NCBI RefSeq assembly: GCF_000717175.1
Contig: NZ_JNYD01000003.1
Coordinates: forward strand, 682,001 to 746,000
From: Pseudonocardia autotrophica
Lineage (GTDB): Bacteria > Actinomycetota > Actinomycetes > Mycobacteriales > Pseudonocardiaceae
DNA length: 64,000 nucleotides
Direction: 5' to 3'
Position numbers and translations under genes: made by a program. Positions 1-64,000 of this stretch are shown here, in pieces (within the stretch, counting starts at the first letter, position 1; every line of letters starts with the position of its first letter). A model generated the notes under the pieces. That model saw nothing but the letters and a program-made list of their open reading frames with translations. It did not search any database and was not told the origin of the DNA.

Positions 1-807
1 GGAGCGCAGCAGCCGCCCGAGGAGGGCGGTGAACACCGCCGCGACCTCGCGGGCGCCGGGCGTGTCCCAGGACTGGATCGGCAGGCAGGCGCCCTGCGCC
101 TGCTGCACCGCGGAGCGGTCCGGCAGCACGCTGCCGAACACCAGCGGGCCGAACAGCTCCCGCAGCTCCGCGATCCGGTAGTCGTGCTCGGCGTTGCGCG
201 GGCGCACCCGGTTGACCAGCACGCCGAGCGGCTGCAGGGCCGGGTTGCCGCGGTCGCGCTCGGCCTGCACGGCGTCGAAGGCCCGTTGCACCCCGGACAC
301 CGCGAACATCGTGGGATCGGTCACCAGGATCGCCCGGTCCGAGGCCGCGAGGGCGCTGCGGGTGAGCTGCCCCAGCGAGGGCGGGCAGTCGATGATCACC
401 AGCTGGTAGGGCTCGCCGGGCTTCTCGTCCGTGCGGCCGAGGCTGGAGCCCAGGTCGGGGTCGTCGAGCCGGGAGAGCGCGCGGGCCAGCCGCTCGAGCT
501 GCTTGGTGCTCGGGTCCGGGTGGTTGTGCCGCTCGTTCTGCTCCGAGCCCACCAGCACGTCCAGCCCCTCGCCCCAGGCGCTCGTCGCGATGGCGCGGCG
601 CAGCACCGAGCGGCTCGGTTCGTCCAGCACGTCCGCGACGGTGCCCGTGGTGGGCTCGACGTCGAGCGCGATGGTGGCGTTGGCCTGGGGATCCAGGTCC
701 ACGAGGAGGGTGGGGATGCCGTGGTGCAGCGCGGCACCGGCGAGACCGAGGGCGACGGTGGTCTTGCCGACCCCGCCCTTCAGGCTCAGCGTGGCGACGA
801 CCTGCAC
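1..807 (-). CDS. ParA/MinD-family ATPase, C-terminus beyond window
   Basis: Probable P-loop ATPase of the ParA/MinD family, used in plasmid or chromosome partition or in positioning cell components. The 269 visible codons start with a beta strand and the deviant Walker A motif KGGVGKTT at residues 10-17, then VDLDPQAN (switch I region) and VIIDCPPSLG (Walker B). The C-terminal end lies outside the window. The GTG start at 807 is chosen because a TAGGTT box lies 7 bases upstream; an in-frame TTG at 816 is the alternative. No parB or cargo gene is visible, so what it positions is unknown. It is divergent from the methyltransferase at 866. Confidence 0.85.
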   Translation of the reverse strand, partial: MQVVATLSLKGGVGKTTVALGLAGAALHHGIPTLLVDLDPQANATIALDVEPTTGTVADVLDEPSRSVLRRAIATSAWGEGLDVLVGSEQNERHNHPDPSTKQLERLARALSRLDDPDLGSSLGRTDEKPGEPYQLVIIDCPPSLGQLTRSALAASDRAILVTDPTMFAVSGVQRAFDAVQAERDRGNPALQPLGVLVNRVRPRNAEHDYRIAELRELFGPLVFGSVLPDRSAVQQAQGACLPIQSWDTPGAREVAAVFTALLGRLLRS

Positions 808-865
808 GGCGATCAACCTACAGTCTCGGCGCCACGGCACGTGCGGGCGCCACTAGGCTGCCCGT
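808..865. promoter_or_regulatory. divergent leaderless promoters
   Basis: This 58-base spacer holds a minus-strand -10 box TAGGTT (820-815), 7 bases before the ParA GTG, and a plus-strand TAGGCT (854-859), 6 bases before the methyltransferase GTG. Both spacings put the first transcribed base on or next to the start codon. No Shine-Dalgarno sequence is seen on either side. Confidence 0.6.
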
Positions 866-1645
866 GTGAACGCGGTGGCAGGCGAGCGTCCGGGAACCGT
901 GAGCGGAGGGGCGGTCCGCCGTGTCCTCGACGCGGAGGTCGAGCGGGCGCGGTCGGCCCGGCCCGACGGCCGGCCCCGGGTGGTCGACGTCGGCGGCGGC
1001 AGCGGCTCGTGGGCGGTGCCCCTGGCCGCGGCGGGCTGCGCGGTGACGGTCGTCGACGTCAGCCCCAACGCCCTGGCCGCGCTCGAGCGCCGCGCCCGCG
1101 AGGCCGAGGTGCACGCGCTCGTCACGCCGGTGCAGGGCGACGCGGACCAGCTGCCCGAGGTCGTGGCCGATCTCATCGACTCCGGCGGCGCCGACCTGGT
1201 GCTCGGGCACGGGCTGCTCGAGGTGGTCGACGACCCGGCGCGGGCCGCGGCCTCGCTCGCCGCGGTGGCAGCCCCGGGCGCGGCCGTGTCGGTGCTGGCC
1301 ACGAGCCGGCACGCCGCCGTGCTCTGGCACGTCCTGGCCGGCCGGCTGGACGAGGCGCGCGCCGTCCTCACCGATCCGGACGGGCGGTACGGGCCGGACG
1401 ACACCCTCCGCCGCCGGCTCGACGGGCCCGCGGTCACGGCGCTCCTGGAGGACACCCGGCGGCTGCGCGTCGAGCTGGTGCAGGGCGACGGGCTCCTCGA
1501 GGCCTGGTTGCCCCACGCCGTCCGGGACGGCGGTCACGCGGACATGCGGGGTGCCGCGGAGCTCGAGGACCTCGCCGCCGGGGTCCCCGCCCTGCGCGAG
1601 GTCGCCGCGCGGCTGCACGTCCTGGCGCGTGCCGTCGCGCCCTGA
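866..1645 (+). CDS. class I SAM-dependent methyltransferase
   Basis: Predicted cytosolic methyltransferase of 259 residues with unknown substrate. The SAM-binding motif I (VVDVGGGSG, about residues 39-47) follows a short helical lead, and motif II acid VVDVSPN comes next. Motif III-like GDADQLPE and the loop DLVLGHGLLEVVDDP complete a Rossmann-type fold. The GTG start fits the leaderless -10 box TAGGCT 6 bases upstream. The later parts, rich in Arg and Leu, resemble the CmoA/UbiE-like methyltransferases common in actinobacteria. Nothing nearby identifies the acceptor. Confidence 0.8.
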   Translation: MNAVAGERPGTVSGGAVRRVLDAEVERARSARPDGRPRVVDVGGGSGSWAVPLAAAGCAVTVVDVSPNALAALERRAREAEVHALVTPVQGDADQLPEVVADLIDSGGADLVLGHGLLEVVDDPARAAASLAAVAAPGAAVSVLATSRHAAVLWHVLAGRLDEARAVLTDPDGRYGPDDTLRRRLDGPAVTALLEDTRRLRVELVQGDGLLEAWLPHAVRDGGHADMRGAAELEDLAAGVPALREVAARLHVLARAVAP

Positions 1646-1697
1646 GCGCTCCGAGCGCCCGGAGCACTCCGGGCGGCTGTCCCACCTGGACGGGAAT

Positions 1698-1801
1698 AGG
1701 TGAGATCGATCACCTCTCGGCCGGTGCGGGCGGCCGTTCGAAGATCGGTCTGCCCGGGTTGTGACCTCCGGGTAGTGGACCAGCGCTTTGCCTCGTATCC
1801 T
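1698..1801 (+). promoter_or_regulatory. upstream region of DUF3040 gene with CRP-like palindrome
   Basis: AGGTGA-N6-TCACCT at 1698-1715 is a perfect 6+6 inverted repeat resembling the TGTGA-N6-TCACA sites of Crp/GlxR regulators, though the outer bases differ. A -10 candidate TATCCT lies at 1796-1801, about 90 bases before the ATG. The rest of 1646-1891 shows no gene. Confidence 0.35.
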
Positions 1802-1891
1802 CTTGGTCAGACGCCCATCCCGGGCGCTCGTCCGGCCACCCGCGCACCACGGTTGGCAGGACATCCCGTGACCGTTGTGCCGGAGGACGTC

Positions 1892-2284
1892 ATGCCCCTC
1901 TCCGAGCACGAGCAGCGCCTGCTCGAACAGATCGAGCGTGCTCTCTACGCCGAGGACCCCAAGTTCGCCTCGACCGTGCGCGGCTCCAAGCTGCGCAAAC
2001 CGAGCCGGCGCCGGCGGCTCCAGGGCATCGCGCTCTTCGCGGTGGGCCTGGTCCTGCTCGTCGTCGGTGTGGCGGTCGCCCCGCTCCGCGACCTCGTCGG
2101 CGCGGTCCCCGTCGTCAGCGTGGTCGGCTTCCTGGCCATGCTCGGGGGCACGATGCTGGCGATCAGCGCCCGCGGAGCCGCCAAGTCCGCCGGCGGGTCG
2201 GACGACAAGCAGGCCGAGCCGGACAAGAACCGGTTCACCGGGCGCATGGAAGAGCGCTTCCGGCGTCGGTTCGAACAGGACTGA
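1892..2284 (+). CDS. DUF3040 domain membrane protein
   Basis: Small actinobacterial membrane protein of 130 residues and unknown function. The N-terminus (MPLSEHEQRLLEQIERAL, then DPKFAS) is the DUF3040 signature. Two hydrophobic segments follow at about residues 47-66 and 72-92, then a charged tail ending in basic MEERFRRRFEQD. The ATG is preceded by GGAGGA with good spacing, which settles the start over upstream GTG codons. In many actinobacteria a DUF3040 gene sits near the dcw cluster, as here. A strong hairpin follows its stop. Confidence 0.85.
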   Translation: MPLSEHEQRLLEQIERALYAEDPKFASTVRGSKLRKPSRRRRLQGIALFAVGLVLLVVGVAVAPLRDLVGAVPVVSVVGFLAMLGGTMLAISARGAAKSAGGSDDKQAEPDKNRFTGRMEERFRRRFEQD

Positions 2285-2294
2285 ATCCCGACCA

Positions 2295-2333
2295 CGAGCA
2301 GAGCCGCGGCCCGAGAGGCCGCGGCTCTGCTCG
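2295..2333. terminator. bidirectional hairpin terminator
   Basis: Perfect 17-bp inverted repeat (arms 2295-2311 and 2317-2333, loop CGAGA) between the convergent DUF3040 and transglutaminase genes. There is no U-tract, as is usual for actinobacterial intrinsic terminators. Confidence 0.75.
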
Positions 2334-2371
2334 TTCGTGCATGAGCGCACGGCGTGCGCGCCCGGCCGTGA

Positions 2372-4642
2372 TCAGGCGGCCGGGGTGCGCTCCTGCGCCG
2401 ACGCCCGGAGGCCGGTGAGCAGGGAGCGCGGGGCGAGGGTCCGCACCCCCGACTTCCAGCCCCGCCGGCCGGAGCCGCCGATGGCGGCGAGCACGGCCTG
2501 CAGCGGCCCGGTGAGCGCGTCCTCGGCGGGCGGCTCGTCGCCGTAACACTCCGCCTCGACCAGCCGCACGATCTCGCGCAGCGCGTCCTGCGCGGTGCTG
2601 TCGAGCTCGTGGGCGGCCACGACCGCCCGGGCGGTCCCGCGGACCGTGTCCCCGTCGGACACCGCCGAGCCGCGGTCCCGCGAGGTCGCCAGCACCTCGT
2701 CCCACGCCGCGCGTCCGGCGCCCGGGCCGCCCGCGGCGGCCGCGGCGATGCGGCGCTTCCGCAGCACCCGCCGGGCGACGGCCGGTCCAGCCAGCAGCGC
2801 CACCACCAGCAGCGCCACGAGCGGGACCAGCACCGGGACGCCCCCGTCCTGGTCCGCGGCCGTCGGATCGGGCTGCGGGATGTCGACCGGCGTCGGCTCC
2901 GGCGTCGGCTGCGCGGCCTCGGCCTGCGGCTCCGGCTGCGGCACCTCCTCCTGCGGCACGGCGGGCTGCTCGGCGCCGGGCGGGGCGTCGGCCACGGCCT
3001 CGAGGACGTAGGGCGGGACGACCGTGCGGCCGTCCGTGAGCGGGGTCGGGTCGAAGGTCGTCCAGCCGTGGCCGGGGAACCAGGCCTCGACCCAGGCGTG
3101 CGCGTCCCGGGTGCTCACGCTGCGGTAGCCGTCGCCCTCGGTGCCGGCGGTGAACCCGACGGCGACCCGCGCCGGCACGCCCTGCGTCCGCAGCATCACG
3201 GCCATCGCCGAGGCGAACTGCTCGCAGTACCCCGCGCGCCCGACGGTGAGGAAGTCGACGAGGGCGTCGTCGCCGCTGCCCGGCGCGGTCTCCAGGCTGT
3301 ACCGGAACTGCGACTGCGGGCCGGTGAAGTACTCGACCAGCGCGATGGCCTTGTCGAAGGGGGTGGCGGCGTCCCGGGTGACGTCGGCGGCGATCTGCGC
3401 GACCCGCGGGTCGACGCCGGAGGTGTCCCGGTAGGCCGGGTCCACGCGCGTGGGGCCCGCGGCCGAGCGCAGGTCGTCGGCCGACGGCGCGGGCAGGACG
3501 GCCGTCTCCTGCCAGTCCTCCTCCTCGCGGGGACGCGGGGTGTAGGCGATGCCGCTGCTGCGGTCGTAGGCCCACCGGTCGGCGTCGACGCCGGTCACCG
3601 ACTCGGGCTGGCCGTAGAGCGGGAGCCAGTAGTCCCGGAAGCCGACGTTCTGCACCGCGACCTGGACCCGCTCGCCCTCCGCCGGGTCCTCGGTCAGCGG
3701 CCCCGCGAGCGGGACGCCGGGCCGGGGCGTCGCGGCCTGCCAGCCGGAGTTGGCGCGGTAGTCGGAGAGGGTCAGCGCGCGCAGGTAGGTCGGGCGCGGC
3801 AGCCCGGTGGTGCGGAAGAGCTCGACCGGCTCGCTCTGGGTGAGCTGCCCGCGCAGCGAGGTGAACGGGTTGAGCCCGATCGCCCCGCCGCTGCCGCCGC
3901 CCGCGCCGCCGCTGACGAACCGCCCGGCGGTGCCGACGACGGTCGCCGCGCTGCCGAGCAGCAGTCCGAGCACCCCGGCGACGGCGACGACCGCGATCCC
4001 GCCGGTGACGAGGGCGCTCCCGCGGCGCCCCGCGCCGTCCCGCGCGACGAGCAGGAGCCCGTACCCGGCGACCGCGCAGGTGACCGCCCACCAGGGCAGC
4101 AGCGCGTCGGACAGCGCGGCCGGCACCGCGACCATGCACAGCAGGGGCACCCCGGCCGCGGCGGGCGCCCCGGCGGACACCGAGACGGCGTGCACGATCA
4201 CCGCGAGCAGGCCGAACGCGGCCGTGATCAGGAAGAGCATGCCGGCCGTCGGCACCACGGGCGCGACGCCGGAGTCGATCTGGGCAGCGGCCTCCGTGAC
4301 GTGCTCGGCGAAGGCGCCGAACGCCGCGGGGCCGGGCAGGAACCCGGCCACGGCGTCGTCGCCGAACAGGCCGGTGAGCACGAGGAGCGCGCCGAGCAGT
4401 TGACCGACGGCGACGGCCGCGGCGGGCAGCCGCTGCAGCGCGATCCCCAGCCCGACGACCACGGCCACGATCAGCGCCCCGTCGGCGAACCAGGTCCCGC
4501 CCTGCACCACGGCGACCAGGCAGGTGCCCGCGAGCAGGACGGCGAGCCCGGCGGCCGCCGCGGCCACCCAGCGGATCCGCGGACGGTCGGCCGGGGGAGC
4601 GGCGGCGGGCGGGGCCGGGCGGACGGCGGTCGGTGTGCTCAC
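2372..4642 (-). CDS. TgpA-like membrane transglutaminase (DUF3488 + transglutaminase core)
   Basis: Polytopic membrane protein of 756 residues with an extracytoplasmic transglutaminase/protease-like domain. The N-terminal third contains several hydrophobic helices typical of DUF3488/TgpA_N. The papain-like triad is visible as C473 (GYCEQF), H515 (DAHAWVE) and D531 (FDPTP). A Pro/Glu/Gln-rich linker, another membrane segment (about residues 605-625) and a cytoplasmic C-terminal domain follow. The substrate is unknown. It is the last gene of the moxR/DUF58/tgpA set, which recurs in actinobacteria next to mraZ and is thought to serve envelope protein maturation. The start is GTG 4642, coupled to the preceding mini-ORF. 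Confidence 0.85.
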   Translation of the reverse strand: MSTPTAVRPAPPAAAPPADRPRIRWVAAAAAGLAVLLAGTCLVAVVQGGTWFADGALIVAVVVGLGIALQRLPAAAVAVGQLLGALLVLTGLFGDDAVAGFLPGPAAFGAFAEHVTEAAAQIDSGVAPVVPTAGMLFLITAAFGLLAVIVHAVSVSAGAPAAAGVPLLCMVAVPAALSDALLPWWAVTCAVAGYGLLLVARDGAGRRGSALVTGGIAVVAVAGVLGLLLGSAATVVGTAGRFVSGGAGGGSGGAIGLNPFTSLRGQLTQSEPVELFRTTGLPRPTYLRALTLSDYRANSGWQAATPRPGVPLAGPLTEDPAEGERVQVAVQNVGFRDYWLPLYGQPESVTGVDADRWAYDRSSGIAYTPRPREEEDWQETAVLPAPSADDLRSAAGPTRVDPAYRDTSGVDPRVAQIAADVTRDAATPFDKAIALVEYFTGPQSQFRYSLETAPGSGDDALVDFLTVGRAGYCEQFASAMAVMLRTQGVPARVAVGFTAGTEGDGYRSVSTRDAHAWVEAWFPGHGWTTFDPTPLTDGRTVVPPYVLEAVADAPPGAEQPAVPQEEVPQPEPQAEAAQPTPEPTPVDIPQPDPTAADQDGGVPVLVPLVALLVVALLAGPAVARRVLRKRRIAAAAAGGPGAGRAAWDEVLATSRDRGSAVSDGDTVRGTARAVVAAHELDSTAQDALREIVRLVEAECYGDEPPAEDALTGPLQAVLAAIGGSGRRGWKSGVRTLAPRSLLTGLRASAQERTPAA

Positions 4643-4671
4643 GGCCGGCCCCTTCGGTCGGTGTTCCTCAT
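4639..4671 (-). CDS. 10-codon bridging mini-ORF (DUF58 to transglutaminase)
   Basis: Reads MRNTDRRGRP. Its ATG overlaps the DUF58 stop (ATGA, after a CGA codon) and its TGA overlaps the transglutaminase GTG (GTGA). It therefore exactly closes the 25-base gap. It probably keeps ribosomes moving across the junction (translational coupling) rather than making a functional peptide. Three more junctions in the window have the same design. Confidence 0.5.
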   Translation of the reverse strand: MRNTDRRGRP

Positions 4672-5924
4672 CGGGTACCCGCCGCGATCACGGGGCTGCC
4701 GGCGACGAGCGCGTCCCAGGCCTGCTCGGGCGTGTGGTCGGCGGTCGCGACGGTGACGTGCCAGCCCGCCCGGCGGAGCACCTCGGCCGCGGCGACCGGA
4801 TCGGGCGTCGGCTCGCCGGCCGCGTCCCAGGTGTCGACGGCGAGCAGGACCGCGTACCCGCCGCCGGGGTGCCGGCCGGCGAGCTGCCCGGCCTGCTCGG
4901 GTGTGCACGCCCCCAGCACGGCGACGACGTCCCGGCCGGCGGCGGTGGACGGGCCGGACAGGTCGGGCCGGGCGGCGGGGCGGAGCACGGCCAGCCCGTC
5001 GAGCAGCGGGTCGAGGCCGCCCTCGGCGGCGGCGACCGGCGTGCCGTCCTCGGTCACCACCTCGACCGGCTCGCCGCGGCGCAGCAGGTGCGCGCCGATG
5101 CCGGCGGCCAGCGTGACCGCGAACTCGAGGCTGGCGCCGGCGCCGTGGCCGCGGTGCGCCCCGTCGCGGCGGTCCAGCAGCACGGTGACGCCCGCGTGCC
5201 AGGGCCGCTCCTCGAGCCGGACCATCAGCTCGTCGTGCCGGGCGGTGCTCTTCCAGTGGACCCGGCGCAGCTCGTCGCCCTGCCGGTAGGTCCGGACCAT
5301 GACGTCCGGGCTGCCCTGGCCCTGCTGGGCCGCGGCCCCGGGGAGGCCCTCGCCGCTGCCGAGCGCGCGCGGCGCCCCGTGCAGCCCGACGACCCGCGGC
5401 ACCACCAGCAGCCGGTCGGGCCCCAGCATCTCCCGGGTGAACTCGGCCAGGCCCAGCGCGCCGACGGCCCGCGCGGTCAGCGGCCCCACCCGGTGCGCCC
5501 CGCGCAGGGCGGGCCGCAGGGGATAGGTGACGCGCGCGCCGCGGCTCCCGATCCGGTGCACCGTGAACCGCGGGGGCGTCGACGGGACGGGGCCGGCGGC
5601 GTCGGGCACGGTGTCGGCGAGCCGCAGGGCGCCGAGCACGGGCCCGCCCCGCAGGTCCAGGGCGACCTCGGCCGGGGTGCCCGCGGCGGTGCGCGCGGGC
5701 AGCAGCGTGCGCGCGGCCTGCACCGACCGGCGGGTGCGCACGGCGAGGAGCAGGGAGACCAGCGGCAGCAGGCACACGACCAGCCCGATCCGGAGCAGGT
5801 CGCGCTCGTCGAGGACGACGGCGCACACGGCCGTCGCGACCCCGCCGGCCAGGAGGCTGCGCCCCCGGACCGTCAGCCCGAAGGTGCGGGCCCCGGACCG
5901 ACCCACGGACGGACGGGACCTCAC
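4668..5924 (-). CDS. DUF58 domain protein
   Basis: Membrane-anchored DUF58 protein of 418 residues. Two hydrophobic segments lie near the N-terminus (about residues 15-60). The family motif, RTYRQGDELRRVHWKSTAR, lies around residues 210-230, followed by a von Willebrand A-like fold containing LLDRRDG. DUF58 proteins are encoded beside MoxR ATPases and are thought to be their partners or clients; the molecular task is not established. The GTG start overlaps the moxR stop (GTGA), so the two are translationally coupled. Confidence 0.85.
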   Translation of the reverse strand: MRSRPSVGRSGARTFGLTVRGRSLLAGGVATAVCAVVLDERDLLRIGLVVCLLPLVSLLLAVRTRRSVQAARTLLPARTAAGTPAEVALDLRGGPVLGALRLADTVPDAAGPVPSTPPRFTVHRIGSRGARVTYPLRPALRGAHRVGPLTARAVGALGLAEFTREMLGPDRLLVVPRVVGLHGAPRALGSGEGLPGAAAQQGQGSPDVMVRTYRQGDELRRVHWKSTARHDELMVRLEERPWHAGVTVLLDRRDGAHRGHGAGASLEFAVTLAAGIGAHLLRRGEPVEVVTEDGTPVAAAEGGLDPLLDGLAVLRPAARPDLSGPSTAAGRDVVAVLGACTPEQAGQLAGRHPGGGYAVLLAVDTWDAAGEPTPDPVAAAEVLRRAGWHVTVATADHTPEQAWDALVAGSPVIAAGTR

Positions 5925-6931
5925 GCCCGCGAGGGTGCCCGCACCGGGATGCGCGACAGCAACCCGCGGACGACGTCGGCGGCGGTGACCCGCGTCGCCC
6001 CGGCCTCGGGGGCGACGGTCAGCCGGTGCGCGATGACGGGGACGGCGATCGCCTGCACGTCGTCCGGGACGACGTAGCCGCGACCGGCGAGCGCCGCCTG
6101 GGCCCGCGCCGCCCGCACCAGGTGCAGGGTGGCGCGCGGGGAGGCGCCGAGCCGCAGCTCGGGCTGGCGCCGGGTGGCGCCGACCAGGTCGACGCAGTAC
6201 TGCCGCACCTCCTGGCCGACCCGGATGCGGCGGACGGCCTCGATGACCGAGCGGACGGTGCGGGCGTCGGCCACCGGGCGCAGGGTGTCGAGCGGGTCGG
6301 CGCCCGCGTGCTCGTCGATCATCGCGAGCTCGGCGGCCGGGTCGGGGTAGCCGACGCTGATCCGCGCGGTGAAGCGGTCCCGCTGCGCCTCGGGCAGCGG
6401 GTAGGTGCCGTCCATCTCGACCGGGTTCTGCGTGGCGACCACCATGAAGGGGCTCGCCAGCCCGTAGGTGCCGCCGTCGACGGTCACCTGGTGCTCGGCC
6501 ATGCACTCCAGCAGCGCCGACTGGGTCTTCGGCGAGGCGCGGTTGATCTCGTCCGCGATCACGACGTTGGCGAACACGGGGCCGGGCCGAAACTCGAACT
6601 CCCCGGTCTGCCGGTTGTAGACGGACATGCCGGTGATGTCGCCCGGCAGGAGGTCCGGGGTGAACTGCACACGGCTGACCGAGCAGTCGAGCGAGCGGGC
6701 GAGCGCCTTGGCCAGCGACGTCTTGCCGACCCCGGGGACGTCCTCCACGAGCAGGTGGCCCTCGGCGAGGAGGGTGACCAGCGCCAGCCGGACGACCTCC
6801 GGCTTGCCCACGATGATCCGCTGCACGTTCTGCGCGATGCGGCCGGTGAGGTCGGCGACGGCGGCCAGCGGCGGGGGCTCGGGCACGCTCTCGCCGGTCA
6901 CCGGCGGGCCCTGACGGCTGCTGGTGGTCAA
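5921..6931 (-). CDS. MoxR-family AAA+ ATPase
   Basis: Chaperone-like AAA+ ATPase of 336 residues in the MoxR class, which typically matures or loads metal-binding or envelope protein complexes. Walker A is GVGKTS (residues 67-72) and Walker B is VVIADEIN (about 123-130). Sensor 1 (VVATQNP) and arginine-finger regions follow, then the C-terminal lid ending in the PDDVQAIAVPV helix. I chose TTG 6931 because AGGAG lies a few bases upstream; a GTG at 6901 lacks a ribosome site. First gene of a minus-strand operon with the DUF58 and transglutaminase genes. Confidence 0.85.
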   Translation of the reverse strand: MTTSSRQGPPVTGESVPEPPPLAAVADLTGRIAQNVQRIIVGKPEVVRLALVTLLAEGHLLVEDVPGVGKTSLAKALARSLDCSVSRVQFTPDLLPGDITGMSVYNRQTGEFEFRPGPVFANVVIADEINRASPKTQSALLECMAEHQVTVDGGTYGLASPFMVVATQNPVEMDGTYPLPEAQRDRFTARISVGYPDPAAELAMIDEHAGADPLDTLRPVADARTVRSVIEAVRRIRVGQEVRQYCVDLVGATRRQPELRLGASPRATLHLVRAARAQAALAGRGYVVPDDVQAIAVPVIAHRLTVAPEAGATRVTAADVVRGLLSRIPVRAPSRA

Positions 6932-7312
6932 GCCTGCTCCTGTTCGTGGGCGTCCGCGGACGGGTCGGACACGGGGAACTGCAGAAGAACACGGGAACTC
7001 TGCACCCCAGTCTGTCAAACGGGTGCGGGGAGCGTCCCCCGGACGTGTCACGTCCACCCCGCCGGGGCGTCCGTCCGGGGCCCCCGCCCGGTCCCCCCAC
7101 GGCGCCCCACCGACGGCCTCCACCGTCCCCCACCTCTCGCCCCACCCCGCCCCACCGTTACACCCCCACCTCCGTGACCTGCGGTTTTGCGGAAGCGGTG
7201 CTGGTGGGGGGCGGTGCCCGAACGCGTCCGCCGCCGGATTCCCCCCACCGGGCCCCACGTCATCCGACCTGCTGAAACACCGAACGGAGGCCTCGTCAGG
7301 GGTCTGTTCGAG
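6932..7312. other. intergenic region, C-rich on plus strand
   Basis: About 380 bases between divergent moxR and mraZ with no convincing gene. On the minus strand it is strikingly G-rich, with G-runs at 7127-7131, 7140-7143, 7145-7148, 7150-7153 and 7163-7167 (G-quadruplex potential). TGGGG repeats there have partly 10-base spacing (7154/7144 and 7109/7099), like the MraZ box downstream. Confidence 0.6.
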
Positions 7313-7344
7313 TTGACGGTGGGGGGAAGTGGGGTAATGTGGCC
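7313..7344 (+). promoter_or_regulatory. mraZ promoter overlapped by MraZ-binding repeats
   Basis: TTGACG (7313-7318) and TAATGT (7335-7340), 16 bases apart, form a good housekeeping promoter. Laid over it are three direct repeats with 10-base period: TGGGG (7320), TGGGG (7330) and a weaker TGGCC (7340), each separated by 5 bases. Established work on MraZ shows it binds three or more TGGGN repeats with 5-base spacers upstream of its own gene, so autorepression of the dcw cluster is expected. Confidence 0.8.
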
Positions 7345-7385
7345 GCCGTTGGAGCGAGACGGGGCTCCGAGATGAGGTGGGGCGG

Positions 7386-7817
7386 GTGTTCCTCGGCACC
7401 TACACCCCTCGGTTGGACGACAAGGGGCGGCTCACGCTGCCGGCGAAGTTCCGGGACGAACTGCGGGGCGGGTGCATGGTCACGAAAGGGCAGGACCACT
7501 GCCTCTACGTGTTCACCCGCGAGGCCTTCACGGAGATGGCCACCAAGGTCGCCTCGGCGCCGCTGACCAGCGAGTCGGCCCGTGCCTTCCAGCGGAACCT
7601 CTTCGCGGGAACCGACGAGCAGAACCCCGACGGCCAGGGCCGGATCGCGATCGCCCCGGAGCTGCGCCGGTACGCGGGACTGACCAAGGAGTGCGTGGTG
7701 ATCGGCGCGTTCACGCGCGTCGAGATCTGGGACGCGCAGTCCTGGCAGGAGTACCAGGAGCGGCACGAGGAGGACTACGCCAAGGCGCAGGAGGAGGTTC
7801 TGCCCGGACTGATCTGA
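7386..7817 (+). CDS. mraZ: transcriptional regulator MraZ
   Basis: DNA-binding regulator that heads and autoregulates the dcw cluster. The 143 residues equal the mycobacterial length. Two SpoVT/AbrB-like repeats are seen: the first starts [18 protein letters not shown], the second contains [17 protein letters not shown], each with the conserved D-x-K/Q-G-R core. I chose GTG 7386, which gives the usual family N-terminus and has GAGGTGGGG before it; GTG 7377 would add MGR. Its own binding repeats overlap the promoter at 7313-7344. Confidence 0.92.
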
Positions 7818-8128
7818 GCCCGCACCGCGGGCCCGGCGCGGTCCCCGACTTCGAACACGCGACACCGTCGCCGTCCCGACCCGGACGCCGTGAAGGCCTT
7901 CCCGGCCCGACGGCCCTGGCGCACCTTCCCCGGTGCCAGGTCCGTCGGGGCGGGGCGGCCCGCACGGCGGCCAGGTGGGGACGGTGGCACGAGCGGTACA
8001 CACCCGCCAGGCTGGGGAGCTGGAGCGGGACGACAGCGGCTCGGGACGCCGGCGGGTCCCGGGCCGCTGTGCATGCAGGGCGGTTCCGTGTGCGGGCGCG
8101 GGGCCGGGGCGCGGCGGGAGGTGACCAG
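7818..8128 (+). other. mraZ-rsmH intergenic leader with hairpin
   Basis: About 310 bases without a supported gene. An imperfect hairpin (arms about 7909-7925 and 7932-7946) and a short GCCCGC/GCGGGC hairpin just after mraZ are the only structures I see. They could be a partial terminator or attenuator separating mraZ levels from the downstream genes; this is inference. Confidence 0.35.
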
Positions 8129-9106
8129 GTGTCCACGACGGAGGACGAGCCGGGTCCGCACTCCCACGTGCCGGTCATGCTGCCGCGCGTACTGGAGCTG
8201 TTCGAACCGGCCCTGCGGGACCGGTCGGCGGTGCTGGTCGACGCCACCCTGGGCCTCGGCGGCCACTCGGCGGCGTTGCTGGCGGCGCACCCGCGGCTGA
8301 CCCTGGTCGGCCTCGACCGGGACCCGCAGGCGCTCGAGCTGGCCGGTCGGCGGCTCACCGCCCACGCCGGCCGCACGCACCTGGTGCACGCGGTGTACGA
8401 CCGGATCGCCGAGGTGCTCGCGGAGCTGGGGCTTCCGCGCGTCGACGGCGTCCTGTTCGACCTCGGGGTGTCCTCGCTGCAGCTCGACGCCGCCGAGCGC
8501 GGCTTCTCCTACTCCCGCGACGCCGACCTCGACATGCGGATGGACCCCACCACGGGCCCGACCGCGGCCGAGGTCCTCAACACCTACCCGGTGCCCGAGC
8601 TGACCCGGATCCTGCGGGAGTACGGGGAGGAGCGGTTCGCCGGCCGCATCGCCTCCGCAGTGGCGAGACGCCGGCAGCAGGAAGCGTTCACCCGCAGCGC
8701 CGACCTGGTGGAGCTGCTCTACGCCGCCGTGCCCGCCGCCTCGCGGCGGACCGGGGGGCATCCCGCCAAGCGCACGTTCCAGGCGTTGCGGATCGAGGTC
8801 AACCGCGAGCTCGAGGCCCTGCGGACGGCGCTGCCGGCCGCGCTCGACTCGCTGGCGGTGGGCGGGCGGGTCGTCGTGCTCGCCTACCACTCGCTGGAGG
8901 ACCGGATGGTCAAGCGCGAGTTCACCGCCCGCGCGACCTCCCGGACCCCGGTGGACCTGCCGGTCGAGCTGCCGGGCCACGGCCCGGAGCTGCGGCTGCT
9001 GACCCGTGGGGCCGAGGTCGCCACGGACGACGAGATCGAAGAGAACCCGCGCGCCGCCTCCGTGCGGTGCCGGGCCGCCGAGCGCATCCGGGAGGTCGCA
9101 GCATGA
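8129..9106 (+). CDS. rsmH: 16S rRNA m4C1402 methyltransferase RsmH (MraW)
   Basis: SAM-dependent methyltransferase that N4-methylates C1402 of 16S rRNA in the P site. The 325 residues match the family. SAM motif I is [15 protein letters not shown] near the N-terminus; [25 protein letters not shown] and the late [13 protein letters not shown] motif are family hallmarks. The start is GTG 8129, with GGGAGGTG 7-8 bases before it. Its stop overlaps the ATG of a mini-ORF leading to ftsL. Confidence 0.95.
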
Positions 9107-9156
9107 TCCGACACGACGGCAGCAACCCGGCGGACGTCACCGGCGGTGCGGCGTGA
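9103..9156 (+). CDS. 17-codon bridging mini-ORF (rsmH to ftsL)
   Basis: Reads [17 protein letters not shown]. The ATG overlaps the rsmH stop (ATGA) and the TGA overlaps the ftsL GTG (GTGA), exactly spanning the 46-base gap. A full GGAGG (9091-9095) stands 7 bases before this ATG, whereas ftsL itself has no clear ribosome site. FtsL synthesis may therefore depend on reinitiation after this mini-ORF. Confidence 0.6.
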
Positions 9157-10025
9157 GTGCCCCGGTCGCGGACCGGACCCGCACCCGTCGCCCCTCGGTG
9201 TCGGTGAGCTGGACGGGCACCGAGGCGCCGAGCCGCCGCATTCCCGCCCAGCGGGGGAGCGTCACCGTCCCCGCGCAGCGGCGCGGGTCCGGGGCGGCCA
9301 AGGCCGCGTACGCGCGCCGTGACCAACGCACCCGCCGGCTCGTCGGGACACCCCGGCGCGCCGGGCAGAGGACCGCCACCGGCGGCCGCGCGCAGTTCGT
9401 CCTGCTGATCATGGCGCTGCTCGCGACCGGGCTGGTGCTCACGCTGTGGCTGTCCACCGCGGCCGCCGCGGACTCCTACACCCTGCAGGACGCCCGGACG
9501 GCGGCGCGGAACCTGACCGAGCAGAGCGAGCGGCTGCACCGCGAGGTGGCGTCGATGGAGTCGGCGCCGGCGCTGGCCCAGCGGGCCACCGAGCTGGGCA
9601 TGGTCCCGGTGCAGGACCCGGCCCGGCTGGTCGTCGGGCCCGACGGGGCGGTCACGGTCGTCGGGGAGCCGGCCGCGGCCACCCGGCCTGCGGCGCCCGC
9701 CCCGGCCGCCCCGGCCGCCCCGGCCGCTCCGGCCGCTCCGGCCGCTCCGGCTGCGGGGCAGCCCGCCGCCCCGGCGGCACCGGAGGCACCGGCCGACCCG
9801 ATGCCGGCCCGGGCGCCCGCGCAGTCGCAGCTCGCCGCCGACGCCGGGCCCCAGCAGGACGCGCCGCAGGACGCGCCGCAGGGCGAGTCCGCGCAGGCCG
9901 CACCCGCCAACCCCAACGCCGAGGCCGCGACCCAGGAGCAGCAGGAGCAGCCGGAGCAGGGCGCGCAGGCGCAGGACCAGCAGGCCGCCCAGGCCCCGGC
10001 CCCGACCGGCGGCGGAGCGGGCTGA
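9153..10025 (+). CDS. ftsL: FtsL-like septum protein with long Ala/Pro/Gln tail
   Basis: Bitopic membrane protein of the divisome, which with FtsQ and FtsB links FtsZ to septal peptidoglycan synthesis. It has a basic cytoplasmic N-terminus, one membrane helix at about residues 82-103 and a short heptad region (LQDARTAARNLTEQSERLHREV) typical of FtsL. The tail from about residue 175 to 290 is low-complexity: first AP-rich 9-base repeats, then Gln-rich. This makes the protein 290 residues, far longer than most FtsL. Sequence identity in this family is low, so the name rests on position and topology. Its stop overlaps the pbpB start (TGATG). Confidence 0.8.
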   Translation: MSAPVADRTRTRRPSVSVSWTGTEAPSRRIPAQRGSVTVPAQRRGSGAAKAAYARRDQRTRRLVGTPRRAGQRTATGGRAQFVLLIMALLATGLVLTLWLSTAAAADSYTLQDARTAARNLTEQSERLHREVASMESAPALAQRATELGMVPVQDPARLVVGPDGAVTVVGEPAAATRPAAPAPAAPAAPAAPAAPAAPAAGQPAAPAAPEAPADPMPARAPAQSQLAADAGPQQDAPQDAPQGESAQAAPANPNAEAATQEQQEQPEQGAQAQDQQAAQAPAPTGGGAG

Positions 10026-11872
10026 TGGCCATCGCGCCCCCGCGCGCCCGTCCCGGCTCCCGCCCGCGGTCCGGCCCGCGGCGCCCGCCGGGGCCGCCGC
10101 GCCGGCCCGCCTCGCGCCTGGGGCTGGCGGACCGGCGCTTCCGGATCGGCCGGCTCGTGCTGGTCGTGCTGCTGCTGGCCTCGGCCGTGCAGCTGCTGCT
10201 GATCCAGACCGTGCGCGCCGGCGACCTCACCGCGAGCGCGGAGAAGCAGCGCACCACCAAGATCACGATCGCGGCGGAGCGCGGCGCGATCCTCGACCGC
10301 AACGGCACCCGGCTGGCCTTCTCCACCGAGGCCCGCGCGCTCGTCACGAACCCGCGGCTGATCAGCTCGGTGAGGAAGGAGCAGGCGGGCGCGTACAAGA
10401 CCGAGATGGCGCAGGCCGTCGCCCAGGCCACGGGCGGCGACGCCAACGCGATCCAGGAGCAGCTGAACGCCGACCGCGGTTACGTCGTGCTCACCACCAG
10501 CGCGGACCCGGACGTCGCGCGCGCCCTCGAGGAGCGCTTCCCGGAGATCGCCGAGGAGAAGCGCGAGTCGCGCCAGTACCCGTCCGGCACCCTGGCGGCC
10601 AACATCATCGGCGCCGCGACGTGGAGTGCGGACAACCAGAAGCTGGTCGGCCGCGTCGGCCTGGAGAGCGCCGACGACGACGTCCTCGCCGGTACGGACG
10701 GCTTCCAGGTCGTCGACACCGCGGAGGGCAGCGACACCGTCATCCCCGGCAGCACCCGCGCCCAGCAGGCGGCGGTCCCCGGCTCGGACGTCGAGCTGAC
10801 GATCGACTCGGACCTGCAGTACGTGGTGCAGCAGAAGCTGCAGGACTACGTGGCGAGGACGGGCGCCAAGGGCGGCTCCGCGGTCGTGCTGGACTCGGCG
10901 ACCGGGCAGGTCCGGGCGATGGCCAACGGGACGACCTTCGACCCGCGCCAGCTCGCCACCTCGGACCCGTCGACGCTCGGCAACGCCGCGGTGTCCAGCC
11001 CGTTCGAGCCGGGGTCGGTCAACAAGGTCGTCACCATGGCCGGGGCGCTGGAGTACGGCCTCGCCAAGCCGGACGACGTGCTCGACGTCCCGGGCAGCAT
11101 CAAGGTCGCCGACCGCACCGTGCACGACGCCTGGGACCACGGGCTGGACCACTACACGCTGACCGGCGTGCTGGCGAAGTCCTCCAACGTCGGCACGATC
11201 ATGACGGCGGAGAAGCTGGGCCCGGACCGGTTCTCGGACATGCTGGCGCGCTTCGGGATCGGCCAGCGCACCGGCGTCGGGCTGCCCGGCGAGAGCGGCG
11301 GCTCGGTGCCGGCGCGCTCGGCGTGGTCCGGCTCGACCTTCGGCAACCTGCCCATCGGGCAGGGCCTGTCGATGACCGTGCTGCAGATGGCCGGGATGTA
11401 CCAGGCCGTGGCCAACGACGGGGTGCGGATCCCGCCGCGGATCGTCGGCGCCACCATCGCGCCGGACGGCTCGCGGACCGAGACCCCGCAGCCGGAGGGC
11501 GTGCGGGTGGTGTCGCCGGAGACGGCGGCCCAGCTGCGCACGATGCTCACCGCCGTCACGCAGAAGGCGCCGGGGCAGCAGGGCACCGGGTACACCGCGC
11601 AGGTCCCGGGCTACCAGGTCGCGGGCAAGACCGGCACGGCCCAGCAGGTCGACCCGAAGTGCGGGTGCTACGCCTCGTCGACGTACTGGATCACCTTCGC
11701 GGGCATGATGCCGGCGCAGGACCCGCGGTTCGTGGTGGCGATCATGCTCGACGCGCCGAAGGGCGGCACCTCCGCCGCCCCGCTGTTCCACGACATCGCC
11801 TCCTACCTGGGACAGAAGGAGAACATCCCGGTCGGCGAGCCGGCCCCGGTGCAGACCCTGGTGGCGCCCTGA
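10025..11872 (+). CDS. pbpB: septal class B penicillin-binding protein (FtsI/PbpB)
   Basis: Monofunctional transpeptidase (615 residues) that crosslinks septal peptidoglycan with FtsW. It has an Arg/Pro-rich cytoplasmic tail, a signal-anchor helix at about residues 41-60, a PBP dimerisation domain from ERGAILDRNG (about residue 85), and then the transpeptidase domain. The catalytic serine is S331 in SVNK (SxxK), followed by SSN 386-388 (SxN) and K535TG. There is no PASTA domain, as usual for actinobacterial PbpB. A hairpin terminator follows the gene, so murE has its own promoter. Confidence 0.93.
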   Translation: MAIAPPRARPGSRPRSGPRRPPGPPRRPASRLGLADRRFRIGRLVLVVLLLASAVQLLLIQTVRAGDLTASAEKQRTTKITIAAERGAILDRNGTRLAFSTEARALVTNPRLISSVRKEQAGAYKTEMAQAVAQATGGDANAIQEQLNADRGYVVLTTSADPDVARALEERFPEIAEEKRESRQYPSGTLAANIIGAATWSADNQKLVGRVGLESADDDVLAGTDGFQVVDTAEGSDTVIPGSTRAQQAAVPGSDVELTIDSDLQYVVQQKLQDYVARTGAKGGSAVVLDSATGQVRAMANGTTFDPRQLATSDPSTLGNAAVSSPFEPGSVNKVVTMAGALEYGLAKPDDVLDVPGSIKVADRTVHDAWDHGLDHYTLTGVLAKSSNVGTIMTAEKLGPDRFSDMLARFGIGQRTGVGLPGESGGSVPARSAWSGSTFGNLPIGQGLSMTVLQMAGMYQAVANDGVRIPPRIVGATIAPDGSRTETPQPEGVRVVSPETAAQLRTMLTAVTQKAPGQQGTGYTAQVPGYQVAGKTGTAQQVDPKCGCYASSTYWITFAGMMPAQDPRFVVAIMLDAPKGGTSAAPLFHDIASYLGQKENIPVGEPAPVQTLVAP

Positions 11873-11941
11873 GCGGAGCCTGCGCAGCGAACATCCAGCC
11901 CTGATCCGGATGTGACCTCGGCCGTGATCCGACCGCCGGGC

Positions 11942-11975
11942 GACCGGCCCCCGGGCATCCGACCGGGGGCCGGTC
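11942..11975 (+). terminator. hairpin terminator after pbpB
   Basis: Perfect 13-bp stem (11942-11954 with 11963-11975) and 8-base loop in the 200-base gap before murE. It splits the dcw cluster into an rsmH-ftsL-pbpB unit and a unit starting at murE. Confidence 0.65.
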
Positions 11976-12059
11976 CGGCGTGCGCGGACGCCCTGCGATC
12001 ACCCGCTGCGGCCCGCGCCGGGCGGGTGGTGCGGGGGAGGGGCGCCCGGCGGCCCTCGG

Positions 12060-12065
12060 TAGCCT
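12060..12065 (+). promoter_or_regulatory. -10 box of murE, leaderless start
   Basis: TAGCCT lies 7 bases before GTG 12073, the spacing expected for a leaderless mRNA. It supports 12073 as the ancestral murE start, although the reading frame from there is broken further on. Confidence 0.55.
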
Positions 12066-12072
12066 CCCCGAC

Positions 12073-12220
12073 GTGTCGCCCGCCAGCTCCGCTCCCACGG
12101 ACCGCCCGACGGACGCGCGCGTGACGGCCGGGCAGCAGGGTCTCCCTCCGCGCCCCGCGCGGGTCGCCCCCGTCGACCTCGCCCGCCTCGCCGCGCTCAC
12201 CGGTGCCGAGCCGTACCCGC
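12073..12220 (+). pseudogene. murE: N-terminal MurE segment, out of frame with the body
   Basis: From GTG 12073 this frame reads an ordinary MurE N-terminus (ending VAPVDLARLAALTGAEP), preceded by a leaderless -10 box. It then runs into a 33-base triplicate and never rejoins the frame that encodes the ligase body. About 40 codons of the first MurE domain, which normally include the conserved PGDLFAALPG-like stretch, are absent. Either the gene is rearranged in this strain or the assembly is wrong here. Confidence 0.6.
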
Positions 12221-13651
12221 CGGAGGCGAAGCTCGCGGAGCCGACCCTCGGCACGGAGGCGAAGCTCGCGGAGCCGACCCTCGGCACGGAGGCGAAGCTC
12301 GCGGAGCCGACCCTCCGCGACCGCCGTCCTCACCGACCCGGCCGGGCTGACCCGCCCGGAGCTGCGCGAGGCCGTCGAGCGGGGGTCCGTGCGGGCGCTG
12401 CTGCACCCGCACCCCCGCACCGTCCTCGGCGCGCTGTCCGCCGCCGTCTACGGGGACCCGACCGCGGACCTCACCGTCCTCGGCGTGACCGGGACCAGCG
12501 GCAAGACCACGGTGGCGCACTTCCTCGAGGCCGGGCTGCGGGCCGGGGGCCGCGCGACGGGCCTGCTCGGCACCGTCCAGACCCGGATCGGCGAGGACCG
12601 CCTGCCCAGCGCCTTCACCACGCCCGAGGCGCCCGACCTGCAGGCGCTGTTCGGCGTGATGCGCGAGCACGGGGTCACGGACGTCGCCATGGAGGTCTCC
12701 AGCCACGCGCTGGCGTTGGGGCGCGTGGCCGGCACCCGCTTCGCGGTGGGCGCCTTCACGAACCTCTCGCAGGACCACCTGGACTTTCACCACGACATGG
12801 AGGAGTACTTCGCCGCCAAGGCGCGCCTGTTCGTCGACGACGAGCTGCGCGCGGCGAAGGGCGTCGTCTGCGTCGACGACGAGTGGGGCCGCCGGCTCGC
12901 CGGGATGGCGCCCGACGCCGTCACCGTCTCCACCGTGCCCTCGCCCGCCCGCCCGACTGCCGACTGGACCGCCCGGGACGTCGTGACCGACCCGGACGGC
13001 GCCCAGCAGGCCGTCGTCGTCGCGCCGGACGGGCAGGAGATCCCGCTGCGGCTGCAGCTGCCGGGCGCCTTCAACATCGCCAACGCCGTGCTGGCCCTGG
13101 CCGTGCTCGACCTCGCCGGGGTGCCCGCCGCCGTCGCCGCGCCGCGGTTCGCCGAGCTCGCCGTCCCGGGCCGGATGCAGCGGGTCGAGGCGGGGCAGCG
13201 GTTCCTGGCCGTCGTCGACTACGCCCACAAGCCCGCCGCCGTCGCCGCACTGCTCGACGCGCTGCGGGCCCAGCAGCCGGACGGCCGCGTGATCACGGTC
13301 CTCGGCTGCGGCGGCGACCGCGACACCGGCAAGCGCCCGCTCATGGGGGCCGCCGCGGCCGCGCGCTCGGACGTGCTGATCGTCACGGACGACAACCCGC
13401 GCACCGAGGACCCGGCGGAGATCCGGGCCGCCATGCGCGCAGGCGCCGAGGCCGAACCGGCCCGCGGCGACATCCTCGAGATCGGCGACCGGCGCGCGGC
13501 GATCACCGCCGCCGTCGAGGTGGCGAAACCCGGCGACGTGGTGGTCGTTGCGGGTAAGGGACACGAGACCGGCCAGGAGGTCCACGGGGTCAAGCACCCG
13601 TTCGACGACGTGGACGAGCTCGCCGCGGCGATCCGCGCCGCCGGGCGATGA
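12203..13651 (+). CDS. murE: MurE, UDP-MurNAc-dipeptide:meso-DAP ligase, aberrant N-terminus
   Basis: Cytosolic Mur ligase adding meso-diaminopimelate to UDP-MurNAc-L-Ala-D-Glu. From the only available start in this frame (GTG 12203) it has 482 residues. P-loop K101 lies in GTSGKTT, the DYAHKPAA region is intact, and D397-NPR-400 is the meso-DAP recognition motif. Residues 1 to about 38 come from a 33-base repeat and read as Arg/Ser-rich noise. The domain 1 segment that binds the UDP moiety is missing before ATAVLTDPAG. MurE is essential, so activity of this product, a second copy or an assembly fault must be considered. It leads into murF through a mini-ORF. Confidence 0.8.
   Translation: MPSRTRRRRSSRSRPSARRRSSRSRPSARRRSSRSRPSATAVLTDPAGLTRPELREAVERGSVRALLHPHPRTVLGALSAAVYGDPTADLTVLGVTGTSGKTTVAHFLEAGLRAGGRATGLLGTVQTRIGEDRLPSAFTTPEAPDLQALFGVMREHGVTDVAMEVSSHALALGRVAGTRFAVGAFTNLSQDHLDFHHDMEEYFAAKARLFVDDELRAAKGVVCVDDEWGRRLAGMAPDAVTVSTVPSPARPTADWTARDVVTDPDGAQQAVVVAPDGQEIPLRLQLPGAFNIANAVLALAVLDLAGVPAAVAAPRFAELAVPGRMQRVEAGQRFLAVVDYAHKPAAVAALLDALRAQQPDGRVITVLGCGGDRDTGKRPLMGAAAAARSDVLIVTDDNPRTEDPAEIRAAMRAGAEAEPARGDILEIGDRRAAITAAVEVAKPGDVVVVAGKGHETGQEVHGVKHPFDDVDELAAAIRAAGR
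12221..12315 (+). repeat. 33-base tandem triplicate inside murE
   Basis: Copies begin at 12221, 12254 and 12287; the third stops after 29 bases. The unit begins CGGAGGCGAAGCTCGCGGAG. As 33 is a multiple of three, the copy number alone does not change frame; the frame change lies at one edge. In frame 1 it reads AKLAEPTLGTE repeats. The same unit is not seen elsewhere in the window. Confidence 0.95.
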
Positions 13652-13677
13652 TCCGGGGATCGAGGAAGGCACGATGA
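13648..13677 (+). CDS. 9-codon bridging mini-ORF (murE to murF)
   Basis: Reads MIRGSRKAR. The ATG overlaps the murE stop (ATGA, after CGA) and the TGA overlaps the murF ATG (ATGA), exactly filling the 22-base gap. It also runs through the murF ribosome site GAGGAAGG. Likely a coupling device rather than a functional peptide. Confidence 0.5.
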
Positions 13678-15086
13678 TCGAGATGCGGCTGGCCGAGGTC
13701 GCCGCCGTGACCGGGGGCAGGCTCCACCGGGCGACGGGCGACGAGCCCGTCACCGGCGTGGAGTTCGACTCCCGGAAGGTCGGGCCGGGCGGGCTGTTCC
13801 TCGCCCTGCCCGGGGAGCGCGCCGACGGCCACGACTTCGCGGCCGCGGCGGTGGCGGCCGGTGCCTCGGCGGTGCTCGCCGGGCGCGAGGTCGACGCGCC
13901 GGCCGTGATCGCCCCGCCGGCGGAGGACTCGTTCGCCGGCACGGACCTCGGCGACGCCGACCCGGACGGCTCCGGGGCCGCCGTGCTGACCGCGCTGGGC
14001 AGGCTCGCCCGGCACTCGGTCACGCACCTGCCGGACCTGCAGGTCGTCGGCGTGACCGGCAGCTCCGGCAAGACCTCCACCAAGGACCTGATCGCGGCCG
14101 TGCTGCGGCCGCTCGGCGAGACCGTCGCCCCGCCCGGGTCGTTCAACAACGAGCTGGGCCACCCGTGGACCGCGCTGCGTGCCGACGCCGCGACCCGGCA
14201 CCTCGTGCTGGAGCTCTCGGCCCGCGGGCCGGGGCACATCGCGCGGCTGTGCCGGATCGCGCCGCCGCGGATCGGGGTCGTGCTCAACGTGGGCAGCGCG
14301 CACGTCGGCGAGTTCGGGTCGCCGGAGGCGATCGCGCAGGCCAAGGGCGAGCTGGTCGAGGCCCTGCCCGCGGCGGACGAGGGCGGTGTCGCGGTGCTGA
14401 ACCTCGACGACCCGCGGGTCACGGCCATGGCCTCCCGGACCGCGGCCCGCGTCGTCGGTTACGGGACGGGCGGCGCCGTGCAGGCCGCGGACGTCCGGCT
14501 CGAGGCCGGGCGTGCCGCCTTCCGGCTGGTCACCCCGGCCGGCGAGGCGCCGGTCGCGCTGCAGCTGGTCGGCGAGCACCACGTGGGCAACGCCCTCGCC
14601 GCGGCCGCCGTCGCGCTGGAGCTGGGCGGCACGCCGGAGGGGATCGCCGCGGCGCTCTCCGCCGCCGGCGCCGCCTCCCGCTGGCGGATGGAGGTCACCG
14701 ACCGGGCGGACGGGGTGACCGTCGTCAACGACGCCTACAACGCCAACCCCGAGTCGATGACCGCCGCCCTGCGCGCCCTGGCCGCGATCGGCGGCGGCAC
14801 GCGTCGGACCTGGGCCGTGCTGGGCCCGATGGCCGAGCTCGGCGACACCGCCCCGGCCGCGCACGCGCAGGTCGCGGACGTGGTGCGGGAGCTGGGGGTG
14901 GACCGGTTCGTGGCCGTGGGCACGGACCTCTACGGGACCGAACAGGCGGCCGACCGGGACGCCGCGGTCGCGCTGCTGGCCGACCAGGTCCGCGCCGGCG
15001 ACGTCGTCCTGGTCAAGGCCTCGCGCTCGGCGGGCCTCGACCGGCTCGCCGCCGCGCTGCTGGAACAGGAGCTGATCCGACAGTGA
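13674..15086 (+). CDS. murF: MurF, UDP-MurNAc-tripeptide:D-Ala-D-Ala ligase
   Basis: Cytosolic ATP-dependent ligase that adds D-Ala-D-Ala to form UDP-MurNAc-pentapeptide. It has 470 residues. Domain 1 shows [25 protein letters not shown], precisely the kind of segment MurE has lost. P-loop K133 is in GSSGKTSTK, and [11 protein letters not shown] and [10 protein letters not shown] are MurF motifs. ATG 13674 follows GAGGAAGG. The stop overlaps the mraY GTG. Confidence 0.95.
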
Positions 15087-16153
15087 GGGGCGTCTTCGTC
15101 GCGGCCGGGGTCGCGCTGGCCCTGTCCATCCTGCTCACCCCCTACCTGATCCGCTTCTTCGCGCGGCAGGGCTTCGGCCAGGAGATCCGCGCCGACGGCC
15201 CGAAGAGCCACCAGACCAAGCGGGGCACGCCCACCATGGGCGGCGTCGCGATCCTGCTCGCCATCTGGGCGGGCTACCTGGTCGCGCACCTGCTCACCGG
15301 CGAGCCGATGACGGCGTCGGCGCTGCTGGTCCTGTTCCTCACGACCGCGCTGGGCGTCGTCGGGTTCGTCGACGACTTCCTCAAGCTGCGCCGGCGCCGG
15401 AACCTGGGCCTGAACAAGACGTCGAAGATCGTGGGCCAGGTGCTCACCGCGACGATCTTCAGCATCCTGGCGCTGCGGTTCGCCAACGCCCGCAACCTCA
15501 CCCCGGCCTCGGAGTACCTGTCCTTCGTCCGGGACATCGCGGTGCTCGGGTTCGGCGTCGTCGGGTTCGTGATCCTCTGCAACCTGATCGTCGCGGCCTG
15601 GTCCAACGCCGTGAACCTCACCGACGGGCTCGACGGCCTGGCCGCCGGCACCGCCGCGATGGTCCTGGCGACGTACACGATCATCGGGTTCTGGCAGTTC
15701 CGGAACAGCTGCTCGGTCACCGCGGCCGCGGGCTGCTACGAGGTGCGCGACCCGCTCGACGTCGCGATCGTGGCCGCCGCCGCGATGGGCGGCTGCATCG
15801 GCTTCCTGTGGTGGAACGCCGCCCCGGCCCGCATCTTCATGGGCGACACGGGATCGCTGGCCCTCGGCGGCCTGCTCGCCGGGCTGTCCATGGTCACCAA
15901 GACCGAGCTGCTGCTCGTCGTCATGGGCGGGGTGTTCGTGGTCGAGGCGCTGTCGGTCTCGCTGCAGATCATCGTCTTCCGCACCACCCGGCGACGGCTG
16001 TTCCGGATGGCCCCCTTCCACCACCACTTCGAGCTGGCCGGCTGGGCCGAGACCACGGTGATCATCCGGTTCTGGCTGCTCGCGGCGATCTGCGCGGCGC
16101 TCGGGCTGGGGATCTTCTACTCCGAGTGGCTCTCCGCCTCGTCGGGACTGTAG
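15083..16153 (+). CDS. mraY: phospho-MurNAc-pentapeptide transferase MraY
   Basis: Integral membrane enzyme moving phospho-MurNAc-pentapeptide onto undecaprenyl phosphate to make lipid I. It has 356 residues and about ten membrane helices. Diagnostic motifs are KRGTPTMGG, the Asp pair in [19 protein letters not shown] and [13 protein letters not shown] 15083 overlaps the murF stop (GTGA). Confidence 0.96.
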
Positions 16154-16155
16154 AG

Positions 16156-17619
16156 ATGCCGGGCCAGTTCGCCGGCCGGACCGTGCTCGTCGCGGGCGCC
16201 GGGATCTCCGGGATCGCCGCCGCCGAGGCGCTGCTCGCCGCCGAAGCCCGCACCCTGGTGTCGGACGACCGGGCCGCCGCCCTGGAGGACCTCCCGGCCG
16301 GCGCCGAGGCCGTCACCGGGTTGCCCGAGGGCGTCGAGCTGATCGTCACCGGCCCCGGCCGGCGGCCCGACCACCCGCTCGTCGCCGAGGCGGCGGCCCG
16401 CGGGATCGAGGTCGTCGGCGAGCCGGAGCTGGCCTGGCGGCTGGGGCAGGAGCGGGAGGTCCCGCCGGTCTGGCTCGTGGTCACCGGCACCAACGGCAAG
16501 ACCACCTGCACCGGCATGCTCGCCGCGATCCTGCGTGCGGCCGGGCTCGACGCCGTGGCCTGCGGCAACATCGGTTACCCGGTGGTGAGCGCGGTCGCGG
16601 CGGGGCACGCGGTGCTGGCGGTCGAGCTCTCCAGCTTCCAGCTGCACTGGTCGCCGTCGGTCGTCCCGGCCGCCGGCCTGGTGCTCAACGTCGCAGAGGA
16701 CCACCTCGACTGGCACGGCGGGCTCGACGCGTACGCCGCCGCCAAGGCGCGCGCCCTGACCGGGTCCGTCGCCGTCGCGGGGGCCGACGACACGATCGCC
16801 GCCCGCCTGCTCCGCGAGTCCCCGGCCCCGACGAAGGTCGGCGTGACCCTGGCCGAGCCCGGCCCGGGACAGCTCGGGATCGTGGGGGAGCAGCTGGTCG
16901 ACCGCGCCTTCCCCGCGAGTCGGGACGTCCTGCAGCGCGAGTCGGGAGCTCCTGCAGCGCGAGTCGCGAGCTCCGGCGAGGGCGTGGTGCTCGCGGAGGT
17001 TTCCGACGTCACCCCCGGGGGCCCGCCCGGCCTCACGGACGCCCTCGCCGCCGCGGCGCTGGCCCGCGCCCACGGCGTCGGGCCCGGGGCCGTCCGGGAG
17101 GGGCTGGCCGGGTTCCGGCCCGGCCCGCACCGCTCCGCGCACGTCGGGACGGTGGCCGGCGTCCGGTACGTCGACGACTCCAAGGCCACCAACCCGCACG
17201 CCGCCGACGCCGCCCTGGCCGCCCAGCCCGCGGGGCGCATCGTCTGGGTCGTGGGCGGGCTGCTCAAGGGCGCGCACGTCGACGGGCTGGTCGCGCGGCA
17301 CGCCGACCGGCTGGCCGGGGCCGTGATCATCGGTACCGATCGGGCGGAGATCGTCGACGCACTCGCGCGACACGCGCCGCAGATCCCCGCCGTCGAGGTG
17401 ACCCAGGGCGACGATGAGGTCATGTCCTCCGCCGTCCGCCGTGCCGCCGCACTCGCCCGACCGGGGGATGTCGTACTCCTCGCACCCGCGGCGGCCTCCA
17501 TGGACCAGTTCCGGGACTACGCCGAGCGCGGCGAGGCGTTCGCCGCCGCCGTGGCGGCCCTCGGGGCATCGGCGGAGGCCGGCGCAGCGGAGGGCGGGGC
17601 CGGGGAGCCGGGCGCATGA
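16156..17619 (+). CDS. murD: MurD, UDP-MurNAc-L-Ala:D-Glu ligase
   Basis: Cytosolic ligase adding D-glutamate to UDP-MurNAc-L-Ala; 487 residues. It begins with the Rossmann motif VLVAGAGISGIAAAEAL. P-loop K115 is in GTNGKTTCTGM, and VELSSFQL, DHLDWHG, DDSKATNPHA and LLAPAAASMDQF are family motifs. Residues about 254-273 are encoded by a 22-base repeat and are extra relative to a normal MurD. They lie before VSDVTPGGP in the central domain and keep the frame. ATG 16156 lies 2 bases after the mraY stop; ftsW overlaps its end (ATGA). Confidence 0.94.
   Translation: MPGQFAGRTVLVAGAGISGIAAAEALLAAEARTLVSDDRAAALEDLPAGAEAVTGLPEGVELIVTGPGRRPDHPLVAEAAARGIEVVGEPELAWRLGQEREVPPVWLVVTGTNGKTTCTGMLAAILRAAGLDAVACGNIGYPVVSAVAAGHAVLAVELSSFQLHWSPSVVPAAGLVLNVAEDHLDWHGGLDAYAAAKARALTGSVAVAGADDTIAARLLRESPAPTKVGVTLAEPGPGQLGIVGEQLVDRAFPASRDVLQRESGAPAARVASSGEGVVLAEVSDVTPGGPPGLTDALAAAALARAHGVGPGAVREGLAGFRPGPHRSAHVGTVAGVRYVDDSKATNPHAADAALAAQPAGRIVWVVGGLLKGAHVDGLVARHADRLAGAVIIGTDRAEIVDALARHAPQIPAVEVTQGDDEVMSSAVRRAAALARPGDVVLLAPAAASMDQFRDYAERGEAFAAAVAALGASAEAGAAEGGAGEPGA
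16915..16974 (+). repeat. 22-base tandem repeat within murD
   Basis: About 2.7 copies with period 22 (starts 16915, 16937, 16959); unit GCGAGTCGGGA then GTCCTGCAGC or GCTCCTGCAGC. The insert codes for an extra Arg/Ser/Ala-rich stretch without breaking the frame. Confidence 0.9.
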
Positions 17620-18947
17620 GCGCGCCCACCCGGAGCCCCCGCCGCCCGTCGCGGCCCTCGCGCACGGACAGCCTTGCGCCTGCGCGCGCCGCCGTCGGCC
17701 GCGGCGCCAAGGCGCTGCAGGCCTGGCTGCGCCGCCCGCTCACCTCGCTGCACCTGATCCTCGGGGTCTTCGGGCTGCTGACGATCTTCGGCCTGGTGAT
17801 GGTGCTGTCGGCGTCGTCGGTGGAGTCGTACTCCGCGGGCGGCTCGTCGTACGCGGTGTTCGTCCGCCAGCTCGGCTTCTGCGCGGCCGGGCTGGTGCTC
17901 TTCTACCTCGGGCTGCGGATCCCGCCGAAGCGGATGCGGGCCCTGGCGCCCTGGCTGCTGATCGCCGGTGTCGTCCTGCTGGTCGCGGTGCTGATCCCCG
18001 GCGTCGGCGTGGTGCGCAACGGCTCCCGCGCCTGGTTCGCGATCGGCTCCTTCTCGCTGCAGCCGTCCGAGGGCGTCAAGGTCGCGCTCACGCTCTGGGG
18101 CGCGCACGTGCTCGTCGCCCGGCGCAACGTGATGCACCGCTGGAAGCACGCGCTCAACCCGCTGGTCCCGGTCACGCTGCTGCTGCTCACCCTGCTCGTC
18201 CTCGAGCCGGACCTGGGCATGACGATCTCGCTCGGCATCGTCATGATCGCCCTGCTGTGGTTCGGCGGCGCCCCGATGAAGCTGCTCGCGGCGATCTCCG
18301 TCGGCGGGCTCGCCGGCGCGATCATCCTCGGCCTCACCGCGGGGTACCGGGTCAGCCGCATCACGGCCTTCCTCTCCTCGGACACCACCGACCCGCTCGG
18401 CCCCGCCTACCAGGCCACCCAGGCCCTCTACTCGCTGGCCGACGGCGGGCTGTTCGGCGTGGGGCTCGGCCAGGGCCGCGCCAAGTGGGACTACCTGCCC
18501 AACGCGCACAACGACTTCATCTTCGCGATCATCGGCGAGGAGCTCGGGCTGGTCGGCGCGTTCGCCGTCCTCGCGCTGTTCGCCACGCTGGCCTACACCG
18601 GCCTGCGCATCGCCAAGCGCAGCACGGACCCGTGGCTGCGGCTGGTGACCGCGGCGTCGACGACCTGGCTCGTGGTGCAGGCCGCGATCAACATCGGCTA
18701 CGTGGTGGGGCTGCTGCCGGTCACCGGGCTCCAGCTGCCGCTCATCTCCTCCGGGGGGACCTCCCTGGTCGTGACCATGTTCGTGTTCGGCATGCTGACG
18801 AACGCGGCCCGGCACGAGCCCGAGGCCGTGGCGGCGCTGCGGTCGGACGGCCAGGGCCGGATCGCCTCGTTCCTGCGGCTCCCGCTGCCGGAGCCCTACC
18901 GGGCACCCGCGCCGCGGCCGCCGGTCCAGCGCTCGGTGCGCCGCTGA
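17616..18947 (+). CDS. ftsW: FtsW, septal SEDS peptidoglycan polymerase
   Basis: SEDS-family glycosyltransferase that polymerises lipid II at the septum with PbpB. It has 443 residues, a basic cytoplasmic N-terminus and about ten membrane helices. The catalytic Asp is in LEPDLGMT, and WFAIGSFSLQPSE, NAHNDFIFAIIGEELG and the late PLISSGGTSLV are SEDS motifs. A Pro/Arg-rich tail follows. It starts at ATG 17616, overlapping the murD stop (ATGA). An 81-base gap follows before murG, and this gap is not bridged by a mini-ORF. Confidence 0.95.
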   Translation: MSAPTRSPRRPSRPSRTDSLAPARAAVGRGAKALQAWLRRPLTSLHLILGVFGLLTIFGLVMVLSASSVESYSAGGSSYAVFVRQLGFCAAGLVLFYLGLRIPPKRMRALAPWLLIAGVVLLVAVLIPGVGVVRNGSRAWFAIGSFSLQPSEGVKVALTLWGAHVLVARRNVMHRWKHALNPLVPVTLLLLTLLVLEPDLGMTISLGIVMIALLWFGGAPMKLLAAISVGGLAGAIILGLTAGYRVSRITAFLSSDTTDPLGPAYQATQALYSLADGGLFGVGLGQGRAKWDYLPNAHNDFIFAIIGEELGLVGAFAVLALFATLAYTGLRIAKRSTDPWLRLVTAASTTWLVVQAAINIGYVVGLLPVTGLQLPLISSGGTSLVVTMFVFGMLTNAARHEPEAVAALRSDGQGRIASFLRLPLPEPYRAPAPRPPVQRSVRR

Positions 18948-19028
18948 GCGGAGCGCGCCGAGCGGAGGACCGGCCCTGACCACCGGCCTCGATCAACCCG
19001 ACGACAGCAGATCCCCCGAGCGGAGACG

Positions 19029-20138
19029 ATGAGCGAGTACGGCACCCAGTTCCTGCCGCGGATGGGCCCGGGCCCGTCGGTGGTGGTCGCCGGCGGCGGC
19101 ACCGCCGGTCACATCGAGCCGGCGCTCGCCCTCGCCGACGCCGTCAAGCGGCTGCGGCCCGACGCGACGGTCACGGCCCTGGGCACGGAGAAGGGCCTCG
19201 ACACGCGGCTGATCCCGGCGCGCGGCTACCCCCTCGAGCTGATCCCTCCGGTGCCGCTCCCGCGCAAGCCGACCACGGACCTGCTCCGGCTGCCCGGCAA
19301 GGTGCGCGGCGCCGTCGCCCGGGTGCGCGAGGTGCTCACCAAGGTCGAGGCGGACGTCGTGGTGGGCTTCGGCGGGTTCGTCGCGCTGCCGGCCTACCTC
19401 GGCGCCCGCGGGCGCGTCCCGATCGTCGTGCACGAGGCCAACGCCCGCGCGGGGCTGGCCAACAAGGTGGGCGCGCGGTTCGCGGCCGCCGTCGTCGCCG
19501 CGGTGCCCGGCAGCGGCCTGCCCGACGCGCAGGTGCTCGGCATCCCGCTGCGGCACGCCGTCACCACGCTGGACCGGGCCGGGCTGCGCGCCGAGGCCCG
19601 CCGGCGGTTCGGGCTGCCCCCGAACGGCCCGGTGCTGCTGGTCTTCGGCGGCTCGCAGGGCGCCCGGTCGCTGAACGGCGCGGTGGCCCAGGCGCTGCCG
19701 GGGCTGCTGCACGAGGGGATCGGGGTGCTGCACGCGCACGGCCCGACCGGGCAGGCCGCCCCGCCGCAGCCCGGGTACGTCCCGCTGCCCTACATCGACG
19801 GCATGCACCTCGCCTACGCCGCGGCCGACGCCGTGCTCTGCCGGGCCGGCGCGATGACGGTCGCCGAGGTCTCCGCCGTCGGGCTGCCCGCGGTGTACGT
19901 GCCGCTGCCGCACGGCAACGGCGAGCAGGCCCTCAACGCCGAGCCGGTCGTCCGGGCCGGGGGCGGCGTCCTCGTGCCCGACGCCGAGCTGACCGGCGAC
20001 CGCGTGCTCGCCGAGCTGGTCCCGTGGTTCCGCGAGCCGGGCCGGCTCGCCGCCATGGGTGCCGCAGCCCGCGCCTCCGGCCACGCCGACGCCGACGAGC
20101 GGCTGGCCCAGGTGGTGTTCGGGGTGCTGGGCAGATGA
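19029..20138 (+). CDS. murG: MurG, lipid II-forming GlcNAc transferase
   Basis: Peripheral membrane GT28 enzyme transferring GlcNAc from UDP-GlcNAc to lipid I; 369 residues. The N-terminal [15 protein letters not shown] loop is the lipid I site. [36 protein letters not shown] and the UDP-binding [21 protein letters not shown] are clear. The ATG follows GCGGAGA. It ends in an AGA codon, unusual in this GC-rich sequence, that creates ATGA with its stop. Confidence 0.95.
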
Positions 20139-20176
20139 CCGCCGACGTGCTCCTTCCCGCGGAGGCGGCATCGTGA
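20135..20176 (+). CDS. 13-codon bridging mini-ORF (murG to murC)
   Basis: Reads [13 protein letters not shown]. The ATG overlaps the murG stop (ATGA) and the TGA overlaps the murC GTG (GTGA), exactly filling the 34-base gap. The upstream codon is AGA, rare here, which suggests the ATGA is kept by selection. Confidence 0.55.
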
Positions 20177-21612
20177 CCGTGCACAGCTCCGTCCCCGTCC
20201 TGGGGCCCCGGGTGCACCTCATCGGCATCGGCGGGGCCGGGATGAGCGGGATCGCGCGGATCCTGCTGGCCCGCGGCGTGGAGGTGTCGGGGTCCGACGC
20301 CAAGGACTCGCGCACCGTCCTCGCGCTCCGGGCGCTGGGGGCGTCGATCGCCGTCGGGCACGCCGCGGAGAACCTCGACCGGCTCGACGGGCCGCCGACC
20401 GTGGTCGTGTCGACGGCGATCCGGGAGTCCAACCCCGAGCTCGTGCGGGCGCGCGAACGCGGCCTCACCGTGGTGCACCGGGCGCAGGCCCTCGCCGCGC
20501 TCACCCAGGGCTACCGGGTCGCCGCCGTCGCGGGCACGCACGGCAAGACCTCCACGTCGTCGATGCTCACGGTCGCGCTGCAGCACTGCGGCGTGGACCC
20601 GTCGTTCGCCATCGGCGGGGACCTCACGGTCACCGGCGCCGGGGCGCACCACGGCGAGGGCGACGTCTTCGTGGTCGAGGCGGACGAGTCGGACGGTTCG
20701 TTCACGGCGTACGCGCCGCTCGTCGCGGTCGTCACCAACGTCGAGCCCGACCACCTCGACCACCACGGCGACGAGGCCGCCTACCGGGCCGTGTTCGAGG
20801 AGTTCCTCGGCCGGATCGCGCCCGGTGGCACGCTCGTGACCTGTGCCGACGACGAGGGTGCCGAGCGGCTGGCGGTGCTCGCCGAGGCCGGCGGGGTCCC
20901 CGTCCGCCGGTACGGGCGCACCGCCACCGGCCCCGAGGACGCCGTCCTGCTCGACTTCACGCCGGAGGGCTCCGGCTCGCGGGTGCGGGCCCGGCACGCC
21001 GGCGTGGAGCGGGAGCTGCGGCTGGCCGTGCCCGGCGAGCACATGGCGCTCAACGCCCTCGGCGCGCTGCTGGGCGGGGTCGCGCTGGGCGCGCCCGTCC
21101 TCGGCCTGGTCGAGGGGCTGGCCGTGTTCGACGGCGTCCGGCGCCGGTTCGAGTACAAGGGCCGCGCCGGCGGAGTGGCCGTCTACGACGACTACGCCCA
21201 CCACCCCACCGAGGTCGCCGCCACCCTGCGCGCGGCCCGCGAGGTGCAGCCCCCGGTGGGCGGGCCCGGACAGCGCGGCCGGGTCATCGTGGCGTTCCAG
21301 CCGCACCTCTACTCCCGCACGCGGACCTTCGCCGAGGACTTCGGGCGGTCCCTCGCCCTCGCCGACGAGGTCGTGGTGCTCGACGTCTACGGCGCCCGGG
21401 AGGACCCCGAGCCGGGCGTGAGCGGCGCCCTGGTCGCCGACGCCGTGCCGCTGCCGGCCGAGCAGGTGCACTTCGTCCCGGCGTGGGGGGACGTGCCGAG
21501 CGTGCTCGCCGGCCTGGCCCGCCCCGGTGACCTGGTCCTCACGATGGGCGCCGGCGACGTCACCGTGCTCGGCCCCGAGATCCTCCTCGAGCTGGACCGG
21601 GCCGCGACGTGA
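20173..21612 (+). CDS. murC: MurC, UDP-MurNAc:L-alanine ligase
   Basis: Cytosolic ligase catalysing the first peptide addition to UDP-MurNAc; 479 residues. It begins with the glycine-rich HLIGIGGAGMSGIARILL. P-loop K125 is in GTHGKTSTSSM, and VEADESDGSF, NVEPDHLDHHG, DDYAHHPTEV and FQPHLYSRT are family motifs. GTG 20173 has GGAGG seven bases upstream. The stop overlaps ftsQ (GTGA). Confidence 0.95.
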   Translation: MTVHSSVPVLGPRVHLIGIGGAGMSGIARILLARGVEVSGSDAKDSRTVLALRALGASIAVGHAAENLDRLDGPPTVVVSTAIRESNPELVRARERGLTVVHRAQALAALTQGYRVAAVAGTHGKTSTSSMLTVALQHCGVDPSFAIGGDLTVTGAGAHHGEGDVFVVEADESDGSFTAYAPLVAVVTNVEPDHLDHHGDEAAYRAVFEEFLGRIAPGGTLVTCADDEGAERLAVLAEAGGVPVRRYGRTATGPEDAVLLDFTPEGSGSRVRARHAGVERELRLAVPGEHMALNALGALLGGVALGAPVLGLVEGLAVFDGVRRRFEYKGRAGGVAVYDDYAHHPTEVAATLRAAREVQPPVGGPGQRGRVIVAFQPHLYSRTRTFAEDFGRSLALADEVVVLDVYGAREDPEPGVSGALVADAVPLPAEQVHFVPAWGDVPSVLAGLARPGDLVLTMGAGDVTVLGPEILLELDRAAT

Positions 21613-22601
21613 CCCGGCCCTCCTCCACCCGGCGTGGGCGCCGGTCGTCGGACCGCTCGGCCGAGCGGGCCGCCGACCGCTCCGCCGACCGCTCCGCCGA
21701 CCGCTCCGCCGACCGCTCCGCCGACCGCATGCCCGCGCGTCCGGCCGCCGCCGAGCGCGCCCGCCGCATCCGCGAGGAGCGGGCGGCGCAGCGGGGCCGG
21801 CTGCTGCCGCAGCAGCGGCGGGTGGAGGAGAAGCGGGCGCGGAGGACGGCGCGCCGGTCGGCCCGGAAGTCGACGAAGGCGGCCCGGAAGGCGGCCCGGC
21901 CCGTCGACCGGCGGTTCCGGGTACGGCGGCGGGTGGCGCTGACCCTGCTCGTCCTGGTGCTGCTGGCCGCGCTCGGGGTGGGGTCGTGGCTGCTGCTCGC
22001 CCGCTCCGGGCTGGCCGACGTCGAGACCGTCGAGGTCACCGGCACGCTCACCGTGTCCCGGGACGCGGTGCTCGGCGCCGCGGCCGTCGAGACCGGGGGC
22101 CCGCTCGTCGAGGTCGACACGAAGGCCGTGGCCGGGCGGGTCGCCCGGCTGCCCGGGGTCGGCTCGGTGCAGGTCAGCCGCGGCTGGCCGCACACCGTCG
22201 AGATCGCCGTCGTCGAGCGGACGGCGGTGGCGCTGGCGCGGACCCCGCAGGGCGTCACGCTGGTCGACGCCACCGGCGTCGCCTACCAGAAGGCGCCGGA
22301 GGTGCCGCCGGCGCTGCCCATGCTGGGCTTCGGCGCCGTCGGGCCGGACGACCCGTCGACCAGGGCGGCCCTCGCCGTCCTCGAGGCGCTGCCGCCGGAC
22401 CTCCGGGGGCAGGTCACCACGATCGACGTCGACAACGCGGCCACCGAGCCCACCGTCCGGCTCGGGCTGGGGGAGCGGCAGGTGCTGTTCGGCTCCACCG
22501 AGCGCGCGGACCGGAAGATCGCCGTGCTGGTGCCGCTGCTGACCCAGGAGGGCTCGGTCTACGACGTCTCGAGCCCGGAGCTCCCGACCGTCACGCGCTG
22601 A
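21609..22601 (+). CDS. ftsQ: FtsQ/DivIB cell division protein
   Basis: Bitopic divisome protein of 330 residues. It has a long, strongly basic cytoplasmic N-terminus, a membrane helix at about 110-130, a POTRA domain ([13 protein letters not shown] through [21 protein letters not shown]) and the FtsQ beta domain. Near the N-terminus four 12-base repeats encode ADRS units. GTG 21609 overlaps the murC stop (GTGA). Confidence 0.92.
21672..21728 (+). repeat. 12-base tandem repeat in ftsQ
   Basis: Four perfect GCCGACCGCTCC units plus a partial, encoding ADRS repeats in the cytoplasmic tail. Copy number could vary without frame loss. Confidence 0.95.
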
Positions 22602-22845
22602 CCCGCCGTTCCTGAGACATCCGCTGCTCCGTCCGGACCAGTGCGTCGCTGTCCGTCAGGCCGGACGGACGCTGGGTCACGAGCAGGTCACGGATAGTCG
22701 CTCCCACACCATCGAGGTGTTGCCGACGCGCGGCGCGCCTGCTGGACCGTGCCCCCTCCTCGGACCTAGCGTTCGATCGCGAACGGCCCGGACAGACCTG
22801 CTGGACGGAGCTGACCCGGACCCGAGCAACCGAGAGGTGCCGCGC
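22602..22845 (+). promoter_or_regulatory. ftsZ upstream region
   Basis: The 244 bases contain a small hairpin just after ftsQ (22651-22657 with 22664-22670). They also hold a promoter candidate TGGACC-N18-TAGCGT (22743-22772) and a CGTTCG-N4-CGAACG inverted repeat (22770-22785) straddling the predicted start of transcription, which could be an operator. Extra transcription of ftsZ relative to upstream genes is expected. Confidence 0.45.
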
Positions 22846-24249
22846 ATGACGCCCCCGCACAACTACCTGGCCGTGATCAAGGTGGTCGGCATCGGTGGCG
22901 GCGGCGTGAACGCCGTCAACCGCATGATCGAGGTCGGCCTCAAGGGCGTCGAGTTCATCGCGGTGAACACCGACGCGCAGGCCCTCCTCATGTCCGACGC
23001 GGACGTGAAGCTCGACATCGGGCGCGAGCTGACCCGTGGCCTCGGCGCGGGCGCCAACCCCGAGGTCGGCCGGAAGGCCGCCGAGGACCACCGCGAGGAG
23101 ATCGAGGAGGTCCTCAAGGGGGCCGACATGGTCTTCGTGACCGCCGGCGAGGGCGGCGGGACGGGCACCGGCGGCGCGCCGGTCGTCGCGTCCATCGCCC
23201 GCAAGCTCGGCGCGCTCACCATCGGCGTGGTCACCCGTCCCTTCACCTTCGAGGGGCGCCGGCGCGCCGGCCAGGCGGAGGACGGGATCACCCAGCTCCG
23301 CAACGAGTGCGACACCCTGATCGTCATCCCCAACGACCGGCTGCTGCAGCTCGGCGACGTCGGCGTCTCCCTCATGGACGCCTTCCGCTCCGCCGACGAG
23401 GTGCTGCTGTCCGGTGTCCAGGGCATCACGAACCTGATCACCACCCCCGGCCTGATCAACCTGGACTTCGCCGACGTCAAGTCGGTCATGTCCGGCGCGG
23501 GTTCCGCCTTGATGGGCATCGGGTCGGCCAGGGGGGAGGGCAGGGCCGTGCAGGCCGCGGGCAAGGCGATCAACTCGCCGTTGCTGGAGGCGTCGATGGA
23601 CGGCGCCCAGGGCGTGCTGCTGTCGATCGCGGGCGGCTCCGACCTCGGACTGTTCGAGATCAACGAGGCCGCGTCGCTGGTCCAGGAGGCCGCGCACCCC
23701 GAGGCCAACATCATCTTCGGCACGGTGATCGACGACTCCCTCGGCGACGAGGTGCGCATCACGGTGATAGCGGCCGGGTTCGAGGGCGGCACGCCCACGC
23801 ACAAGAAGCTGGAGCCCTCCGCCTTCCGCTCGGCCGAGCCCGCCGCCCCGGTGGCCGCCGCGCCGCCCCCGGCCCCCGCGCCGCCGGTGCCGCAGACCCC
23901 GCCGCCCGTGGCGGGGAACACCGGCAACGGGCACACCGGCTACTCGGCGGGCTCGTCGACGGCGTTCGGGTCCGGTGCGAACCAGAGCGGGACGCTCCCG
24001 CCCGTCGCCCCGTACTCGCCGCCGGCGCCCCGGCAGCCCGAGGTGGCCCGGCAGAACCCGGCCATGACCGAGCTGGGCGGGCCGGTCGGTGAGGGCCCGG
24101 TGTCCTCCCCGTCGGGCGCCCACGCCCAGCCCGACCCGGCCCCGGCGCCGACCCCGTCCCCCTCGTCCTCCGCCGCCCCCGCGGCCGCGGAGAGCCGGGA
24201 CACGGAGGTCGACGACGACGTCGACGTCCCGCCCTTCATGCGCCGCTGA
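22846..24249 (+). CDS. ftsZ: FtsZ, division tubulin
   Basis: GTPase that polymerises into the Z ring; 467 residues. The tubulin signature GGGTGTG is at residues 103-109, and [17 protein letters not shown] and the T7 loop NLDFADV are intact. A Pro/Ala-rich linker from about residue 325 leads to the acidic C-terminal peptide ending [12 protein letters not shown], identical in style to the actinobacterial docking peptide for SepF and FtsW. The start is ATG 22846 with GAGAGG before it. Confidence 0.97.
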
Positions 24250-24549
24250 GCTCCGACAGCCACGGACGGGGTGCCGGCCAGGCACAACTGCCGAGGCCCG
24301 GTACACCCGTCGCGGTGCGGCCTCACACCCTCGAGGTCGCTGCCACATCCGGTCGACTGGGGGTGGCGCGCTTCGGCGGGTGTACGCGCTCGCCGGGTGC
24401 CGGGGCCGATCGGTTGTCCCGCCCGACCCGCAGGCGCCGAACCATCCGCCCGCACCACCATCCGCCCGCCGCACACCATCTGCGGCGGTTGTGCGGGGAG
24501 GGCGACGCGGTGTGTGAGGGGGCGCTCGCGGCGTGGTTAGGGTCGTGGG
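24250..24549 (+). promoter_or_regulatory. ftsZ-pgeF spacer with leaderless pgeF promoter
   Basis: 300 bases without a gene. A -10 box TAGGGT (24538-24543) lies 6 bases before the pgeF GTG, so pgeF is probably leaderless and separately transcribed. CACACC (24324, 24472) and GGTGTG (24509) recur here, as in the 38317-38699 spacer. No clear terminator after ftsZ. Confidence 0.5.
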
Positions 24550-25284
24550 GTGAGTGAGACGGCGCAGCGCGCGCGGGTCCGCAGGGTCGTGACCACCCGG
24601 GCGGGGGGCCGGTCCGCCGCCCCGTTCGACAGCTTCAACCTGTCCCGCGCGGTGGGCGACGACCCCGCCGCCGTCGACGCCAACCGCTACCGGCTCACGC
24701 GCGAGCTGGGCCTGCGCGGCACCGTGTTCCTGAACCAGGTGCACGGCACGCGCGTCGTGACGGTCACCGAGCCGCCGCGGCGCAGCGCACCGGACGTCCC
24801 GGAGACCGACGCCGCCGTCACCGCCGTCCCCGGGATCGGGCTCGCGGTGCTCGCGGCGGACTGCACCCCCGTCCTGCTGTCGGACCCGAAGGCCGGCGTC
24901 GTCGGCGCGGCGCACGCCGGGCGGGTCGGGGCGGCCGCGGGGGTGGTGCCCGCGACCGTGGCCGCCATGCAGGAGCTGGGCGCGGCCGTCGAGGACATCG
25001 AGGTGCTGCTCGGCCCGGCGGTGTGCGGGCTCTGCTACGAGGTGCCCGCGGAGATGCGCGCGGAGGTCGAGGGCGCGCTGCCCGGCAGCGCGGCGGAGAC
25101 CCGCCGGGGCATGCCGTCGGTCGACGTCCGCGCCGGGCTCCACCGCCAGCTGGCCGGGCTCGGCGTCACCAAGGTCGGCGTGGACCCGCGCTGCACCCTC
25201 GAGGACCCGGCCCTGTTCAGCCACCGGCGGGACCAGCGGACCGGGCGCCTCGCCGGCGTCGTCTGGCTCGACGCGGGCGTCTGA
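24550..25284 (+). CDS. pgeF: PgeF/YfiH-family peptidoglycan editing factor (laccase domain)
   Basis: Member of the YfiH/YlmD family, whose E. coli member corrects wrongly built UDP-MurNAc-L-Ser peptides and which also shows purine nucleoside phosphorylase-type activity. It has 244 residues. The metal site is visible as H65 (QVHGTRVV), C105 (AADCTPVLL) and H122 (AAHAGRVG). The usual AGWRG loop after the last His is AGRVG here. A further conserved CGLCYEVP and the late FSHRRDQRTGR are present. The position behind ftsZ is standard in actinobacteria. Confidence 0.9.
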   Translation: MSETAQRARVRRVVTTRAGGRSAAPFDSFNLSRAVGDDPAAVDANRYRLTRELGLRGTVFLNQVHGTRVVTVTEPPRRSAPDVPETDAAVTAVPGIGLAVLAADCTPVLLSDPKAGVVGAAHAGRVGAAAGVVPATVAAMQELGAAVEDIEVLLGPAVCGLCYEVPAEMRAEVEGALPGSAAETRRGMPSVDVRAGLHRQLAGLGVTKVGVDPRCTLEDPALFSHRRDQRTGRLAGVVWLDAGV

Positions 25285-25406
25285 GGCCGCGCCACCCCGG
25301 GCCGGGAGGACACGAACTGACCCAGGGGACGTTCGGGAGACATCACGGTTGCGTGACGCTCGCGACACCACCCCTTCGGCTCGCGGGTCCCGGCGGACAC
25401 GTTCCG

Positions 25407-25412
25407 TAAGGT
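25407..25412 (+). promoter_or_regulatory. -10 box of yggS, leaderless start
   Basis: TAAGGT ends 7 bases before GTG 25420. No ribosome site precedes the start. Confidence 0.5.
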
Positions 25413-25419
25413 TCGCCGG

Positions 25420-26163
25420 GTGACCCAGGAGGCCTCCCCGGAACGGCGCGCCGAGCTCGAGCGGCGCCTCGGGGAGGTGCGCGCCCGGATCGCGAAGGCC
25501 TGCGCCGCGGCCGGACGCGACCCGGACGAGGTGGAGCTGCTCGCGGTCACCAAGACGATCTCCGCGGCGGACGTCGCGGCGCTGGTCGACCTCGGGCTCG
25601 TCGCGTTCGGTGAGAACCGCGCCCAGGAGGCGGCCGCCAAGGTCGAACAGCTCCGCGCCCTGCGGCCCGACGCGCCGCTGCGGTGGCACTTCGTCGGCGG
25701 GCTGCAGCGGAACAAGGCGAAGCTGGTGGTCCCGTGGGTGACACGGGTCGAGAGCGTGGACTCGGCCCGGTTGGCCGCCGCGCTCGACAAGGCGGTGCTC
25801 CGGGCGCTCGACGAGGGCGTCCGGACGGAGCCGCTGCCGGTCCTCGTCCAGTACAGCGTGGACGGTGACCCGGACCGCGGCGGCGTGCCCGACGACGGCC
25901 TGCTCGCGCTCGCGGACCAGGTCGCGGGGGCATCCGGGCTCGTCCTCGACGGACTGATGAGCGTCGCCCCGCTGGGTGCCGACGTCGAGGAGTCGTTTGC
26001 CGCGATCGAGGCGGCGGGTAGGCGGGTGCGGTCCTCGCACCCCGGCGCGACCGTGCTGTCGGCCGGGATGAGCGGGGACCTGGAGGTGGCGATCCGTCAC
26101 GGTTCGACGGTCGCGCGTGTCGGAACGGCCCTTGTGGGGGACCGGACGTTAACCTCCCGGTGA
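25420..26163 (+). CDS. YggS/PLPBP-family pyridoxal phosphate homeostasis protein
   Basis: Cytosolic PLP-binding protein of the YggS family, thought to store and deliver PLP and keep B6 and amino acid pools balanced. It has 247 residues. The lysine that binds PLP is K45 in [35 protein letters not shown] and the phosphate-site [27 protein letters not shown] are all present. The GTG start fits a leaderless -10 box. Its stop overlaps a GTG (26160) in frame with sepF. Confidence 0.92.
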
Positions 26164-26219
26164 CTGCCCGGTCCGCGGGGGCGGACCGGCATCGGGGGCG
26201 TCGAGGATTGGGAGCACGG

Positions 26220-26957
26220 ATGAGTGCGATGTACCGGCTCAAGGCCTACTTCGGCATGGTGCCCGCCGAGGAGATGGACTACGCCGACGAGCCGGCGGCC
26301 TTCGCCGATCCGCGCCGCTCGCCCCGCGCCCGGGCCGACCGCTGGTCGGATCCGGACGACCGCTTCGACGACGCGCCGGACCCCCGCGGCGGCTACGCCG
26401 AGTACGACGCGGGCCGCGACGAGCGCCCCCTGGACGACTGGAACCACCGGTCGGCGCGCGAGGCGCCCCGCCCGGCGCGGGTCCCGCGGGAACCCGTGCG
26501 CGCCTCCGCTGGACTGACCGGCGCAGCGAGTGGCGGCCTTTCGGCCTCGTCCCCGGCGACCCGCGGCGCCCTGGCCGTGGACCGCGAGGAGTCCGTGCTG
26601 CGCGCCGCCCCCGAGCCGCCGGCGCCGGTCGCGGCGCCCTCCTCGGTGCCCGAGCAGCGGGACCGCGGCGCGGCCGCCCTGGCGCGCATCACGACCCTGC
26701 AGCCGAGCAGCTTCACCGAGGCCCGCACGATCGGCGAGCGGTACCGCGACGGCGTGCCCGTGATCATCAACCTGACCGACCTCGACGAGGCCGCCGCGCG
26801 CCGCCTGGTGGACTTCGCCGCTGGTCTGGCGTTCGCGCTGCGCGGTTCCATCGACAAGGTGACCAGCCGCGTGTTCCTCCTGACGCCCGCCGACGTCGAG
26901 GTCTCGGCCGACGACGCCCGCAGGCTCGCAGAGCGGGGCCTCTTCCGACAGGATTAG
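26220..26957 (+). CDS. sepF: SepF, FtsZ membrane anchor
   Basis: Main membrane anchor of the Z ring in actinobacteria; 245 residues. The N-terminus [13 protein letters not shown] is the amphipathic lipid-binding helix, followed by a long acidic/Arg-rich linker. The C-terminal SepF domain includes [18 protein letters not shown] and [23 protein letters not shown] 26220 with GGGAG upstream gives the standard start. An in-frame GTG at 26160 overlaps the yggS stop (GTGA) and would add 20 residues. The linker contains a Gly/Ser/Ala stretch (about residues 98-115) that looks inserted. Confidence 0.93.
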
Positions 26958-26960
26958 GGC

Positions 26961-27254
26961 GTGCCGATCGCCCTCCAGTTCGTCATCTACTACATCCTGT
27001 TCTTCTTCTGGCTCCTGCTCGTCGCGCGCATCGTGGTGGAGCTGGTGCACTCCTTCGCGCGCGAGTGGGTGCCCGCCGGGCGTCCGGCCGCGGCCCTCGA
27101 GATGGTGTTCAGCGTCACCGACCCGCCCGTGAAGTTGTTGCGGAGAGTGATCCCCGTCGTCCGGATCGGGGGCGTCGGACTGGACCTCTCGATTATGGTT
27201 CTGCTGCTGGTGGTGTTCATACTGATGAGCATTGCCAGACCGGCGGTGGCGTGA
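26961..27254 (+). CDS. YggT-family membrane protein
   Basis: Small two-helix membrane protein of 97 residues. The hydrophobic segments are IALQFVIYYILFFFWLLLVA and the C-terminal LSIMVLLLVVFILMSIA, with the conserved VFSVTDPPVKLLRRVIPVVRIGGVGLDLS between them. The function is unknown, but its place between sepF and wag31 is conserved in actinobacteria and suggests a part in division or polar growth. It starts 3 bases after sepF. A mini-ORF overlapping its stop (GTGA at 27251) ends 9 bases before wag31. Confidence 0.9.
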   Translation: MPIALQFVIYYILFFFWLLLVARIVVELVHSFAREWVPAGRPAAALEMVFSVTDPPVKLLRRVIPVVRIGGVGLDLSIMVLLLVVFILMSIARPAVA

Positions 27255-27307
27255 GCCCCAGTCACCCGCCAGCCGGTTTGCCGCCGAGGACTGCATGAGG
27301 TGATCCG

Positions 27308-28180
27308 ATGCCGCTGACGCCCGCCGACGTTCACAACGTCGCGTTCAGCAAGCCCCCGATCGGTAAGCGGGGGTACAACGAGGACGAGGTCGACGCGTTC
27401 CTCGACCTGGTCGAGGCCGAGCTGGCCCGGCTGATCGAGGAGAACGAGGACCTGCGCGAGCAGGTCTCCCAGCTCGAGCAGCGACTCGGCAACGCCGAGG
27501 CCGACCTCGAGGAGGCGCGTTCGCGCCCGCAGCAGGGTGGGATGGGGGCCCAGGCCGGCCCGCCGCCCACGCAGCAGATCCGGCCCGTGGAGCCCCCGCA
27601 GCCGCCGCGTCCGGTCGAGCCGCAGCGCGCCATGGGCCCGATGGGCGACGGCGACGCCGGGGGCGGGGACCACCACGTCCAGGCCGCCAAGGTCCTGGGC
27701 CTGGCCCAGGAGATGGCCGACCGGCTGACCGCCGAGGCCAAGAACGAGGCCGACGCGATGCTGTCGGACGCCCGCGCCAAGTCGGAGCAGCTGCTCAGCG
27801 AGGCCCGGACCAAGTCCGACGGCCTGGTGAACGACGCGCGCGCCCGCGCCGAGACGATGCTCAACGACGCGCGGACCCGCGCCGAGACCCTCGAGCGGCA
27901 GTCGCGCGACAAGGCGTCCTCGCTGGTCAGCGAGGCGGAGCGCAAGCAGACCGAGATCATCGGCACCATCACGCGCGACAAGGGCGTGCTGGAGAAGAAG
28001 ATCGACGAGCTGCGGACCTTCGAGCGCGAGTACCGCACCCGGCTCAAGACCTACCTCGAGTCGCAGCTGCGCGACCTCGAGGGTCGGGGGTCGGCCGCGC
28101 CGTCGGACGCCGCCCGGTCGAACGCCAACGGCGGGTACGCCGCCACCGGCTACGGCCAGCGCGCGGACGCCGGAAGCTGA
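27308..28180 (+). CDS. wag31: DivIVA/Wag31 polar growth scaffold
   Basis: Coiled-coil scaffold that marks the cell poles and directs polar peptidoglycan synthesis; 290 residues. The N-terminal lipid-binding DivIVA domain starts [33 protein letters not shown] Pro/Gln-rich linker (about 75-115) precedes a long heptad-rich coiled coil (about 125-255) with many Ala/Arg/Glu repeats and a Gly/Asn/Ala tail. ATG 27308 has GAGGTGA before it. A hairpin terminator follows. Confidence 0.94.
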
Positions 28181-28206
28181 CGGCCCGGCCCGTCGTCCGA
28201 ACGACT

Positions 28207-28243
28207 GGCGGGCGGCAGTGCGGCACTCGTGCCGCCGCCCGCC
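28207..28243 (+). terminator. hairpin after wag31
   Basis: Compound stem: GGCGGGC/GCCCGCC outside and GCGGCAC/GTGCCGC inside with a TC loop. It sits in the 79-base gap before the next gene. Confidence 0.6.
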
Positions 28244-28259
28244 GTACACGGGGTGAACA

Positions 28260-29810
28260 GTGCTGCTGCTGGTTCTGGTTCTGGTCCTGATCGCCTTCGG
28301 CCTGCTGGTCGTGGCGCTGCTCTCGGGCAGCGTCCTCTGGGCGTGGATCTCCGTGGCCGTCTCCGTGGCGGCCGCGGCGGCCCTGCTGGTCGACTGGCTG
28401 CAACGCCGCTCGGCCGTCAAGGCGGGCGCGGAGTCGCAGCAGCCCGCCGCCGGCGCCGCCGCGGCGCCGCAGGGCGGCCCGCAGGGGACACGCCGTGACA
28501 TCGAGCCGGTCACCGAGGTGCTCCCGGTCGTCGGGCAGGGCTCGCCCGGGCGCGTACCCCCGCCGCAGGCCGGGGTGGAGCGTGGACAGTCCTCGTCGGA
28601 CTCCGGCCCGGGTGCCGGGCCGGACGCGGAGGCCACCTCCGTGATGCCCCGCGTGGGACCGTCCGGCTCAGCCGAGCGACCGTCCGGCGCTGTGCACGAC
28701 GACACCCGGTCGAGCGATTCTTCATCACGCAGCGTGACTGGTGACGAGGGTCATGACGACGCCACGGGGCGTCGCGACTCCCCGTCGGGGGAGGGCGGCT
28801 CCGGGTCCGGTCCGGCGGTGACGGCCGGCGCCGCGGCGGGTGCCGCCGGTGCCGGGGTCGCGGGCGTGGCCGCTGCGGCACACGGGAAGCACGAGAGCGA
28901 GGAGCCGGCCTCCGGCGCCCCGACGCAGGAGCCCGCCCCGACGGGCGCCCGCGGCGAGAACGCCCCGGAGCCGGCGGGTGCGTCGGCGGCCGCGGAGCGG
29001 TCCGCGGCGGAGCCCGACGCGGACGGGGGCACGGATGCGGCCGCCCCCGCGGCGGCATCGGGGCCGACCGAGAGTGCGACCCAGGCGTCGGCTCCCTCGG
29101 CATCCTCCTCGGAGGCGGCGGAGCAGGCACCGGAGCAGGCACCGGAGCCCGGTCGGGCCGGCGGCACGGCGGCAGCCGGCCCGGCCGCTGGTTCCGGTGC
29201 CGCGCCCGGGGTGTCCCCGGCCGCGGTGTCCACAGCGTCCGCGACGTTTGCGGAGGGCTCCGCGACGGAGACCGCGTCCGGCGACGCGAGCGCCCCGGCG
29301 ACCACGGCGGGAGCGTCCGGGAGCACGTCCGCCCCCGGTTCCGGCGCGACGTCCGCGTCGGCCGCGTCGCCTTCGGACATCGACGGCCCTACCGTGGCGA
29401 CTCCGGCGCACACCGGATCCGCCGCGCAGGCCGCGAGCCAGCCCGGCGCACAGGCCCCGCAGGGGCAGCCGGGTCAGCCCGGCCAGCCCCAGGGCCAGCC
29501 GGCCCAACAGGGCCAGCAGCCCGCGGGCGGTCCGCCGCCGCTGGGCTCGATGCCCCCGCCCGGGCCGCACGGCGAGCCCCCGGAGGAACCGCGGGACGCG
29601 ACGGTCGCGGCGCTGGTCGCCGAGCTCGACGACGAGGTCGTCGTGGTCGACGAGCAGCCGCGCTACCACCTCGCGGGCTGCCGGTCGCTGCCCGGCCGCC
29701 CGGTGATCCCGCTGCCGGCCAAGGAGGCCGTCGAGCTGGGCTTCACCCCGTGCGGCTGGTGCACCCCGGACCGCACCATGGCGGGCCGGCACCAGGCCGC
29801 GGCCCGCTGA
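28260..29810 (+). CDS. membrane-anchored Ala-rich protein with C-terminal zinc-knuckle-like motif
   Basis: Function not recognised. The 516 residues start with two hydrophobic helices (about 1-45). A very long Ala/Ser/Gly/Glu/Pro-rich disordered region follows to about residue 430, containing GQPGQPGQPQGQ repeats. The C-terminal domain has H470, C474, C498 and C501 in YHLAGC ... PCGWC, a spacing like the zinc site of Ada-type modules. Many actinobacterial proteins end in this YHxxxC...PCxxC module. It follows wag31 and may be tied to the pole, but that is a guess from position. The start is GTG 28260. Confidence 0.7.
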   Translation: MLLLVLVLVLIAFGLLVVALLSGSVLWAWISVAVSVAAAAALLVDWLQRRSAVKAGAESQQPAAGAAAAPQGGPQGTRRDIEPVTEVLPVVGQGSPGRVPPPQAGVERGQSSSDSGPGAGPDAEATSVMPRVGPSGSAERPSGAVHDDTRSSDSSSRSVTGDEGHDDATGRRDSPSGEGGSGSGPAVTAGAAAGAAGAGVAGVAAAAHGKHESEEPASGAPTQEPAPTGARGENAPEPAGASAAAERSAAEPDADGGTDAAAPAAASGPTESATQASAPSASSSEAAEQAPEQAPEPGRAGGTAAAGPAAGSGAAPGVSPAAVSTASATFAEGSATETASGDASAPATTAGASGSTSAPGSGATSASAASPSDIDGPTVATPAHTGSAAQAASQPGAQAPQGQPGQPGQPQGQPAQQGQQPAGGPPPLGSMPPPGPHGEPPEEPRDATVAALVAELDDEVVVVDEQPRYHLAGCRSLPGRPVIPLPAKEAVELGFTPCGWCTPDRTMAGRHQAAAR

Positions 29811-29834
29811 CCTGCCGCTGACCTGCACGAACGG

Positions 29835-29864
29835 CGCCCCGTTCGCTCCTGAGGAGCGGGGGCG
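29835..29864 (+). terminator. hairpin terminator
   Basis: CGCCCC-gtt-CGCTCC-tga-GGAGCG-GGGGCG, a stem with a 3-base bulge, between the Ala-rich protein gene and the ileS leader. Its upstream flank CACGAACGGCG also begins the terminator at 45591. Confidence 0.65.
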
Positions 29865-29910
29865 TCGTCGGCGTGTGCACCTCGCGGAATAACGGTTCGC
29901 CGCCCCGCGC

Positions 29911-30128
29911 TACCCTGGTCGCACAGGCACCGATCCGGCCATCACCGGGGAGCCTCCGGAAGAAACCCGGCACGGCCGGGGAGTAGAACCGGACGGGTTC
30001 GGCCCGTCACAGCCGTCGAACGAGCGGTCCCGCGCGAGCGGGGCAAGCGGGGTGGTACCGCGGCTCAGCACCATCGAGTCGTCCCCGTGCAGCGACAGCC
30101 ACGCACTGCACGAGGAGCACCGACCGCC
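29911..30128 (+). promoter_or_regulatory. T-box riboswitch (ileS leader)
   Basis: The leader contains the T-box core TGGTACCGCG (30052-30061), which reads the acceptor end of uncharged tRNA, and a stem I specifier ATC at 29941-29943 matching tRNA-Ile(GAU). The -10 box TACCCT is at 29911-29916. A small GTGCAG/CTGCAC hairpin (30087-30111) stands just before the ribosome site GAGGAG. Actinobacterial ileS T-boxes are known to act on translation initiation, and the lack of a terminator U-tract fits this. Confidence 0.9.
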
Positions 30129-33100
30129 ATGAGCGAGAGCTACCCCCCGGTTCCCGCGCATCCCGCGTTCCCGCAGCTCGAGCGCGAGGTCCTCAAGTAC
30201 TGGGAGGCGGACGACACGTTCGTCGCCTCCGTCGAGGCCCGCCCCGCCGGCGAGAACGGCAGCAACGAGTTCGTCTTCTACGACGGCCCGCCCTTCGCCA
30301 ACGGCCTGCCGCACTACGGCCACCTGCTCACCGGGTACGTGAAGGACGTCGTGCCGCGGTACCAGACCATGCGCGGCAGGCACGTCGAGCGCCGCTTCGG
30401 CTGGGACACCCACGGCCTGCCGGCCGAGGTGGAGGCCGAGCGCCAGCTCGGGATCAACCACAAGTCCGAGATCGAGAGCATGGGCATCGCCGAGTTCAAC
30501 GAGGCGTGCCGCACCTCCGTGCTCCGCTACACCGGCGAGTGGCGCGACTACGTGACCCGCCAGGCCCGCTGGGTCGACTTCGACAACGACTACAAGACCC
30601 TCGACCTGGACTACATGGAAAGCGTCATGTGGGCCTTCAAGACCTTGTGGGACAAGGGGCTGGTCTACTCCGGGTTCCGCGTGCTCTGGTACTGCTGGCG
30701 CTGCGAGACGCCGCTGTCGAACTCCGAGACGAAGATGGACGACGTCTACCGGGACCGGCAGGACCCGGCCGTCACCGTCGGGCTGCGGCTCGCGAGCGAC
30801 GACCCGGAGCTCGACGACGCCCTGGCCCTGGTCTGGACGACGACGCCGTGGACGCTGCCGTCGAACCTCGCCGTGGCCGTGCACCCGGACGTCGAGTACG
30901 CGCTGCTCTCCGCGAACGGCGAGAAGTACGTCCTGGCGAGCGCGCGCGTCGGCGCCTACGCCCGGGAGCTGGGCGCGGAGCCCGAGGTCCTGCGCACGTT
31001 CACCGGTCGCGAGCTGCTCGGCCTGGGCTACACCCCGCCGTTCGACTTCTTCGTCGGCCGGGAGAACGCGCACCGGGTCCTGGAGGCGGACTACGTCACC
31101 ACCGAGGACGGCACCGGGCTCGTGCACATCGCGCCCGCCTTCGGTGAGGAGGACAAGGCGGTCACCGACGCGGCCGGCATCGAGGCCGTCGTGCCGGTCG
31201 ACTCGCGGGGCGAGTTCACCGTCGAGGTCCCGCCGTACGCCGGCCAGCAGGTGTTCGACGCCAACCCGAACATCATCCGGGACCTCAAGGCCGGCACCGC
31301 CACCTACGTCACGGGCGTCCTGCTCCGGCACGAGACCTACGACCACCCTTACCCGCACTGCTGGCGCTGTGGCAACGCGCTGATCCAGCGCGCCGTCGAC
31401 TCGTGGTTCGTGCAGGTCACCGCCTTCCGCGAGCGGATGGTGGAGCTCAACAAGCAGATCAACTGGGTGCCCGGCAACATCCGGGACGGCCAGTTCGGCA
31501 AGTGGCTTGAGGGCGCCCGCGACTGGGGCATCTCCCGCAACCGGTTCTGGGGGAGCCCGATCCCGGTGTGGGTGTCGGACGACCCGCGCCACCCGCGCAC
31601 GGACGTCTACGGCTCGCTCGACGAGCTGGAGCGGGACTTCGGCGTCCGGCCGACGGACCTGCACCGGCCCTTCATCGACGAGCTGACCCGGCCCAACCCG
31701 GACGACCCGACCGGGAAGTCGACCATGCGCCGCGTGCCCGAGGTGCTGGACTGCTGGTTCGAGTCCGGCTCGATGCCGTTCGCGCAGGTGCACTACCCGT
31801 TCGAGAACCGGGACTGGTTCGAGGACCACTACCCGGGCGACTTCATCGTCGAGTACAACGGCCAGACCCGCGGCTGGTTCTACACACTGCACGTGCTGGC
31901 CACGGCGCTGTTCGACCGGCCCGCGTTCGAGAGCTGCGTGGCGCACGGGATCGTGCTGGGCGACGACGGCGCCAAGATGTCGAAGTCGCTGCGCAACTAC
32001 CCGGACGTCAACGAGGTCTTCGACCGCGACGGGTCGGACGCCATGCGGTGGTTCCTCATGGCGAGCCCGATCCTGCGCGGCGGGAACCTGGTCGTCACCG
32101 AGCAGGGCATCCGCGAGGGCGTCCGGCAGGCGATCCTGCCGCTGTGGAACACCTGGTACTTCCTGTCGCTCTACGCCGGGGCGGCCGGGGTCACCGGGAC
32201 CACGCGGACGGACTCCACACACGTCCTGGACCGGTACGTGCTGGCCAAGACCGCGGACCTGGTCGACGGCGTGACCACCGCGCTCGACGCCTACGACATC
32301 GCCGGGGCGTGCGAGCAGGTCCGCGACCACGCCGAGGTGCTCACGAACTGGTACGTGCGGCGTTCCCGGGACCGGTTCTGGGAGGGCGACCGGGACGCGA
32401 TCGACACGCTGCACACGGTGCTGGAGGTGACCGCCCGCGTCGCCGCGCCGCTGTTGCCGCTGACCATGGAGCAGCTGTGGCAGGGGCTCACCGGCGGCCG
32501 GTCGGTGCACCTGACGGACTGGCCGTCGACCGCCGAGCTGCCGCACGACGCGGCGCTGGTGGCCGCCATGGACCGCGTCCGGCAGGTGGCCTCGGCGGGG
32601 CTGTCGCTCCGGAAGGCGCGCAAGCTGCGCGTCCGGCTGCCGCTGGCCTCCCTGACCGTCGCCGCCGCCGACGCGGAGACCCTCGCGCCGTTCGCCGACG
32701 TCCTGCGGGACGAGGTGAACGTCAAGGAGGTCGTGCTGACCACGGACGTCGCGACCCACGGCCGCTTCGAGCTGACGGTCAACGCCCGCGCCTGCGGTCC
32801 CCGGCTGGGCAAGGAGACCCAGACGGCGATCAAGGCCGTGAAGGCAGGGGACTGGACGGCGAACCAGGACGGCACCGTGACCGCCGGCGGCATCCGGCTG
32901 CTGGAGGGCGAGTTCTCCGAGCGGCTCCTCGCGGCGGACCCGCAGTCCACCGGGGCGCTGCCCGGCAACACCGGGCTCGTCGTCCTCGACACGGACGTCA
33001 CGCCGGAGCTGGCGGCCGAGGGCACGGCGCGCGACGTGGTGCGCGCGGTCCAGCAGGCCCGTCGGGACGCCGGGCTCGAGGTCTCGGACCGGATCGCCCT

Positions 33101-33281
33101 GACCCTCGACGCGCCGGAACCGGTCCTCGACGCCGTCCGGGCCCACGAGGCCTTCGTGGCCTGCGAGGTCCTGGCGACGAGCGTGGCGTACGCCGAGCTC
33201 GCCGAGCCGACCGGCACCGGCGGCGTCTCCGACCCGTCGGGGAACAACGCCGAGGTCCGGGTGGCCGTCGCGAAGAACTGA
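30129..33281 (+). CDS. ileS: isoleucyl-tRNA synthetase
   Basis: Class I synthetase charging tRNA-Ile; 1050 residues. The HIGH-type motif is HYGH at 62-65 and KMSKS is at 616-620. The CP1 editing domain lies between, with [16 protein letters not shown]. The length, the [16 protein letters not shown] context and the long C-terminal domain put it with the eukaryote-like type 2 IleRS found in mycobacteria, a type associated with lower mupirocin sensitivity. ATG 30129 follows GAGGAG. Controlled by the T-box upstream; a 40-base palindrome follows the stop. Confidence 0.96.
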
Positions 33282-33285
33282 CCCT

Positions 33286-33325
33286 GTGAGTGGCGATGGT
33301 CGCTATAGCGACTATCGCCACTCAC
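33286..33325. repeat. 40-base palindromic repeat, copy 1
   Basis: Near-perfect palindrome (half-site GTGAGTGGCGAT, one mismatch pair), extended by CCCT/AGGG to 48 bases (33282-33329). It lies between ileS and a methyltransferase. Two more copies are at 54099 and 63957. It could fold as a terminator hairpin. Confidence 0.92.
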
Positions 33326-33334
33326 AGGGGTCGT

Positions 33335-33340
33335 TAGGGT
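33335..33340 (+). promoter_or_regulatory. -10 box, leaderless start
   Basis: TAGGGT, 8 bases before GTG 33349 and directly after the palindromic repeat. Confidence 0.45.
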
Positions 33341-33348
33341 GATCCACC

Positions 33349-34107
33349 GTGGGGAGTGCTGCCGAGCGGTGGGCGGAGCTGCAGTCGGGGCGGGGTGTCC
33401 CGCCCGAGATCCTGGCGCAGGCGCCGGCGAGCCCGTGGGGGCACGACCCGGCCGACTTCACCGCTCCTGACGTCCCCGAGGACACGCCGTCCCGCGCGGC
33501 GGGCCTGACCCTGCTCGGCGCGTCCGGCACGGTCACCGACGTCGGCTGCGGCGGGGGTGACGCCGCGTTCGCACTGGTCGGGCCGATGACCCACGCGACC
33601 GGCGTCGACACCCAGCAGGACATGCTCGACCTGTTCGAGGCCGGCGCCGACGTCCGCGGCGTGCCCGCCCGGACCGTCCTCGGCCCGTGGCCCGACGTGG
33701 CGGGGCAGGTCGGCACCGCGGACGTCGTGGTGTCGCACCACGTGCTGCACAACGTCGTCGACCTGCCGCCCTTCCTCGCCGCCCTGACCGCGGCGGCGGT
33801 CCGCGGGGTCGTCGTCGAGATGCTGTCCGAGCACCCGATGGCGTGGCTCGACCCGCTCTGGGCGCGCTTCCACGACCTGCACCGGCCCGAGCCCGCGACC
33901 GTCGACGACGCCGTCGCCGTGCTGCGCGAGCAGGGCGTCGAGCCGGAGGTCACGCGCTGGGAGCGGGAGCGGCGCGCCCCGCACTCGCCGGTGTGGGTCA
34001 CGCGGCGGCTGTGCCTGCCACCGGAGCGGGAGCCCGAGGTCGCCGCGGCGCTCGACCGGATCCCGCCGCGTCCGCGCACCGCGGCCACGCTGGTCTGGCG
34101 GCCCTGA
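33349..34107 (+). CDS. class I SAM-dependent methyltransferase
   Basis: Predicted methyltransferase of 252 residues with unknown acceptor. A helical lead (ERWAELQSGRGVPPEIL) precedes motif I VTDVGCGGGDAAFAL. A motif III-like VVSHHVLHNVVDLPPFL follows, and the C-terminal half is rich in Arg and Pro and ends in ATLVWRP. The lead resembles small-molecule methyltransferases. The GTG start fits a leaderless -10 box 8 bases upstream. It stands alone between the palindrome and a stretch of decayed sequence. Confidence 0.8.
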   Translation: MGSAAERWAELQSGRGVPPEILAQAPASPWGHDPADFTAPDVPEDTPSRAAGLTLLGASGTVTDVGCGGGDAAFALVGPMTHATGVDTQQDMLDLFEAGADVRGVPARTVLGPWPDVAGQVGTADVVVSHHVLHNVVDLPPFLAALTAAAVRGVVVEMLSEHPMAWLDPLWARFHDLHRPEPATVDDAVAVLREQGVEPEVTRWERERRAPHSPVWVTRRLCLPPEREPEVAAALDRIPPRPRTAATLVWRP

Positions 34108-34200
34108 TCAGGAGATCAGGAACCAGGCGAACACCACGCCCGACGAGTTCGTGGCGAGGTGCGCCCGCACCGGGGGTGACCAGGTGCCCGTCCCCGCGCC
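34108..34200 (-). pseudogene. remnant of a CPBP-type intramembrane protease C-terminus
   Basis: Reading the minus strand toward the stop at 34108 gives HLATNSSGVVFAWFLIS, which looks like the last helix of a CPBP (CAAX/Abi) protease. The preceding WRRGDGHLVTP is in a different frame. No full-length gene or catalytic EE motif remains. Family assignment from so short a piece is tentative. Confidence 0.4.
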
Positions 34201-34206
34201 GCCACG

Positions 34207-34542
34207 TGCACAGCCAGGCCGCAGACCCGGGCGACGACGAGCAGCAACGCCGTCCCGACGACCTTCCACGGCAACGCCAAGGCCGTTGCGCCGCTTCGGC
34301 GTCGTCATGCTCGTGTCGGTGGTCGGCCTCGTGGCGATCGTCGACATCCTGCGGTTCCGCGCCGGGTTCGCCGAGCTGGCCTCCCCTCAACCTGGGCGGC
34401 TGGGGAGCGCGAGGTGCCGGACCTGGTCTGGTGGCAGGAGCGCTCGCGCTCGATCGCGGCGTCGCTGTTCTGCACACTGCCCGTGATCTGGCTCTTCGGC
34501 CGTTTCGGCCATCACCGGCCCACGGTGCCGGCACCCGCCTGA
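34207..34542 (+). pseudogene. frameshifted two-helix membrane protein
   Basis: Pieces of one protein in three frames: a polar start (GDDEQQRRPDDLPRQRQG), then RRFGVVMLVSVVGLVAIVDI and RFRAGFAELAS, then LNLGGW, then EVPDLVWWQERSRSIAASLF and TLPVIWLFGRFGHH to the TGA at 34540. One missing C near 34284, one extra C near 34384 and one extra G near 34404 explain the shifts. The last two lie in homopolymer runs, so sequencing error is possible; otherwise the gene has decayed. Function unknown. Confidence 0.55.
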
Positions 34543-34595
34543 CGGCCGCGTGACCTGCGCGGATAGGGTTGTCCGCGTACGAGCCGGGGGTGACG

Positions 34596-36101
34596 ATGAG
34601 CCTGGAGGTCCTGCTCGGCGTCGTCGCCGCGGTCCTGTTGATCGGCGTGCTCGCCGTGCGCGTGTCCGTCCGGCTCGGCCTGCCCTCGCTGCTGCTCTAC
34701 CTCGGCATCGGCATCCTGCTCGGCGAGGCGGTCCTCGGCGTCCAGTTCTCCAACGCCGCGCTGACCGAGAACCTCGGCCTCGCCGCGCTGGTGCTCATCC
34801 TCGTCGAGGGCGGCCTGACCACCCGCTGGCAGGCGGTGCGGCCGTCGCTCGGGATCGGCATCGGGCTCTCGACGATCGCGGTCGTCGTGAGCATCGTCGT
34901 GGCCGGCACCGCCCTGCACCACCTGCTCGGACTGGACTGGCGGGTCGCGTTCCTCTGGGGCGCGGTGCTGTCGTCGACCGACGCCGCCGCCGTGTTCAGC
35001 GTGCTGCGCGGGGTCGGGGTGTCGCCGCGGCTCGCCGGGGCCCTCGAGCTCGAGTCCGGTATGAACGACGCCCCGGTGGTCCTCGCCGTCCTCCTCCTCG
35101 CCTCGGACGACCCGTTGACCTGGATGACCCCGCTGCTCGTGGTCTACGAGCTGGTCGCGGGCGGGGTGATCGGCCTCGCCCTCGGGTTCGGCGGGGCCTG
35201 GGCGCTGCGCCGGGCGGCCCTGCCCGCGACCGGTCTCTACCCGCTCGCCGCGCTGGCCGTGTGCGTACTGGCCTTCGCGAGCGGGCAGCTGGCGCACGCG
35301 TCGGGCCTGCTCGCCACCTACGTGTGTGCGCTCGTGCTGGGCAACTCGCGGCTGCCGCACCGCGGGGGCGTGCTGTCGTTCGCCGAGGGCACCGGCTGGC
35401 TGGCCCAGATCGGGCTGTTCGTGCTGCTCGGGCTGTACGTCAGCCCGGCCCGGCTGGTCGACGCCGTGATCCCCGCGCTGATCGCCGCCGGCGTCCTGCT
35501 CGTCCTCGCCCGGCCGCTGTCGGTGGTCGCGGCCGCGCTGCCGTTCCGGGTGCCGTGGCGGGAGCAGGCCTTCCTGTCGTGGGCGGGGCTGCGCGGGGCC
35601 GTGCCGATCGTGCTCGCGCTGATCTCCCTGGTCGAGGGCGCGCCGGGCGCGGCCAACCTGGTCGACGTCGTGTTCGTGCTCGTCGTGATCCTCACCCTGC
35701 TGCAGGGCACCACCCTGCCGTGGGTCGCCCGGCGGCTGCGGGTCGCGCGCACCGCCGAGCCGAAGGACGTCGAGGTCGACGCCGCGCCGCTCGACGAGCT
35801 GCACGCCGACCTGCTCCAGGTCCGGATCCCGGCGGGCTCGAAGCTGCGCGGGGTCTACCTGCGGGAGCTGCGGCTGCCCGTGGGGGCCACGGTCAGCCTC
35901 GTCGTGCGCGGCGAGCAGGCCTTCACCCCCAACGGGCAGACCCGGCTGCGGGAGCACGACCAGCTGCTCGTGGTGGCCACCGCCGACGTCCGGGAGCGCA
36001 CCGAGGAGCGGCTGCGGGCCGTCGACCGGGGCGGCGCGCTGGTGCGCTGGCGGGACACCGATCCCGGCCCCCGTCCGGACGGCCCCGGAAGGCCCGCATA
36101 A
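34596..36101 (+). CDS. CPA1-type cation (K+/Na+):proton antiporter with TrkA-C domain
   Basis: Polytopic membrane antiporter of 501 residues in the NhaP2-like group. About twelve helices cover residues 1-385. Transport motifs are EGGLTTR, SSTDAAAVFSVLR (the ion-binding Asp), LELESGMNDAP and WAGLRGAVPIVLAL. A cytoplasmic RCK_C/TrkA-C domain (about 415-475) would bind a regulatory ligand. A -10 box TAGGGT at 34564-34569 implies a short leader of about 20 bases. The start is ATG 34596; GTG 34590 is possible. It ends within the lspA promoter. Confidence 0.88.
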   Translation: MSLEVLLGVVAAVLLIGVLAVRVSVRLGLPSLLLYLGIGILLGEAVLGVQFSNAALTENLGLAALVLILVEGGLTTRWQAVRPSLGIGIGLSTIAVVVSIVVAGTALHHLLGLDWRVAFLWGAVLSSTDAAAVFSVLRGVGVSPRLAGALELESGMNDAPVVLAVLLLASDDPLTWMTPLLVVYELVAGGVIGLALGFGGAWALRRAALPATGLYPLAALAVCVLAFASGQLAHASGLLATYVCALVLGNSRLPHRGGVLSFAEGTGWLAQIGLFVLLGLYVSPARLVDAVIPALIAAGVLLVLARPLSVVAAALPFRVPWREQAFLSWAGLRGAVPIVLALISLVEGAPGAANLVDVVFVLVVILTLLQGTTLPWVARRLRVARTAEPKDVEVDAAPLDELHADLLQVRIPAGSKLRGVYLRELRLPVGATVSLVVRGEQAFTPNGQTRLREHDQLLVVATADVRERTEERLRAVDRGGALVRWRDTDPGPRPDGPGRPA

Positions 36102-36102
36102 T
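36097..36102 (+). promoter_or_regulatory. -10 box of lspA, leaderless start
   Basis: CATAAT includes the TAA stop of the antiporter gene and ends 7 bases before the lspA GTG. Confidence 0.55.
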
Positions 36103-36109
36103 CGAGGGT

Positions 36110-36676
36110 GTGACCGACGAGCCGGACGAGCGCACCGAACCCGCCCCCCTCCCGCCACGCCGGGTGTGGGTGCTCGCGCTCGTGGCACCCGTCGTCCTGC
36201 TGCTGGACATCCTGACCAAGGTCCTCGCGGTCGCGACGCTGGAGGACCGGCCGCCCGTGCGGCTGCTCGGCGGGCTGGTCAACCTGGTCCTGGTGCGCAA
36301 CCCCGGCGCCGCGTTCTCCATGGCCACCGGCTACACCTGGGTGCTGTCGATCATCGCGCTCGGCGTGGTCCTGGTGATCATCCGGATCTCGCGGAAGCTG
36401 CGGTCGGTGGGCTGGGCGATCGCGCTCGGGCTCGTGCTCGGCGGGGCGCTGGGCAACCTGGTCGACCGGGTCTTCCGGGCGCCGGGGCCGCTGCAGGGGC
36501 ACGTCGTCGACGTCATCTCCGTGGTGCGGACGGACGGCTCGTTCTTCCCGGTGTTCAACCTGGCCGACTCGAGCATCGTGTGCGGCGGGATCCTGCTGGT
36601 CCTGCTCGCGCTGACCGGCCGGGAGCTCGACGGGACCCGGGCGGGCGCGGCCGAGCGGGAGCCCGCCGGTGAGTGA
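36110..36676 (+). CDS. lspA: lipoprotein signal peptidase LspA
   Basis: Membrane aspartyl protease that removes signal peptides from prolipoproteins; 188 residues and four membrane helices. The catalytic Asp pair is D119 (GNLVDRV) and D153 (FNLADSSI). The [11 protein letters not shown] motif is present. The acidic N-terminal extension of about 20 residues is typical in actinobacteria. The GTG start fits a leaderless -10 box. It overlaps rluD by 8 bases. Confidence 0.95.
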
Positions 36677-37598
36677 CCTCCGCCAGCTCCCGGTCCCCGA
36701 CGGCCTCGACGGGATGCGGGTCGACGCCGGCCTGTCCCGGCTGCTGGGCCTGTCCCGGACCGTCGTCGCCACCCTCGCCGAGGACGGGATGATCGCGCTC
36801 GACGGGCGCGCCGCCGGCAAGTCGGACCGGCTCACCGCCGGCAGCTGGCTCGAGGTCGAGCTGCCCGAGTCCGAGGTTCCGGCGGTCATCACCGCGCCAC
36901 CGGAGCTGGTGGGCGGCATGACGGTGCTGTACGAGGACGACGACATCGCCGTCGTCGACAAGCCCGTGGGCGTCGCCGCGCACCCCAGCCCGGGCTGGAC
37001 CGGGCCCACGGTCGTCGGCGGGCTGGCCGCGCTCGGCGTGCGGGTGTCGACCTCCGGGGCGGCCGAGCGGCAGGGCGTGGTGCACCGGCTCGACGTCGGC
37101 ACCACCGGCGTGATGGTCGTCGCCAAGTCCGAGCACGCCTACTCCGTGCTGAAGCGGGCGTTCAAGGAGCGCACGGTCGAGAAGCGCTACCACGCGATCG
37201 TGCAGGGCCACCCCGACCCGACCAGCGGCACCATCGACGCGCCCATCGACCGGCACCCCAAGCACGACTACAAGTTCGCGGTGGTGGCCGGCGGCAGGCC
37301 GAGCGTCACGCACTACGACACGATCGAGGCGTTCCGCGCCGCGTCGCTGCTCGACGTGCACCTCGAGACCGGGCGCACGCACCAGATCCGGGTGCACTTC
37401 TCCGCGCTGCGGCATCCGTGCGTCGGGGACCTGACCTACGGCGCCGACCCCACGCTCGCCAAGCGGCTGGGGCTGCAGCGGCAGTGGCTGCACGCCCGCT
37501 CGCTGGGCTTCGAGCACCCGGCCGACGGGCGGTGGGTCGAGTTCACGAGCGAGTACCCGCCCGACCTCGCCCGGGCGCTCGAGCGGCTGCGTGACTGA
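36669..37598 (+). CDS. rluD: RluA/RluD-family 23S rRNA pseudouridine synthase
   Basis: RluD-like pseudouridine synthase of 309 residues. An N-terminal S4 RNA-binding domain ([15 protein letters not shown] ... DGRAAGKSD) precedes the catalytic domain with D142 in [22 protein letters not shown] and [24 protein letters not shown] are family motifs. The target uridines are inferred from the family. It is translationally coupled to lspA by overlap, an arrangement common in bacteria. The following gene overlaps its end. Confidence 0.92.
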
Positions 37599-38316
37599 GC
37601 CTCCGGACCCCGACTCCCACGACGAGGGCGGTCTGCTGACCCGTCGGGGGCGCCGCTGGCTGATCGTGGTCTGCGTGCTCGGGGTGCTGGTCGCCGTCGG
37701 GTACGCGGCGGCGCAGGCGCGGTCGTCCTCCGCCGGGCGAGGGCCCGCGGTCGCGCAGGGCCAGGTGCGGCTCGGGCCCGACCCGGGCGAGGCCGTGCCG
37801 GACTATCTCGCCCAGCTGCCCGCCACCCTGCCCGCGCCGGGGGAGCGTGCGCCCGCGCTGGTGCAGCTCGACCGGGAGCTCACCACGGACGCCGCGGCCG
37901 CGCTGGCCGGGTCCGCCAGCCCGGCCGAGGTGGTGTTCCGGGTGCCGATCCCGCGGGTGCAGACCGCCCTGCGCTTCGAGATCCTCCCCGCCGCAGCCCC
38001 GGTCGCGGCCGCCCTGGACACCGCCCGGCAGCGCGCGGGGCACGCCGCGGAGGCCGACGCCTCCCGGCTCACGGACCGCCCCGCCGCCGTCGCGCGGGCG
38101 GAGGCGGCGGCGTACGCGGGGCCGTGCGCCTGCGTGGTGGCGCTGGTGGTCTCGGCCGACCGGGCCGGGCTGGAGGCGCTCGCCGGGACGCCCGGGGTGC
38201 GGGCGGTGGAGGCCGCGCCGGTGGGGGTCACGCTGCCCGAGCTCGCCCTCTCCCCGCTCCTCCCGGAACAGACCACCGCCGCCACCCCCCTCCCGGACGA
38301 CGGCCCCGTCCCCTGA
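37591..38316 (+). CDS. single-pass membrane protein of unknown function
   Basis: 241 residues, not recognised. It has a cytoplasmic tail of about 23 residues, one membrane helix ([19 protein letters not shown], about 24-43) and an extracytoplasmic Ala-rich domain. That domain contains a lone CAC pair near residue 174 and ends in PLPDDGPVP. The GTG start overlaps the rluD stop region by 8 bases, so it is coupled to rluD. No catalytic motif is evident. Confidence 0.7.
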
Positions 38317-38699
38317 CCGTCTTCGGGGCGGACCCTCGGCTGGGGAAGATGCGTCGAGGTGGCGGCACACCCACTCCTGTCGCCGCACACCTGTTGCTGA
38401 CCCCTCGCACACCCTGCGAGCAGGTCGTACATCGTCTCGACCGGCTCCCACACCTCGTCCGGCGCGGCACCTCTGGTCGACCGGGTGTGCGACTGCTCCC
38501 GCGGGTGTGGGCGGGCGTCGAAACGGGTGTGCGGCCCGCTCGACTCAGCGCGCCTTCGCCTGGGGTGCGCGCCCCTGAGGACCTGTTCGGCGCGTCCGTG
38601 GTGGGGCGGGCGGCCCCGGGAAAGGTCGGGGTGACCCCCGGGTCGGCTCGGTGGATCACCGGATTACCGCGGAGCCGCCGCGCTGCGAGCGTTGATCAC
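38317..38699. other. intergenic region with GGTGTG-motif cluster
   Basis: About 380 bases without a supported gene. CACACC occurs at 38366, 38386, 38408 and 38449, then GGTGTG (its complement) at 38484, 38504 and 38526. The seven motifs are thus arranged as two opposed groups, possibly a protein-binding region. No clear -10 box before the next gene. Confidence 0.45.
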
Positions 38700-39680
38700 G
38701 TGAGCGAGCGGGGGAGCGAGGCGGGTGCGGCGGCGGTGGCCGCACCCACCACCATGATCGCGTCGGCGCAGGCGGCATCGGCTCCGGCGACCTGCGGGAC
38801 GGTCGTCGGAACACCGGCGGGTGCGCCACCGACGGCACCGCCACCTATCGCACCGCCACCTATCGCACCGCCACCTATCGCACCGCCACCTATCGCACCG
38901 CCGCCGATCGCCCCGACCTCGGTCGCGGCGCTGCCACCTGCACCGGCCCTGCCGTCTCCGATTCCGCCACGTGCGAGCGCAGCGCTGCCGTCGACCTCGA
39001 CGGCGCGGCCCTCGACCGCAGCACGGACGACGGGCACTCCGCCTCCACACACCGGCCGCACCCTCACCCTCCCTGCCGTGCTGGTGGCGGCGGGGGTGGC
39101 GGTGGCGGCATGGGCGGTTCTCGTGCTGCACGTCGCGGGAGCCCTGCACGACCCGCCCGTGGACCCGCTGGTGCACACGGTCAGCGACTACGTCCTGCTG
39201 CCGGGCGGGCACCTGGTGCTCGCGATCGCGGCGGCGGCGCTGGCCCTCGGCGCGACGGTGCTGGCGGTCGCGGCCCGCAGGGCCGGGGGATCGCGGGCCG
39301 CGGTCGGCCTCCTCGGCAGCTGGGCGGGGGCGATGGTGGTCGCCGGGGTCGTCCCGACGAACCTGCCGGGCACCCCGCCGGACCTCGCCGCGGCCGTGCA
39401 CCGCTACGCCGGGGCGTGGATCTTCGCCGTCCTGCCGGTCGCGGTGCTGCTCCTCGCCGGCGGACCCGCGGTCCGGGCCGCCGCGCGCCGCCGGGTCGTC
39501 GCGCCGGCGCTCCTGACCGCCGCCCTGTCGGGGGCGTTCCTCCTCGCCCATCTGCCGATCGTCGTCGCGGGTTCACCCGCATTTCCCCTGCTGGGTGGGG
39601 TGGAGCGGGTTCTGTACGGGGCGGTGACCGCGCTGCTGATCACGACCGCCCGCGCCCTGCGCCCGGGGACCGCCCGATGA
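38700..39680 (+). CDS. DUF998-like polytopic membrane protein with repeat-rich N-terminus
   Basis: 326 residues. The first 125 are Ala/Pro/Thr-rich and include five IAPPP repeats from a 15-base tandem repeat. Six hydrophobic helices then form a DUF998-type membrane domain containing VHTVSDYVLLPGGHLVLAI and GVVPTNLPGTPPDLAAAVHRYAG. The function is unknown. The true start is uncertain: GTG 38700 is chosen, but the conserved part begins near residue 120. It is coupled to the next gene by ATGA. Confidence 0.7.
   Translation: MSERGSEAGAAAVAAPTTMIASAQAASAPATCGTVVGTPAGAPPTAPPPIAPPPIAPPPIAPPPIAPPPIAPTSVAALPPAPALPSPIPPRASAALPSTSTARPSTAARTTGTPPPHTGRTLTLPAVLVAAGVAVAAWAVLVLHVAGALHDPPVDPLVHTVSDYVLLPGGHLVLAIAAAALALGATVLAVAARRAGGSRAAVGLLGSWAGAMVVAGVVPTNLPGTPPDLAAAVHRYAGAWIFAVLPVAVLLLAGGPAVRAAARRRVVAPALLTAALSGAFLLAHLPIVVAGSPAFPLLGGVERVLYGAVTALLITTARALRPGTAR
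38836..38910 (+). repeat. 15-base tandem repeat
   Basis: Five CACCGCCACCTATCG units, the last with two changes, in the presumed N-terminal linker of the DUF998-like protein. Confidence 0.95.
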
Positions 39681-40561
39681 CCGCGCTCGCGCTGCTCCTC
39701 GCCGTCGTGGGCGCGGTCTGCTTCGCCGGGGCCGCCGTCCTGCAGCACGGGGCGATCACGAGCCGGGTCGACCTCCGGGAGCTCCTCGCCCGTCCGCGCT
39801 GGCTCGCCGGAGCCGGGCTGGCCGTCGCCGGCGCGGGCCTGCACGCCGTCGCGCTGGTCCTCGCGCCGGTGAGCGTCGTGCAGCCGATCGGGGTCCTCGC
39901 CGTCCCGCTCGCGGTGGGTCTCAGCCTGCGGAACCGCAGGCCTCCCGGCCGGGTCGTCGCCGGTGCGGCCCTGTGCGTGGCCGGGGTCGCGCTCGTCGTC
40001 CGGACGGCGGCCGCGGCGACCCCGGACGCCCCCGCCGACCTCGGGCGGTTCCTCCTGGTCTCCTGCACCGCCGCGGCGGCCGCCGGCCTCGGGCTCGCGG
40101 TCCTCGCGGCCCGGACGACCGGCCGGGTCCGGTGCGTCTCCTGCGCCGCGGCGGGCGCCGTGGCGTTCGGCCTGGTCTCCGCCCTGCTGCGGGCGGTCTC
40201 GGTGCAGATCGCGACCGCGGACGTCGGGACGCTCCTCGGTGCGGCCGCCGCCCTGGCCGTCGCGCTCGCCGCGGGCGGCTGGCTCGTGCAGCAGGGCTTC
40301 GCCTCCGGCCCGCCGGCGGTCGTCGTGGCCGCGCTGACCGTCGTCGACCCGCTCATGGCCACCGGGCTCGGGGCCGGCCTGCTCGGCGAGGCAGGCGGGC
40401 TCGGCCCCGCCGGCGTGGCCTTCCTCCTGGGCGCCGGCGCGGTCGCGGCCGCCGGCGTGGCCCTGCTCGCCCGGCACCACCCCGACGCCGCCCGGCACCC
40501 GTCCAGCCGGCACCAGAACCGAAGCCACCAGCCCTCCACCCCGAGAGAGGTACCGACGTGA
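39677..40561 (+). CDS. DMT-superfamily (EamA/NIPA-like) transporter
   Basis: Integral membrane protein of 294 residues with about nine to ten short helices and internal two-fold character, as in drug/metabolite transporters. SVVQPIGVLAVPLAVGLSLRNRR in the first half and VVAALTVVDPLMATGLGAGLLGE in the second are the paired DMT-like segments. The substrate is unknown. It overlaps the preceding gene (ATGA) and the following glycosyltransferase (GTGA). The three genes are therefore one coupled operon, perhaps for a surface glycan or lipid. Confidence 0.75.
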   Translation: MTALALLLAVVGAVCFAGAAVLQHGAITSRVDLRELLARPRWLAGAGLAVAGAGLHAVALVLAPVSVVQPIGVLAVPLAVGLSLRNRRPPGRVVAGAALCVAGVALVVRTAAAATPDAPADLGRFLLVSCTAAAAAGLGLAVLAARTTGRVRCVSCAAAGAVAFGLVSALLRAVSVQIATADVGTLLGAAAALAVALAAGGWLVQQGFASGPPAVVVAALTVVDPLMATGLGAGLLGEAGGLGPAGVAFLLGAGAVAAAGVALLARHHPDAARHPSSRHQNRSHQPSTPREVPT

Positions 40562-41721
40562 GGATCCTGCTCGGCGCCGACACCTTCGCGCCCGACGTCA
40601 ACGGCGCGGCCCGGTTCGCCGAACGCCTGGCCACCGGCCTGGCCGGCCGCGGTCACGAGGTCCACGTGGCCGCGCCGTCGCCGGACGGCCCGCCCGCGGT
40701 GCACCGCTTCGGCGGCACCGACGGGGAGGTGACCGTCCACCGCGTGCGCTCGCACCGCTACCCGCTGCACGAGAACTTCCGCGTGTGCCTGCCGTGGGTG
40801 GCGGGCCCGGCGGCGGCGACCGTGCTCGCGGAGGTGGAACCGGACGTCGTGCACGTGCAGGCGCACTTCTCGGTCGGACGCGGGCTGGCGGCGGCCGCGT
40901 CGGGGACCGGGCGCCCGCTCGTCGCGACCAACCACTTCATGCCGGAGAACCTGGTCGCGCACGCCCGGGTCCCCGCCGTGCTGCACCGGGCCGCGGCCCG
41001 GCTGGCGTGGCGGGACGTCCGCCGGGTGTTCGGGCGCGCCGACGCCCTGACCGCGCCCACGCCCCGCGCCGTCGAGCTGCTGACGCGCTCGACCGGGCTC
41101 CCGGCCACCGCGATCTCCTGCGGCGTCGACGCGGCCCGCTACGCCGGCGGCCGCGAGGACCCGACCCCGACGATCCTCTTCGTCGGGCGCCTCGACCAGG
41201 AGAAACGCGTCGACGAGCTGCTCCGGGCCACCGCCCGGCTGGCCCCGCCTGTCCGGCTCGAGATCGTCGGCGACGGGTCCGAGCGGGCCGCGTGGCAGCG
41301 GCTGGCGGCGGAGCTGGGCCTCGGGGACCGGGTGGTGTTCCACGGGTTCGTCGACGAGGAGACCCTGCTCGCGGCCTACCGGCGCTGCGCCGTGTTCTGC
41401 ATGCCCGGTGTGGCCGAGCTGCAGAGCCTGGTCACGCTGGAGGCGATGGCGGCGGGCAAGCCGGTGGTCGCGGCCGACGCGATGGCGCTGCCGCACCTGG
41501 TCCGGCCCGGGCGGACCGGCTGGCTCTTCCCGCCGGGCGACGTCGACGTCCTCACCTCGGTCCTGGCCGCGCTGCTGCGCGACCCGGCGGCGCGGCGGCG
41601 GATGGGTGCGGCGGCCCGCGAGCTGGTGGCCGGGCACGCCCTCGACGCCACGCTCGACGCCTTCGAGGGGGTCTACGACCGGGTCGCGGCCCGGCCCGCC
41701 GCACCTGCCCTCGCGGCCTGA
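40558..41721 (+). CDS. GT4-family glycosyltransferase
   Basis: GT-B fold glycosyltransferase of 387 residues. The acceptor-side N-terminus reads LLGADTFAPDVNGAARFAERLA, typical of mannosyltransferases of the PimB/MgtA type. The donor-side motifs FVGRLDQEKRVDELL, GDGSERAAW and the E-x7-E region SLVTLEAMAAGKPVVA are present, although the first glutamate of the E-x7-E pair is a serine here. Donor and acceptor are unknown; GDP-mannose or UDP-sugar onto a phospholipid is plausible. GTG 40558 has GAGAGAGG upstream and overlaps the transporter stop. Confidence 0.85.
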   Translation: MRILLGADTFAPDVNGAARFAERLATGLAGRGHEVHVAAPSPDGPPAVHRFGGTDGEVTVHRVRSHRYPLHENFRVCLPWVAGPAAATVLAEVEPDVVHVQAHFSVGRGLAAAASGTGRPLVATNHFMPENLVAHARVPAVLHRAAARLAWRDVRRVFGRADALTAPTPRAVELLTRSTGLPATAISCGVDAARYAGGREDPTPTILFVGRLDQEKRVDELLRATARLAPPVRLEIVGDGSERAAWQRLAAELGLGDRVVFHGFVDEETLLAAYRRCAVFCMPGVAELQSLVTLEAMAAGKPVVAADAMALPHLVRPGRTGWLFPPGDVDVLTSVLAALLRDPAARRRMGAAARELVAGHALDATLDAFEGVYDRVAARPAAPALAA

Positions 41722-42023
41722 GCCGGGCCGCGACACGCCCGGCGGGAGGCGACGCGCCGGGACCTCGACACGCCTCGACGCGGTGAGCTGCGGGTTCGCG
41801 ACGGGCCCGGCGGCGGTCACGGAACTGTCGGTGGCCGGGGCTAGTCTGGCCGCACCCCCGGACCCGGGGACCCGACATCCGCCGGCACCGCACGGGCCAC
41901 CGCCCGGTCGCCGGCCGTGCACCCGGACGCCGTACCCCGAGGGCGGCCGGGCGGCCGCCGTCGGGGCCCGCGGGTCCGCCGCACCACCCGCGCGCGAGCG
42001 CGTGAAGGGAGTCTCGACGACCC
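41722..42023 (+). promoter_or_regulatory. dnaE1 upstream region
   Basis: 302 bases without a gene. The -10 candidate TAGTCT (41842-41847) would give a GC-rich leader of about 170 bases. AAGGGAG (42004-42010) is the probable ribosome site, somewhat far from the ATG. Confidence 0.45.
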
Positions 42024-45000
42024 ATGGCCCCGGCGAGCGGGAACAGCAGGGACTCCTTCGTCCACCTCCACACGCACACCGAGTTCTCCATGCTCGACGG
42101 TGCGGCCCGACTCGACGACCTGTTCAAGGAAGCCGCGCGGATGGAGATGCCCGCGCTGGCGATGACGGACCACGGGAACGTCTACGGGGCGTACGAGTTC
42201 TGGAAGAAGGCCAACGCGGCCGGGGTCAAGCCGATCATCGGCATGGAGGGCTACCTCTCCCCGGGCTCGCGGCACGAGCGCAAGCGCGCCACCCTCGGCG
42301 GCCAGACGGTCAGCGACGACAACCCGGGTGAGATGTACACCCACATGACGCTGCTGGCCGAGAACACCGAGGGGATGCACAACCTCTTCCGGCTCTCCAG
42401 CCTGGCCAGCCTCGAGGGCTACTACTACAAGCCCCGCATGGACCGGGAGCTGCTGGAGACCTACGGCAAGGGGATCATCGCCACCACCGGCTGTCCGTCC
42501 GGCGAGGTGGCCCGCCTGCTGCAGCAGGACCGCTTCGACGACGCGTGCCAGGCCGCGTCGGACTACCGGGACATCTTCGGCAAGGACAACTTCTTCTGCG
42601 AGTTGATGGACCACGGGATCGAGATCGAGAAGCGGGTCCAGGAGGACCTCTTCGCGCTGAAGAAGAAGCTCGACCTCCCCGGCGTCGCCACCAACGACCT
42701 GCACTACACCTACCCGGACGACACGAAGCCGCACGAGGTGCTGCTCTGCGTGCAGACGGGCAAGACCCTCGCCGACCCGAACCGCTTCAAGTTCGACGCG
42801 CAGGACTTCTACCTCAAGTCCGCCGCCGAGATGCGGGCCCAGTGGGACCCGATCCACCCCGAGGCCTGCGACAACACGCTCGCCATCGCCGAGCGGGTCG
42901 ACGTGTCGTTCGCCAGCCAGGACCTCATGCCGCGCGCCCCCGTCCCGGAGGGCGAGACCGAGGAGTCGTGGCTGATCAAGGAGGTCGAGCGGGGCCTGCA
43001 CAAGCGGTTCCCGAACGGCGTCACCGAGCAGTACCGCCGGCAGGCGGAGTACGAGCTCGGCGTGATCATCCAGATGGGCTTCCCCGGCTACTTCCTGGTG
43101 ACCGCGGACCTCATTCAGTACGCGAAGTCCGTCGGCATCCGCTGCGGCCCCGGCCGTGGCTCCGCGGCGGGCTCGCTGATCGCCTACGCGCTGGAGATCA
43201 CCGACCTCGACCCGATCCGGCACAAGCTGATCTTCGAGCGGTTCCTCAACCCCGAGCGCATCTCCATGCCGGACATCGACATGGACTTCGACGAGCGCCG
43301 GCGCGGCGAGATGATCCGCTACACCACGGAGAAGTACGGCGAGGACCGGATCGCCCAGATCATCACGTACTCCACGATCAAGGCGAAGGCCGCGATCAAG
43401 GACTCCGCGCGCGTGCTGTTCGGCCAGCCCGGCTACTCCGTGGCGGACCGGATCTCCAAGGCCATGCCGCCCGCCGTCATGGGCAAGGACATCCCGCTGT
43501 CCGGGATCTTCGACCCGAGCCACAAGCGGTACTCGGAGGCCACGGAGGTCCGTGCGCTCTACGAGGCGGACGCGCAGGTCCGCGAGATCGTCGACACCGC
43601 GCGCGGCCTCGAGGGCCTGAAGCGGCAGTGGGGCGTGCACGCCGCCGGCGTGATCATGTCGAGCAAGCCGCTGATCGACGTCATCCCGATCCAGCGCCGC
43701 GAGGCCGACGGCGCGATCATCACGCAGTTCGACATGGGCGTCTGCGAGACGCTCGGGCTGCTGAAGATGGACTTCCTCGGCCTGCGCAACCTCACGATCA
43801 TCGACGACGCGCTGGAGAACATCGAGCTCAACGGCAAGCCGAAGCTCGAGATCGAGACCGTCGAGCTGGACGACCCGAAGACCTACGACCTGCTCGCCCG
43901 GGGTGACACGCTCGGCGTGTTCCAGCTGGACGGTGGGCCGATGCGGGACCTGCTGCGCCGGATGGCGCCCACGGAGTTCGACGACATCTCCGCCGTCGGC
44001 GCGCTCTACCGGCCGGGTCCGATGGGCGCGAACGCGCACAACGACTACGCCGACCGCAAGAACGGGCGGCAGGACGTCACGCCCATCCACCCGGAGCTGG
44101 CGGAGCCCCTCAAGGACATCCTCGGCGAGACCTACGGCCTGATCGTCTACCAGGAACAGGTCATGGCGATCGCCCAGAAGCTCGCGGGCTACTCGCTCGG
44201 CAAGGCGGACCTGCTCCGCCGCGCGATGGGCAAGAAGAAGAAGGAGATCCTGGACAAGGAGTACGCCGGCTTCGCCCAGGGGATGAAGGACCACGGCTAC
44301 TCCGAGAACGCGGTCAAGACCCTCTGGGACATCCTGCTGCCCTTCTCCGACTACGCCTTCAACCGCGCGCACTCCGCCGCGTACGGCGTGGTCTCCTACT
44401 GGACCGCCTACCTCAAGGCGAACTACCCGGCCGAGTACATGGCCGCGGTGCTCACCTCGGTCCGGGACGACAAGGACAAGGCCGCGGTCTACCTGGCCGA
44501 GTGCCGCCGGATGGGGATCAAGGTCCTCGCGCCGGACGTCAACGAGTCGGTCCGCAACTTCGCCCCGGTCGGGGACGACATCCGGTTCGGCCTCGGCGCG
44601 ATCCGCAACGTCGGCTACAACGTCGTCGACGCGATCGTCGCCGCGCGCAAGGAGAAGGGCGACTTCACCGACTTCTCCGACTTCCTGCGCAAGGTCGACG
44701 CGGTGGTCTGCAACAAGAAGGTCATCGAGTCGCTGATCAAGGCCGGCGCGTTCGACTCGCTCGGCCACTCGCGCAAGGGCCTGCTGCTCGTCCACGCGGA
44801 CGCGATCGACGCGATCATGAGCAGCAAGAAGGCCGCGTCGATGGGCCAGTTCGATCTCTTCGGCTCGCTCGACGGCTCGGGCGACGAGGACTCGGACATC
44901 GGCGGCATCTTCGACGTCAAGGTGCCCGAGGACGAGTGGGACACCAAGCACAAGCTCGCCGTCGAGCGGGAGATGCTGGGCCTCTACGTCTCCGGCCACC

Positions 45001-45575
45001 CGCTCGACGGCGTCGAGCAGGCCCTCTCCGCCAAGGCCGACACCCCGATCCAGTCCATCCTCGAGGGCACGATCGGCGAGGGCGCGCAGGTCACCGTCGG
45101 CGGCATCCTCACCAACGTCAACCGCCGGGTGAACAAGAACGGCGAGCCCTGGGCGTCGGCCCAGATCGAGGACCTCGCCGGTGGCATCGAGGTGCTGTTC
45201 TTCCCGCGGGCCTACCAGGTGGTGGGCGTCGACGTGGCGGAGGACGCGATCGTGCTGGTCAAGGCCCGGGTGAACAAGCGGGACGACCGGGTTTCCCTGA
45301 TCGCCAACGACCTCGCCGTCCCCGAGCTGCAGGCCGCCGGCGAGGCGGGGCTGCCGGTGAAGGTCAGCCTGCGCACCGAGCTGTGCACCCCGGAGCGGGT
45401 CGCGCAGCTCAAGGAGGTGCTCACCCACCACCCGGGCACCTCGGAGGTGCACCTGGCGCTGGTCTACGGCACCAAGATCACGCACTGGAAGCTCGCCGAC
45501 ACCCTCAAGGTCACCAACACCCCCGCGCTGATGGGCGACCTCAAGGCCCTCCTGGGCCCCGGCTGCCTCGGCTGA
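42024..45575 (+). CDS. dnaE1: DNA polymerase III alpha subunit DnaE1
   Basis: Replicative polymerase; 1183 residues, essentially the mycobacterial DnaE1 length. The PHP domain begins [14 protein letters not shown] and retains the metal-binding residues used for actinobacterial proofreading (TDHGN, GCPSGE, NDLHY). The palm has GRGSAAGS and the catalytic PDIDMDFD (about residues 416-423). The thumb/fingers carry RRAMGKKK, followed by [11 protein letters not shown] tandem HhH region, a beta-clamp-binding QFDLFG and an OB-fold domain end the protein. A terminator follows. Confidence 0.97.
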
Positions 45576-45590
45576 GCCGAGCCCGACCAG

Positions 45591-45639
45591 CACGAACGGC
45601 GCTCTCGCTCGCCTCTAGTGAGCGAGACCGCCGTTCGTG
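45591..45639. terminator. hairpin terminator between dnaE1 and PaaX gene
   Basis: 20-bp stem with one mismatch (arms 45591-45610 and 45620-45639) and a 9-base loop between two convergent genes. It begins with CACGAACGGCG, shared with the terminator at 29835. Confidence 0.75.
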
Positions 45640-45644
45640 TGTGT

Positions 45645-46544
45645 TCAGGCGGCGCGGCTCACGAGCGAGCGCCAGTGCGCCTGGGCCTGCCGCTGCCAGC
45701 GCCTGTGCAGGGTGTCGAAGAGCGCGGCGGCGCGCGTGCCCGCCCACTCCTCGGGCAGCAGCTCGGCGGGGAGCTTGGGGTCGAGGAAGGGGAAGCGGCG
45801 CCAGGCGTGCACGAGCAGGACCTGGTGGGTGAGCACGTCGGCCGGGAGGGCGGGGTCGGCGTCGGCGAACTCGGCCAGGAAGTCCTCGTACTCCCGCTCG
45901 ACGCCGGCGAGGTCCCAGGCCTGCGCCACGACGTCCGCCTGCTCGCCGATCCGGCCGAAGGGGCCGACGAACGAGCTGGTCACGGCCTCGAGGTCGAGGT
46001 CGGCGACCACGTCCGCGACCTCCGCCTCCTTGCCGGGGTCGGGCGAGACCCACACGCCCGGGGCGGGGGAGCCTAGGCCCGCCCAGGCCAGCCGGGTGCG
46101 CAGCCGGTGCCGCAGCTGCCGGCGGGACTCGGGCACGCTGACGAGCAGGACCAGCCAGCGCCCGTCCCACGCCGGGGCGGGGTTGCCGAAGGTGTAGATC
46201 CGCTCGGCGCCCGCGGAGAGCAGGTCGCGGCCGGCGTCGGTGAGCGTCCAGCGCACCCGGCGGCCGGCCCGGTCCGAGCTGACCAGGCCTTCCGCGGCCG
46301 TGCGGGCGAGGGCCTGCCGCGCGGACTTGCTCTCCACCCCGAGCCCGCCCAGGACGTCGATCAGCACCTGGGTCCAGACAGGCTCGTCGCGCGGCAGCAC
46401 GAACTCGCCGAGCAGGGTCAGCAGCAGCGAGCGCGCGCTGGTCTGGCCGAGTCCGCGGCGGCGGGACAGGACCGGATGGGGGCCCTCGAGATCCCCGGCG
46501 TCGGCGCCCCCCGGACCGACGTCCGTGCTGGCTTCGGCGGACAT
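45645..46544 (-). CDS. PaaX-family transcriptional regulator
   Basis: Predicted repressor of 299 residues. An N-terminal winged helix (SARSLLLTLLGEFVLP ... SARQALARTAAEGLV) precedes the PaaX central domain with WDGRWLVLLVSVPESRRQLRHRLR and GLGSPAPGVWVSP, and the C-terminal domain WRRFPFLDPKLPAELLPEEWAG. Classical PaaX senses phenylacetyl-CoA, but no paa genes are visible, so target and ligand are unknown. A TATCCT box 9 bases before the ATG suggests a near-leaderless start. Divergent from bioA with only 68 bases between them, so control of bioA should be considered. Confidence 0.85.
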   Translation of the reverse strand: MSAEASTDVGPGGADAGDLEGPHPVLSRRRGLGQTSARSLLLTLLGEFVLPRDEPVWTQVLIDVLGGLGVESKSARQALARTAAEGLVSSDRAGRRVRWTLTDAGRDLLSAGAERIYTFGNPAPAWDGRWLVLLVSVPESRRQLRHRLRTRLAWAGLGSPAPGVWVSPDPGKEAEVADVVADLDLEAVTSSFVGPFGRIGEQADVVAQAWDLAGVEREYEDFLAEFADADPALPADVLTHQVLLVHAWRRFPFLDPKLPAELLPEEWAGTRAAALFDTLHRRWQRQAQAHWRSLVSRAA

Positions 46545-46600
46545 GGTCGGGTCAGGATAGTGCCCCTCCTCGCCCGCCCCGCGCTCGACGGGCCGGGACG

Positions 46601-46606
46601 TAGGGT
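46601..46606 (+). promoter_or_regulatory. -10 box of bioA, leaderless start
   Basis: TAGGGT ends 6 bases before GTG 46613. The minus-strand TATCCT of the PaaX gene (46559-46554) lies in the same short spacer. Confidence 0.55.
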
Positions 46607-46612
46607 CCCCGT

Positions 46613-47902
46613 GTGACGACCGCCGACGCCCGACCCGACACCGCCGGCCTGCTCGCCGCCGACCGCGCCCACGTCTGGCACCCCTACGCGCCGATGCCGG
46701 CGGCCGTGGACCCGGTGCCGATCGTCGGGGCGCAGGGGGTGCGGCTGACCACGGCCGACGGCCGGGAGCTTGTCGACGGCATGTCGTCCTGGTGGGCGGC
46801 GATCCACGGCTACCGGCACCCGGTGCTCGACGCGGCGATCACCGACCAGCTGGGCCGGATGAGCCACGTGATGTTCGGCGGGCTCACCCACGGCCCGGCC
46901 GTCGACCTGGCCCGGCTCCTGGTGGAGATCACCCCGGGCCCGTTGCAGCACGTCTTCCTGGCCGACTCGGGCTCGGTGTCGGTCGAGGTCGCGATCAAGA
47001 TGGCGCTGCAGTACCAGCGCTCACGCGGGCGCCCGGGCAAGCACCGGCTGCTGACCTGGCGCGGCGGCTACCACGGCGACACCTTCGGCGCGATGAGCGT
47101 CTGCGACCCCGACGGGGGCATGCACTCCCTGTGGCGGGACGTGCTGCCGCAGCAGGTGTTCGTCGGCGCCCCGCCGCGCGAGTTCTCCCACGACTACGTC
47201 GCCGAGCTGGCCGAGGCGATCGAGCGGCACGCCGACGAGCTCGCGGCGGTCGTCGTGGAGCCGGTCGTGCAGGGCGCGGGCGGGATGCGCTTCCACGACC
47301 CGCGCTACCTGCACGTGCTGCGCGAGCTCTGCCTGACCCACGACGTGCTGCTGGTGTTCGACGAGATCGCGACCGGCTTCGGCCGCACCGGGGAGCTGTT
47401 CGCCGCCGACCACGCCGGGATCTCCCCGGACGTCCTGTGCGTCGGCAAGGCCCTGACCGGTGGTTACGTGACGATGGCCGCGGCGCTGTGCAGCAGCGAG
47501 GTGGCCCGCGGGATCACCGACGGCGAGGCCGGGGTCCTCATGCACGGGCCCACGTTCATGGGCAACCCGCTCGCCTCGGCGGTGGCGCTGGCGTCGACCC
47601 GGCTGCTGCTCGACCAGGACTGGCGCGGGCGGGTCGGCCGGATCGCGCAGGCGCTCGACGACGGGCTCGCCCCGCTGCGCCGGGCACCCGGCGTGACCGA
47701 CGTGCGGGTTCTCGGGGCGATCGGCGTCGTCCAGCTGGACCACGAGGTGGACATGGCCGCCGCGACCGCCGCCGCGCTCGAGGCGGGAGTGTGGCTGCGG
47801 CCCTTCCGGGACCTCGTCTACACGATGCCGCCGTTCGTCTGTGACGACGCGGACCTCGCCCGGATCACCGAGGGCGTCGCGGCCGTCGTGGCCGCGGCGT
47901 AA
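46613..47902 (+). CDS. bioA: BioA, adenosylmethionine-8-amino-7-oxononanoate aminotransferase
   Basis: Class III PLP aminotransferase making 7,8-diaminopelargonate from KAPA with SAM as amino donor; 429 residues. The PLP lysine is K279 in [37 protein letters not shown]-like [27 protein letters not shown] and the Asp of [13 protein letters not shown] are BioA motifs. The GTG start is leaderless by its -10 box. It is separated from bioFDB by a bicarbonate transporter/carbonic anhydrase and a thioredoxin gene. Confidence 0.95.
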
Positions 47903-48242
47903 CGCCGAGTTCACCGCGCATCACCCGATCGGTGCTTCTGTGGCGCCGCCCACCATGATCCACACGATCGGGCCAGTGGTTCGCCCTGAGGGCGCCCGCC
48001 GCGCACCGCGCAGCGCGGTGATCTCACTCGAAAGAACCGATTCATGACGATCACGATGGCGTGGGTGCCGGAGCCTCGGGCACACGGAGTGATCGATTCA
48101 GTGGAATCGGACGTTCCGGCACGGACCGACGGGAACCGGACGGCTCCGCCGTCCGATTTGCTCAGTGGGCAGACCGTCGCACGGCCGCACAGCCGCACTC
48201 GTGCGCCCCCAGCCAGACCGACCCCTGACCGGAGGACCCGAC
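47903..48242 (+). promoter_or_regulatory. spacer upstream of SulP/carbonic anhydrase gene
   Basis: 340 bases of locally lower GC with no supported gene. It contains CGATTC-AGTG-GAATCG (48094-48109), a perfect inverted repeat, with a single GATTC upstream (ACCGATTCATGA near 48035). These could form an operator for the downstream gene. Confidence 0.4.
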
Positions 48243-50537
48243 GTGCCGGACCAGACCTCGAGCGCCGCCCCCACCGGGCGCGCTCCCGACCGCTTCCCGG
48301 ATGCAGTCCCGCCCCGCACCCGCGGCCGCCTCGACCCCCGCACGCTGCGCGCCGACCTCGGCGCCTCGCTCGTGGTGTTCCTGGTGGCCGTCCCGCTCTC
48401 CCTGGGCATCGCGCTCGCCTCGGGCGCGCCGATCATGGCCGGCCTCATCGCCGGCGTGGTCGGCGGCGTCGTCGCGGGCCTGCTCGGCGGCTCCCCGCTG
48501 CAGGTCAGCGGGCCGGCCGCCGGCCTGACCGTGATCGTCGCCGGGCTGGTCGACCAGTTCGGCTGGCAGGTCACCACGCTGATCACCGTCGGAGCCGGCC
48601 TCCTGCAGCTCGGCTTCGGGCTGTCCCGCCTCGCCCGCTTCACGCAGGCCATCCCGCCGGCCGTCGTGCACGGCATGCTCGCCGGCATCGGGATCACCAT
48701 CGCGCTGGCGCAGCTGCACGTCGTGCTCGGCGGCAGCGCGCAGACCGGCGCGCTGGACAACCTGCGCGAGTTCCCGGCGCAGCTGATGAACCTGCACGGC
48801 GGCGCCGTCGTCGTCGGGCTCACCGCCATCGCGATCATGATCGTGTGGCCCCGGCTCCCCGGGCCGCAGCGGTCCGTGCCCGGCGCGCTCGTCGCCGTCG
48901 GTGCCGCGACCGCCCTGAGCTTCGCCCTGACCGACGTCCCGCGGGTCGACCTGCCCGGCAACCTCGTCGAGTCAATCGCGCTGCCCGTCCTCCCCGACTC
49001 CGGGCTCTGGCTCGGCGTGCTCGGCGGCATGCTCACCGTCGCGCTGGTGGCCAGCGTGGAGAGCCTGCTCTCGGCCGTCGCCGTCGACCGGATGGCCCAG
49101 GACCGCGACGGCGGTGCCCGCGCCGTCCGCACGGACGCCGACCGCGAGCTGCTCGGCCAGGGCGCCAGCAACACCGTCTCCGGCCTGCTCGGCGGCCTGC
49201 CGATCACCGGGGTGATCGTCCGCAGCTCGGCCAACGTCCGCGCCGGCGCGCAGACCCGCGCCTCCACCGTCCTGCACGGCGTCTGGATCGCGCTGTTCGG
49301 CGTCGTGCTGGTCGCGGTGATCGAGCTGATCCCGCTGGCCGCGCTGTCCGGCCTGCTCGTGGTCGTCGGGCTGCAGCTGGTCAAGCCGGCCGACATCCGC
49401 ACCGCCCGAACGCACGGCGAGCTGCTGATCTACGTCGCGACCGTGCTCGGCGTGGTGTTCCTCAACCTGCTCGAGGGGGTGGCGATCGGTCTCGTCCTCG
49501 CCGGGCTGCTGATGGTGCGCCGCGCGGCCCGGGCCCGGGTGCGAGTGGAGGAGCCGACGGACAGCACCCCGCGCCGCGTCGTCGTCGAGGGCACGCTGAG
49601 CTTCCTCTCGGTGCCGGCCCTGTCGCGGGTGTTGAACGAGGTGCCGGGCGGCGAGCCCGTGCGCGTCGACCTCGTCGTCGACTACCTCGACCACACCGCC
49701 TACGACCACCTCGAGTCCTGGACCCGGCGGCACCGCGCCACCGGCGGGTGGGTCGAGGTGAGCGAGCCGGCGGGCACGCGCACCGATCCGCAGCACGGCC
49801 GGTTCGCCACCTGGTCGCAGTGGCAGTCGGAGCACGCCGAGGACGCGCCCGACGGCCCGAGCGCGCCGATGCTGGCCGGCGTCCGCGCCTACCATCGCGA
49901 GACGGCCGAGCACGTCCGGGCGACCTTCTCCGGGCTGACCGGCGGGCAGAACCCGTCGGGGCTGCTGCTGGCCTGCGCCGACTCCCGCGTGCTGCCGAAC
50001 ATGATCACCCACAGCGGGCCGGGCGACCTGTTCACCGTGCAGAACGTCGGCAACCTCGTGCACGGCACGGGGGCGCTGGCCGCGGTCCAGTACGCGACCT
50101 CGGTGCTGCGCGTCCCGCTCGTCGCGGTGTGCGGGCACTCCGGCTGCGGGGCGATGAAGGGCCTGCTCGACGGCGTCCCCACCGACATGCCCGACGGCGC
50201 CCTGGGCGACTGGCTGCGCAGCGGCCGGCCCAGCCTCGACGCGTGGCTCGCGGGGCACCCGGCCGGTCGGGCGGGGGCCGAGGCCGGGTTCGCGCAGCGC
50301 GACTGCCTGGCGATGGTCAACGTCGCGATGCAGCTGGACAAGCTGCGCGAGCTCGGTGTCGACGCCGAGCTGATGGGCCTCTTCTTCGACATCCGCACCG
50401 CCGACGTCCTCGTCTACGACGCCGACGCCCGCGCCTTCCGGCCGCACGACTCGGTCGGATCGGGAGTCGGATCGGGAGTCGGATCGGGAGTCGGATCGCA
50501 GGCGGGTGCGCGACTGCCCGCGGCGCTGCGCGGGTAG
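48243..50537 (+). CDS. SulP-family anion transporter fused to beta-carbonic anhydrase
   Basis: Bifunctional protein of 764 residues. A SulP permease (about 30-420, ten or more helices, starting LGASLVVFLVAVPLSLGIALASGAP) is followed by a STAS domain (about 435-505) and a beta-carbonic anhydrase domain (about 535-735). The zinc ligands are intact: C578 and D580-x-R582 in CADSR, then H632 and C635 in CGHSGCG. The fusion probably imports bicarbonate and interconverts it with CO2 at the inner membrane face. The C-terminus carries VGSG repeats. GTG 48243 has GGAGG upstream. It sits between bioA and bioF, whose pathway uses CO2. Confidence 0.9.
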   Translation: MPDQTSSAAPTGRAPDRFPDAVPPRTRGRLDPRTLRADLGASLVVFLVAVPLSLGIALASGAPIMAGLIAGVVGGVVAGLLGGSPLQVSGPAAGLTVIVAGLVDQFGWQVTTLITVGAGLLQLGFGLSRLARFTQAIPPAVVHGMLAGIGITIALAQLHVVLGGSAQTGALDNLREFPAQLMNLHGGAVVVGLTAIAIMIVWPRLPGPQRSVPGALVAVGAATALSFALTDVPRVDLPGNLVESIALPVLPDSGLWLGVLGGMLTVALVASVESLLSAVAVDRMAQDRDGGARAVRTDADRELLGQGASNTVSGLLGGLPITGVIVRSSANVRAGAQTRASTVLHGVWIALFGVVLVAVIELIPLAALSGLLVVVGLQLVKPADIRTARTHGELLIYVATVLGVVFLNLLEGVAIGLVLAGLLMVRRAARARVRVEEPTDSTPRRVVVEGTLSFLSVPALSRVLNEVPGGEPVRVDLVVDYLDHTAYDHLESWTRRHRATGGWVEVSEPAGTRTDPQHGRFATWSQWQSEHAEDAPDGPSAPMLAGVRAYHRETAEHVRATFSGLTGGQNPSGLLLACADSRVLPNMITHSGPGDLFTVQNVGNLVHGTGALAAVQYATSVLRVPLVAVCGHSGCGAMKGLLDGVPTDMPDGALGDWLRSGRPSLDAWLAGHPAGRAGAEAGFAQRDCLAMVNVAMQLDKLRELGVDAELMGLFFDIRTADVLVYDADARAFRPHDSVGSGVGSGVGSGVGSQAGARLPAALRG
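50454..50498 (+). repeat. 12-base tandem repeat
   Basis: Three GTCGGATCGGGA units plus a partial at the 3' end of the SulP/carbonic anhydrase gene, encoding VGSG repeats. Confidence 0.95.
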
Positions 50538-50574
50538 CCGGAACAGACGCCGACCCGGAGGAGTTGAGGCGGAC

Positions 50575-50961
50575 ATGGCAACGGTGGAACTGACGACCGA
50601 CAACTTCAACGAGGTCGTGGCGGGCGACGGCACCGTGCTCGTCGACTTCTGGGCCTCCTGGTGCGGCCCGTGCCGGCAGTTCGCGCCGGTCTTCGACGAG
50701 GCGTCGGAGAAGCACCCGGACATCACCTTCGGCAAGGTCGACACCGAGGCCCAGACGCAGCTGGCGCAGGCCTTCGGCATCTCGTCGATCCCGACGCTGA
50801 TGGCGGTGCGCGACGGGGTGGTGCTCTACGCGCAGCCCGGCGCGCTGCCGGCGCCGGCGCTGGAGGAGCTGATCGGCAAGGTCCAGGAGGTCGACATGGA
50901 CCAGGTCAAGGCCGAGGTGGCCCGCCAGCAGGAGGAGCAGGAGGGGCAGACCGCCCCGTAG
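50575..50961 (+). CDS. thioredoxin
   Basis: Cytosolic thioredoxin of 128 residues with active site WCGPC in VDFWASWCGPCRQFAP and the cis-Pro loop ISSIPTLM. The C-terminus has an extra charged Gln/Glu-rich tail (MDQVKAEVARQQEEQEGQ). ATG 50575 follows GAGGCGG. It lies 37 bases after the carbonic anhydrase fusion and 54 bases before bioF. Keeping the iron-sulfur enzyme BioB reduced is possible but not shown. Confidence 0.92.
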   Translation: MATVELTTDNFNEVVAGDGTVLVDFWASWCGPCRQFAPVFDEASEKHPDITFGKVDTEAQTQLAQAFGISSIPTLMAVRDGVVLYAQPGALPAPALEELIGKVQEVDMDQVKAEVARQQEEQEGQTAP

Positions 50962-51002
50962 TGGTCCGTCACACCGCGGCCGGTCCGGGTGAGGACGCCG
51001 CC

Positions 51003-51008
51003 TAGGGT
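51003..51008 (+). promoter_or_regulatory. -10 box of bioF, leaderless start
   Basis: TAGGGT ends 7 bases before GTG 51016, giving bioFDB-bsaP its own promoter. Confidence 0.55.
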
Positions 51009-51015
51009 CTCCGGG

Positions 51016-52212
51016 GTGGCGCACCCCCTGGACTGGCTGCACGACAACGCCGAGCGCCGCAGGTCGGAAGGCCTGCGGCGCTCGCTGCGTCCCCGGACCC
51101 TGCACGCCGACGCGATCGACCTGGCGGGCAACGACTACCTCGGCCTGTCCCGCGACAAGCGGGTGGTCGACGGCGCCGTCGAGGCCCTGCGCGCGTGGGG
51201 TGCCGGCTCGACGGGGTCCCGGCTGGTGACCGGCTCGACGGCGCTGCACGCCACGCTCGAGGAGGAGCTCGCCGCGTTCTGCGGCGCCGAGGCCGCGCTG
51301 GTCTTCTCCTCCGGCTACACCGCCAACCTGGGCGTGGTCACCGCGCTGTCCGGCCGCGGCGCGCTCGTCGTGTCCGATGCGCGGAGCCACGCCTCGCTCG
51401 TCGACGCCTGCCGGCTCTCCCGGGCCCGCGTCGTCGTCACGCCGCGGGCGGATGTGGCCGCGGTCGACGCCGCGCTCGCCGCCCGGACCGAGGAGCGGGC
51501 CCTCGTCGTCACCGACGGGGTGGACAGCATCGACGGCGGGATCGCGCCGCTGCGCGAGCTGCACGCCGTCTGCCGGGCGCGCGGTGCGGTGCTGGTGGTC
51601 GACGAGGCGCACGCCCTCGGCGTCTGCGGGCCCGACGGACGCGGCGTGCTGGTCGAGGCGGGCCTCGCCGGCGCCGACGACGTCGTGGCGACCGTGACCC
51701 TGTCCAAGTCGTTGGGTGGGCAGGGCGGCGCCGTGCTCGGCCCGCGCGCCGTGGTCGAGCACCTGGTCGACACCGCCCGCACGTTCATCTTCGACACCGG
51801 GCTCGCGCCCGCGTCCGTCGGCGGGGCGCTCGCCGCTCTGCGGGTGCTGCGGGAGGAGCCGGACCGGGCCGCCGCGGTCCTGCGGGTCTCCGCGGAGCTG
51901 GCCGCGATCACCGCGGCCGCGCTCACGTCGTCGCAGCTCGTCGGGGGTCGTGCGCGGCAACTGACCCTAGAGGGGCAGTTGCCGCGCACGGGGTCCGCGG
52001 TCCTGCCGGTGGTGCTCGGGTCGCCGGTGGTGGCGTTCGAGGCGGCCGGGCGGTGCCTGGAGCGCGGGGTCCGGGTGGGGTGCTTCCGGCCGCCGTCGGT
52101 GCCGGAGGGGACGAGCCGGCTGCGGCTCACGGCGCGCGCCGACCTCACCGCCGCGGAGCTGGGGCGCGTGCGCGAGGTCCTGCACGAGGTGCTCGCGGAG
52201 GTCCGCCCGTGA
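51016..52212 (+). CDS. bioF: BioF, 8-amino-7-oxononanoate synthase
   Basis: PLP-dependent alpha-oxoamine synthase condensing pimeloyl-ACP or -CoA with L-alanine to KAPA; 398 residues. The PLP lysine is K231 in [52 protein letters not shown] and [17 protein letters not shown] are family motifs. Residues about 312-325 are encoded by a 42-base palindrome and appear to be an in-frame insertion in the C-terminal domain, between TSSQLVG and SAVLPVVLG. The stop overlaps bioD (GTGA). Confidence 0.94.
51949..51990 (+). repeat. 42-base palindromic insertion in bioF
   Basis: Perfect 15-bp arms CGTGCGCGGCAACTG (51949-51963) and its complement (51976-51990) around a 12-base centre that can pair three more bases. 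It is 14 codons long and open in frame, like protein-coding palindromic elements known from Rickettsia. Confidence 0.9.
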
Positions 52213-52910
52213 CCGGGCGGGTGCTCGTGGTCAGCGGCACCGGCACGGACGTGGGCAAGACGGTCGTCACGGCCGCGCTCGCCGCCCTGGCCGTGGCGGC
52301 GGGGGAGCGGGTGGCGGTGCTCAAGCCCGCCCAGACCGGGGTCGCCCCCGGGGAGCCCGGTGACCTGGCGGCCGTCGCGGCGCTGGTCCCCGGCGTGACC
52401 ACCGCCGAGCTGGCGCGCTATCCCGAGCCGCTCGCCCCGGAGACCGCGGCCCGCCGCGCCGGGCTCCCGCCCGTCACGCCCGGGGCCGCCGTCGACGCCG
52501 CCCGCGACCTCGCCGGCGACCACGACGTGGTCCTGGTGGAGGGCGCGGGCGGGCTGCTCGTGCGGTTCACGCCCGACGGCACCCTGGCCGACATTGCCGC
52601 GAAGCTCGGCGCGCCGGTGCTCGTCGTGGCCGCGGCCGGGCTCGGCACGCTCAACCACACCGCCCTGACCACCGAGGCCCTGGCGCACCGCGGGCTCGCG
52701 TGCGCCGGCGTCGTCGTCGGGTCCTGGCCGGCGGAGCCGGACCTGGCCGCGCGGTGCAACCTCGCCGACCTGCCCGCCGTCACCGGCGTGCCGCTCCTCG
52801 GGGCGCTGCCGGAGCGGAGCGGGGCCCTTCGTCCGGCTGAATTCGCCCGGGTCGCCCGTCACACCCTCGCCCCCGCGCTGGGTGGTGTTTGGCATAGTTC
52901 GCGCCCGTGA
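52209..52910 (+). CDS. bioD: BioD, dethiobiotin synthetase
   Basis: ATP-dependent carboxylase closing the ureido ring of dethiobiotin from DAPA and CO2; 233 residues. The P-loop is [12 protein letters not shown] at the N-terminus, followed by [22 protein letters not shown] and [16 protein letters not shown] 52209 overlaps the bioF stop (GTGA) and its own stop overlaps bioB (GTGA). Its CO2 demand makes the carbonic anhydrase fusion upstream noteworthy. Confidence 0.95.
52893..52898 (+). promoter_or_regulatory. possible internal -10 box of bioB
   Basis: CATAGT, 8 bases before GTG 52907 and inside the end of bioD. It could give extra leaderless bioB-bsaP mRNA. Confidence 0.35.
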
Positions 52911-53914
52911 CCACAGCGACGTCGTTCGTCCTCGCCCGTGCCCGTGAGCAGGTCCTCGAGCGTGGGGAGGGGCTGTCGGAGGAGCAGGTCCTCGAGGTCC
53001 TGCAGCTGCCCGACTCCGAGCTCGACGCCCTGCTGGAGCTGGCCCACGAGGTGCGGATGCGCTGGTGCGGGCCGGAGGTCGAGGTCGAGGGGATCATCTC
53101 GCTGAAGACCGGCGGGTGCCCCGAGGACTGCCATTTCTGCTCCCAGTCGGGGCTGTTCGAGTCGCCGGTGCGCTCGGCGTGGCTGGACGTGCCGATGCTG
53201 GTCGAGGCGGCCAAGCAGACGGCGAAGACGGGCGCCACGGAGTTCTGCATCGTCGCGGCGGTCCGCGGGCCCGACGCCCGGCTGATGGCGCAGGTCGCGG
53301 CGGGCGTCGCGGCGATCAAGGACGCGGTGGACATCAACGTCGCGTGCTCGCTCGGCATGCTCACGCCGGAGCAGGTCACCGCGCTGGCCGAGATGGGCGT
53401 GCACCGCTACAACCACAATCTCGAGACCGCGCGCTCGCACTTCCCGAACGTGGTCACCACGCACACGTGGGAGGAGCGTTGGGAGACGCTGCGGCTGGTG
53501 CGCGAGGCCGGCATGGAGGTCTGCTGCGGCGGGATCGTCGGGATGGGGGAGACCCTGGAGCAGCGTGCGGAGTTCGCCGCGCAGCTCGCCTCGCTGACGC
53601 CCGACGAGGTGCCGCTGAACTTCCTCAACCCGCGCCCGGGCACGCCGTTCGGCGACCTCGAGCCGATGTCGGGGCCCGACGCGCTGCGCACGGTCGCGGC
53701 GTTCCGGCTCGCGCTGCCGCGCACCGTGCTGCGGTTCGCCGGCGGTCGCGAGCTGACCCTGGGCGACCTCGGCGCGCGCAAGGGCCTGCTCGGCGGGATC
53801 AACGCCGTGATCGTCGGCAACTACCTGACGACGCTCGGGCGGCCGGCCGAGTCGGACATCGACCTGCTCGGCGAGCTGGAAATGCCGATCAAGGCCCTCA
53901 ACGAGACGTTGTGA
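52907..53914 (+). CDS. bioB: BioB, biotin synthase
   Basis: Radical SAM enzyme inserting sulfur into dethiobiotin; 335 residues. The [4Fe-4S] cysteines are C71-x3-C75-x2-C78 in [20 protein letters not shown] and [14 protein letters not shown] segments and the late TLGRP motif match the family. The start GTG 52907 overlaps the bioD stop, and the end overlaps bsaP (GTGA). The strict coupling to bsaP fits the report that mycobacterial BioB needs this helper. Confidence 0.96.
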
Positions 53915-54102
53915 GCGCCGTGGGCACCTTCTGCGACCGCTGCGGCGCGCCCGCGGGCGAGGGCGACCACGCCCGCTGCGTCCGCGAGCGCGCCCTGGAG
54001 CCGCCGCGGTTCTGCCCGGAGTGCGCCCGGCGGATGGTGGTCCAGGTCGACCCCTTCGGCTGGACCGCCCGCTGCTCCCGCCACGGCGAACGGACCTCGT
54101 GA
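53911..54102 (+). CDS. bsaP: BsaP-like biotin synthase auxiliary protein
   Basis: 63-residue cysteine-rich protein like mycobacterial BsaP (Rv1590), which assists biotin synthase, probably at its iron-sulfur cluster. The cysteines are C8, C11, C23, C35, C38 and C55, with H20 and H58. The pattern FCDRCG ... [10 protein letters not shown] ... WTARCSRHG matches the family as I recall it. GTG 53911 overlaps the bioB stop. Its own stop lies inside a palindromic repeat shared with the converging sigma factor gene. Confidence 0.85.
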
Positions 54103-54138
54103 GTGGCGATAGTCGCTATAGCGACTATCGCCACTCAC
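54099..54138. repeat. 40-base palindromic repeat, copy 2 (perfect)
   Basis: Perfect palindrome, half-site GTGAGTGGCGATAGTCGCTA. Its first TGA (54100-54102) ends bsaP and the TGA on the other strand (54137-54135) ends the sigma factor gene. It thus supplies both stop codons and probably a bidirectional terminator. Confidence 0.95.
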
Positions 54139-55082
54139 AGGGTCGGGGGCAGGTTCAGGGCGGGGAACCAGGACCAGCCGAAGGTGGTGATCTCGGCGAT
54201 CCGGTCGCCCTCCACCCGCAGGACGTCGAGCTTGAACGGGCGGAACACCGTGTCCCCGGGGCGGCGCAGGTAGCTCGCCGCGGCCGGCATGAGGTTGACG
54301 CCGGTCGGCAGCAGCCGCCAGTCGCCGTCGCGGTCCGGCCCGAAGGCCCGGTCGAGCAATGTCCGGAGCCGGTCGTGCCCCTCGAAGCAGAAGGGCGCGG
54401 GCGGCATGGTGACCCGGATGTCCTCGGCCGCGGCGGCGAGCGCGGCCGCCGCGTCGTTCCGCTCGTGTGCCGCGATGAACCGGTCGAGCAGCTCCTTCTC
54501 CGCCGGGTTCGGCTCCTGGACGGACCAGTCGTCGCGGTGCGACGGCAGGTGGGTCCGCAGCGTCTCCCGGGCCCGTTGCAGCGCGCTGTTCGCCGCCGCG
54601 ACGCTCGTCCCGATCATCTCCGCGGTCTCCTTCGCGGGCAGCCCCAGCACCTCGCGGGCCAGCAGCGCTGCCCGCTGCCGGGGCGGCAGGACCTGCAGGG
54701 CCACGAGGAACGCGAGCTCGATCGTCTCCCGCGCCACGACGAGCGCGTCGGGCTCCTCCTCGGCGCTCGCGGGCTCGAGCAGGGTGTCCGGGTAGGGCGT
54801 CAGCCAGGCCACCTCGGCCGCCGACGCCGGGCGGCGGGCCCGGGCGCGGGCGGCGTCGAGACAGACCGTGGTCGCGATCCGGTACAGCCAGGCCCGGAGG
54901 TGCGTGCCGTCGAATCCCTCCCGCCCGCGCCAGGCCCGCAGGTAGGTCTCCTGGACGGCGTCCTCGGCGTCGGCCACCGACGCGAGCATGCGGTAGCAGT
55001 GCACGTGCAGCTCGCGCCGGTGCCGGGCGAAGCCCGCCTCCAGGTCGACCGTCGGGTCGGGGCCCCTCAGCGCGGGGTCCAT
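54135..55082 (-). CDS. ECF sigma-70 family factor with SnoaL-like C-terminal domain
   Basis: Sigma factor of 315 residues. Region 2 includes HVHCYRMLASVADAEDAVQETYLRAWRG and region 4 LPPRQRAALLAREVLGLPAKETAEMIGTSVAAANSALQRAR. A C-terminal NTF2/SnoaL-like domain (about residue 190 on) ends GWSWFPALNLPP. This matches the SigJ/SigX5-like ECF groups in which the C-terminal domain replaces an anti-sigma factor. No anti-sigma gene is adjacent. It overlaps the VOC gene and is co-transcribed with it. Confidence 0.88.
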   Translation of the reverse strand: MDPALRGPDPTVDLEAGFARHRRELHVHCYRMLASVADAEDAVQETYLRAWRGREGFDGTHLRAWLYRIATTVCLDAARARARRPASAAEVAWLTPYPDTLLEPASAEEEPDALVVARETIELAFLVALQVLPPRQRAALLAREVLGLPAKETAEMIGTSVAAANSALQRARETLRTHLPSHRDDWSVQEPNPAEKELLDRFIAAHERNDAAAALAAAAEDIRVTMPPAPFCFEGHDRLRTLLDRAFGPDRDGDWRLLPTGVNLMPAAASYLRRPGDTVFRPFKLDVLRVEGDRIAEITTFGWSWFPALNLPPTL

Positions 55083-55501
55083 CAGCGCTTCGGGCTCCGG
55101 ACCTCCTGGAGGGCCCAGGAGTTGCCGTCGGGGTCGGCGAAGTAGACGAAGGTGCCGTAGTCCTCGTGCTCCGGGTGCACCCCGGCCGTCTGCGCGCCGT
55201 CGACGAAGTGCTGCGGCCCGCTGTTCTCGACGCCCGCGGCCTCCAGTTCGGCGTGCGCCTTCTCGATGTCCGTGACGACGAGGTGGCAGCCCTGCAGCGA
55301 GCCGGGCGCGGCCCCGCCGCCGAGGCCGGTGCCGAACACGATCGAGCAGGCCGATCCGGGCGGGGTGACCTGGACGGCGCGGAAGTGCTCGTTCGGGTGG
55401 AAGTCGGAGTCGACGGGGAAGCCGAGCTTCCCGGCGTAGAACTCGTACGCGCGCTCCACGTCGGAGACGGGGACGACGACGACCTCGAGCCTGCAGTCCA
55501 T
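55082..55501 (-). CDS. VOC-superfamily (glyoxalase-like) protein
   Basis: 139-residue vicinal oxygen chelate fold protein with the two beta-alpha-beta-beta-beta repeats: EVVVVPVSDVERAYEFYAGKLGF first, then CHLVVTDIEKAHAELEAAGV and YFADPDGNSWALQEV. The substrate is unknown; such proteins include glyoxalases, dioxygenases and resistance proteins. First gene of a two-gene unit with the sigma factor, overlapping its start. Its upstream region holds a 14-base repeat and a 20-base palindrome shared with the divergent PemK gene. Confidence 0.85.
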   Translation of the reverse strand: MDCRLEVVVVPVSDVERAYEFYAGKLGFPVDSDFHPNEHFRAVQVTPPGSACSIVFGTGLGGGAAPGSLQGCHLVVTDIEKAHAELEAAGVENSGPQHFVDGAQTAGVHPEHEDYGTFVYFADPDGNSWALQEVRSPKR

Positions 55502-55525
55502 GGTGGTTCCTCCCTGTGCGGTGGG

Positions 55526-55563
55526 GTGTCGCTGCTGTGGTGTCGCTGCTGTGGTGTCGCTGC
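55526..55563. repeat. 14-base tandem repeat
   Basis: About 2.7 copies of GTGTCGCTGCTGTG in the divergent promoter region between the VOC and PemK genes. Confidence 0.9.
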
Positions 55564-55587
55564 ATGGAACGACCGCCGCGCCGGAAA

Positions 55588-55607
55588 CTCATCGGTCGAC
55601 CGATGAG
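55588..55607. promoter_or_regulatory. 20-base perfect palindrome, candidate operator
   Basis: CTCATCGGTCGACCGATGAG lies 12 bases before the PemK ATG and about 90 bases upstream of the VOC gene. Size and symmetry suit a dimeric repressor, for example of the TetR type. Confidence 0.6.
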
Positions 55608-55619
55608 ATGCTGTCGACC

Positions 55620-56117
55620 ATGGACTGGGGCAACCTGCTCAAGCAAGCCGTCGACGTGGGCTTCAAGATCCTCGCGCAGGCGGACGACGCGCCCGCCCGC
55701 CCCGCACCGGAGGGCCACGGCGGGGTCCGCAGCGCGCCGACGGGCGACCGGGCCCGGCGCATCGCCTACGCCCCCGAGCTCGACGGCGCCGCGGACCCGG
55801 GCGAGATCGTGTGGACCTGGGTGCCGTTCGAGGAGGACGCGAGCCAGGGCAAGGACCGGCCGCTGCTCGTCGTCGGGCGGCAGGGCGGCGAGCTGCTCGG
55901 GCTGATGCTGTCCAGCCAGCACAAGCGCGAGGGCGACCCGGACTGGGTGGCGATCGGGTCCGGCGAGTGGGACCGCGAGGGCCGCGAGTCCTTCATCCGG
56001 CTGGACCGGGTGCTCGAGGTCGGCGAGCACGACATCCGCCGGGAGGGCGCGGTGCTCGACCGGGGGCGCTTCGACCGGGTGGCGGACGAGCTGCGCGGCC
56101 GCTTCGGCTGGGAGTGA
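55620..56117 (+). CDS. PemK/MazF-family protein, no antitoxin seen
   Basis: 165 residues. After an N-terminal helix (WGNLLKQAVDVGFKILAQA), the core PGEIVWTWVPFEED ... KDRPLLVVGRQGGELLGLMLSS and FIRLDRVLEV resembles PemK/MazF-type proteins, many of which are mRNA endonucleases. The longer actinobacterial version usually lacks an adjacent antitoxin, as here, and may not be a toxin. ATG 55620 is chosen; ATG 55603 and ATG 55608 lie near. Convergent with the LON-domain gene, 10 bases apart. Confidence 0.7.
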   Translation: MDWGNLLKQAVDVGFKILAQADDAPARPAPEGHGGVRSAPTGDRARRIAYAPELDGAADPGEIVWTWVPFEEDASQGKDRPLLVVGRQGGELLGLMLSSQHKREGDPDWVAIGSGEWDREGRESFIRLDRVLEVGEHDIRREGAVLDRGRFDRVADELRGRFGWE

Positions 56118-56127
56118 CGGCGCCGGA

Positions 56128-56808
56128 TCAGTTGGGGCCGAAGGGCTCCGCGAAGGTGCTCATCGGCGTGGGCACCGCCCGGAGCCGCTCCAGCAGCCCG
56201 CGCTCGCGGGCGATGAGCAGTCGCACCATGCGCAGCCGCTCGACCGGGCAGGTCTGCTCCAGCAGCGCCTGCCGGTCCTCGAGCGGCAACAGGCAGTCCG
56301 CGGCGAGGACGTGCGCGAGCTCCGCCGTCGGGACCTCGCGGGCGGGCTCGGACCAGTCGTCGTTCTTCCACGCCGTGGCGCAGTAGTCGCGGTGCGCGGC
56401 CCGGGCGGCGCCGGCGAGCATGCGAGTCAGGTCGTCCGACTCGGAGATCTCCTTGTCGTCCGGCACGAACTCGACCGCGCCGCAGAGGTACGGCTTGACC
56501 TCCGCGTCGAGGTCGAGCAGGCGGAACCGCCGCGCGCCGGTGGTCACGACGTCGTAGCGCCCGTCGGGGAGCCGCCGCACGTCGAGCAGCCGGGCGGTGC
56601 AGCCGATCGCATGCAGCGCGTCGAGCCCGCGGGTGTCGGGATCGTGCCCCTCGCGCACGGCGACGACGCCGAACTCCTTGTCCGGCACCGCCCCCGTCAC
56701 GAGGTCGACGGTGAGCTGGCGGTAGCGCGGCTCGAAGATGTGCAGCGGCAGCGACGCCCCGGGCATGAGCACCGTGCTCAGGGGGAAGAGGGGGATCGTC
56801 GCAGCCAC
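56128..56808 (-). CDS. LON substrate-binding-domain protein
   Basis: 226-residue stand-alone LON N-terminal domain without ATPase or protease domains. PLFPLSTVLMPGASLPLHIFEPRYRQL at the start and EFGVVAVREG are family hallmarks, and the C-terminal part is helical (LEDRQALLEQTCPVERLRMVRLL). The function is unknown; it probably binds peptides or proteins. GTG 56808 has TACCGT 6 bases upstream (leaderless). It follows nrtR by 4 bases. Confidence 0.88.
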   Translation of the reverse strand: MAATIPLFPLSTVLMPGASLPLHIFEPRYRQLTVDLVTGAVPDKEFGVVAVREGHDPDTRGLDALHAIGCTARLLDVRRLPDGRYDVVTTGARRFRLLDLDAEVKPYLCGAVEFVPDDKEISESDDLTRMLAGAARAAHRDYCATAWKNDDWSEPAREVPTAELAHVLAADCLLPLEDRQALLEQTCPVERLRMVRLLIARERGLLERLRAVPTPMSTFAEPFGPN

Positions 56809-56812
56809 GACG

Positions 56813-57532
56813 TCACGGTACGGGCCGCACCGCGCCGTCGCCTGCCGAGTCGCGGGTGCCCGGCGGGCGGAGCACGGCCGAGGCGTCGGTGACGCGCAGG
56901 GCCCGCTCGGTGAACCGGAACACCGCGGCGGGACGGCCGCCGGCCGGACCGGGCGGCGCGGTCTCGCCGGTGGCCGCCAGGACGTGCCGCCGGGTGAGCA
57001 CCCGCTGCAGGTTGGTCGCCGACACCGGGTGCCCGAGCGCGGCGACGTAGAGCTCGCGGAGCGCGGAGATCGTGAACTCCCGCGGGGCGAGGGCGAAGCC
57101 CAGGTTGGTGTAGGAGAGCTTGGCGCGCAGGCGGTCCCGGGCGTCGTGGACGATCTCGGCGTGGTCGAACGCCGTCTCCGGCAGGTCGTCGACCGGGAAC
57201 CAGGCGGTGTCCGCGGGCACGGCCGGGTCGACGTCGGACGGCACGAGCCCGAGGAACGACGTGGCGACGAGCCGGATGCCGGGCACCCGCTCCGGCGCGC
57301 TGAACACGCCGAGCTGCTCGACGTGGGTGACCTCGCGGACGTCGACCTTCTCGGCGAGCTGGCGGCGCACCGACTCCTCGACGTCCTCGGTGTCGCCGAG
57401 CGTGCCGCCCGGCAGCGCCCAGCGGCCCCGGTGGGGATCCTTGCCGCGCTGCCAGAGCAGCACCTGGAGGGCGTCCTCACGGACCTGCAGGACGGCCGCG
57501 AGCACCTCGTGGCCCGTGGGACGGGCGGGCAT
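56813..57532 (-). CDS. nrtR: NrtR-type NAD regulator (degenerate Nudix domain + winged helix)
   Basis: Regulator of 239 residues like NrtR, which senses ADP-ribose through a Nudix domain and represses NAD synthesis genes. The Nudix box G43-x5-E49-x7-R57 is recognisable, but the following catalytic positions are Q58, K62 and D64 instead of E, E and G. Hydrolysis is therefore unlikely and the domain should be a sensor. The C-terminal winged helix has FTISALRELYVAALGHPVSATNLQRVL and the GRPAAVFRF end typical of NrtR. It is divergent from nadABC. ATG 57532 has TACGAT 6 bases upstream. Confidence 0.85.
   Translation of the reverse strand: MPARPTGHEVLAAVLQVREDALQVLLWQRGKDPHRGRWALPGGTLGDTEDVEESVRRQLAEKVDVREVTHVEQLGVFSAPERVPGIRLVATSFLGLVPSDVDPAVPADTAWFPVDDLPETAFDHAEIVHDARDRLRAKLSYTNLGFALAPREFTISALRELYVAALGHPVSATNLQRVLTRRHVLAATGETAPPGPAGGRPAAVFRFTERALRVTDASAVLRPPGTRDSAGDGAVRPVP
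56815..56820 (-). promoter_or_regulatory. -10 box of LON-domain gene, leaderless start
   Basis: Minus-strand TACCGT, 6 bases before GTG 56808, within the end of nrtR. Confidence 0.4.
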
Positions 57533-57538
57533 GCGCCG

Positions 57539-57544
57539 ATCGTA
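57539..57544 (-). promoter_or_regulatory. -10 box of nrtR, leaderless start
   Basis: Minus-strand TACGAT, 6 bases before ATG 57532. No palindrome like the nadA operator is seen here, so nrtR may not be autoregulated. Confidence 0.5.
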
Positions 57545-57650
57545 GGGGCCGCCGCGGTGATCCGGGCGAACCGTCCGTTCCGGGACGCGCAGGTTACGGG
57601 CGGGTGAGTTCCGGGTCACGCGGACGGTGTCCTGCGGGCGGCCGCGATGC

Positions 57651-57686
57651 TACGATCGCCGTGTTTTCGACCAACAGGCGAAAACA
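57651..57686 (+). promoter_or_regulatory. nadA promoter and palindromic operator
   Basis: -10 box TACGAT (57651-57656) is followed by TGTTTTCG-N9-CGAAAACA (57662-57686), a perfect 8+8 inverted repeat covering the predicted start of transcription. AT-rich arms stand out in this sequence. NrtR, encoded divergently, is the obvious candidate repressor. Confidence 0.75.
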
Positions 57687-57703
57687 TCCGAGGAGGACGA
57701 GCG

Positions 57704-58705
57704 ATGACCGTGACGGCTGACGTGCAGGCGGGGACCGGCGTCCCGTACCCCGGCTGGGCCGACGAGGTGCGCGAGCTCGCGCGGCGCCGGAACGCCGTGC
57801 TGCTGGCGCACAACTACCAGCTGCCGGCGATCCAGGACGTGGCGGACCACGTGGGCGACTCCCTGGCGCTGTCCCGGATCGCGGCCGAGGTCGACGCGGA
57901 GACCATCGTGTTCTGCGGCGTCCACTTCATGGCCGAGACGGCGAAGATCCTCTCGCCGGAGAAGACCGTGCTGATCCCCGACGCGCGGGCCGGCTGCTCG
58001 CTCGCCGACTCGATCACCGTCGACGAGCTCCGGTCGTGGAAGGCCGAGCACCCCGGCGCCGTCGTGGTCAGCTACGTGAACACGACCGCCGCGGTGAAGG
58101 CGGAGACCGACATCTGCTGCACCTCGTCGAACGCGGTCGACGTCGTCGCGTCGATCCCCGAGGACCGCGAGGTGCTGTTCCTGCCGGACCAGTTCCTGGG
58201 CGCGCACGTCCGGCGCACCCTGGACCGGAAGAACATGCACGTCTGGGCGGGGGAGTGCCACGTCCACGCCGGCATCAACGGCGCCGAGCTGACCGCACAG
58301 GCGGAGGCCCACCCCGACGCCGAGCTCTTCGTGCACCCGGAGTGCGGCTGCGCCACGTCGGCGCTCTACCTCGCCGGGTCGGGCACCGTGCCGGCGGACC
58401 GGGTCAAGATCCTCTCGACCGGCGGGATGGTCGACGCCGCCCGCGCGTCGCACGCGAAGTCGGTCCTGGTGGCGACCGAGGTCGGCATGCTGCACCAGCT
58501 CCGCCGGGCCGCCCCGGAGATCGACTTCCGCGCGGTGAACGAGCGCGCGAGCTGCACCTACATGAAGATGATCACGCCCATGGCGCTGCTGCGCAGTGTC
58601 CGCGAGGGCACGGACGAGGTGCACGTCGACCCCGAGCTCGCCGCGCGCGGGCGCGCCGCCGTCGAGCGGATGATCGCGATCGGCCGGCCCGGGGGTGGCG
58701 AGTGA
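57704..58705 (+). CDS. nadA: NadA, quinolinate synthase
   Basis: [4Fe-4S] enzyme condensing iminoaspartate with dihydroxyacetone phosphate to quinolinate; 333 residues. [26 protein letters not shown] opens the first domain. The cluster cysteines are in [19 protein letters not shown] and [30 protein letters not shown] and TGGM are family motifs. AGGAGG lies 7 bases before ATG 57704. First gene of nadABC; its stop overlaps nadB (GTGA). Confidence 0.96.
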
Positions 58706-60279
58706 CCTGGGAGGCGGGCGCCGACCTGGTCGTCGTCGGGTCGGGCGTCGCGGGGCTGACCGCCGCGCTCGACGCCGCCGAGGCCGGGCTGCGCGTGGTC
58801 GTGGTGACCAAGGACGCGACCGACGCCGGCAGCACCCGCTGGGCCCAGGGCGGCGTGGCCGTCGTGCTCGGCGACGTGCCGGGCGACACGGTCGAGGCGC
58901 ACGCCGCGGACACCCTCGCCGCGGGCGGCGGGCTCAACGACGCCGAGGCGGTCGCCGCGATCGTCGCGGGCGGGCCCGCCGCGGTCGGCCGGCTGCGCGA
59001 GCGCGGGGCGCTGTTCGACGCGCGCGGCGCCCGGCTCGACCGGACCCGCGAGGGCGGGCACTCCGCCTTCCGCGTGGTGCACGCGGGCGGCGACGCGACC
59101 GGCGCGGAGATCGAGCGCGCCCTGGTCGAGGCCGCCCGGTCGCTCACGGTCCTCACCGGGCACGTCGCGGTCGACGCCCTCAAGGACGCGTCCGGCCGCG
59201 TGGCCGGGCTCGCCGTGCTCGACGACGCCGGCCGCCCCGGCGTCCTGCGCGCCCCGGCCGTGCTCCTGGCCACCGGCGGGTACGGGCAGCTCTACGCGAG
59301 CACGACCAACCCCGGGACGTCGACGGGCGACGGCGTGGCGCTGGCCCTGCGCGCCGGGGCCGCCGCGGCCGACCTGGAGTTCGTGCAGTTCCACCCGACC
59401 GTGCTCTACACCGGGCCCGCGGTCGGCCGCCGGCCGCTGGTCACCGAGGCGGTCCGCGGCGAGGGCGCGGTCCTGCGGGACCGCGCCGGCACCCGGTTCA
59501 TGGTCGGCCGGCACCCGCTCGCCGACCTCGCCCCGCGGGACGTCGTGGCCGCCGCGATCACCCGCCGGATGGCCGAGACCGGCGCGGACTGCATGTACCT
59601 CGACGCCACCGGGCTGGAGGGCTTCGCGGCCCGGTTCCCCACGGTGTACGCGTCCTGCCGCGAGGCCGGCATCGACCCCACCCGTGAGCCGATCCCCGTC
59701 ACCCCGGCGGCGCACTACGCGTGCGGCGGCGTGGTCGCCGACATCGACGGCCGCACCGCGGTCCCGGGGCTGTACGCCGCCGGCGAGGTGGCGCGCACCG
59801 GTCTGCACGGGGCGAACCGGCTGGCGTCGAACTCCCTGCTCGAGGGGCTCGTGGTGGGCGAGCGCACGGTCCGGGCCGTGGTCGAGGACCTGGCGCACCC
59901 GCGCACCACCTCGTCCGAGCTCGTCGCGCCGGCGCCCGCGGTGGGCGTGGCCGACCGGGGCGTGGTCCAGCGGGCAATGAGCGCCTACGCCGCGATCGGC
60001 CGGGACGCGACGGGCCTGGCCACGGCGTCGGACGTCGTCGAGCAGGCCACGCTGCTGGCCACCCCGCTCGACCGCACCGGCGTGGAGGACGCGGCGCTGA
60101 CCCTGCTCGCGCAGGCCGTGCTCGCGGCCGCCGGCACCCGCCGGGAGAGCCGCGGCTGCCACGTCCGTACGGACTTCCCCGACCGCGACGACGTCTGGCA
60201 GAAGGAGTCCCTGCTCGTGACCCTCGACGACGGCGGCCGCCCGGTCGTCGGCACGGACGCCCTGGCGGGTGCGGCGTGA
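58702..60279 (+). CDS. nadB: NadB, L-aspartate oxidase
   Basis: FAD flavoenzyme of the succinate dehydrogenase/fumarate reductase family that oxidises L-aspartate to iminoaspartate; 525 residues. The FAD motif is [58 protein letters not shown] late [18 protein letters not shown] and the C-terminal [14 protein letters not shown] match NadB. GTG 58702 overlaps nadA and the stop overlaps nadC, so the product of NadB can pass to NadA at matched levels. Confidence 0.96.
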
Positions 60280-61157
60280 GCGCCGGCATCGCCGCGGGCG
60301 TCGGCGGCGCCACCGAGATCGGGGTGCCGGACCCCGACGACCTGGCCCGCGTGGTGCGCACCGCGCTCGACGAGGACCTGCGCTACGGCCCCGACGCCAC
60401 CACGGCCGCCACCGTGCCGGCCGACGCCGTGGCCGTCGGGTCGTTCACGCCCCGCAGGGCCGGGGTGCTGGCCGGCGTCCCGGTCGCGAAGGCCGTGCTG
60501 GACCTGGTCGTGCCGGAGTGGGAGCTGCTCGCCGAGCTGCCGGACGGGTCACGGCTGACGCCGGGCGAGCCCGCGCTCGTCGTCCGGGCGCCGGTCCGGG
60601 CGCTGCTCACCGCCGAGCGCACCGCCCTCAACCTGCTCTGCCACCTGTCCGGGGTGGCGACGGCGACGGCGCAGTGGGTCGACGCCGTCGCGGGCACCCG
60701 GGCGCGGATCCGGGACACCCGCAAGACGCTCCCGGGCCTTCGGCTGCTGGAGAAGTACGCCGTGCGCTGCGGCGGCGGCGTGAACCACCGGCTCGGGCTC
60801 GGCGACGCGATCCTGATCAAGGACAACCACGTGGCGGCGGCGGGCTCGGTGTCCGCGGCGCTGCGGGCCGCGCGGGAGCGGGCCCCGGAGCTGCCGTGCG
60901 AGGTCGAGGTGGACTCGCTCGCGCAGTTCGACGAGGTGCTGGAGCTGGGGGCGGAGCTGGTCCTGCTGGACAACTTCAGCCCGCACCAGACCGCGGAGGC
61001 GGTGCGCCGCCGCGGCACCGCCCCGACCCTGCTCGAGTCCTCCGGCGGCCTCGTGCTCGCCGACGCCCGCGAGTACGCCGAGACCGGGGTCGACTTCATC
61101 TCGGTCGGCGCCCTGACGCACTCGGTGACGGCGCTGGACCTGGGCCTGGACCTGTAG
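60276..61157 (+). CDS. nadC: NadC, nicotinate-nucleotide pyrophosphorylase (quinolinate PRTase)
   Basis: Decarboxylating phosphoribosyltransferase turning quinolinate and PRPP into nicotinate mononucleotide; 293 residues. TAERTALNLLCHLSGVAT, RIRDTRKTLPGLRLLEKYAVRCGGGVNHR, LIKDNHV and EVEVDSLAQ are diagnostic. GTG 60276 overlaps nadB (GTGA). Last gene of the operon. Confidence 0.96.
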   Translation: MSAGIAAGVGGATEIGVPDPDDLARVVRTALDEDLRYGPDATTAATVPADAVAVGSFTPRRAGVLAGVPVAKAVLDLVVPEWELLAELPDGSRLTPGEPALVVRAPVRALLTAERTALNLLCHLSGVATATAQWVDAVAGTRARIRDTRKTLPGLRLLEKYAVRCGGGVNHRLGLGDAILIKDNHVAAAGSVSAALRAARERAPELPCEVEVDSLAQFDEVLELGAELVLLDNFSPHQTAEAVRRRGTAPTLLESSGGLVLADAREYAETGVDFISVGALTHSVTALDLGLDL

Positions 61158-61208
61158 CGGGTATCCGCCGGCCGCTCCCGCCGCTCCTCGAGGGTGGAGG
61201 TGGTCGCC

Positions 61209-62366
61209 GTGCGGATCCTCGTCGCCTCGTGGCCGGGGTTCGGTCACCTGCTGCCGATGGTGCCCCTGATCCGGGCCGCGCAGCGCGCCGGGGCGGAGGT
61301 CGTGGTGTCGACGGGCGCCGATCTCGCGCCCACGGCCGCGCGGCTCGGCGTCCGCGTGCACCGCTCGGGGGCCACGCTGGCCGCGTCGTTCGCCCGGCTG
61401 AACGGCGTGACGTCCGGCGGGCTGCCCCCGGACGAGCGGCCCCTCGTCGCCGCGCGGCACTTCTTCGGCGCGGGCGCGGTCGAGCGCGCCCGGGACGTCG
61501 CGGCGCTGCTCGACGACTGGCGGCCGGACCTGGTCGTGCACGACACCCTGGAGCTGGGATCGGCGACCGCCGCGGTGGCGCACGGGGTCCCGCACGTCAC
61601 CCACGGGTACGGGCCGACGGTGCCCGACACCGCGCGCTTCGGCCACGTGATCGGGGAGACGATCGGCGCCGCGGGGCTGCCCGACCCGATCACGGCCGTG
61701 TTCGCCGCGCCCTACCTGGACCCGTGCCCGCCGGGCCTGCGCGGCCCGGAACCGCACCCGTGGACGGACCTGCGTCCGGTGCGGCCCACCGCCGGTGAGG
61801 TCGGCGAGCCCGATCCCGACCTCGCCGCCGCGCTCGACGCCCTGCCCCACGAGGACACCGTCTACGTGACCCTCGGGACGGTCACGAACCGCGCTCCGGA
61901 GATCTTCCGCGCGGTGCTGGAGGGGTGCGTGCGCCGGGGCGTGAACGTCGTGGTGACGACCGGGCCGGACGTCGACCCCGCCGGCCTCGGACCGCAGCCG
62001 CCCGGGGTCCTCGCGGCGCGGTACCTCCCGCAGGCCCAGGTGCTCCCGCGCTGCCGCGCGGTGGTGTCCCACGCCGGTGCCGGCACGATGATCGGCGCGG
62101 TCTGCCACGGCCTGCCGCAGCTGTGCCTGCCCCAGGGCACCGACCAGCCGTCGAACACCGCGGCGCTGGTGCCGACCGGCGCGGGCCTCGCCCTGGAACC
62201 CGGGGAGGTCACGCCCGACGCGGTCGCCACGGCGCTGGGACGCCTGCTCGGCGAGCCCTCCTTCCGGCGGGCGGCGCAGCGGCTCGCGGCCGAGGTCGCC
62301 GCGATGCCCGTCGCGGACGAGGTCCTCGCCGAGGTGGTGTACGAGGTCGCCGGAGCGGCCTCCTAG
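61209..62366 (+). CDS. GT1-family (UGT/MGT-like) glycosyltransferase
   Basis: GT-B glycosyltransferase of 385 residues, like macrolide, antibiotic or lipid glycosyltransferases. The N-terminus RILVASWPGFGHLLPMVPLIRAAQ is the acceptor-side signature. TVYVTLGTVTNRAPEIF and the donor-binding HAGAGTMIGAVCHGLPQLCLPQGTDQPSNTAAL follow. Donor and acceptor are unknown, and no biosynthetic cluster surrounds it. GTG 61209 is preferred over GTG 61194 because GGTGGAGG is 8 bases upstream. Its TAG overlaps the TAG of the opposing gene in CTAG. Confidence 0.85.
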   Translation: MRILVASWPGFGHLLPMVPLIRAAQRAGAEVVVSTGADLAPTAARLGVRVHRSGATLAASFARLNGVTSGGLPPDERPLVAARHFFGAGAVERARDVAALLDDWRPDLVVHDTLELGSATAAVAHGVPHVTHGYGPTVPDTARFGHVIGETIGAAGLPDPITAVFAAPYLDPCPPGLRGPEPHPWTDLRPVRPTAGEVGEPDPDLAAALDALPHEDTVYVTLGTVTNRAPEIFRAVLEGCVRRGVNVVVTTGPDVDPAGLGPQPPGVLAARYLPQAQVLPRCRAVVSHAGAGTMIGAVCHGLPQLCLPQGTDQPSNTAALVPTGAGLALEPGEVTPDAVATALGRLLGEPSFRRAAQRLAAEVAAMPVADEVLAEVVYEVAGAAS

Positions 62367-62776
62367 TACGGGGCGAGCTCGAGGACGGGACGGCCGGACT
62401 CCGCGGCGTCCCGGGCGAAGGCCGCAAGGTCGGAGAGGATCTCGCCGAGCGCGTCGGGCTCGTCGTGCGCGATGGCCTCCGACCAGGCGGCCATCACCGG
62501 CGGCGCCGTGCGCGGGGTCATCTCGGCCAGGGCCTCGATCGCGGCCGCGGGCACCCGGGTCACGATCATGCCGGCGTCGACCTCGACGGCGAGCAGGCCG
62601 GCGGGACTGCGGGGGTCGGCCGGCCCGACCTCGGTGAGCGCCGCGTACAGGGCGGCGAGTTCGCTGCGCCGCAGGGGGATCGACAGATGGGGCCAGTCGT
62701 CGAAGGAGTGCTCGCCGGACGCCACCGAGGCCACCGCGTCGGCCTCGTCCTCACCGGCCAGGAACCAGTCGCTCAC
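62363..62776 (-). CDS. small acidic protein of unknown function
   Basis: 137 residues, not recognised. It is acidic and Ala-rich, probably mostly helical and cytosolic, with MSDWFLAGEDEADAVASVASGEHSF at the start (shown as 18+7 residues of one stretch) and a polar C-terminus ending ELAPY. No membrane segment, cysteine or known motif. A -10 box TAGATT lies 7 bases before GTG 62776, so it is probably leaderless and separate from the AlkZ-like gene upstream. Good coding character on this strand supports it as real. Confidence 0.65.
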   Translation of the reverse strand: MSDWFLAGEDEADAVASVASGEHSFDDWPHLSIPLRRSELAALYAALTEVGPADPRSPAGLLAVEVDAGMIVTRVPAAAIEALAEMTPRTAPPVMAAWSEAIAHDEPDALGEILSDLAAFARDAAESGRPVLELAPY

Positions 62777-62783
62777 CTGGCGG

Positions 62784-62789
62784 AATCTA
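62784..62789 (-). promoter_or_regulatory. -10 box, leaderless start
   Basis: Minus-strand TAGATT, 7 bases before GTG 62776. Its TAG is also the stop codon of the AlkZ-like gene. Confidence 0.5.
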
Positions 62790-63941
62790 GGCCAGCAGCT
62801 CGGCCGCCATCGGGGCGGGGAAGCGGACGGTGAACCGGACCTCGCCGAGCAGGGCCTCCAGGGCGTGCGCGGCGGCGTCGACCTGCGCGCGGGCCTCGGC
62901 CCCGACGTCGGCGAGCAGCTTCAGCGCGATCGTCCCGTCCTTGCGCTGCACCCACCCGCCGACGATCGCGCCGTCGACCCAGACCGTGGGGCCGCCGTTG
63001 CCGTTGCGGTCGAACAGGTGCGGCGTGAGCGCGGGGTCCAGGTAGTGGTCGCGCTGCTTCCAGCCCATGGTCGTGGGGTCGAGGCCCGGGAGGAGGGCGA
63101 CGGAGGGCTGCGGCTCGACCGCATCCACGTCGTCGGGCAGCACGAGGCCCGCGTCGGTCTCGACCGCGCCGACGTCAGTGAGCGCGGCCTTGGTGGTCGC
63201 GACGGTCCAGCCGGCCCACCACCTGAGGTCGTCGCGGGTCGCCGGGCCGAAGGCGCGGAGGTACGCGCGGGCGAGCCCGGCCGCGGCCTCGCGCTTGGGC
63301 AACGGCTCGCCGAGCCCGCCGGGCACCCAGGCGTCGGCGGCGGCCCAGCGGTACTGGCCGTTGATCCACGTGCCGGTGGGCCGGGCGCGCAGGACCTCGC
63401 CGTCGAACCCCATGACCAGCAGGACCCGCGAGTGCAACGACTGTGTGGTCGCCTCGATGGGGACCGGCGTGGTGAGCTCCGGGAGCCGCAGCCCGATCTC
63501 GCGGGCGGGCAACGGGCCCTCGGCGAGCAGCAGCTCCCGGATCCGGCCCCGGGCGTCGGCGATGGTGGCGTCGGGGTCGGCGTACCCGCCGGCGGTCAGC
63601 TGCCTGTGCAGGTTGCGGCGCTGCACGGCGGCGACGTCGACCGTCGCGGCATGGTGGGCCAGCCGGGCGTGGTGCGGGCCGAAGACCCACAGCGTCCGGC
63701 GCATGGCGTGGTGCCGGAGCAGGCTGCGGTCCTCGTAGAGCGCACGCTCCACCGTGCCGAGGTCCGGGTGCGCCATCCGCGTCGCGGCCGAGAGGTACAC
63801 GGTGACGGGGTCGGTGGAGTGCAGGCCGACCAGGTCGTCGACGATCCGCGGGACGTCGTCGGTGCGGGTCGCGGGGGCCAGCCGGTGCCGCGCGACGAGC
63901 CGCGCGCGTCGCCGGTCAGCCGAGATCGAGGGGAGCGCCAC
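62787..63941 (-). CDS. winged-helix DNA-binding protein of the AlkZ/YcaQ-like family (HTH_42)
   Basis: 384 residues built of tandem winged helices, as in AlkZ-type DNA glycosylases that remove bulky or crosslinked adducts. Family-like segments are LVARHRLAPATRTDDVPRI, RRTLWVFGPHH, ARAYLRAFGPATRDDLRWWAG, LLPGLDPTTMGWKQRDHYLD and VWVDGAIVGGWVQRKDG. The position of the catalytic QxQ of characterised AlkZ reads HST here (GLHSTDP), so glycosylase activity is uncertain. GTG 63941 is chosen; a longer version would start inside the palindromic repeat and is unlikely. Confidence 0.82.
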   Translation of the reverse strand: MALPSISADRRRARLVARHRLAPATRTDDVPRIVDDLVGLHSTDPVTVYLSAATRMAHPDLGTVERALYEDRSLLRHHAMRRTLWVFGPHHARLAHHAATVDVAAVQRRNLHRQLTAGGYADPDATIADARGRIRELLLAEGPLPAREIGLRLPELTTPVPIEATTQSLHSRVLLVMGFDGEVLRARPTGTWINGQYRWAAADAWVPGGLGEPLPKREAAAGLARAYLRAFGPATRDDLRWWAGWTVATTKAALTDVGAVETDAGLVLPDDVDAVEPQPSVALLPGLDPTTMGWKQRDHYLDPALTPHLFDRNGNGGPTVWVDGAIVGGWVQRKDGTIALKLLADVGAEARAQVDAAAHALEALLGEVRFTVRFPAPMAAELLA

Positions 63942-63956
63942 ACCGGTGATTCTGCT

Positions 63957-63996
63957 GTGAGTGGCGATAGTCGCCATAGCAGTGATTGCCACTCAC
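63957..63996. repeat. 40-base palindromic repeat, copy 3 (diverged)
   Basis: Left half matches the other copies (GTGAGTGGCGATAGTCGC). The right half has several changes, so only the outer 9-10 bases pair well. It lies just upstream of the AlkZ-like gene, followed by AGGG as in the other copies. Confidence 0.85.
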
Positions 63997-64000
63997 AGGG

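Follow-up and report, generated by a model that had tools for sequence, protein, structure and literature searches.

Neighbouring genes with a direct -4 overlap are usually regarded as translationally coupled, and those separated by tens of bases as uncoupled or weakly coupled. Passages of Huber et al. (2023) and of a review (PMC12548453) describe termination-reinitiation at the direct NTGA (-4) overlap, the same contact as that found at each end of the mini-ORFs reported here. In six E. coli and Haloferax gene pairs, gaps of about 20 nt nearly abolish coupling, according to a section of PMC10666635. The review passages give coupling as retained at +40 nt, at a 3- to 10-fold lower level, so bridging of such gaps may not be essential. 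Mycobacterial interspersed repetitive units (MIRU) are 77 and 53 bp long and occur in tandem copies (Supply et al. 1997, as cited in passages of PMC12548453 and PMC4213456). In M. tuberculosis, expression of PPE2 is driven by a uORF ending on AUGA (excerpt of PMC11260477).

Four junctions in the window, the whole 64-kb stretch of Pseudonocardia autotrophica DNA that was analysed, share the geometry given for MIRU in these passages, in which the start overlaps the upstream stop and the stop overlaps the downstream start (-4). The 77- and 53-bp MIRU units are also 2 mod 3 in length, like the units found here. A direct NTGA overlap has no intermediate, whereas contact is made here through one or more intermediate ORFs, over bridged gaps of 4 to 235 nt. 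The four mini-ORFs are probably ribosome-relay minicistrons, which would restore stop-to-start contact and maintain termination-reinitiation coupling across inserted gaps; the probability of this reading is put at about 0.8.

Four mini-ORFs at gene junctions

The earlier note described ORFs of 10, 17, 9, and 13 codons lying exactly across four junctions, and direct inspection of the sequence bears this out. Mini-ORF 1 (10 codons, 4639..4671, minus strand) lies between a DUF58 gene (4668..5906, minus strand), which is 5' of it, and a transglutaminase gene (2372..4642, minus strand), which is 3' of it; both carry the names given in the earlier note, the upstream stop being ATGA and the downstream start GTGA. 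The other three are on the plus strand, as are their neighbours. Mini-ORF 2 (17 codons, 9103..9156) joins rsmH (8129..9106), which has homologues in 55 of 60 genomes, to ftsL (9153..10025). Mini-ORF 3 (9 codons, 13648..13677) joins murE (12389..13651), for which homologues were found, to murF (13674..15086), and mini-ORF 4 (13 codons, 20135..20176) joins murG (19029..20138) to murC (20173..21612). In each case the ATG overlaps the upstream TGA and the TGA overlaps the downstream GTG or ATG, so that the 4-nt NTGA stop/start overlap is present at both ends in all four. Genes were called with a program written for this analysis, and its positions for the four downstream starts agree to the base with those of the earlier note.

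ATGA stops had been said to be rare in this coding sequence, and they are, ending 155 of the 1,484 called genes. On contig C3, among the 354 upstream genes that share a strand with the next gene and have a gap of at least 0 nt, 18 have one. A Shine-Dalgarno (SD) sequence had also been reported before the mini-ATG at rsmH/ftsL and none before ftsL. This holds as well: GGGAGG (9090..9095, plus strand) lies within the 3' end of rsmH, 7 nt 5' of the ATG of mini-ORF 2, and ftsL has no such motif. The best anti-SD duplex is -11.5 kcal/mol for this mini-ORF and -8.6 kcal/mol for ftsL. murF and murC each have an SD-like motif 5' of the start, and the transglutaminase gene has a weaker one, so among the four downstream genes only ftsL is without an SD of its own. 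Given these motifs, murF, murC, and more weakly the transglutaminase gene may be able to initiate independently.

Stop/start contact in relatives and across the genome

Comparison with relatives gives much stronger evidence than the genome-wide test described below. Junctions were sought up to 260 nt at the four positions and up to 400 nt at control positions, and those identical over about 350 nt were removed before counting, as were nine non-actinobacterial loci (L037, L040, L041, L043-L046, L048, and L050). One of these nine, L037, has a murE/murF bridge ending in TTG. The 213 distinct junctions comprise 129 direct overlaps (-4 or -1 nt), with -4 the most frequent state overall, and 84 non-overlapping junctions. 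Among the latter, 68 are linked stop-to-start, 61 by a single mini-ORF and 7 by chains of two or three. Phase-randomised shuffles, with junctions lacking a start in range scored as zero, gave a mean of 20.7 linked and a maximum of 39 in 200,000 simulated sets. The shuffles and the phase controls rule out chance in GC-rich DNA, in agreement with the earlier argument that the exact bridging geometry is not accidental.

Linkage depends on the upstream stop. With an [AG]TGA stop, 65 of 69 junctions are linked, compared to 8 of 26 at the control junctions ftsI/murE and ftsQ/ftsZ (Fisher p = 7e-10). Of 16 open junctions, 12 have a CTGA, TAA, or TAG upstream stop; those with [AG]TGA are L009 and L147 at rsmH/ftsL, L013 at murE/murF, and L137 at DUF58/transglutaminase. 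Two other junctions, murC/ftsQ (8/13) and mraY/murD (4/8), fit more poorly than the four.

The genome-wide test covered 1.68 Mb of the P. autotrophica genome and 1,009 same-strand junctions. For gaps of 1-100 nt, junctions with an [AG]TGA stop and an NTGA start number 5, 23, and 16 in phases 0, 1, and 2, and the controls number 36, 50, and 35 (other stops) and 16, 21, and 34 (starts without NTGA); the phase excess is restricted to the first group. The Fisher test of phase 1 against phase 0 gives p = 0.017 for this range, and 0.063, 0.020, and 0.035 for gaps of 1-60, 1-150, and 1-200 nt, showing that the genome-wide effect is modest on its own. Nine ATGA bridges with gaps up to 200 nt occur in the 1.68 Mb, four of them in the window.

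These controls bear on the idea that the gap is kept covered by ribosomes as protection against Rho termination or mRNA decay, with the supply of ribosomes for the following start as a secondary effect. Every bridge covers its gap by geometry, and such protection would also disfavour long untranslated gaps in long operons. However, it does not require a stop that overlaps the next start, this genome shows no phase excess at downstream starts other than NTGA, and unbridged gaps persist at ftsQ/ftsZ and ftsI/murE. This explanation appears unlikely.

Bridge length is highly variable. At rsmH/ftsL, phase 1 is shared by 33 of the 36 non-overlapping junctions, even though the bridges come in 23 lengths and the tree implies at least 26 changes of length (the trees also omitted L030 and L035, and a 200-residue filter removed none). 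Most of the Pseudonocardia examined have a bridge here, that of L003 and L004 being of a different length (14 codons) and that of P. dioxanivorans CB1190 comprising 28 codons. In other genera of the family a direct ATGA overlap is found in 14 of 14 genomes, and six genomes of other families have two direct overlaps, one -1 overlap, one bridge, one open junction, and one contig end; in this set the ftsL frame was assigned from a coding score, and in several rows, including L243, one of the 14, this score is low or negative.

Such ORFs could in principle arise mechanically, as a by-product without selection, when short stretches are inserted or duplicated at NTGA sites. A tandem duplication from NTGA to NTGA bridges automatically if its unit is 2 mod 3, and L005 has such units, forming a three-step chain of near-identical repeats at murG/murC. 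This origin predicts equal numbers in phases 0 and 1, but phase 0 is far scarcer both at the four junctions and genome-wide. Moreover, bridges outlast many length changes, and ftsQ/ftsZ junctions with CTGA, TAA, or TAG stops lack a comparable bias (9/10/10 in phases 0/1/2), making a neutral origin quite improbable.

The bridge peptides mostly drift in sequence and length across species. The exceptions are murE/murF, where the window, L003, and L004 share the same bridge DNA (elsewhere the junction has a different bridge, a two-step chain, or a direct overlap), and murG/murC, where the peptide differs by one residue between the window and L005. These two cases would suit a functional or regulatory peptide of the leader type, but in five close pairs the bridges have 19 nonsynonymous and 3 synonymous codon changes. 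A regulatory leader peptide or attenuator would be recognised by a conserved peptide or regulatory codons, and the bridges do not have this character. The drift disfavours peptide function, which is given very little probability, and the comparative tests support the earlier proposal of selection on relay geometry instead. Slippage at the mini-stop, producing N-terminally extended downstream proteins, is just as improbable: part of PMC11260477 reports that, at the uPPE2/PPE2 AUGA overlap, stop suppression with frameshift yields a minor product, but since bridge sequences vary by species and junction a common slippery site is not expected.

The earlier expectation that close relatives would keep the overlaps was correct for the contact but not for the mini-ORFs. 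Two of them, DUF58/transglutaminase and murG/murC, are absent in P. terrae (L003), which has a direct -4 overlap at both sites. Conservation of each mini-ORF itself is thus ruled out, and the conserved trait is stop/start contact, which relatives retain as judged from their sequences. The window inserts relative to P. terrae measure 29 and 38 bases, lengths that are each 2 mod 3. The peptide and length of a bridge appear to be largely free, provided that a single-bridge gap is 1 mod 3 or a chain of overlaps fits.

Proposed relay translation and a possible source of insertions

In the relay model, a ribosome that has finished the upstream gene would start again at the overlapping mini-ATG, translate 9-17 codons, terminate at the TGA overlapping the next start, and there initiate once more. 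That the mini-ORFs are translated is something that we infer from their arrangement. The pattern suggests that a direct -4 overlap is opened by insertion or tandem duplication at the NTGA site, and that the inserts to persist would be those in the right phase that carry NTGA at each end. A 74/77-bp Pseudonocardia repeat is one likely origin of insertions at the junctions studied. It is interspersed, has a MIRU-like build, and is also found at cell-wall junctions of relatives; 8 of its 21 mini-ORF copies have both contacts called.

No copy of this repeat was recognised in the four mini-ORFs of the window, which differ in peptide and DNA, whereas MIRU consists of copies of one interspersed repeat. 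A window match near 38701 to a loose repeat pattern was dismissed as chance, no other part of the repeat being present there. The 38-bp murG/murC unit was considered as a dispersed repeat and rejected, since a scan of 1.68 Mb allowing up to 9 substitutions finds it only once. PLSDB plasmids, searched with one two-copy locus, gave no match, and no paper on a Pseudonocardia repeat of this type was among the matches listed in the literature search. A broader reading is tentative, with somewhat less than an even chance: relay cistrons occur across Pseudonocardia and relatives, independent of peptide, seeded by a mobile MIRU-like repeat landing on NTGA overlaps, with decayed remnants held only by gap phase and with selection in the division and cell-wall cluster acting on stop/start contact itself. 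Under such seeding, a unit of 2 mod 3 length with NTGA at its start and end would preserve coupling at any copy number.

The gaps studied here keep stop/start contact through ORFs far below annotation size, and the number of coupled gene pairs is therefore probably underestimated. With CTGA, TAA, and TAG stops serving as its internal control, the gap-phase test would make coupling readable from sequence alone in any clade. It would also make a general rule of the MIRU idea that an insertion can leave coupling intact, predicting that persisting inserts are mainly 0 or 2 mod 3 with NTGA at each end.

Comparison with known systems

Bridging mini-ORFs of this kind are described in no title or abstract start among the matches listed, and PMC9094748 gave no passage with coupling terms. 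The MIRU passages are silent on conservation of gap phase after sequence decay. The PPE2 uORF resembles the mini-ORFs in being a short out-of-frame ORF ending on AUGA, and PPE2 lacks an SD and needs translation of the uORF, according to the excerpt of PMC11260477. That uORF starts freely in a riboswitch leader, however, while the mini-ORFs begin at the stop codon of the operon gene that precedes them. Leader genes, as presented in part of PMC4833913, are short ORFs that occur in Actinobacteria and are proposed to increase translation by delivering ribosomes for reinitiation, but that survey excluded gene-overlapping ORFs and found a distance peak at 10-11 bp. An intergenic small ORF of Salmonella that promotes translation of a Mg2+ transporter likewise helps a downstream gene, although the title of PMC8092293 calls it translation-aborting. 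Bicistronic design minicistrons used in biotechnology (passages of PMC12548453) also deliver ribosomes to the next start from a short ORF; they are engineered, whereas the mini-ORFs here are natural and linked at both ends.

Bridged junctions in the window and its relatives

The earlier note described four mini-ORFs, of 10, 17, 9 and 13 codons, that bridge DUF58/transglutaminase, rsmH/ftsL, murE/murF and murG/murC. All are present as described when read from the sequence, and a purpose-written gene caller gives the same four downstream starts. The genome holding the window is 8.02 Mb with a GC content of about 75%. By MurE its closest named record is Pseudonocardia halophobica (L002, 100% identity over the matched part), followed by P. 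terrae and P. kujensis (95%). The cluster in the window is tightly packed: murF/mraY, murD/ftsW and murC/ftsQ overlap by 4 nt and ftsL/ftsI by 1 nt, and mraY/murD has a gap of 2 nt. The gaps at ftsI/murE, ftsW/murG and ftsQ/ftsZ are unbridged, with the upstream stop CTGA in each. Tandem repeats are also found in the window. A 33-bp unit in nearly three exact copies (12221-12315) lies directly 5' of the called murE start and in frame with it, an Ala/Pro-rich low-complexity repeat (9682-9818) occupies the C-terminal half of ftsL, and a 15-bp unit occurs six times at 38824-38915, away from the bridged junctions.

In the relatives' junctions the contact between stop and start is exact and conserved and the peptide is largely free. 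Junctions were taken, where present, from 49 named loci and 40 stretches of further relatives, leaving out nine non-actinobacterial loci and identical junctions. Genes overlap directly (-4 or -1 nt) in 129 of 213 junctions, raw counts here being inflated by the kinship of the genomes. The 84 non-overlapping junctions comprise 61 single bridges, 7 chains of two or three mini-ORFs, in which every stop overlaps the next start by -4 or -1, and 16 open junctions. The linked fraction (bridge or chain) is 32/36 for rsmH/ftsL, 21/28 for murE/murF, 9/13 for murG/murC and 6/7 for DUF58/transglutaminase. With the gap shuffled and the phase (gap length mod 3) randomised, 200,000 simulated sets gave a mean of 20.7 linked junctions and a maximum of 39, taking junctions as independent, which those of related genomes are not. 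Chains could be built from any in-frame start (ATG, GTG or TTG) within range, and the simulations and controls had equal or greater freedom.

After an [AG]TGA upstream stop, 65 of 69 of these junctions are linked. Control junctions of the same clusters, searched to 400 nt versus 260 nt for the four main ones, are linked after [AG]TGA in 3/10 (ftsQ/ftsZ) and 5/16 cases (ftsI/murE); the two pooled differ from the 65/69 with Fisher p=7e-10. The corresponding figures elsewhere are 7/8 for ftsW/murG, 8/13 for murC/ftsQ, 4/8 for mraY/murD, 2/3 each for murF/mraY and murD/ftsW, and 1/2 for ftsL/ftsI.

Change in the peptide and origin of the bridges

Distinct gap lengths and changes on trees were also counted, because relatedness inflates raw counts. 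Phase 1 is found in 33 of 36 non-overlapping rsmH/ftsL junctions, and the single bridges there span 8 to 80 codons and come in 23 distinct gap lengths. The RsmH tree, a quick search like the others and with many weak branches, requires at least 26 gap-length changes among bridged rows and at least 11 changes among overlap, bridge and open states; five bridge-state changes are forced by well-supported branches alone. P. terrae and P. kujensis also have a bridge at rsmH/ftsL, with a 9-nt difference from that of the window. In the same three genomes ftsW/murG, with its CTGA stop, has gaps of 81, 66 and 47 nt (phases 0, 0 and 2). Codon differences in five close bridge pairs of equal length, drawn from three genome pairs of which two were sampled at two junctions, are 3 synonymous and 19 nonsynonymous. 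There are counter-cases to peptide drift: P. terrae (L003) and L004 have the same murE/murF bridge DNA as the window, and L005 has nearly the same murG/murC peptide. On balance, it is the contact rather than the peptide that is selected.

All 14 genomes from other genera of the family have a called ftsL frame that begins at an ATGA on the rsmH stop, and therefore direct rsmH/ftsL overlap is probably the ancestral state in these. Pseudonocardia has the mini-ORF at this ATGA position, preceded by GGGAGG. Compared with P. terrae, the window has 29 additional bases at DUF58/transglutaminase (gap 25 versus -4) and 38 at murG/murC (34 versus -4), both 2 mod 3. At murG/murC of L005 the 38-bp unit occurs in two exact copies, one base off that of the window, plus a longer first copy. 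They form a three-step relay chain in which each tandem unit is an ATG...TGA mini-ORF with GGAGG before the next ATGA. Since L005 is more distant from the window than P. terrae, the unit may have an older origin, followed by loss in P. terrae. The murE/murF junctions of L007, L009 and L012 contain two-step relays of short ORFs, whose mini-ORF start ATGATCGG is like the murF start ATGATCGAG, as if the murF start had been duplicated.

Gap phase and an interspersed repeat in the genome

A relay, the proposed handing on of ribosomes, predicts gaps of 1 mod 3 from an [AG]TGA stop to an NTGA start and no preference with other stops or starts. The sample was 1.68 Mb of the window's genome (contigs C1 and C3 complete, 339 of 439 kb of C2), with 1,484 called genes and 1,009 same-strand neighbours; these counts are sensitive to the start choice of the gene caller, purpose-built for this analysis. 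At gaps of 1-100 nt the counts in phases 0, 1 and 2 are 5/23/16 when [AG]TGA precedes NTGA, 36/50/35 when another stop does, and 16/21/34 when [AG]TGA precedes a start without NTGA. Direct overlaps whose starts were mis-called are likely to fall into phase 2, which makes phase 0 the proper reference for phase 1. On that basis [AG]TGA differs from other stops before NTGA with Fisher p=0.017 (0.063, 0.020 and 0.035 for gaps of 1-60, 1-150 and 1-200 nt). ATGA stops alone give 0/9/4. Nine ATGA bridges with gaps up to 200 nt occur in the 1.68 Mb, four of them within the window.

Outside the window, contig C3 has two bridges that are copies of a single sequence. This 74/77-bp interspersed repeat starts [AG]TGAGCGAGCTTGCGAGCGAACCAT and carries a 25-26-codon ORF, often running from NTGA to the next NTGA or fused in frame to a gene start. 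Allowing up to 3 mismatches, its pattern matches the window's genome four times (C3:65437, C3:225060, C2:349571 and C2:433754); three of the matches lie inside exact bridges and one is fused in frame to a long ORF. When up to 2 are allowed, it is found in 34 of the 60 genomes from the genus (own species counted), where a reversed-pattern control had no match, and in 13 of 122 from the order (own counted). Loci with copies include L161-L164, L210-L238, L132, L137 and L138. Among 38 copies in 33 cut-out loci, 22 start on a called gene's stop; 21 contain an ORF of 20-31 codons that ends in [AG]TGA, 11 are in-frame N-termini of long ORFs, and 6 are neither. Both called contacts are seen for 8 of the 21 mini-ORF copies, the loci being cut short in length. 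Of 14 tandem spacings counted from the match lists, 12 are 2 mod 3.

Copies also occur in the cell-wall clusters of relatives. In L132 the first begins on the rsmH stop and the second runs into the contig end. Two copies lie at the ATGAGC site of murE/murF in L137, a site that is empty in L136, and two extend from the ftsW stop toward murG in L138. L135 has one copy at murE/murF, where the murE stop is TAG and no link was found. The rsmH/ftsL bridge of L122 is read here as containing a decayed copy, and L128 and L131 possibly have a copy as the N-terminus of MurC.

Proposed reinitiation and likeness to MIRU

The bridges probably act through ribosome reinitiation at each stop/start contact. Published work supports this: in six gene pairs coupling is reported to be nearly lost with gaps of about 20 nt (PMC10666635), while a review puts the drop at 3- to 10-fold for about +40 nt (PMC12548453). 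PPE2 is described as driven by an out-of-frame uORF whose end is AUGA (PMC11260477). The benefit may lie in stoichiometry, in shielding from Rho, or in starting translation of genes without a Shine-Dalgarno (SD) motif, such as ftsL.

The Pseudonocardia repeat resembles the mycobacterial interspersed repetitive unit (MIRU) in build, as the latter is described in the literature. One paper (PMC4213456) puts MIRU lengths at 77 and 53 bp and confines these units to M. leprae and the M. tuberculosis complex; the review cited above (PMC12548453) has them in many mycobacteria. The latter review describes MIRU as seemingly mobile, with insertion at start codons and a MIRU ORF coupled at -4, and the Pseudonocardia repeat resembles this arrangement.
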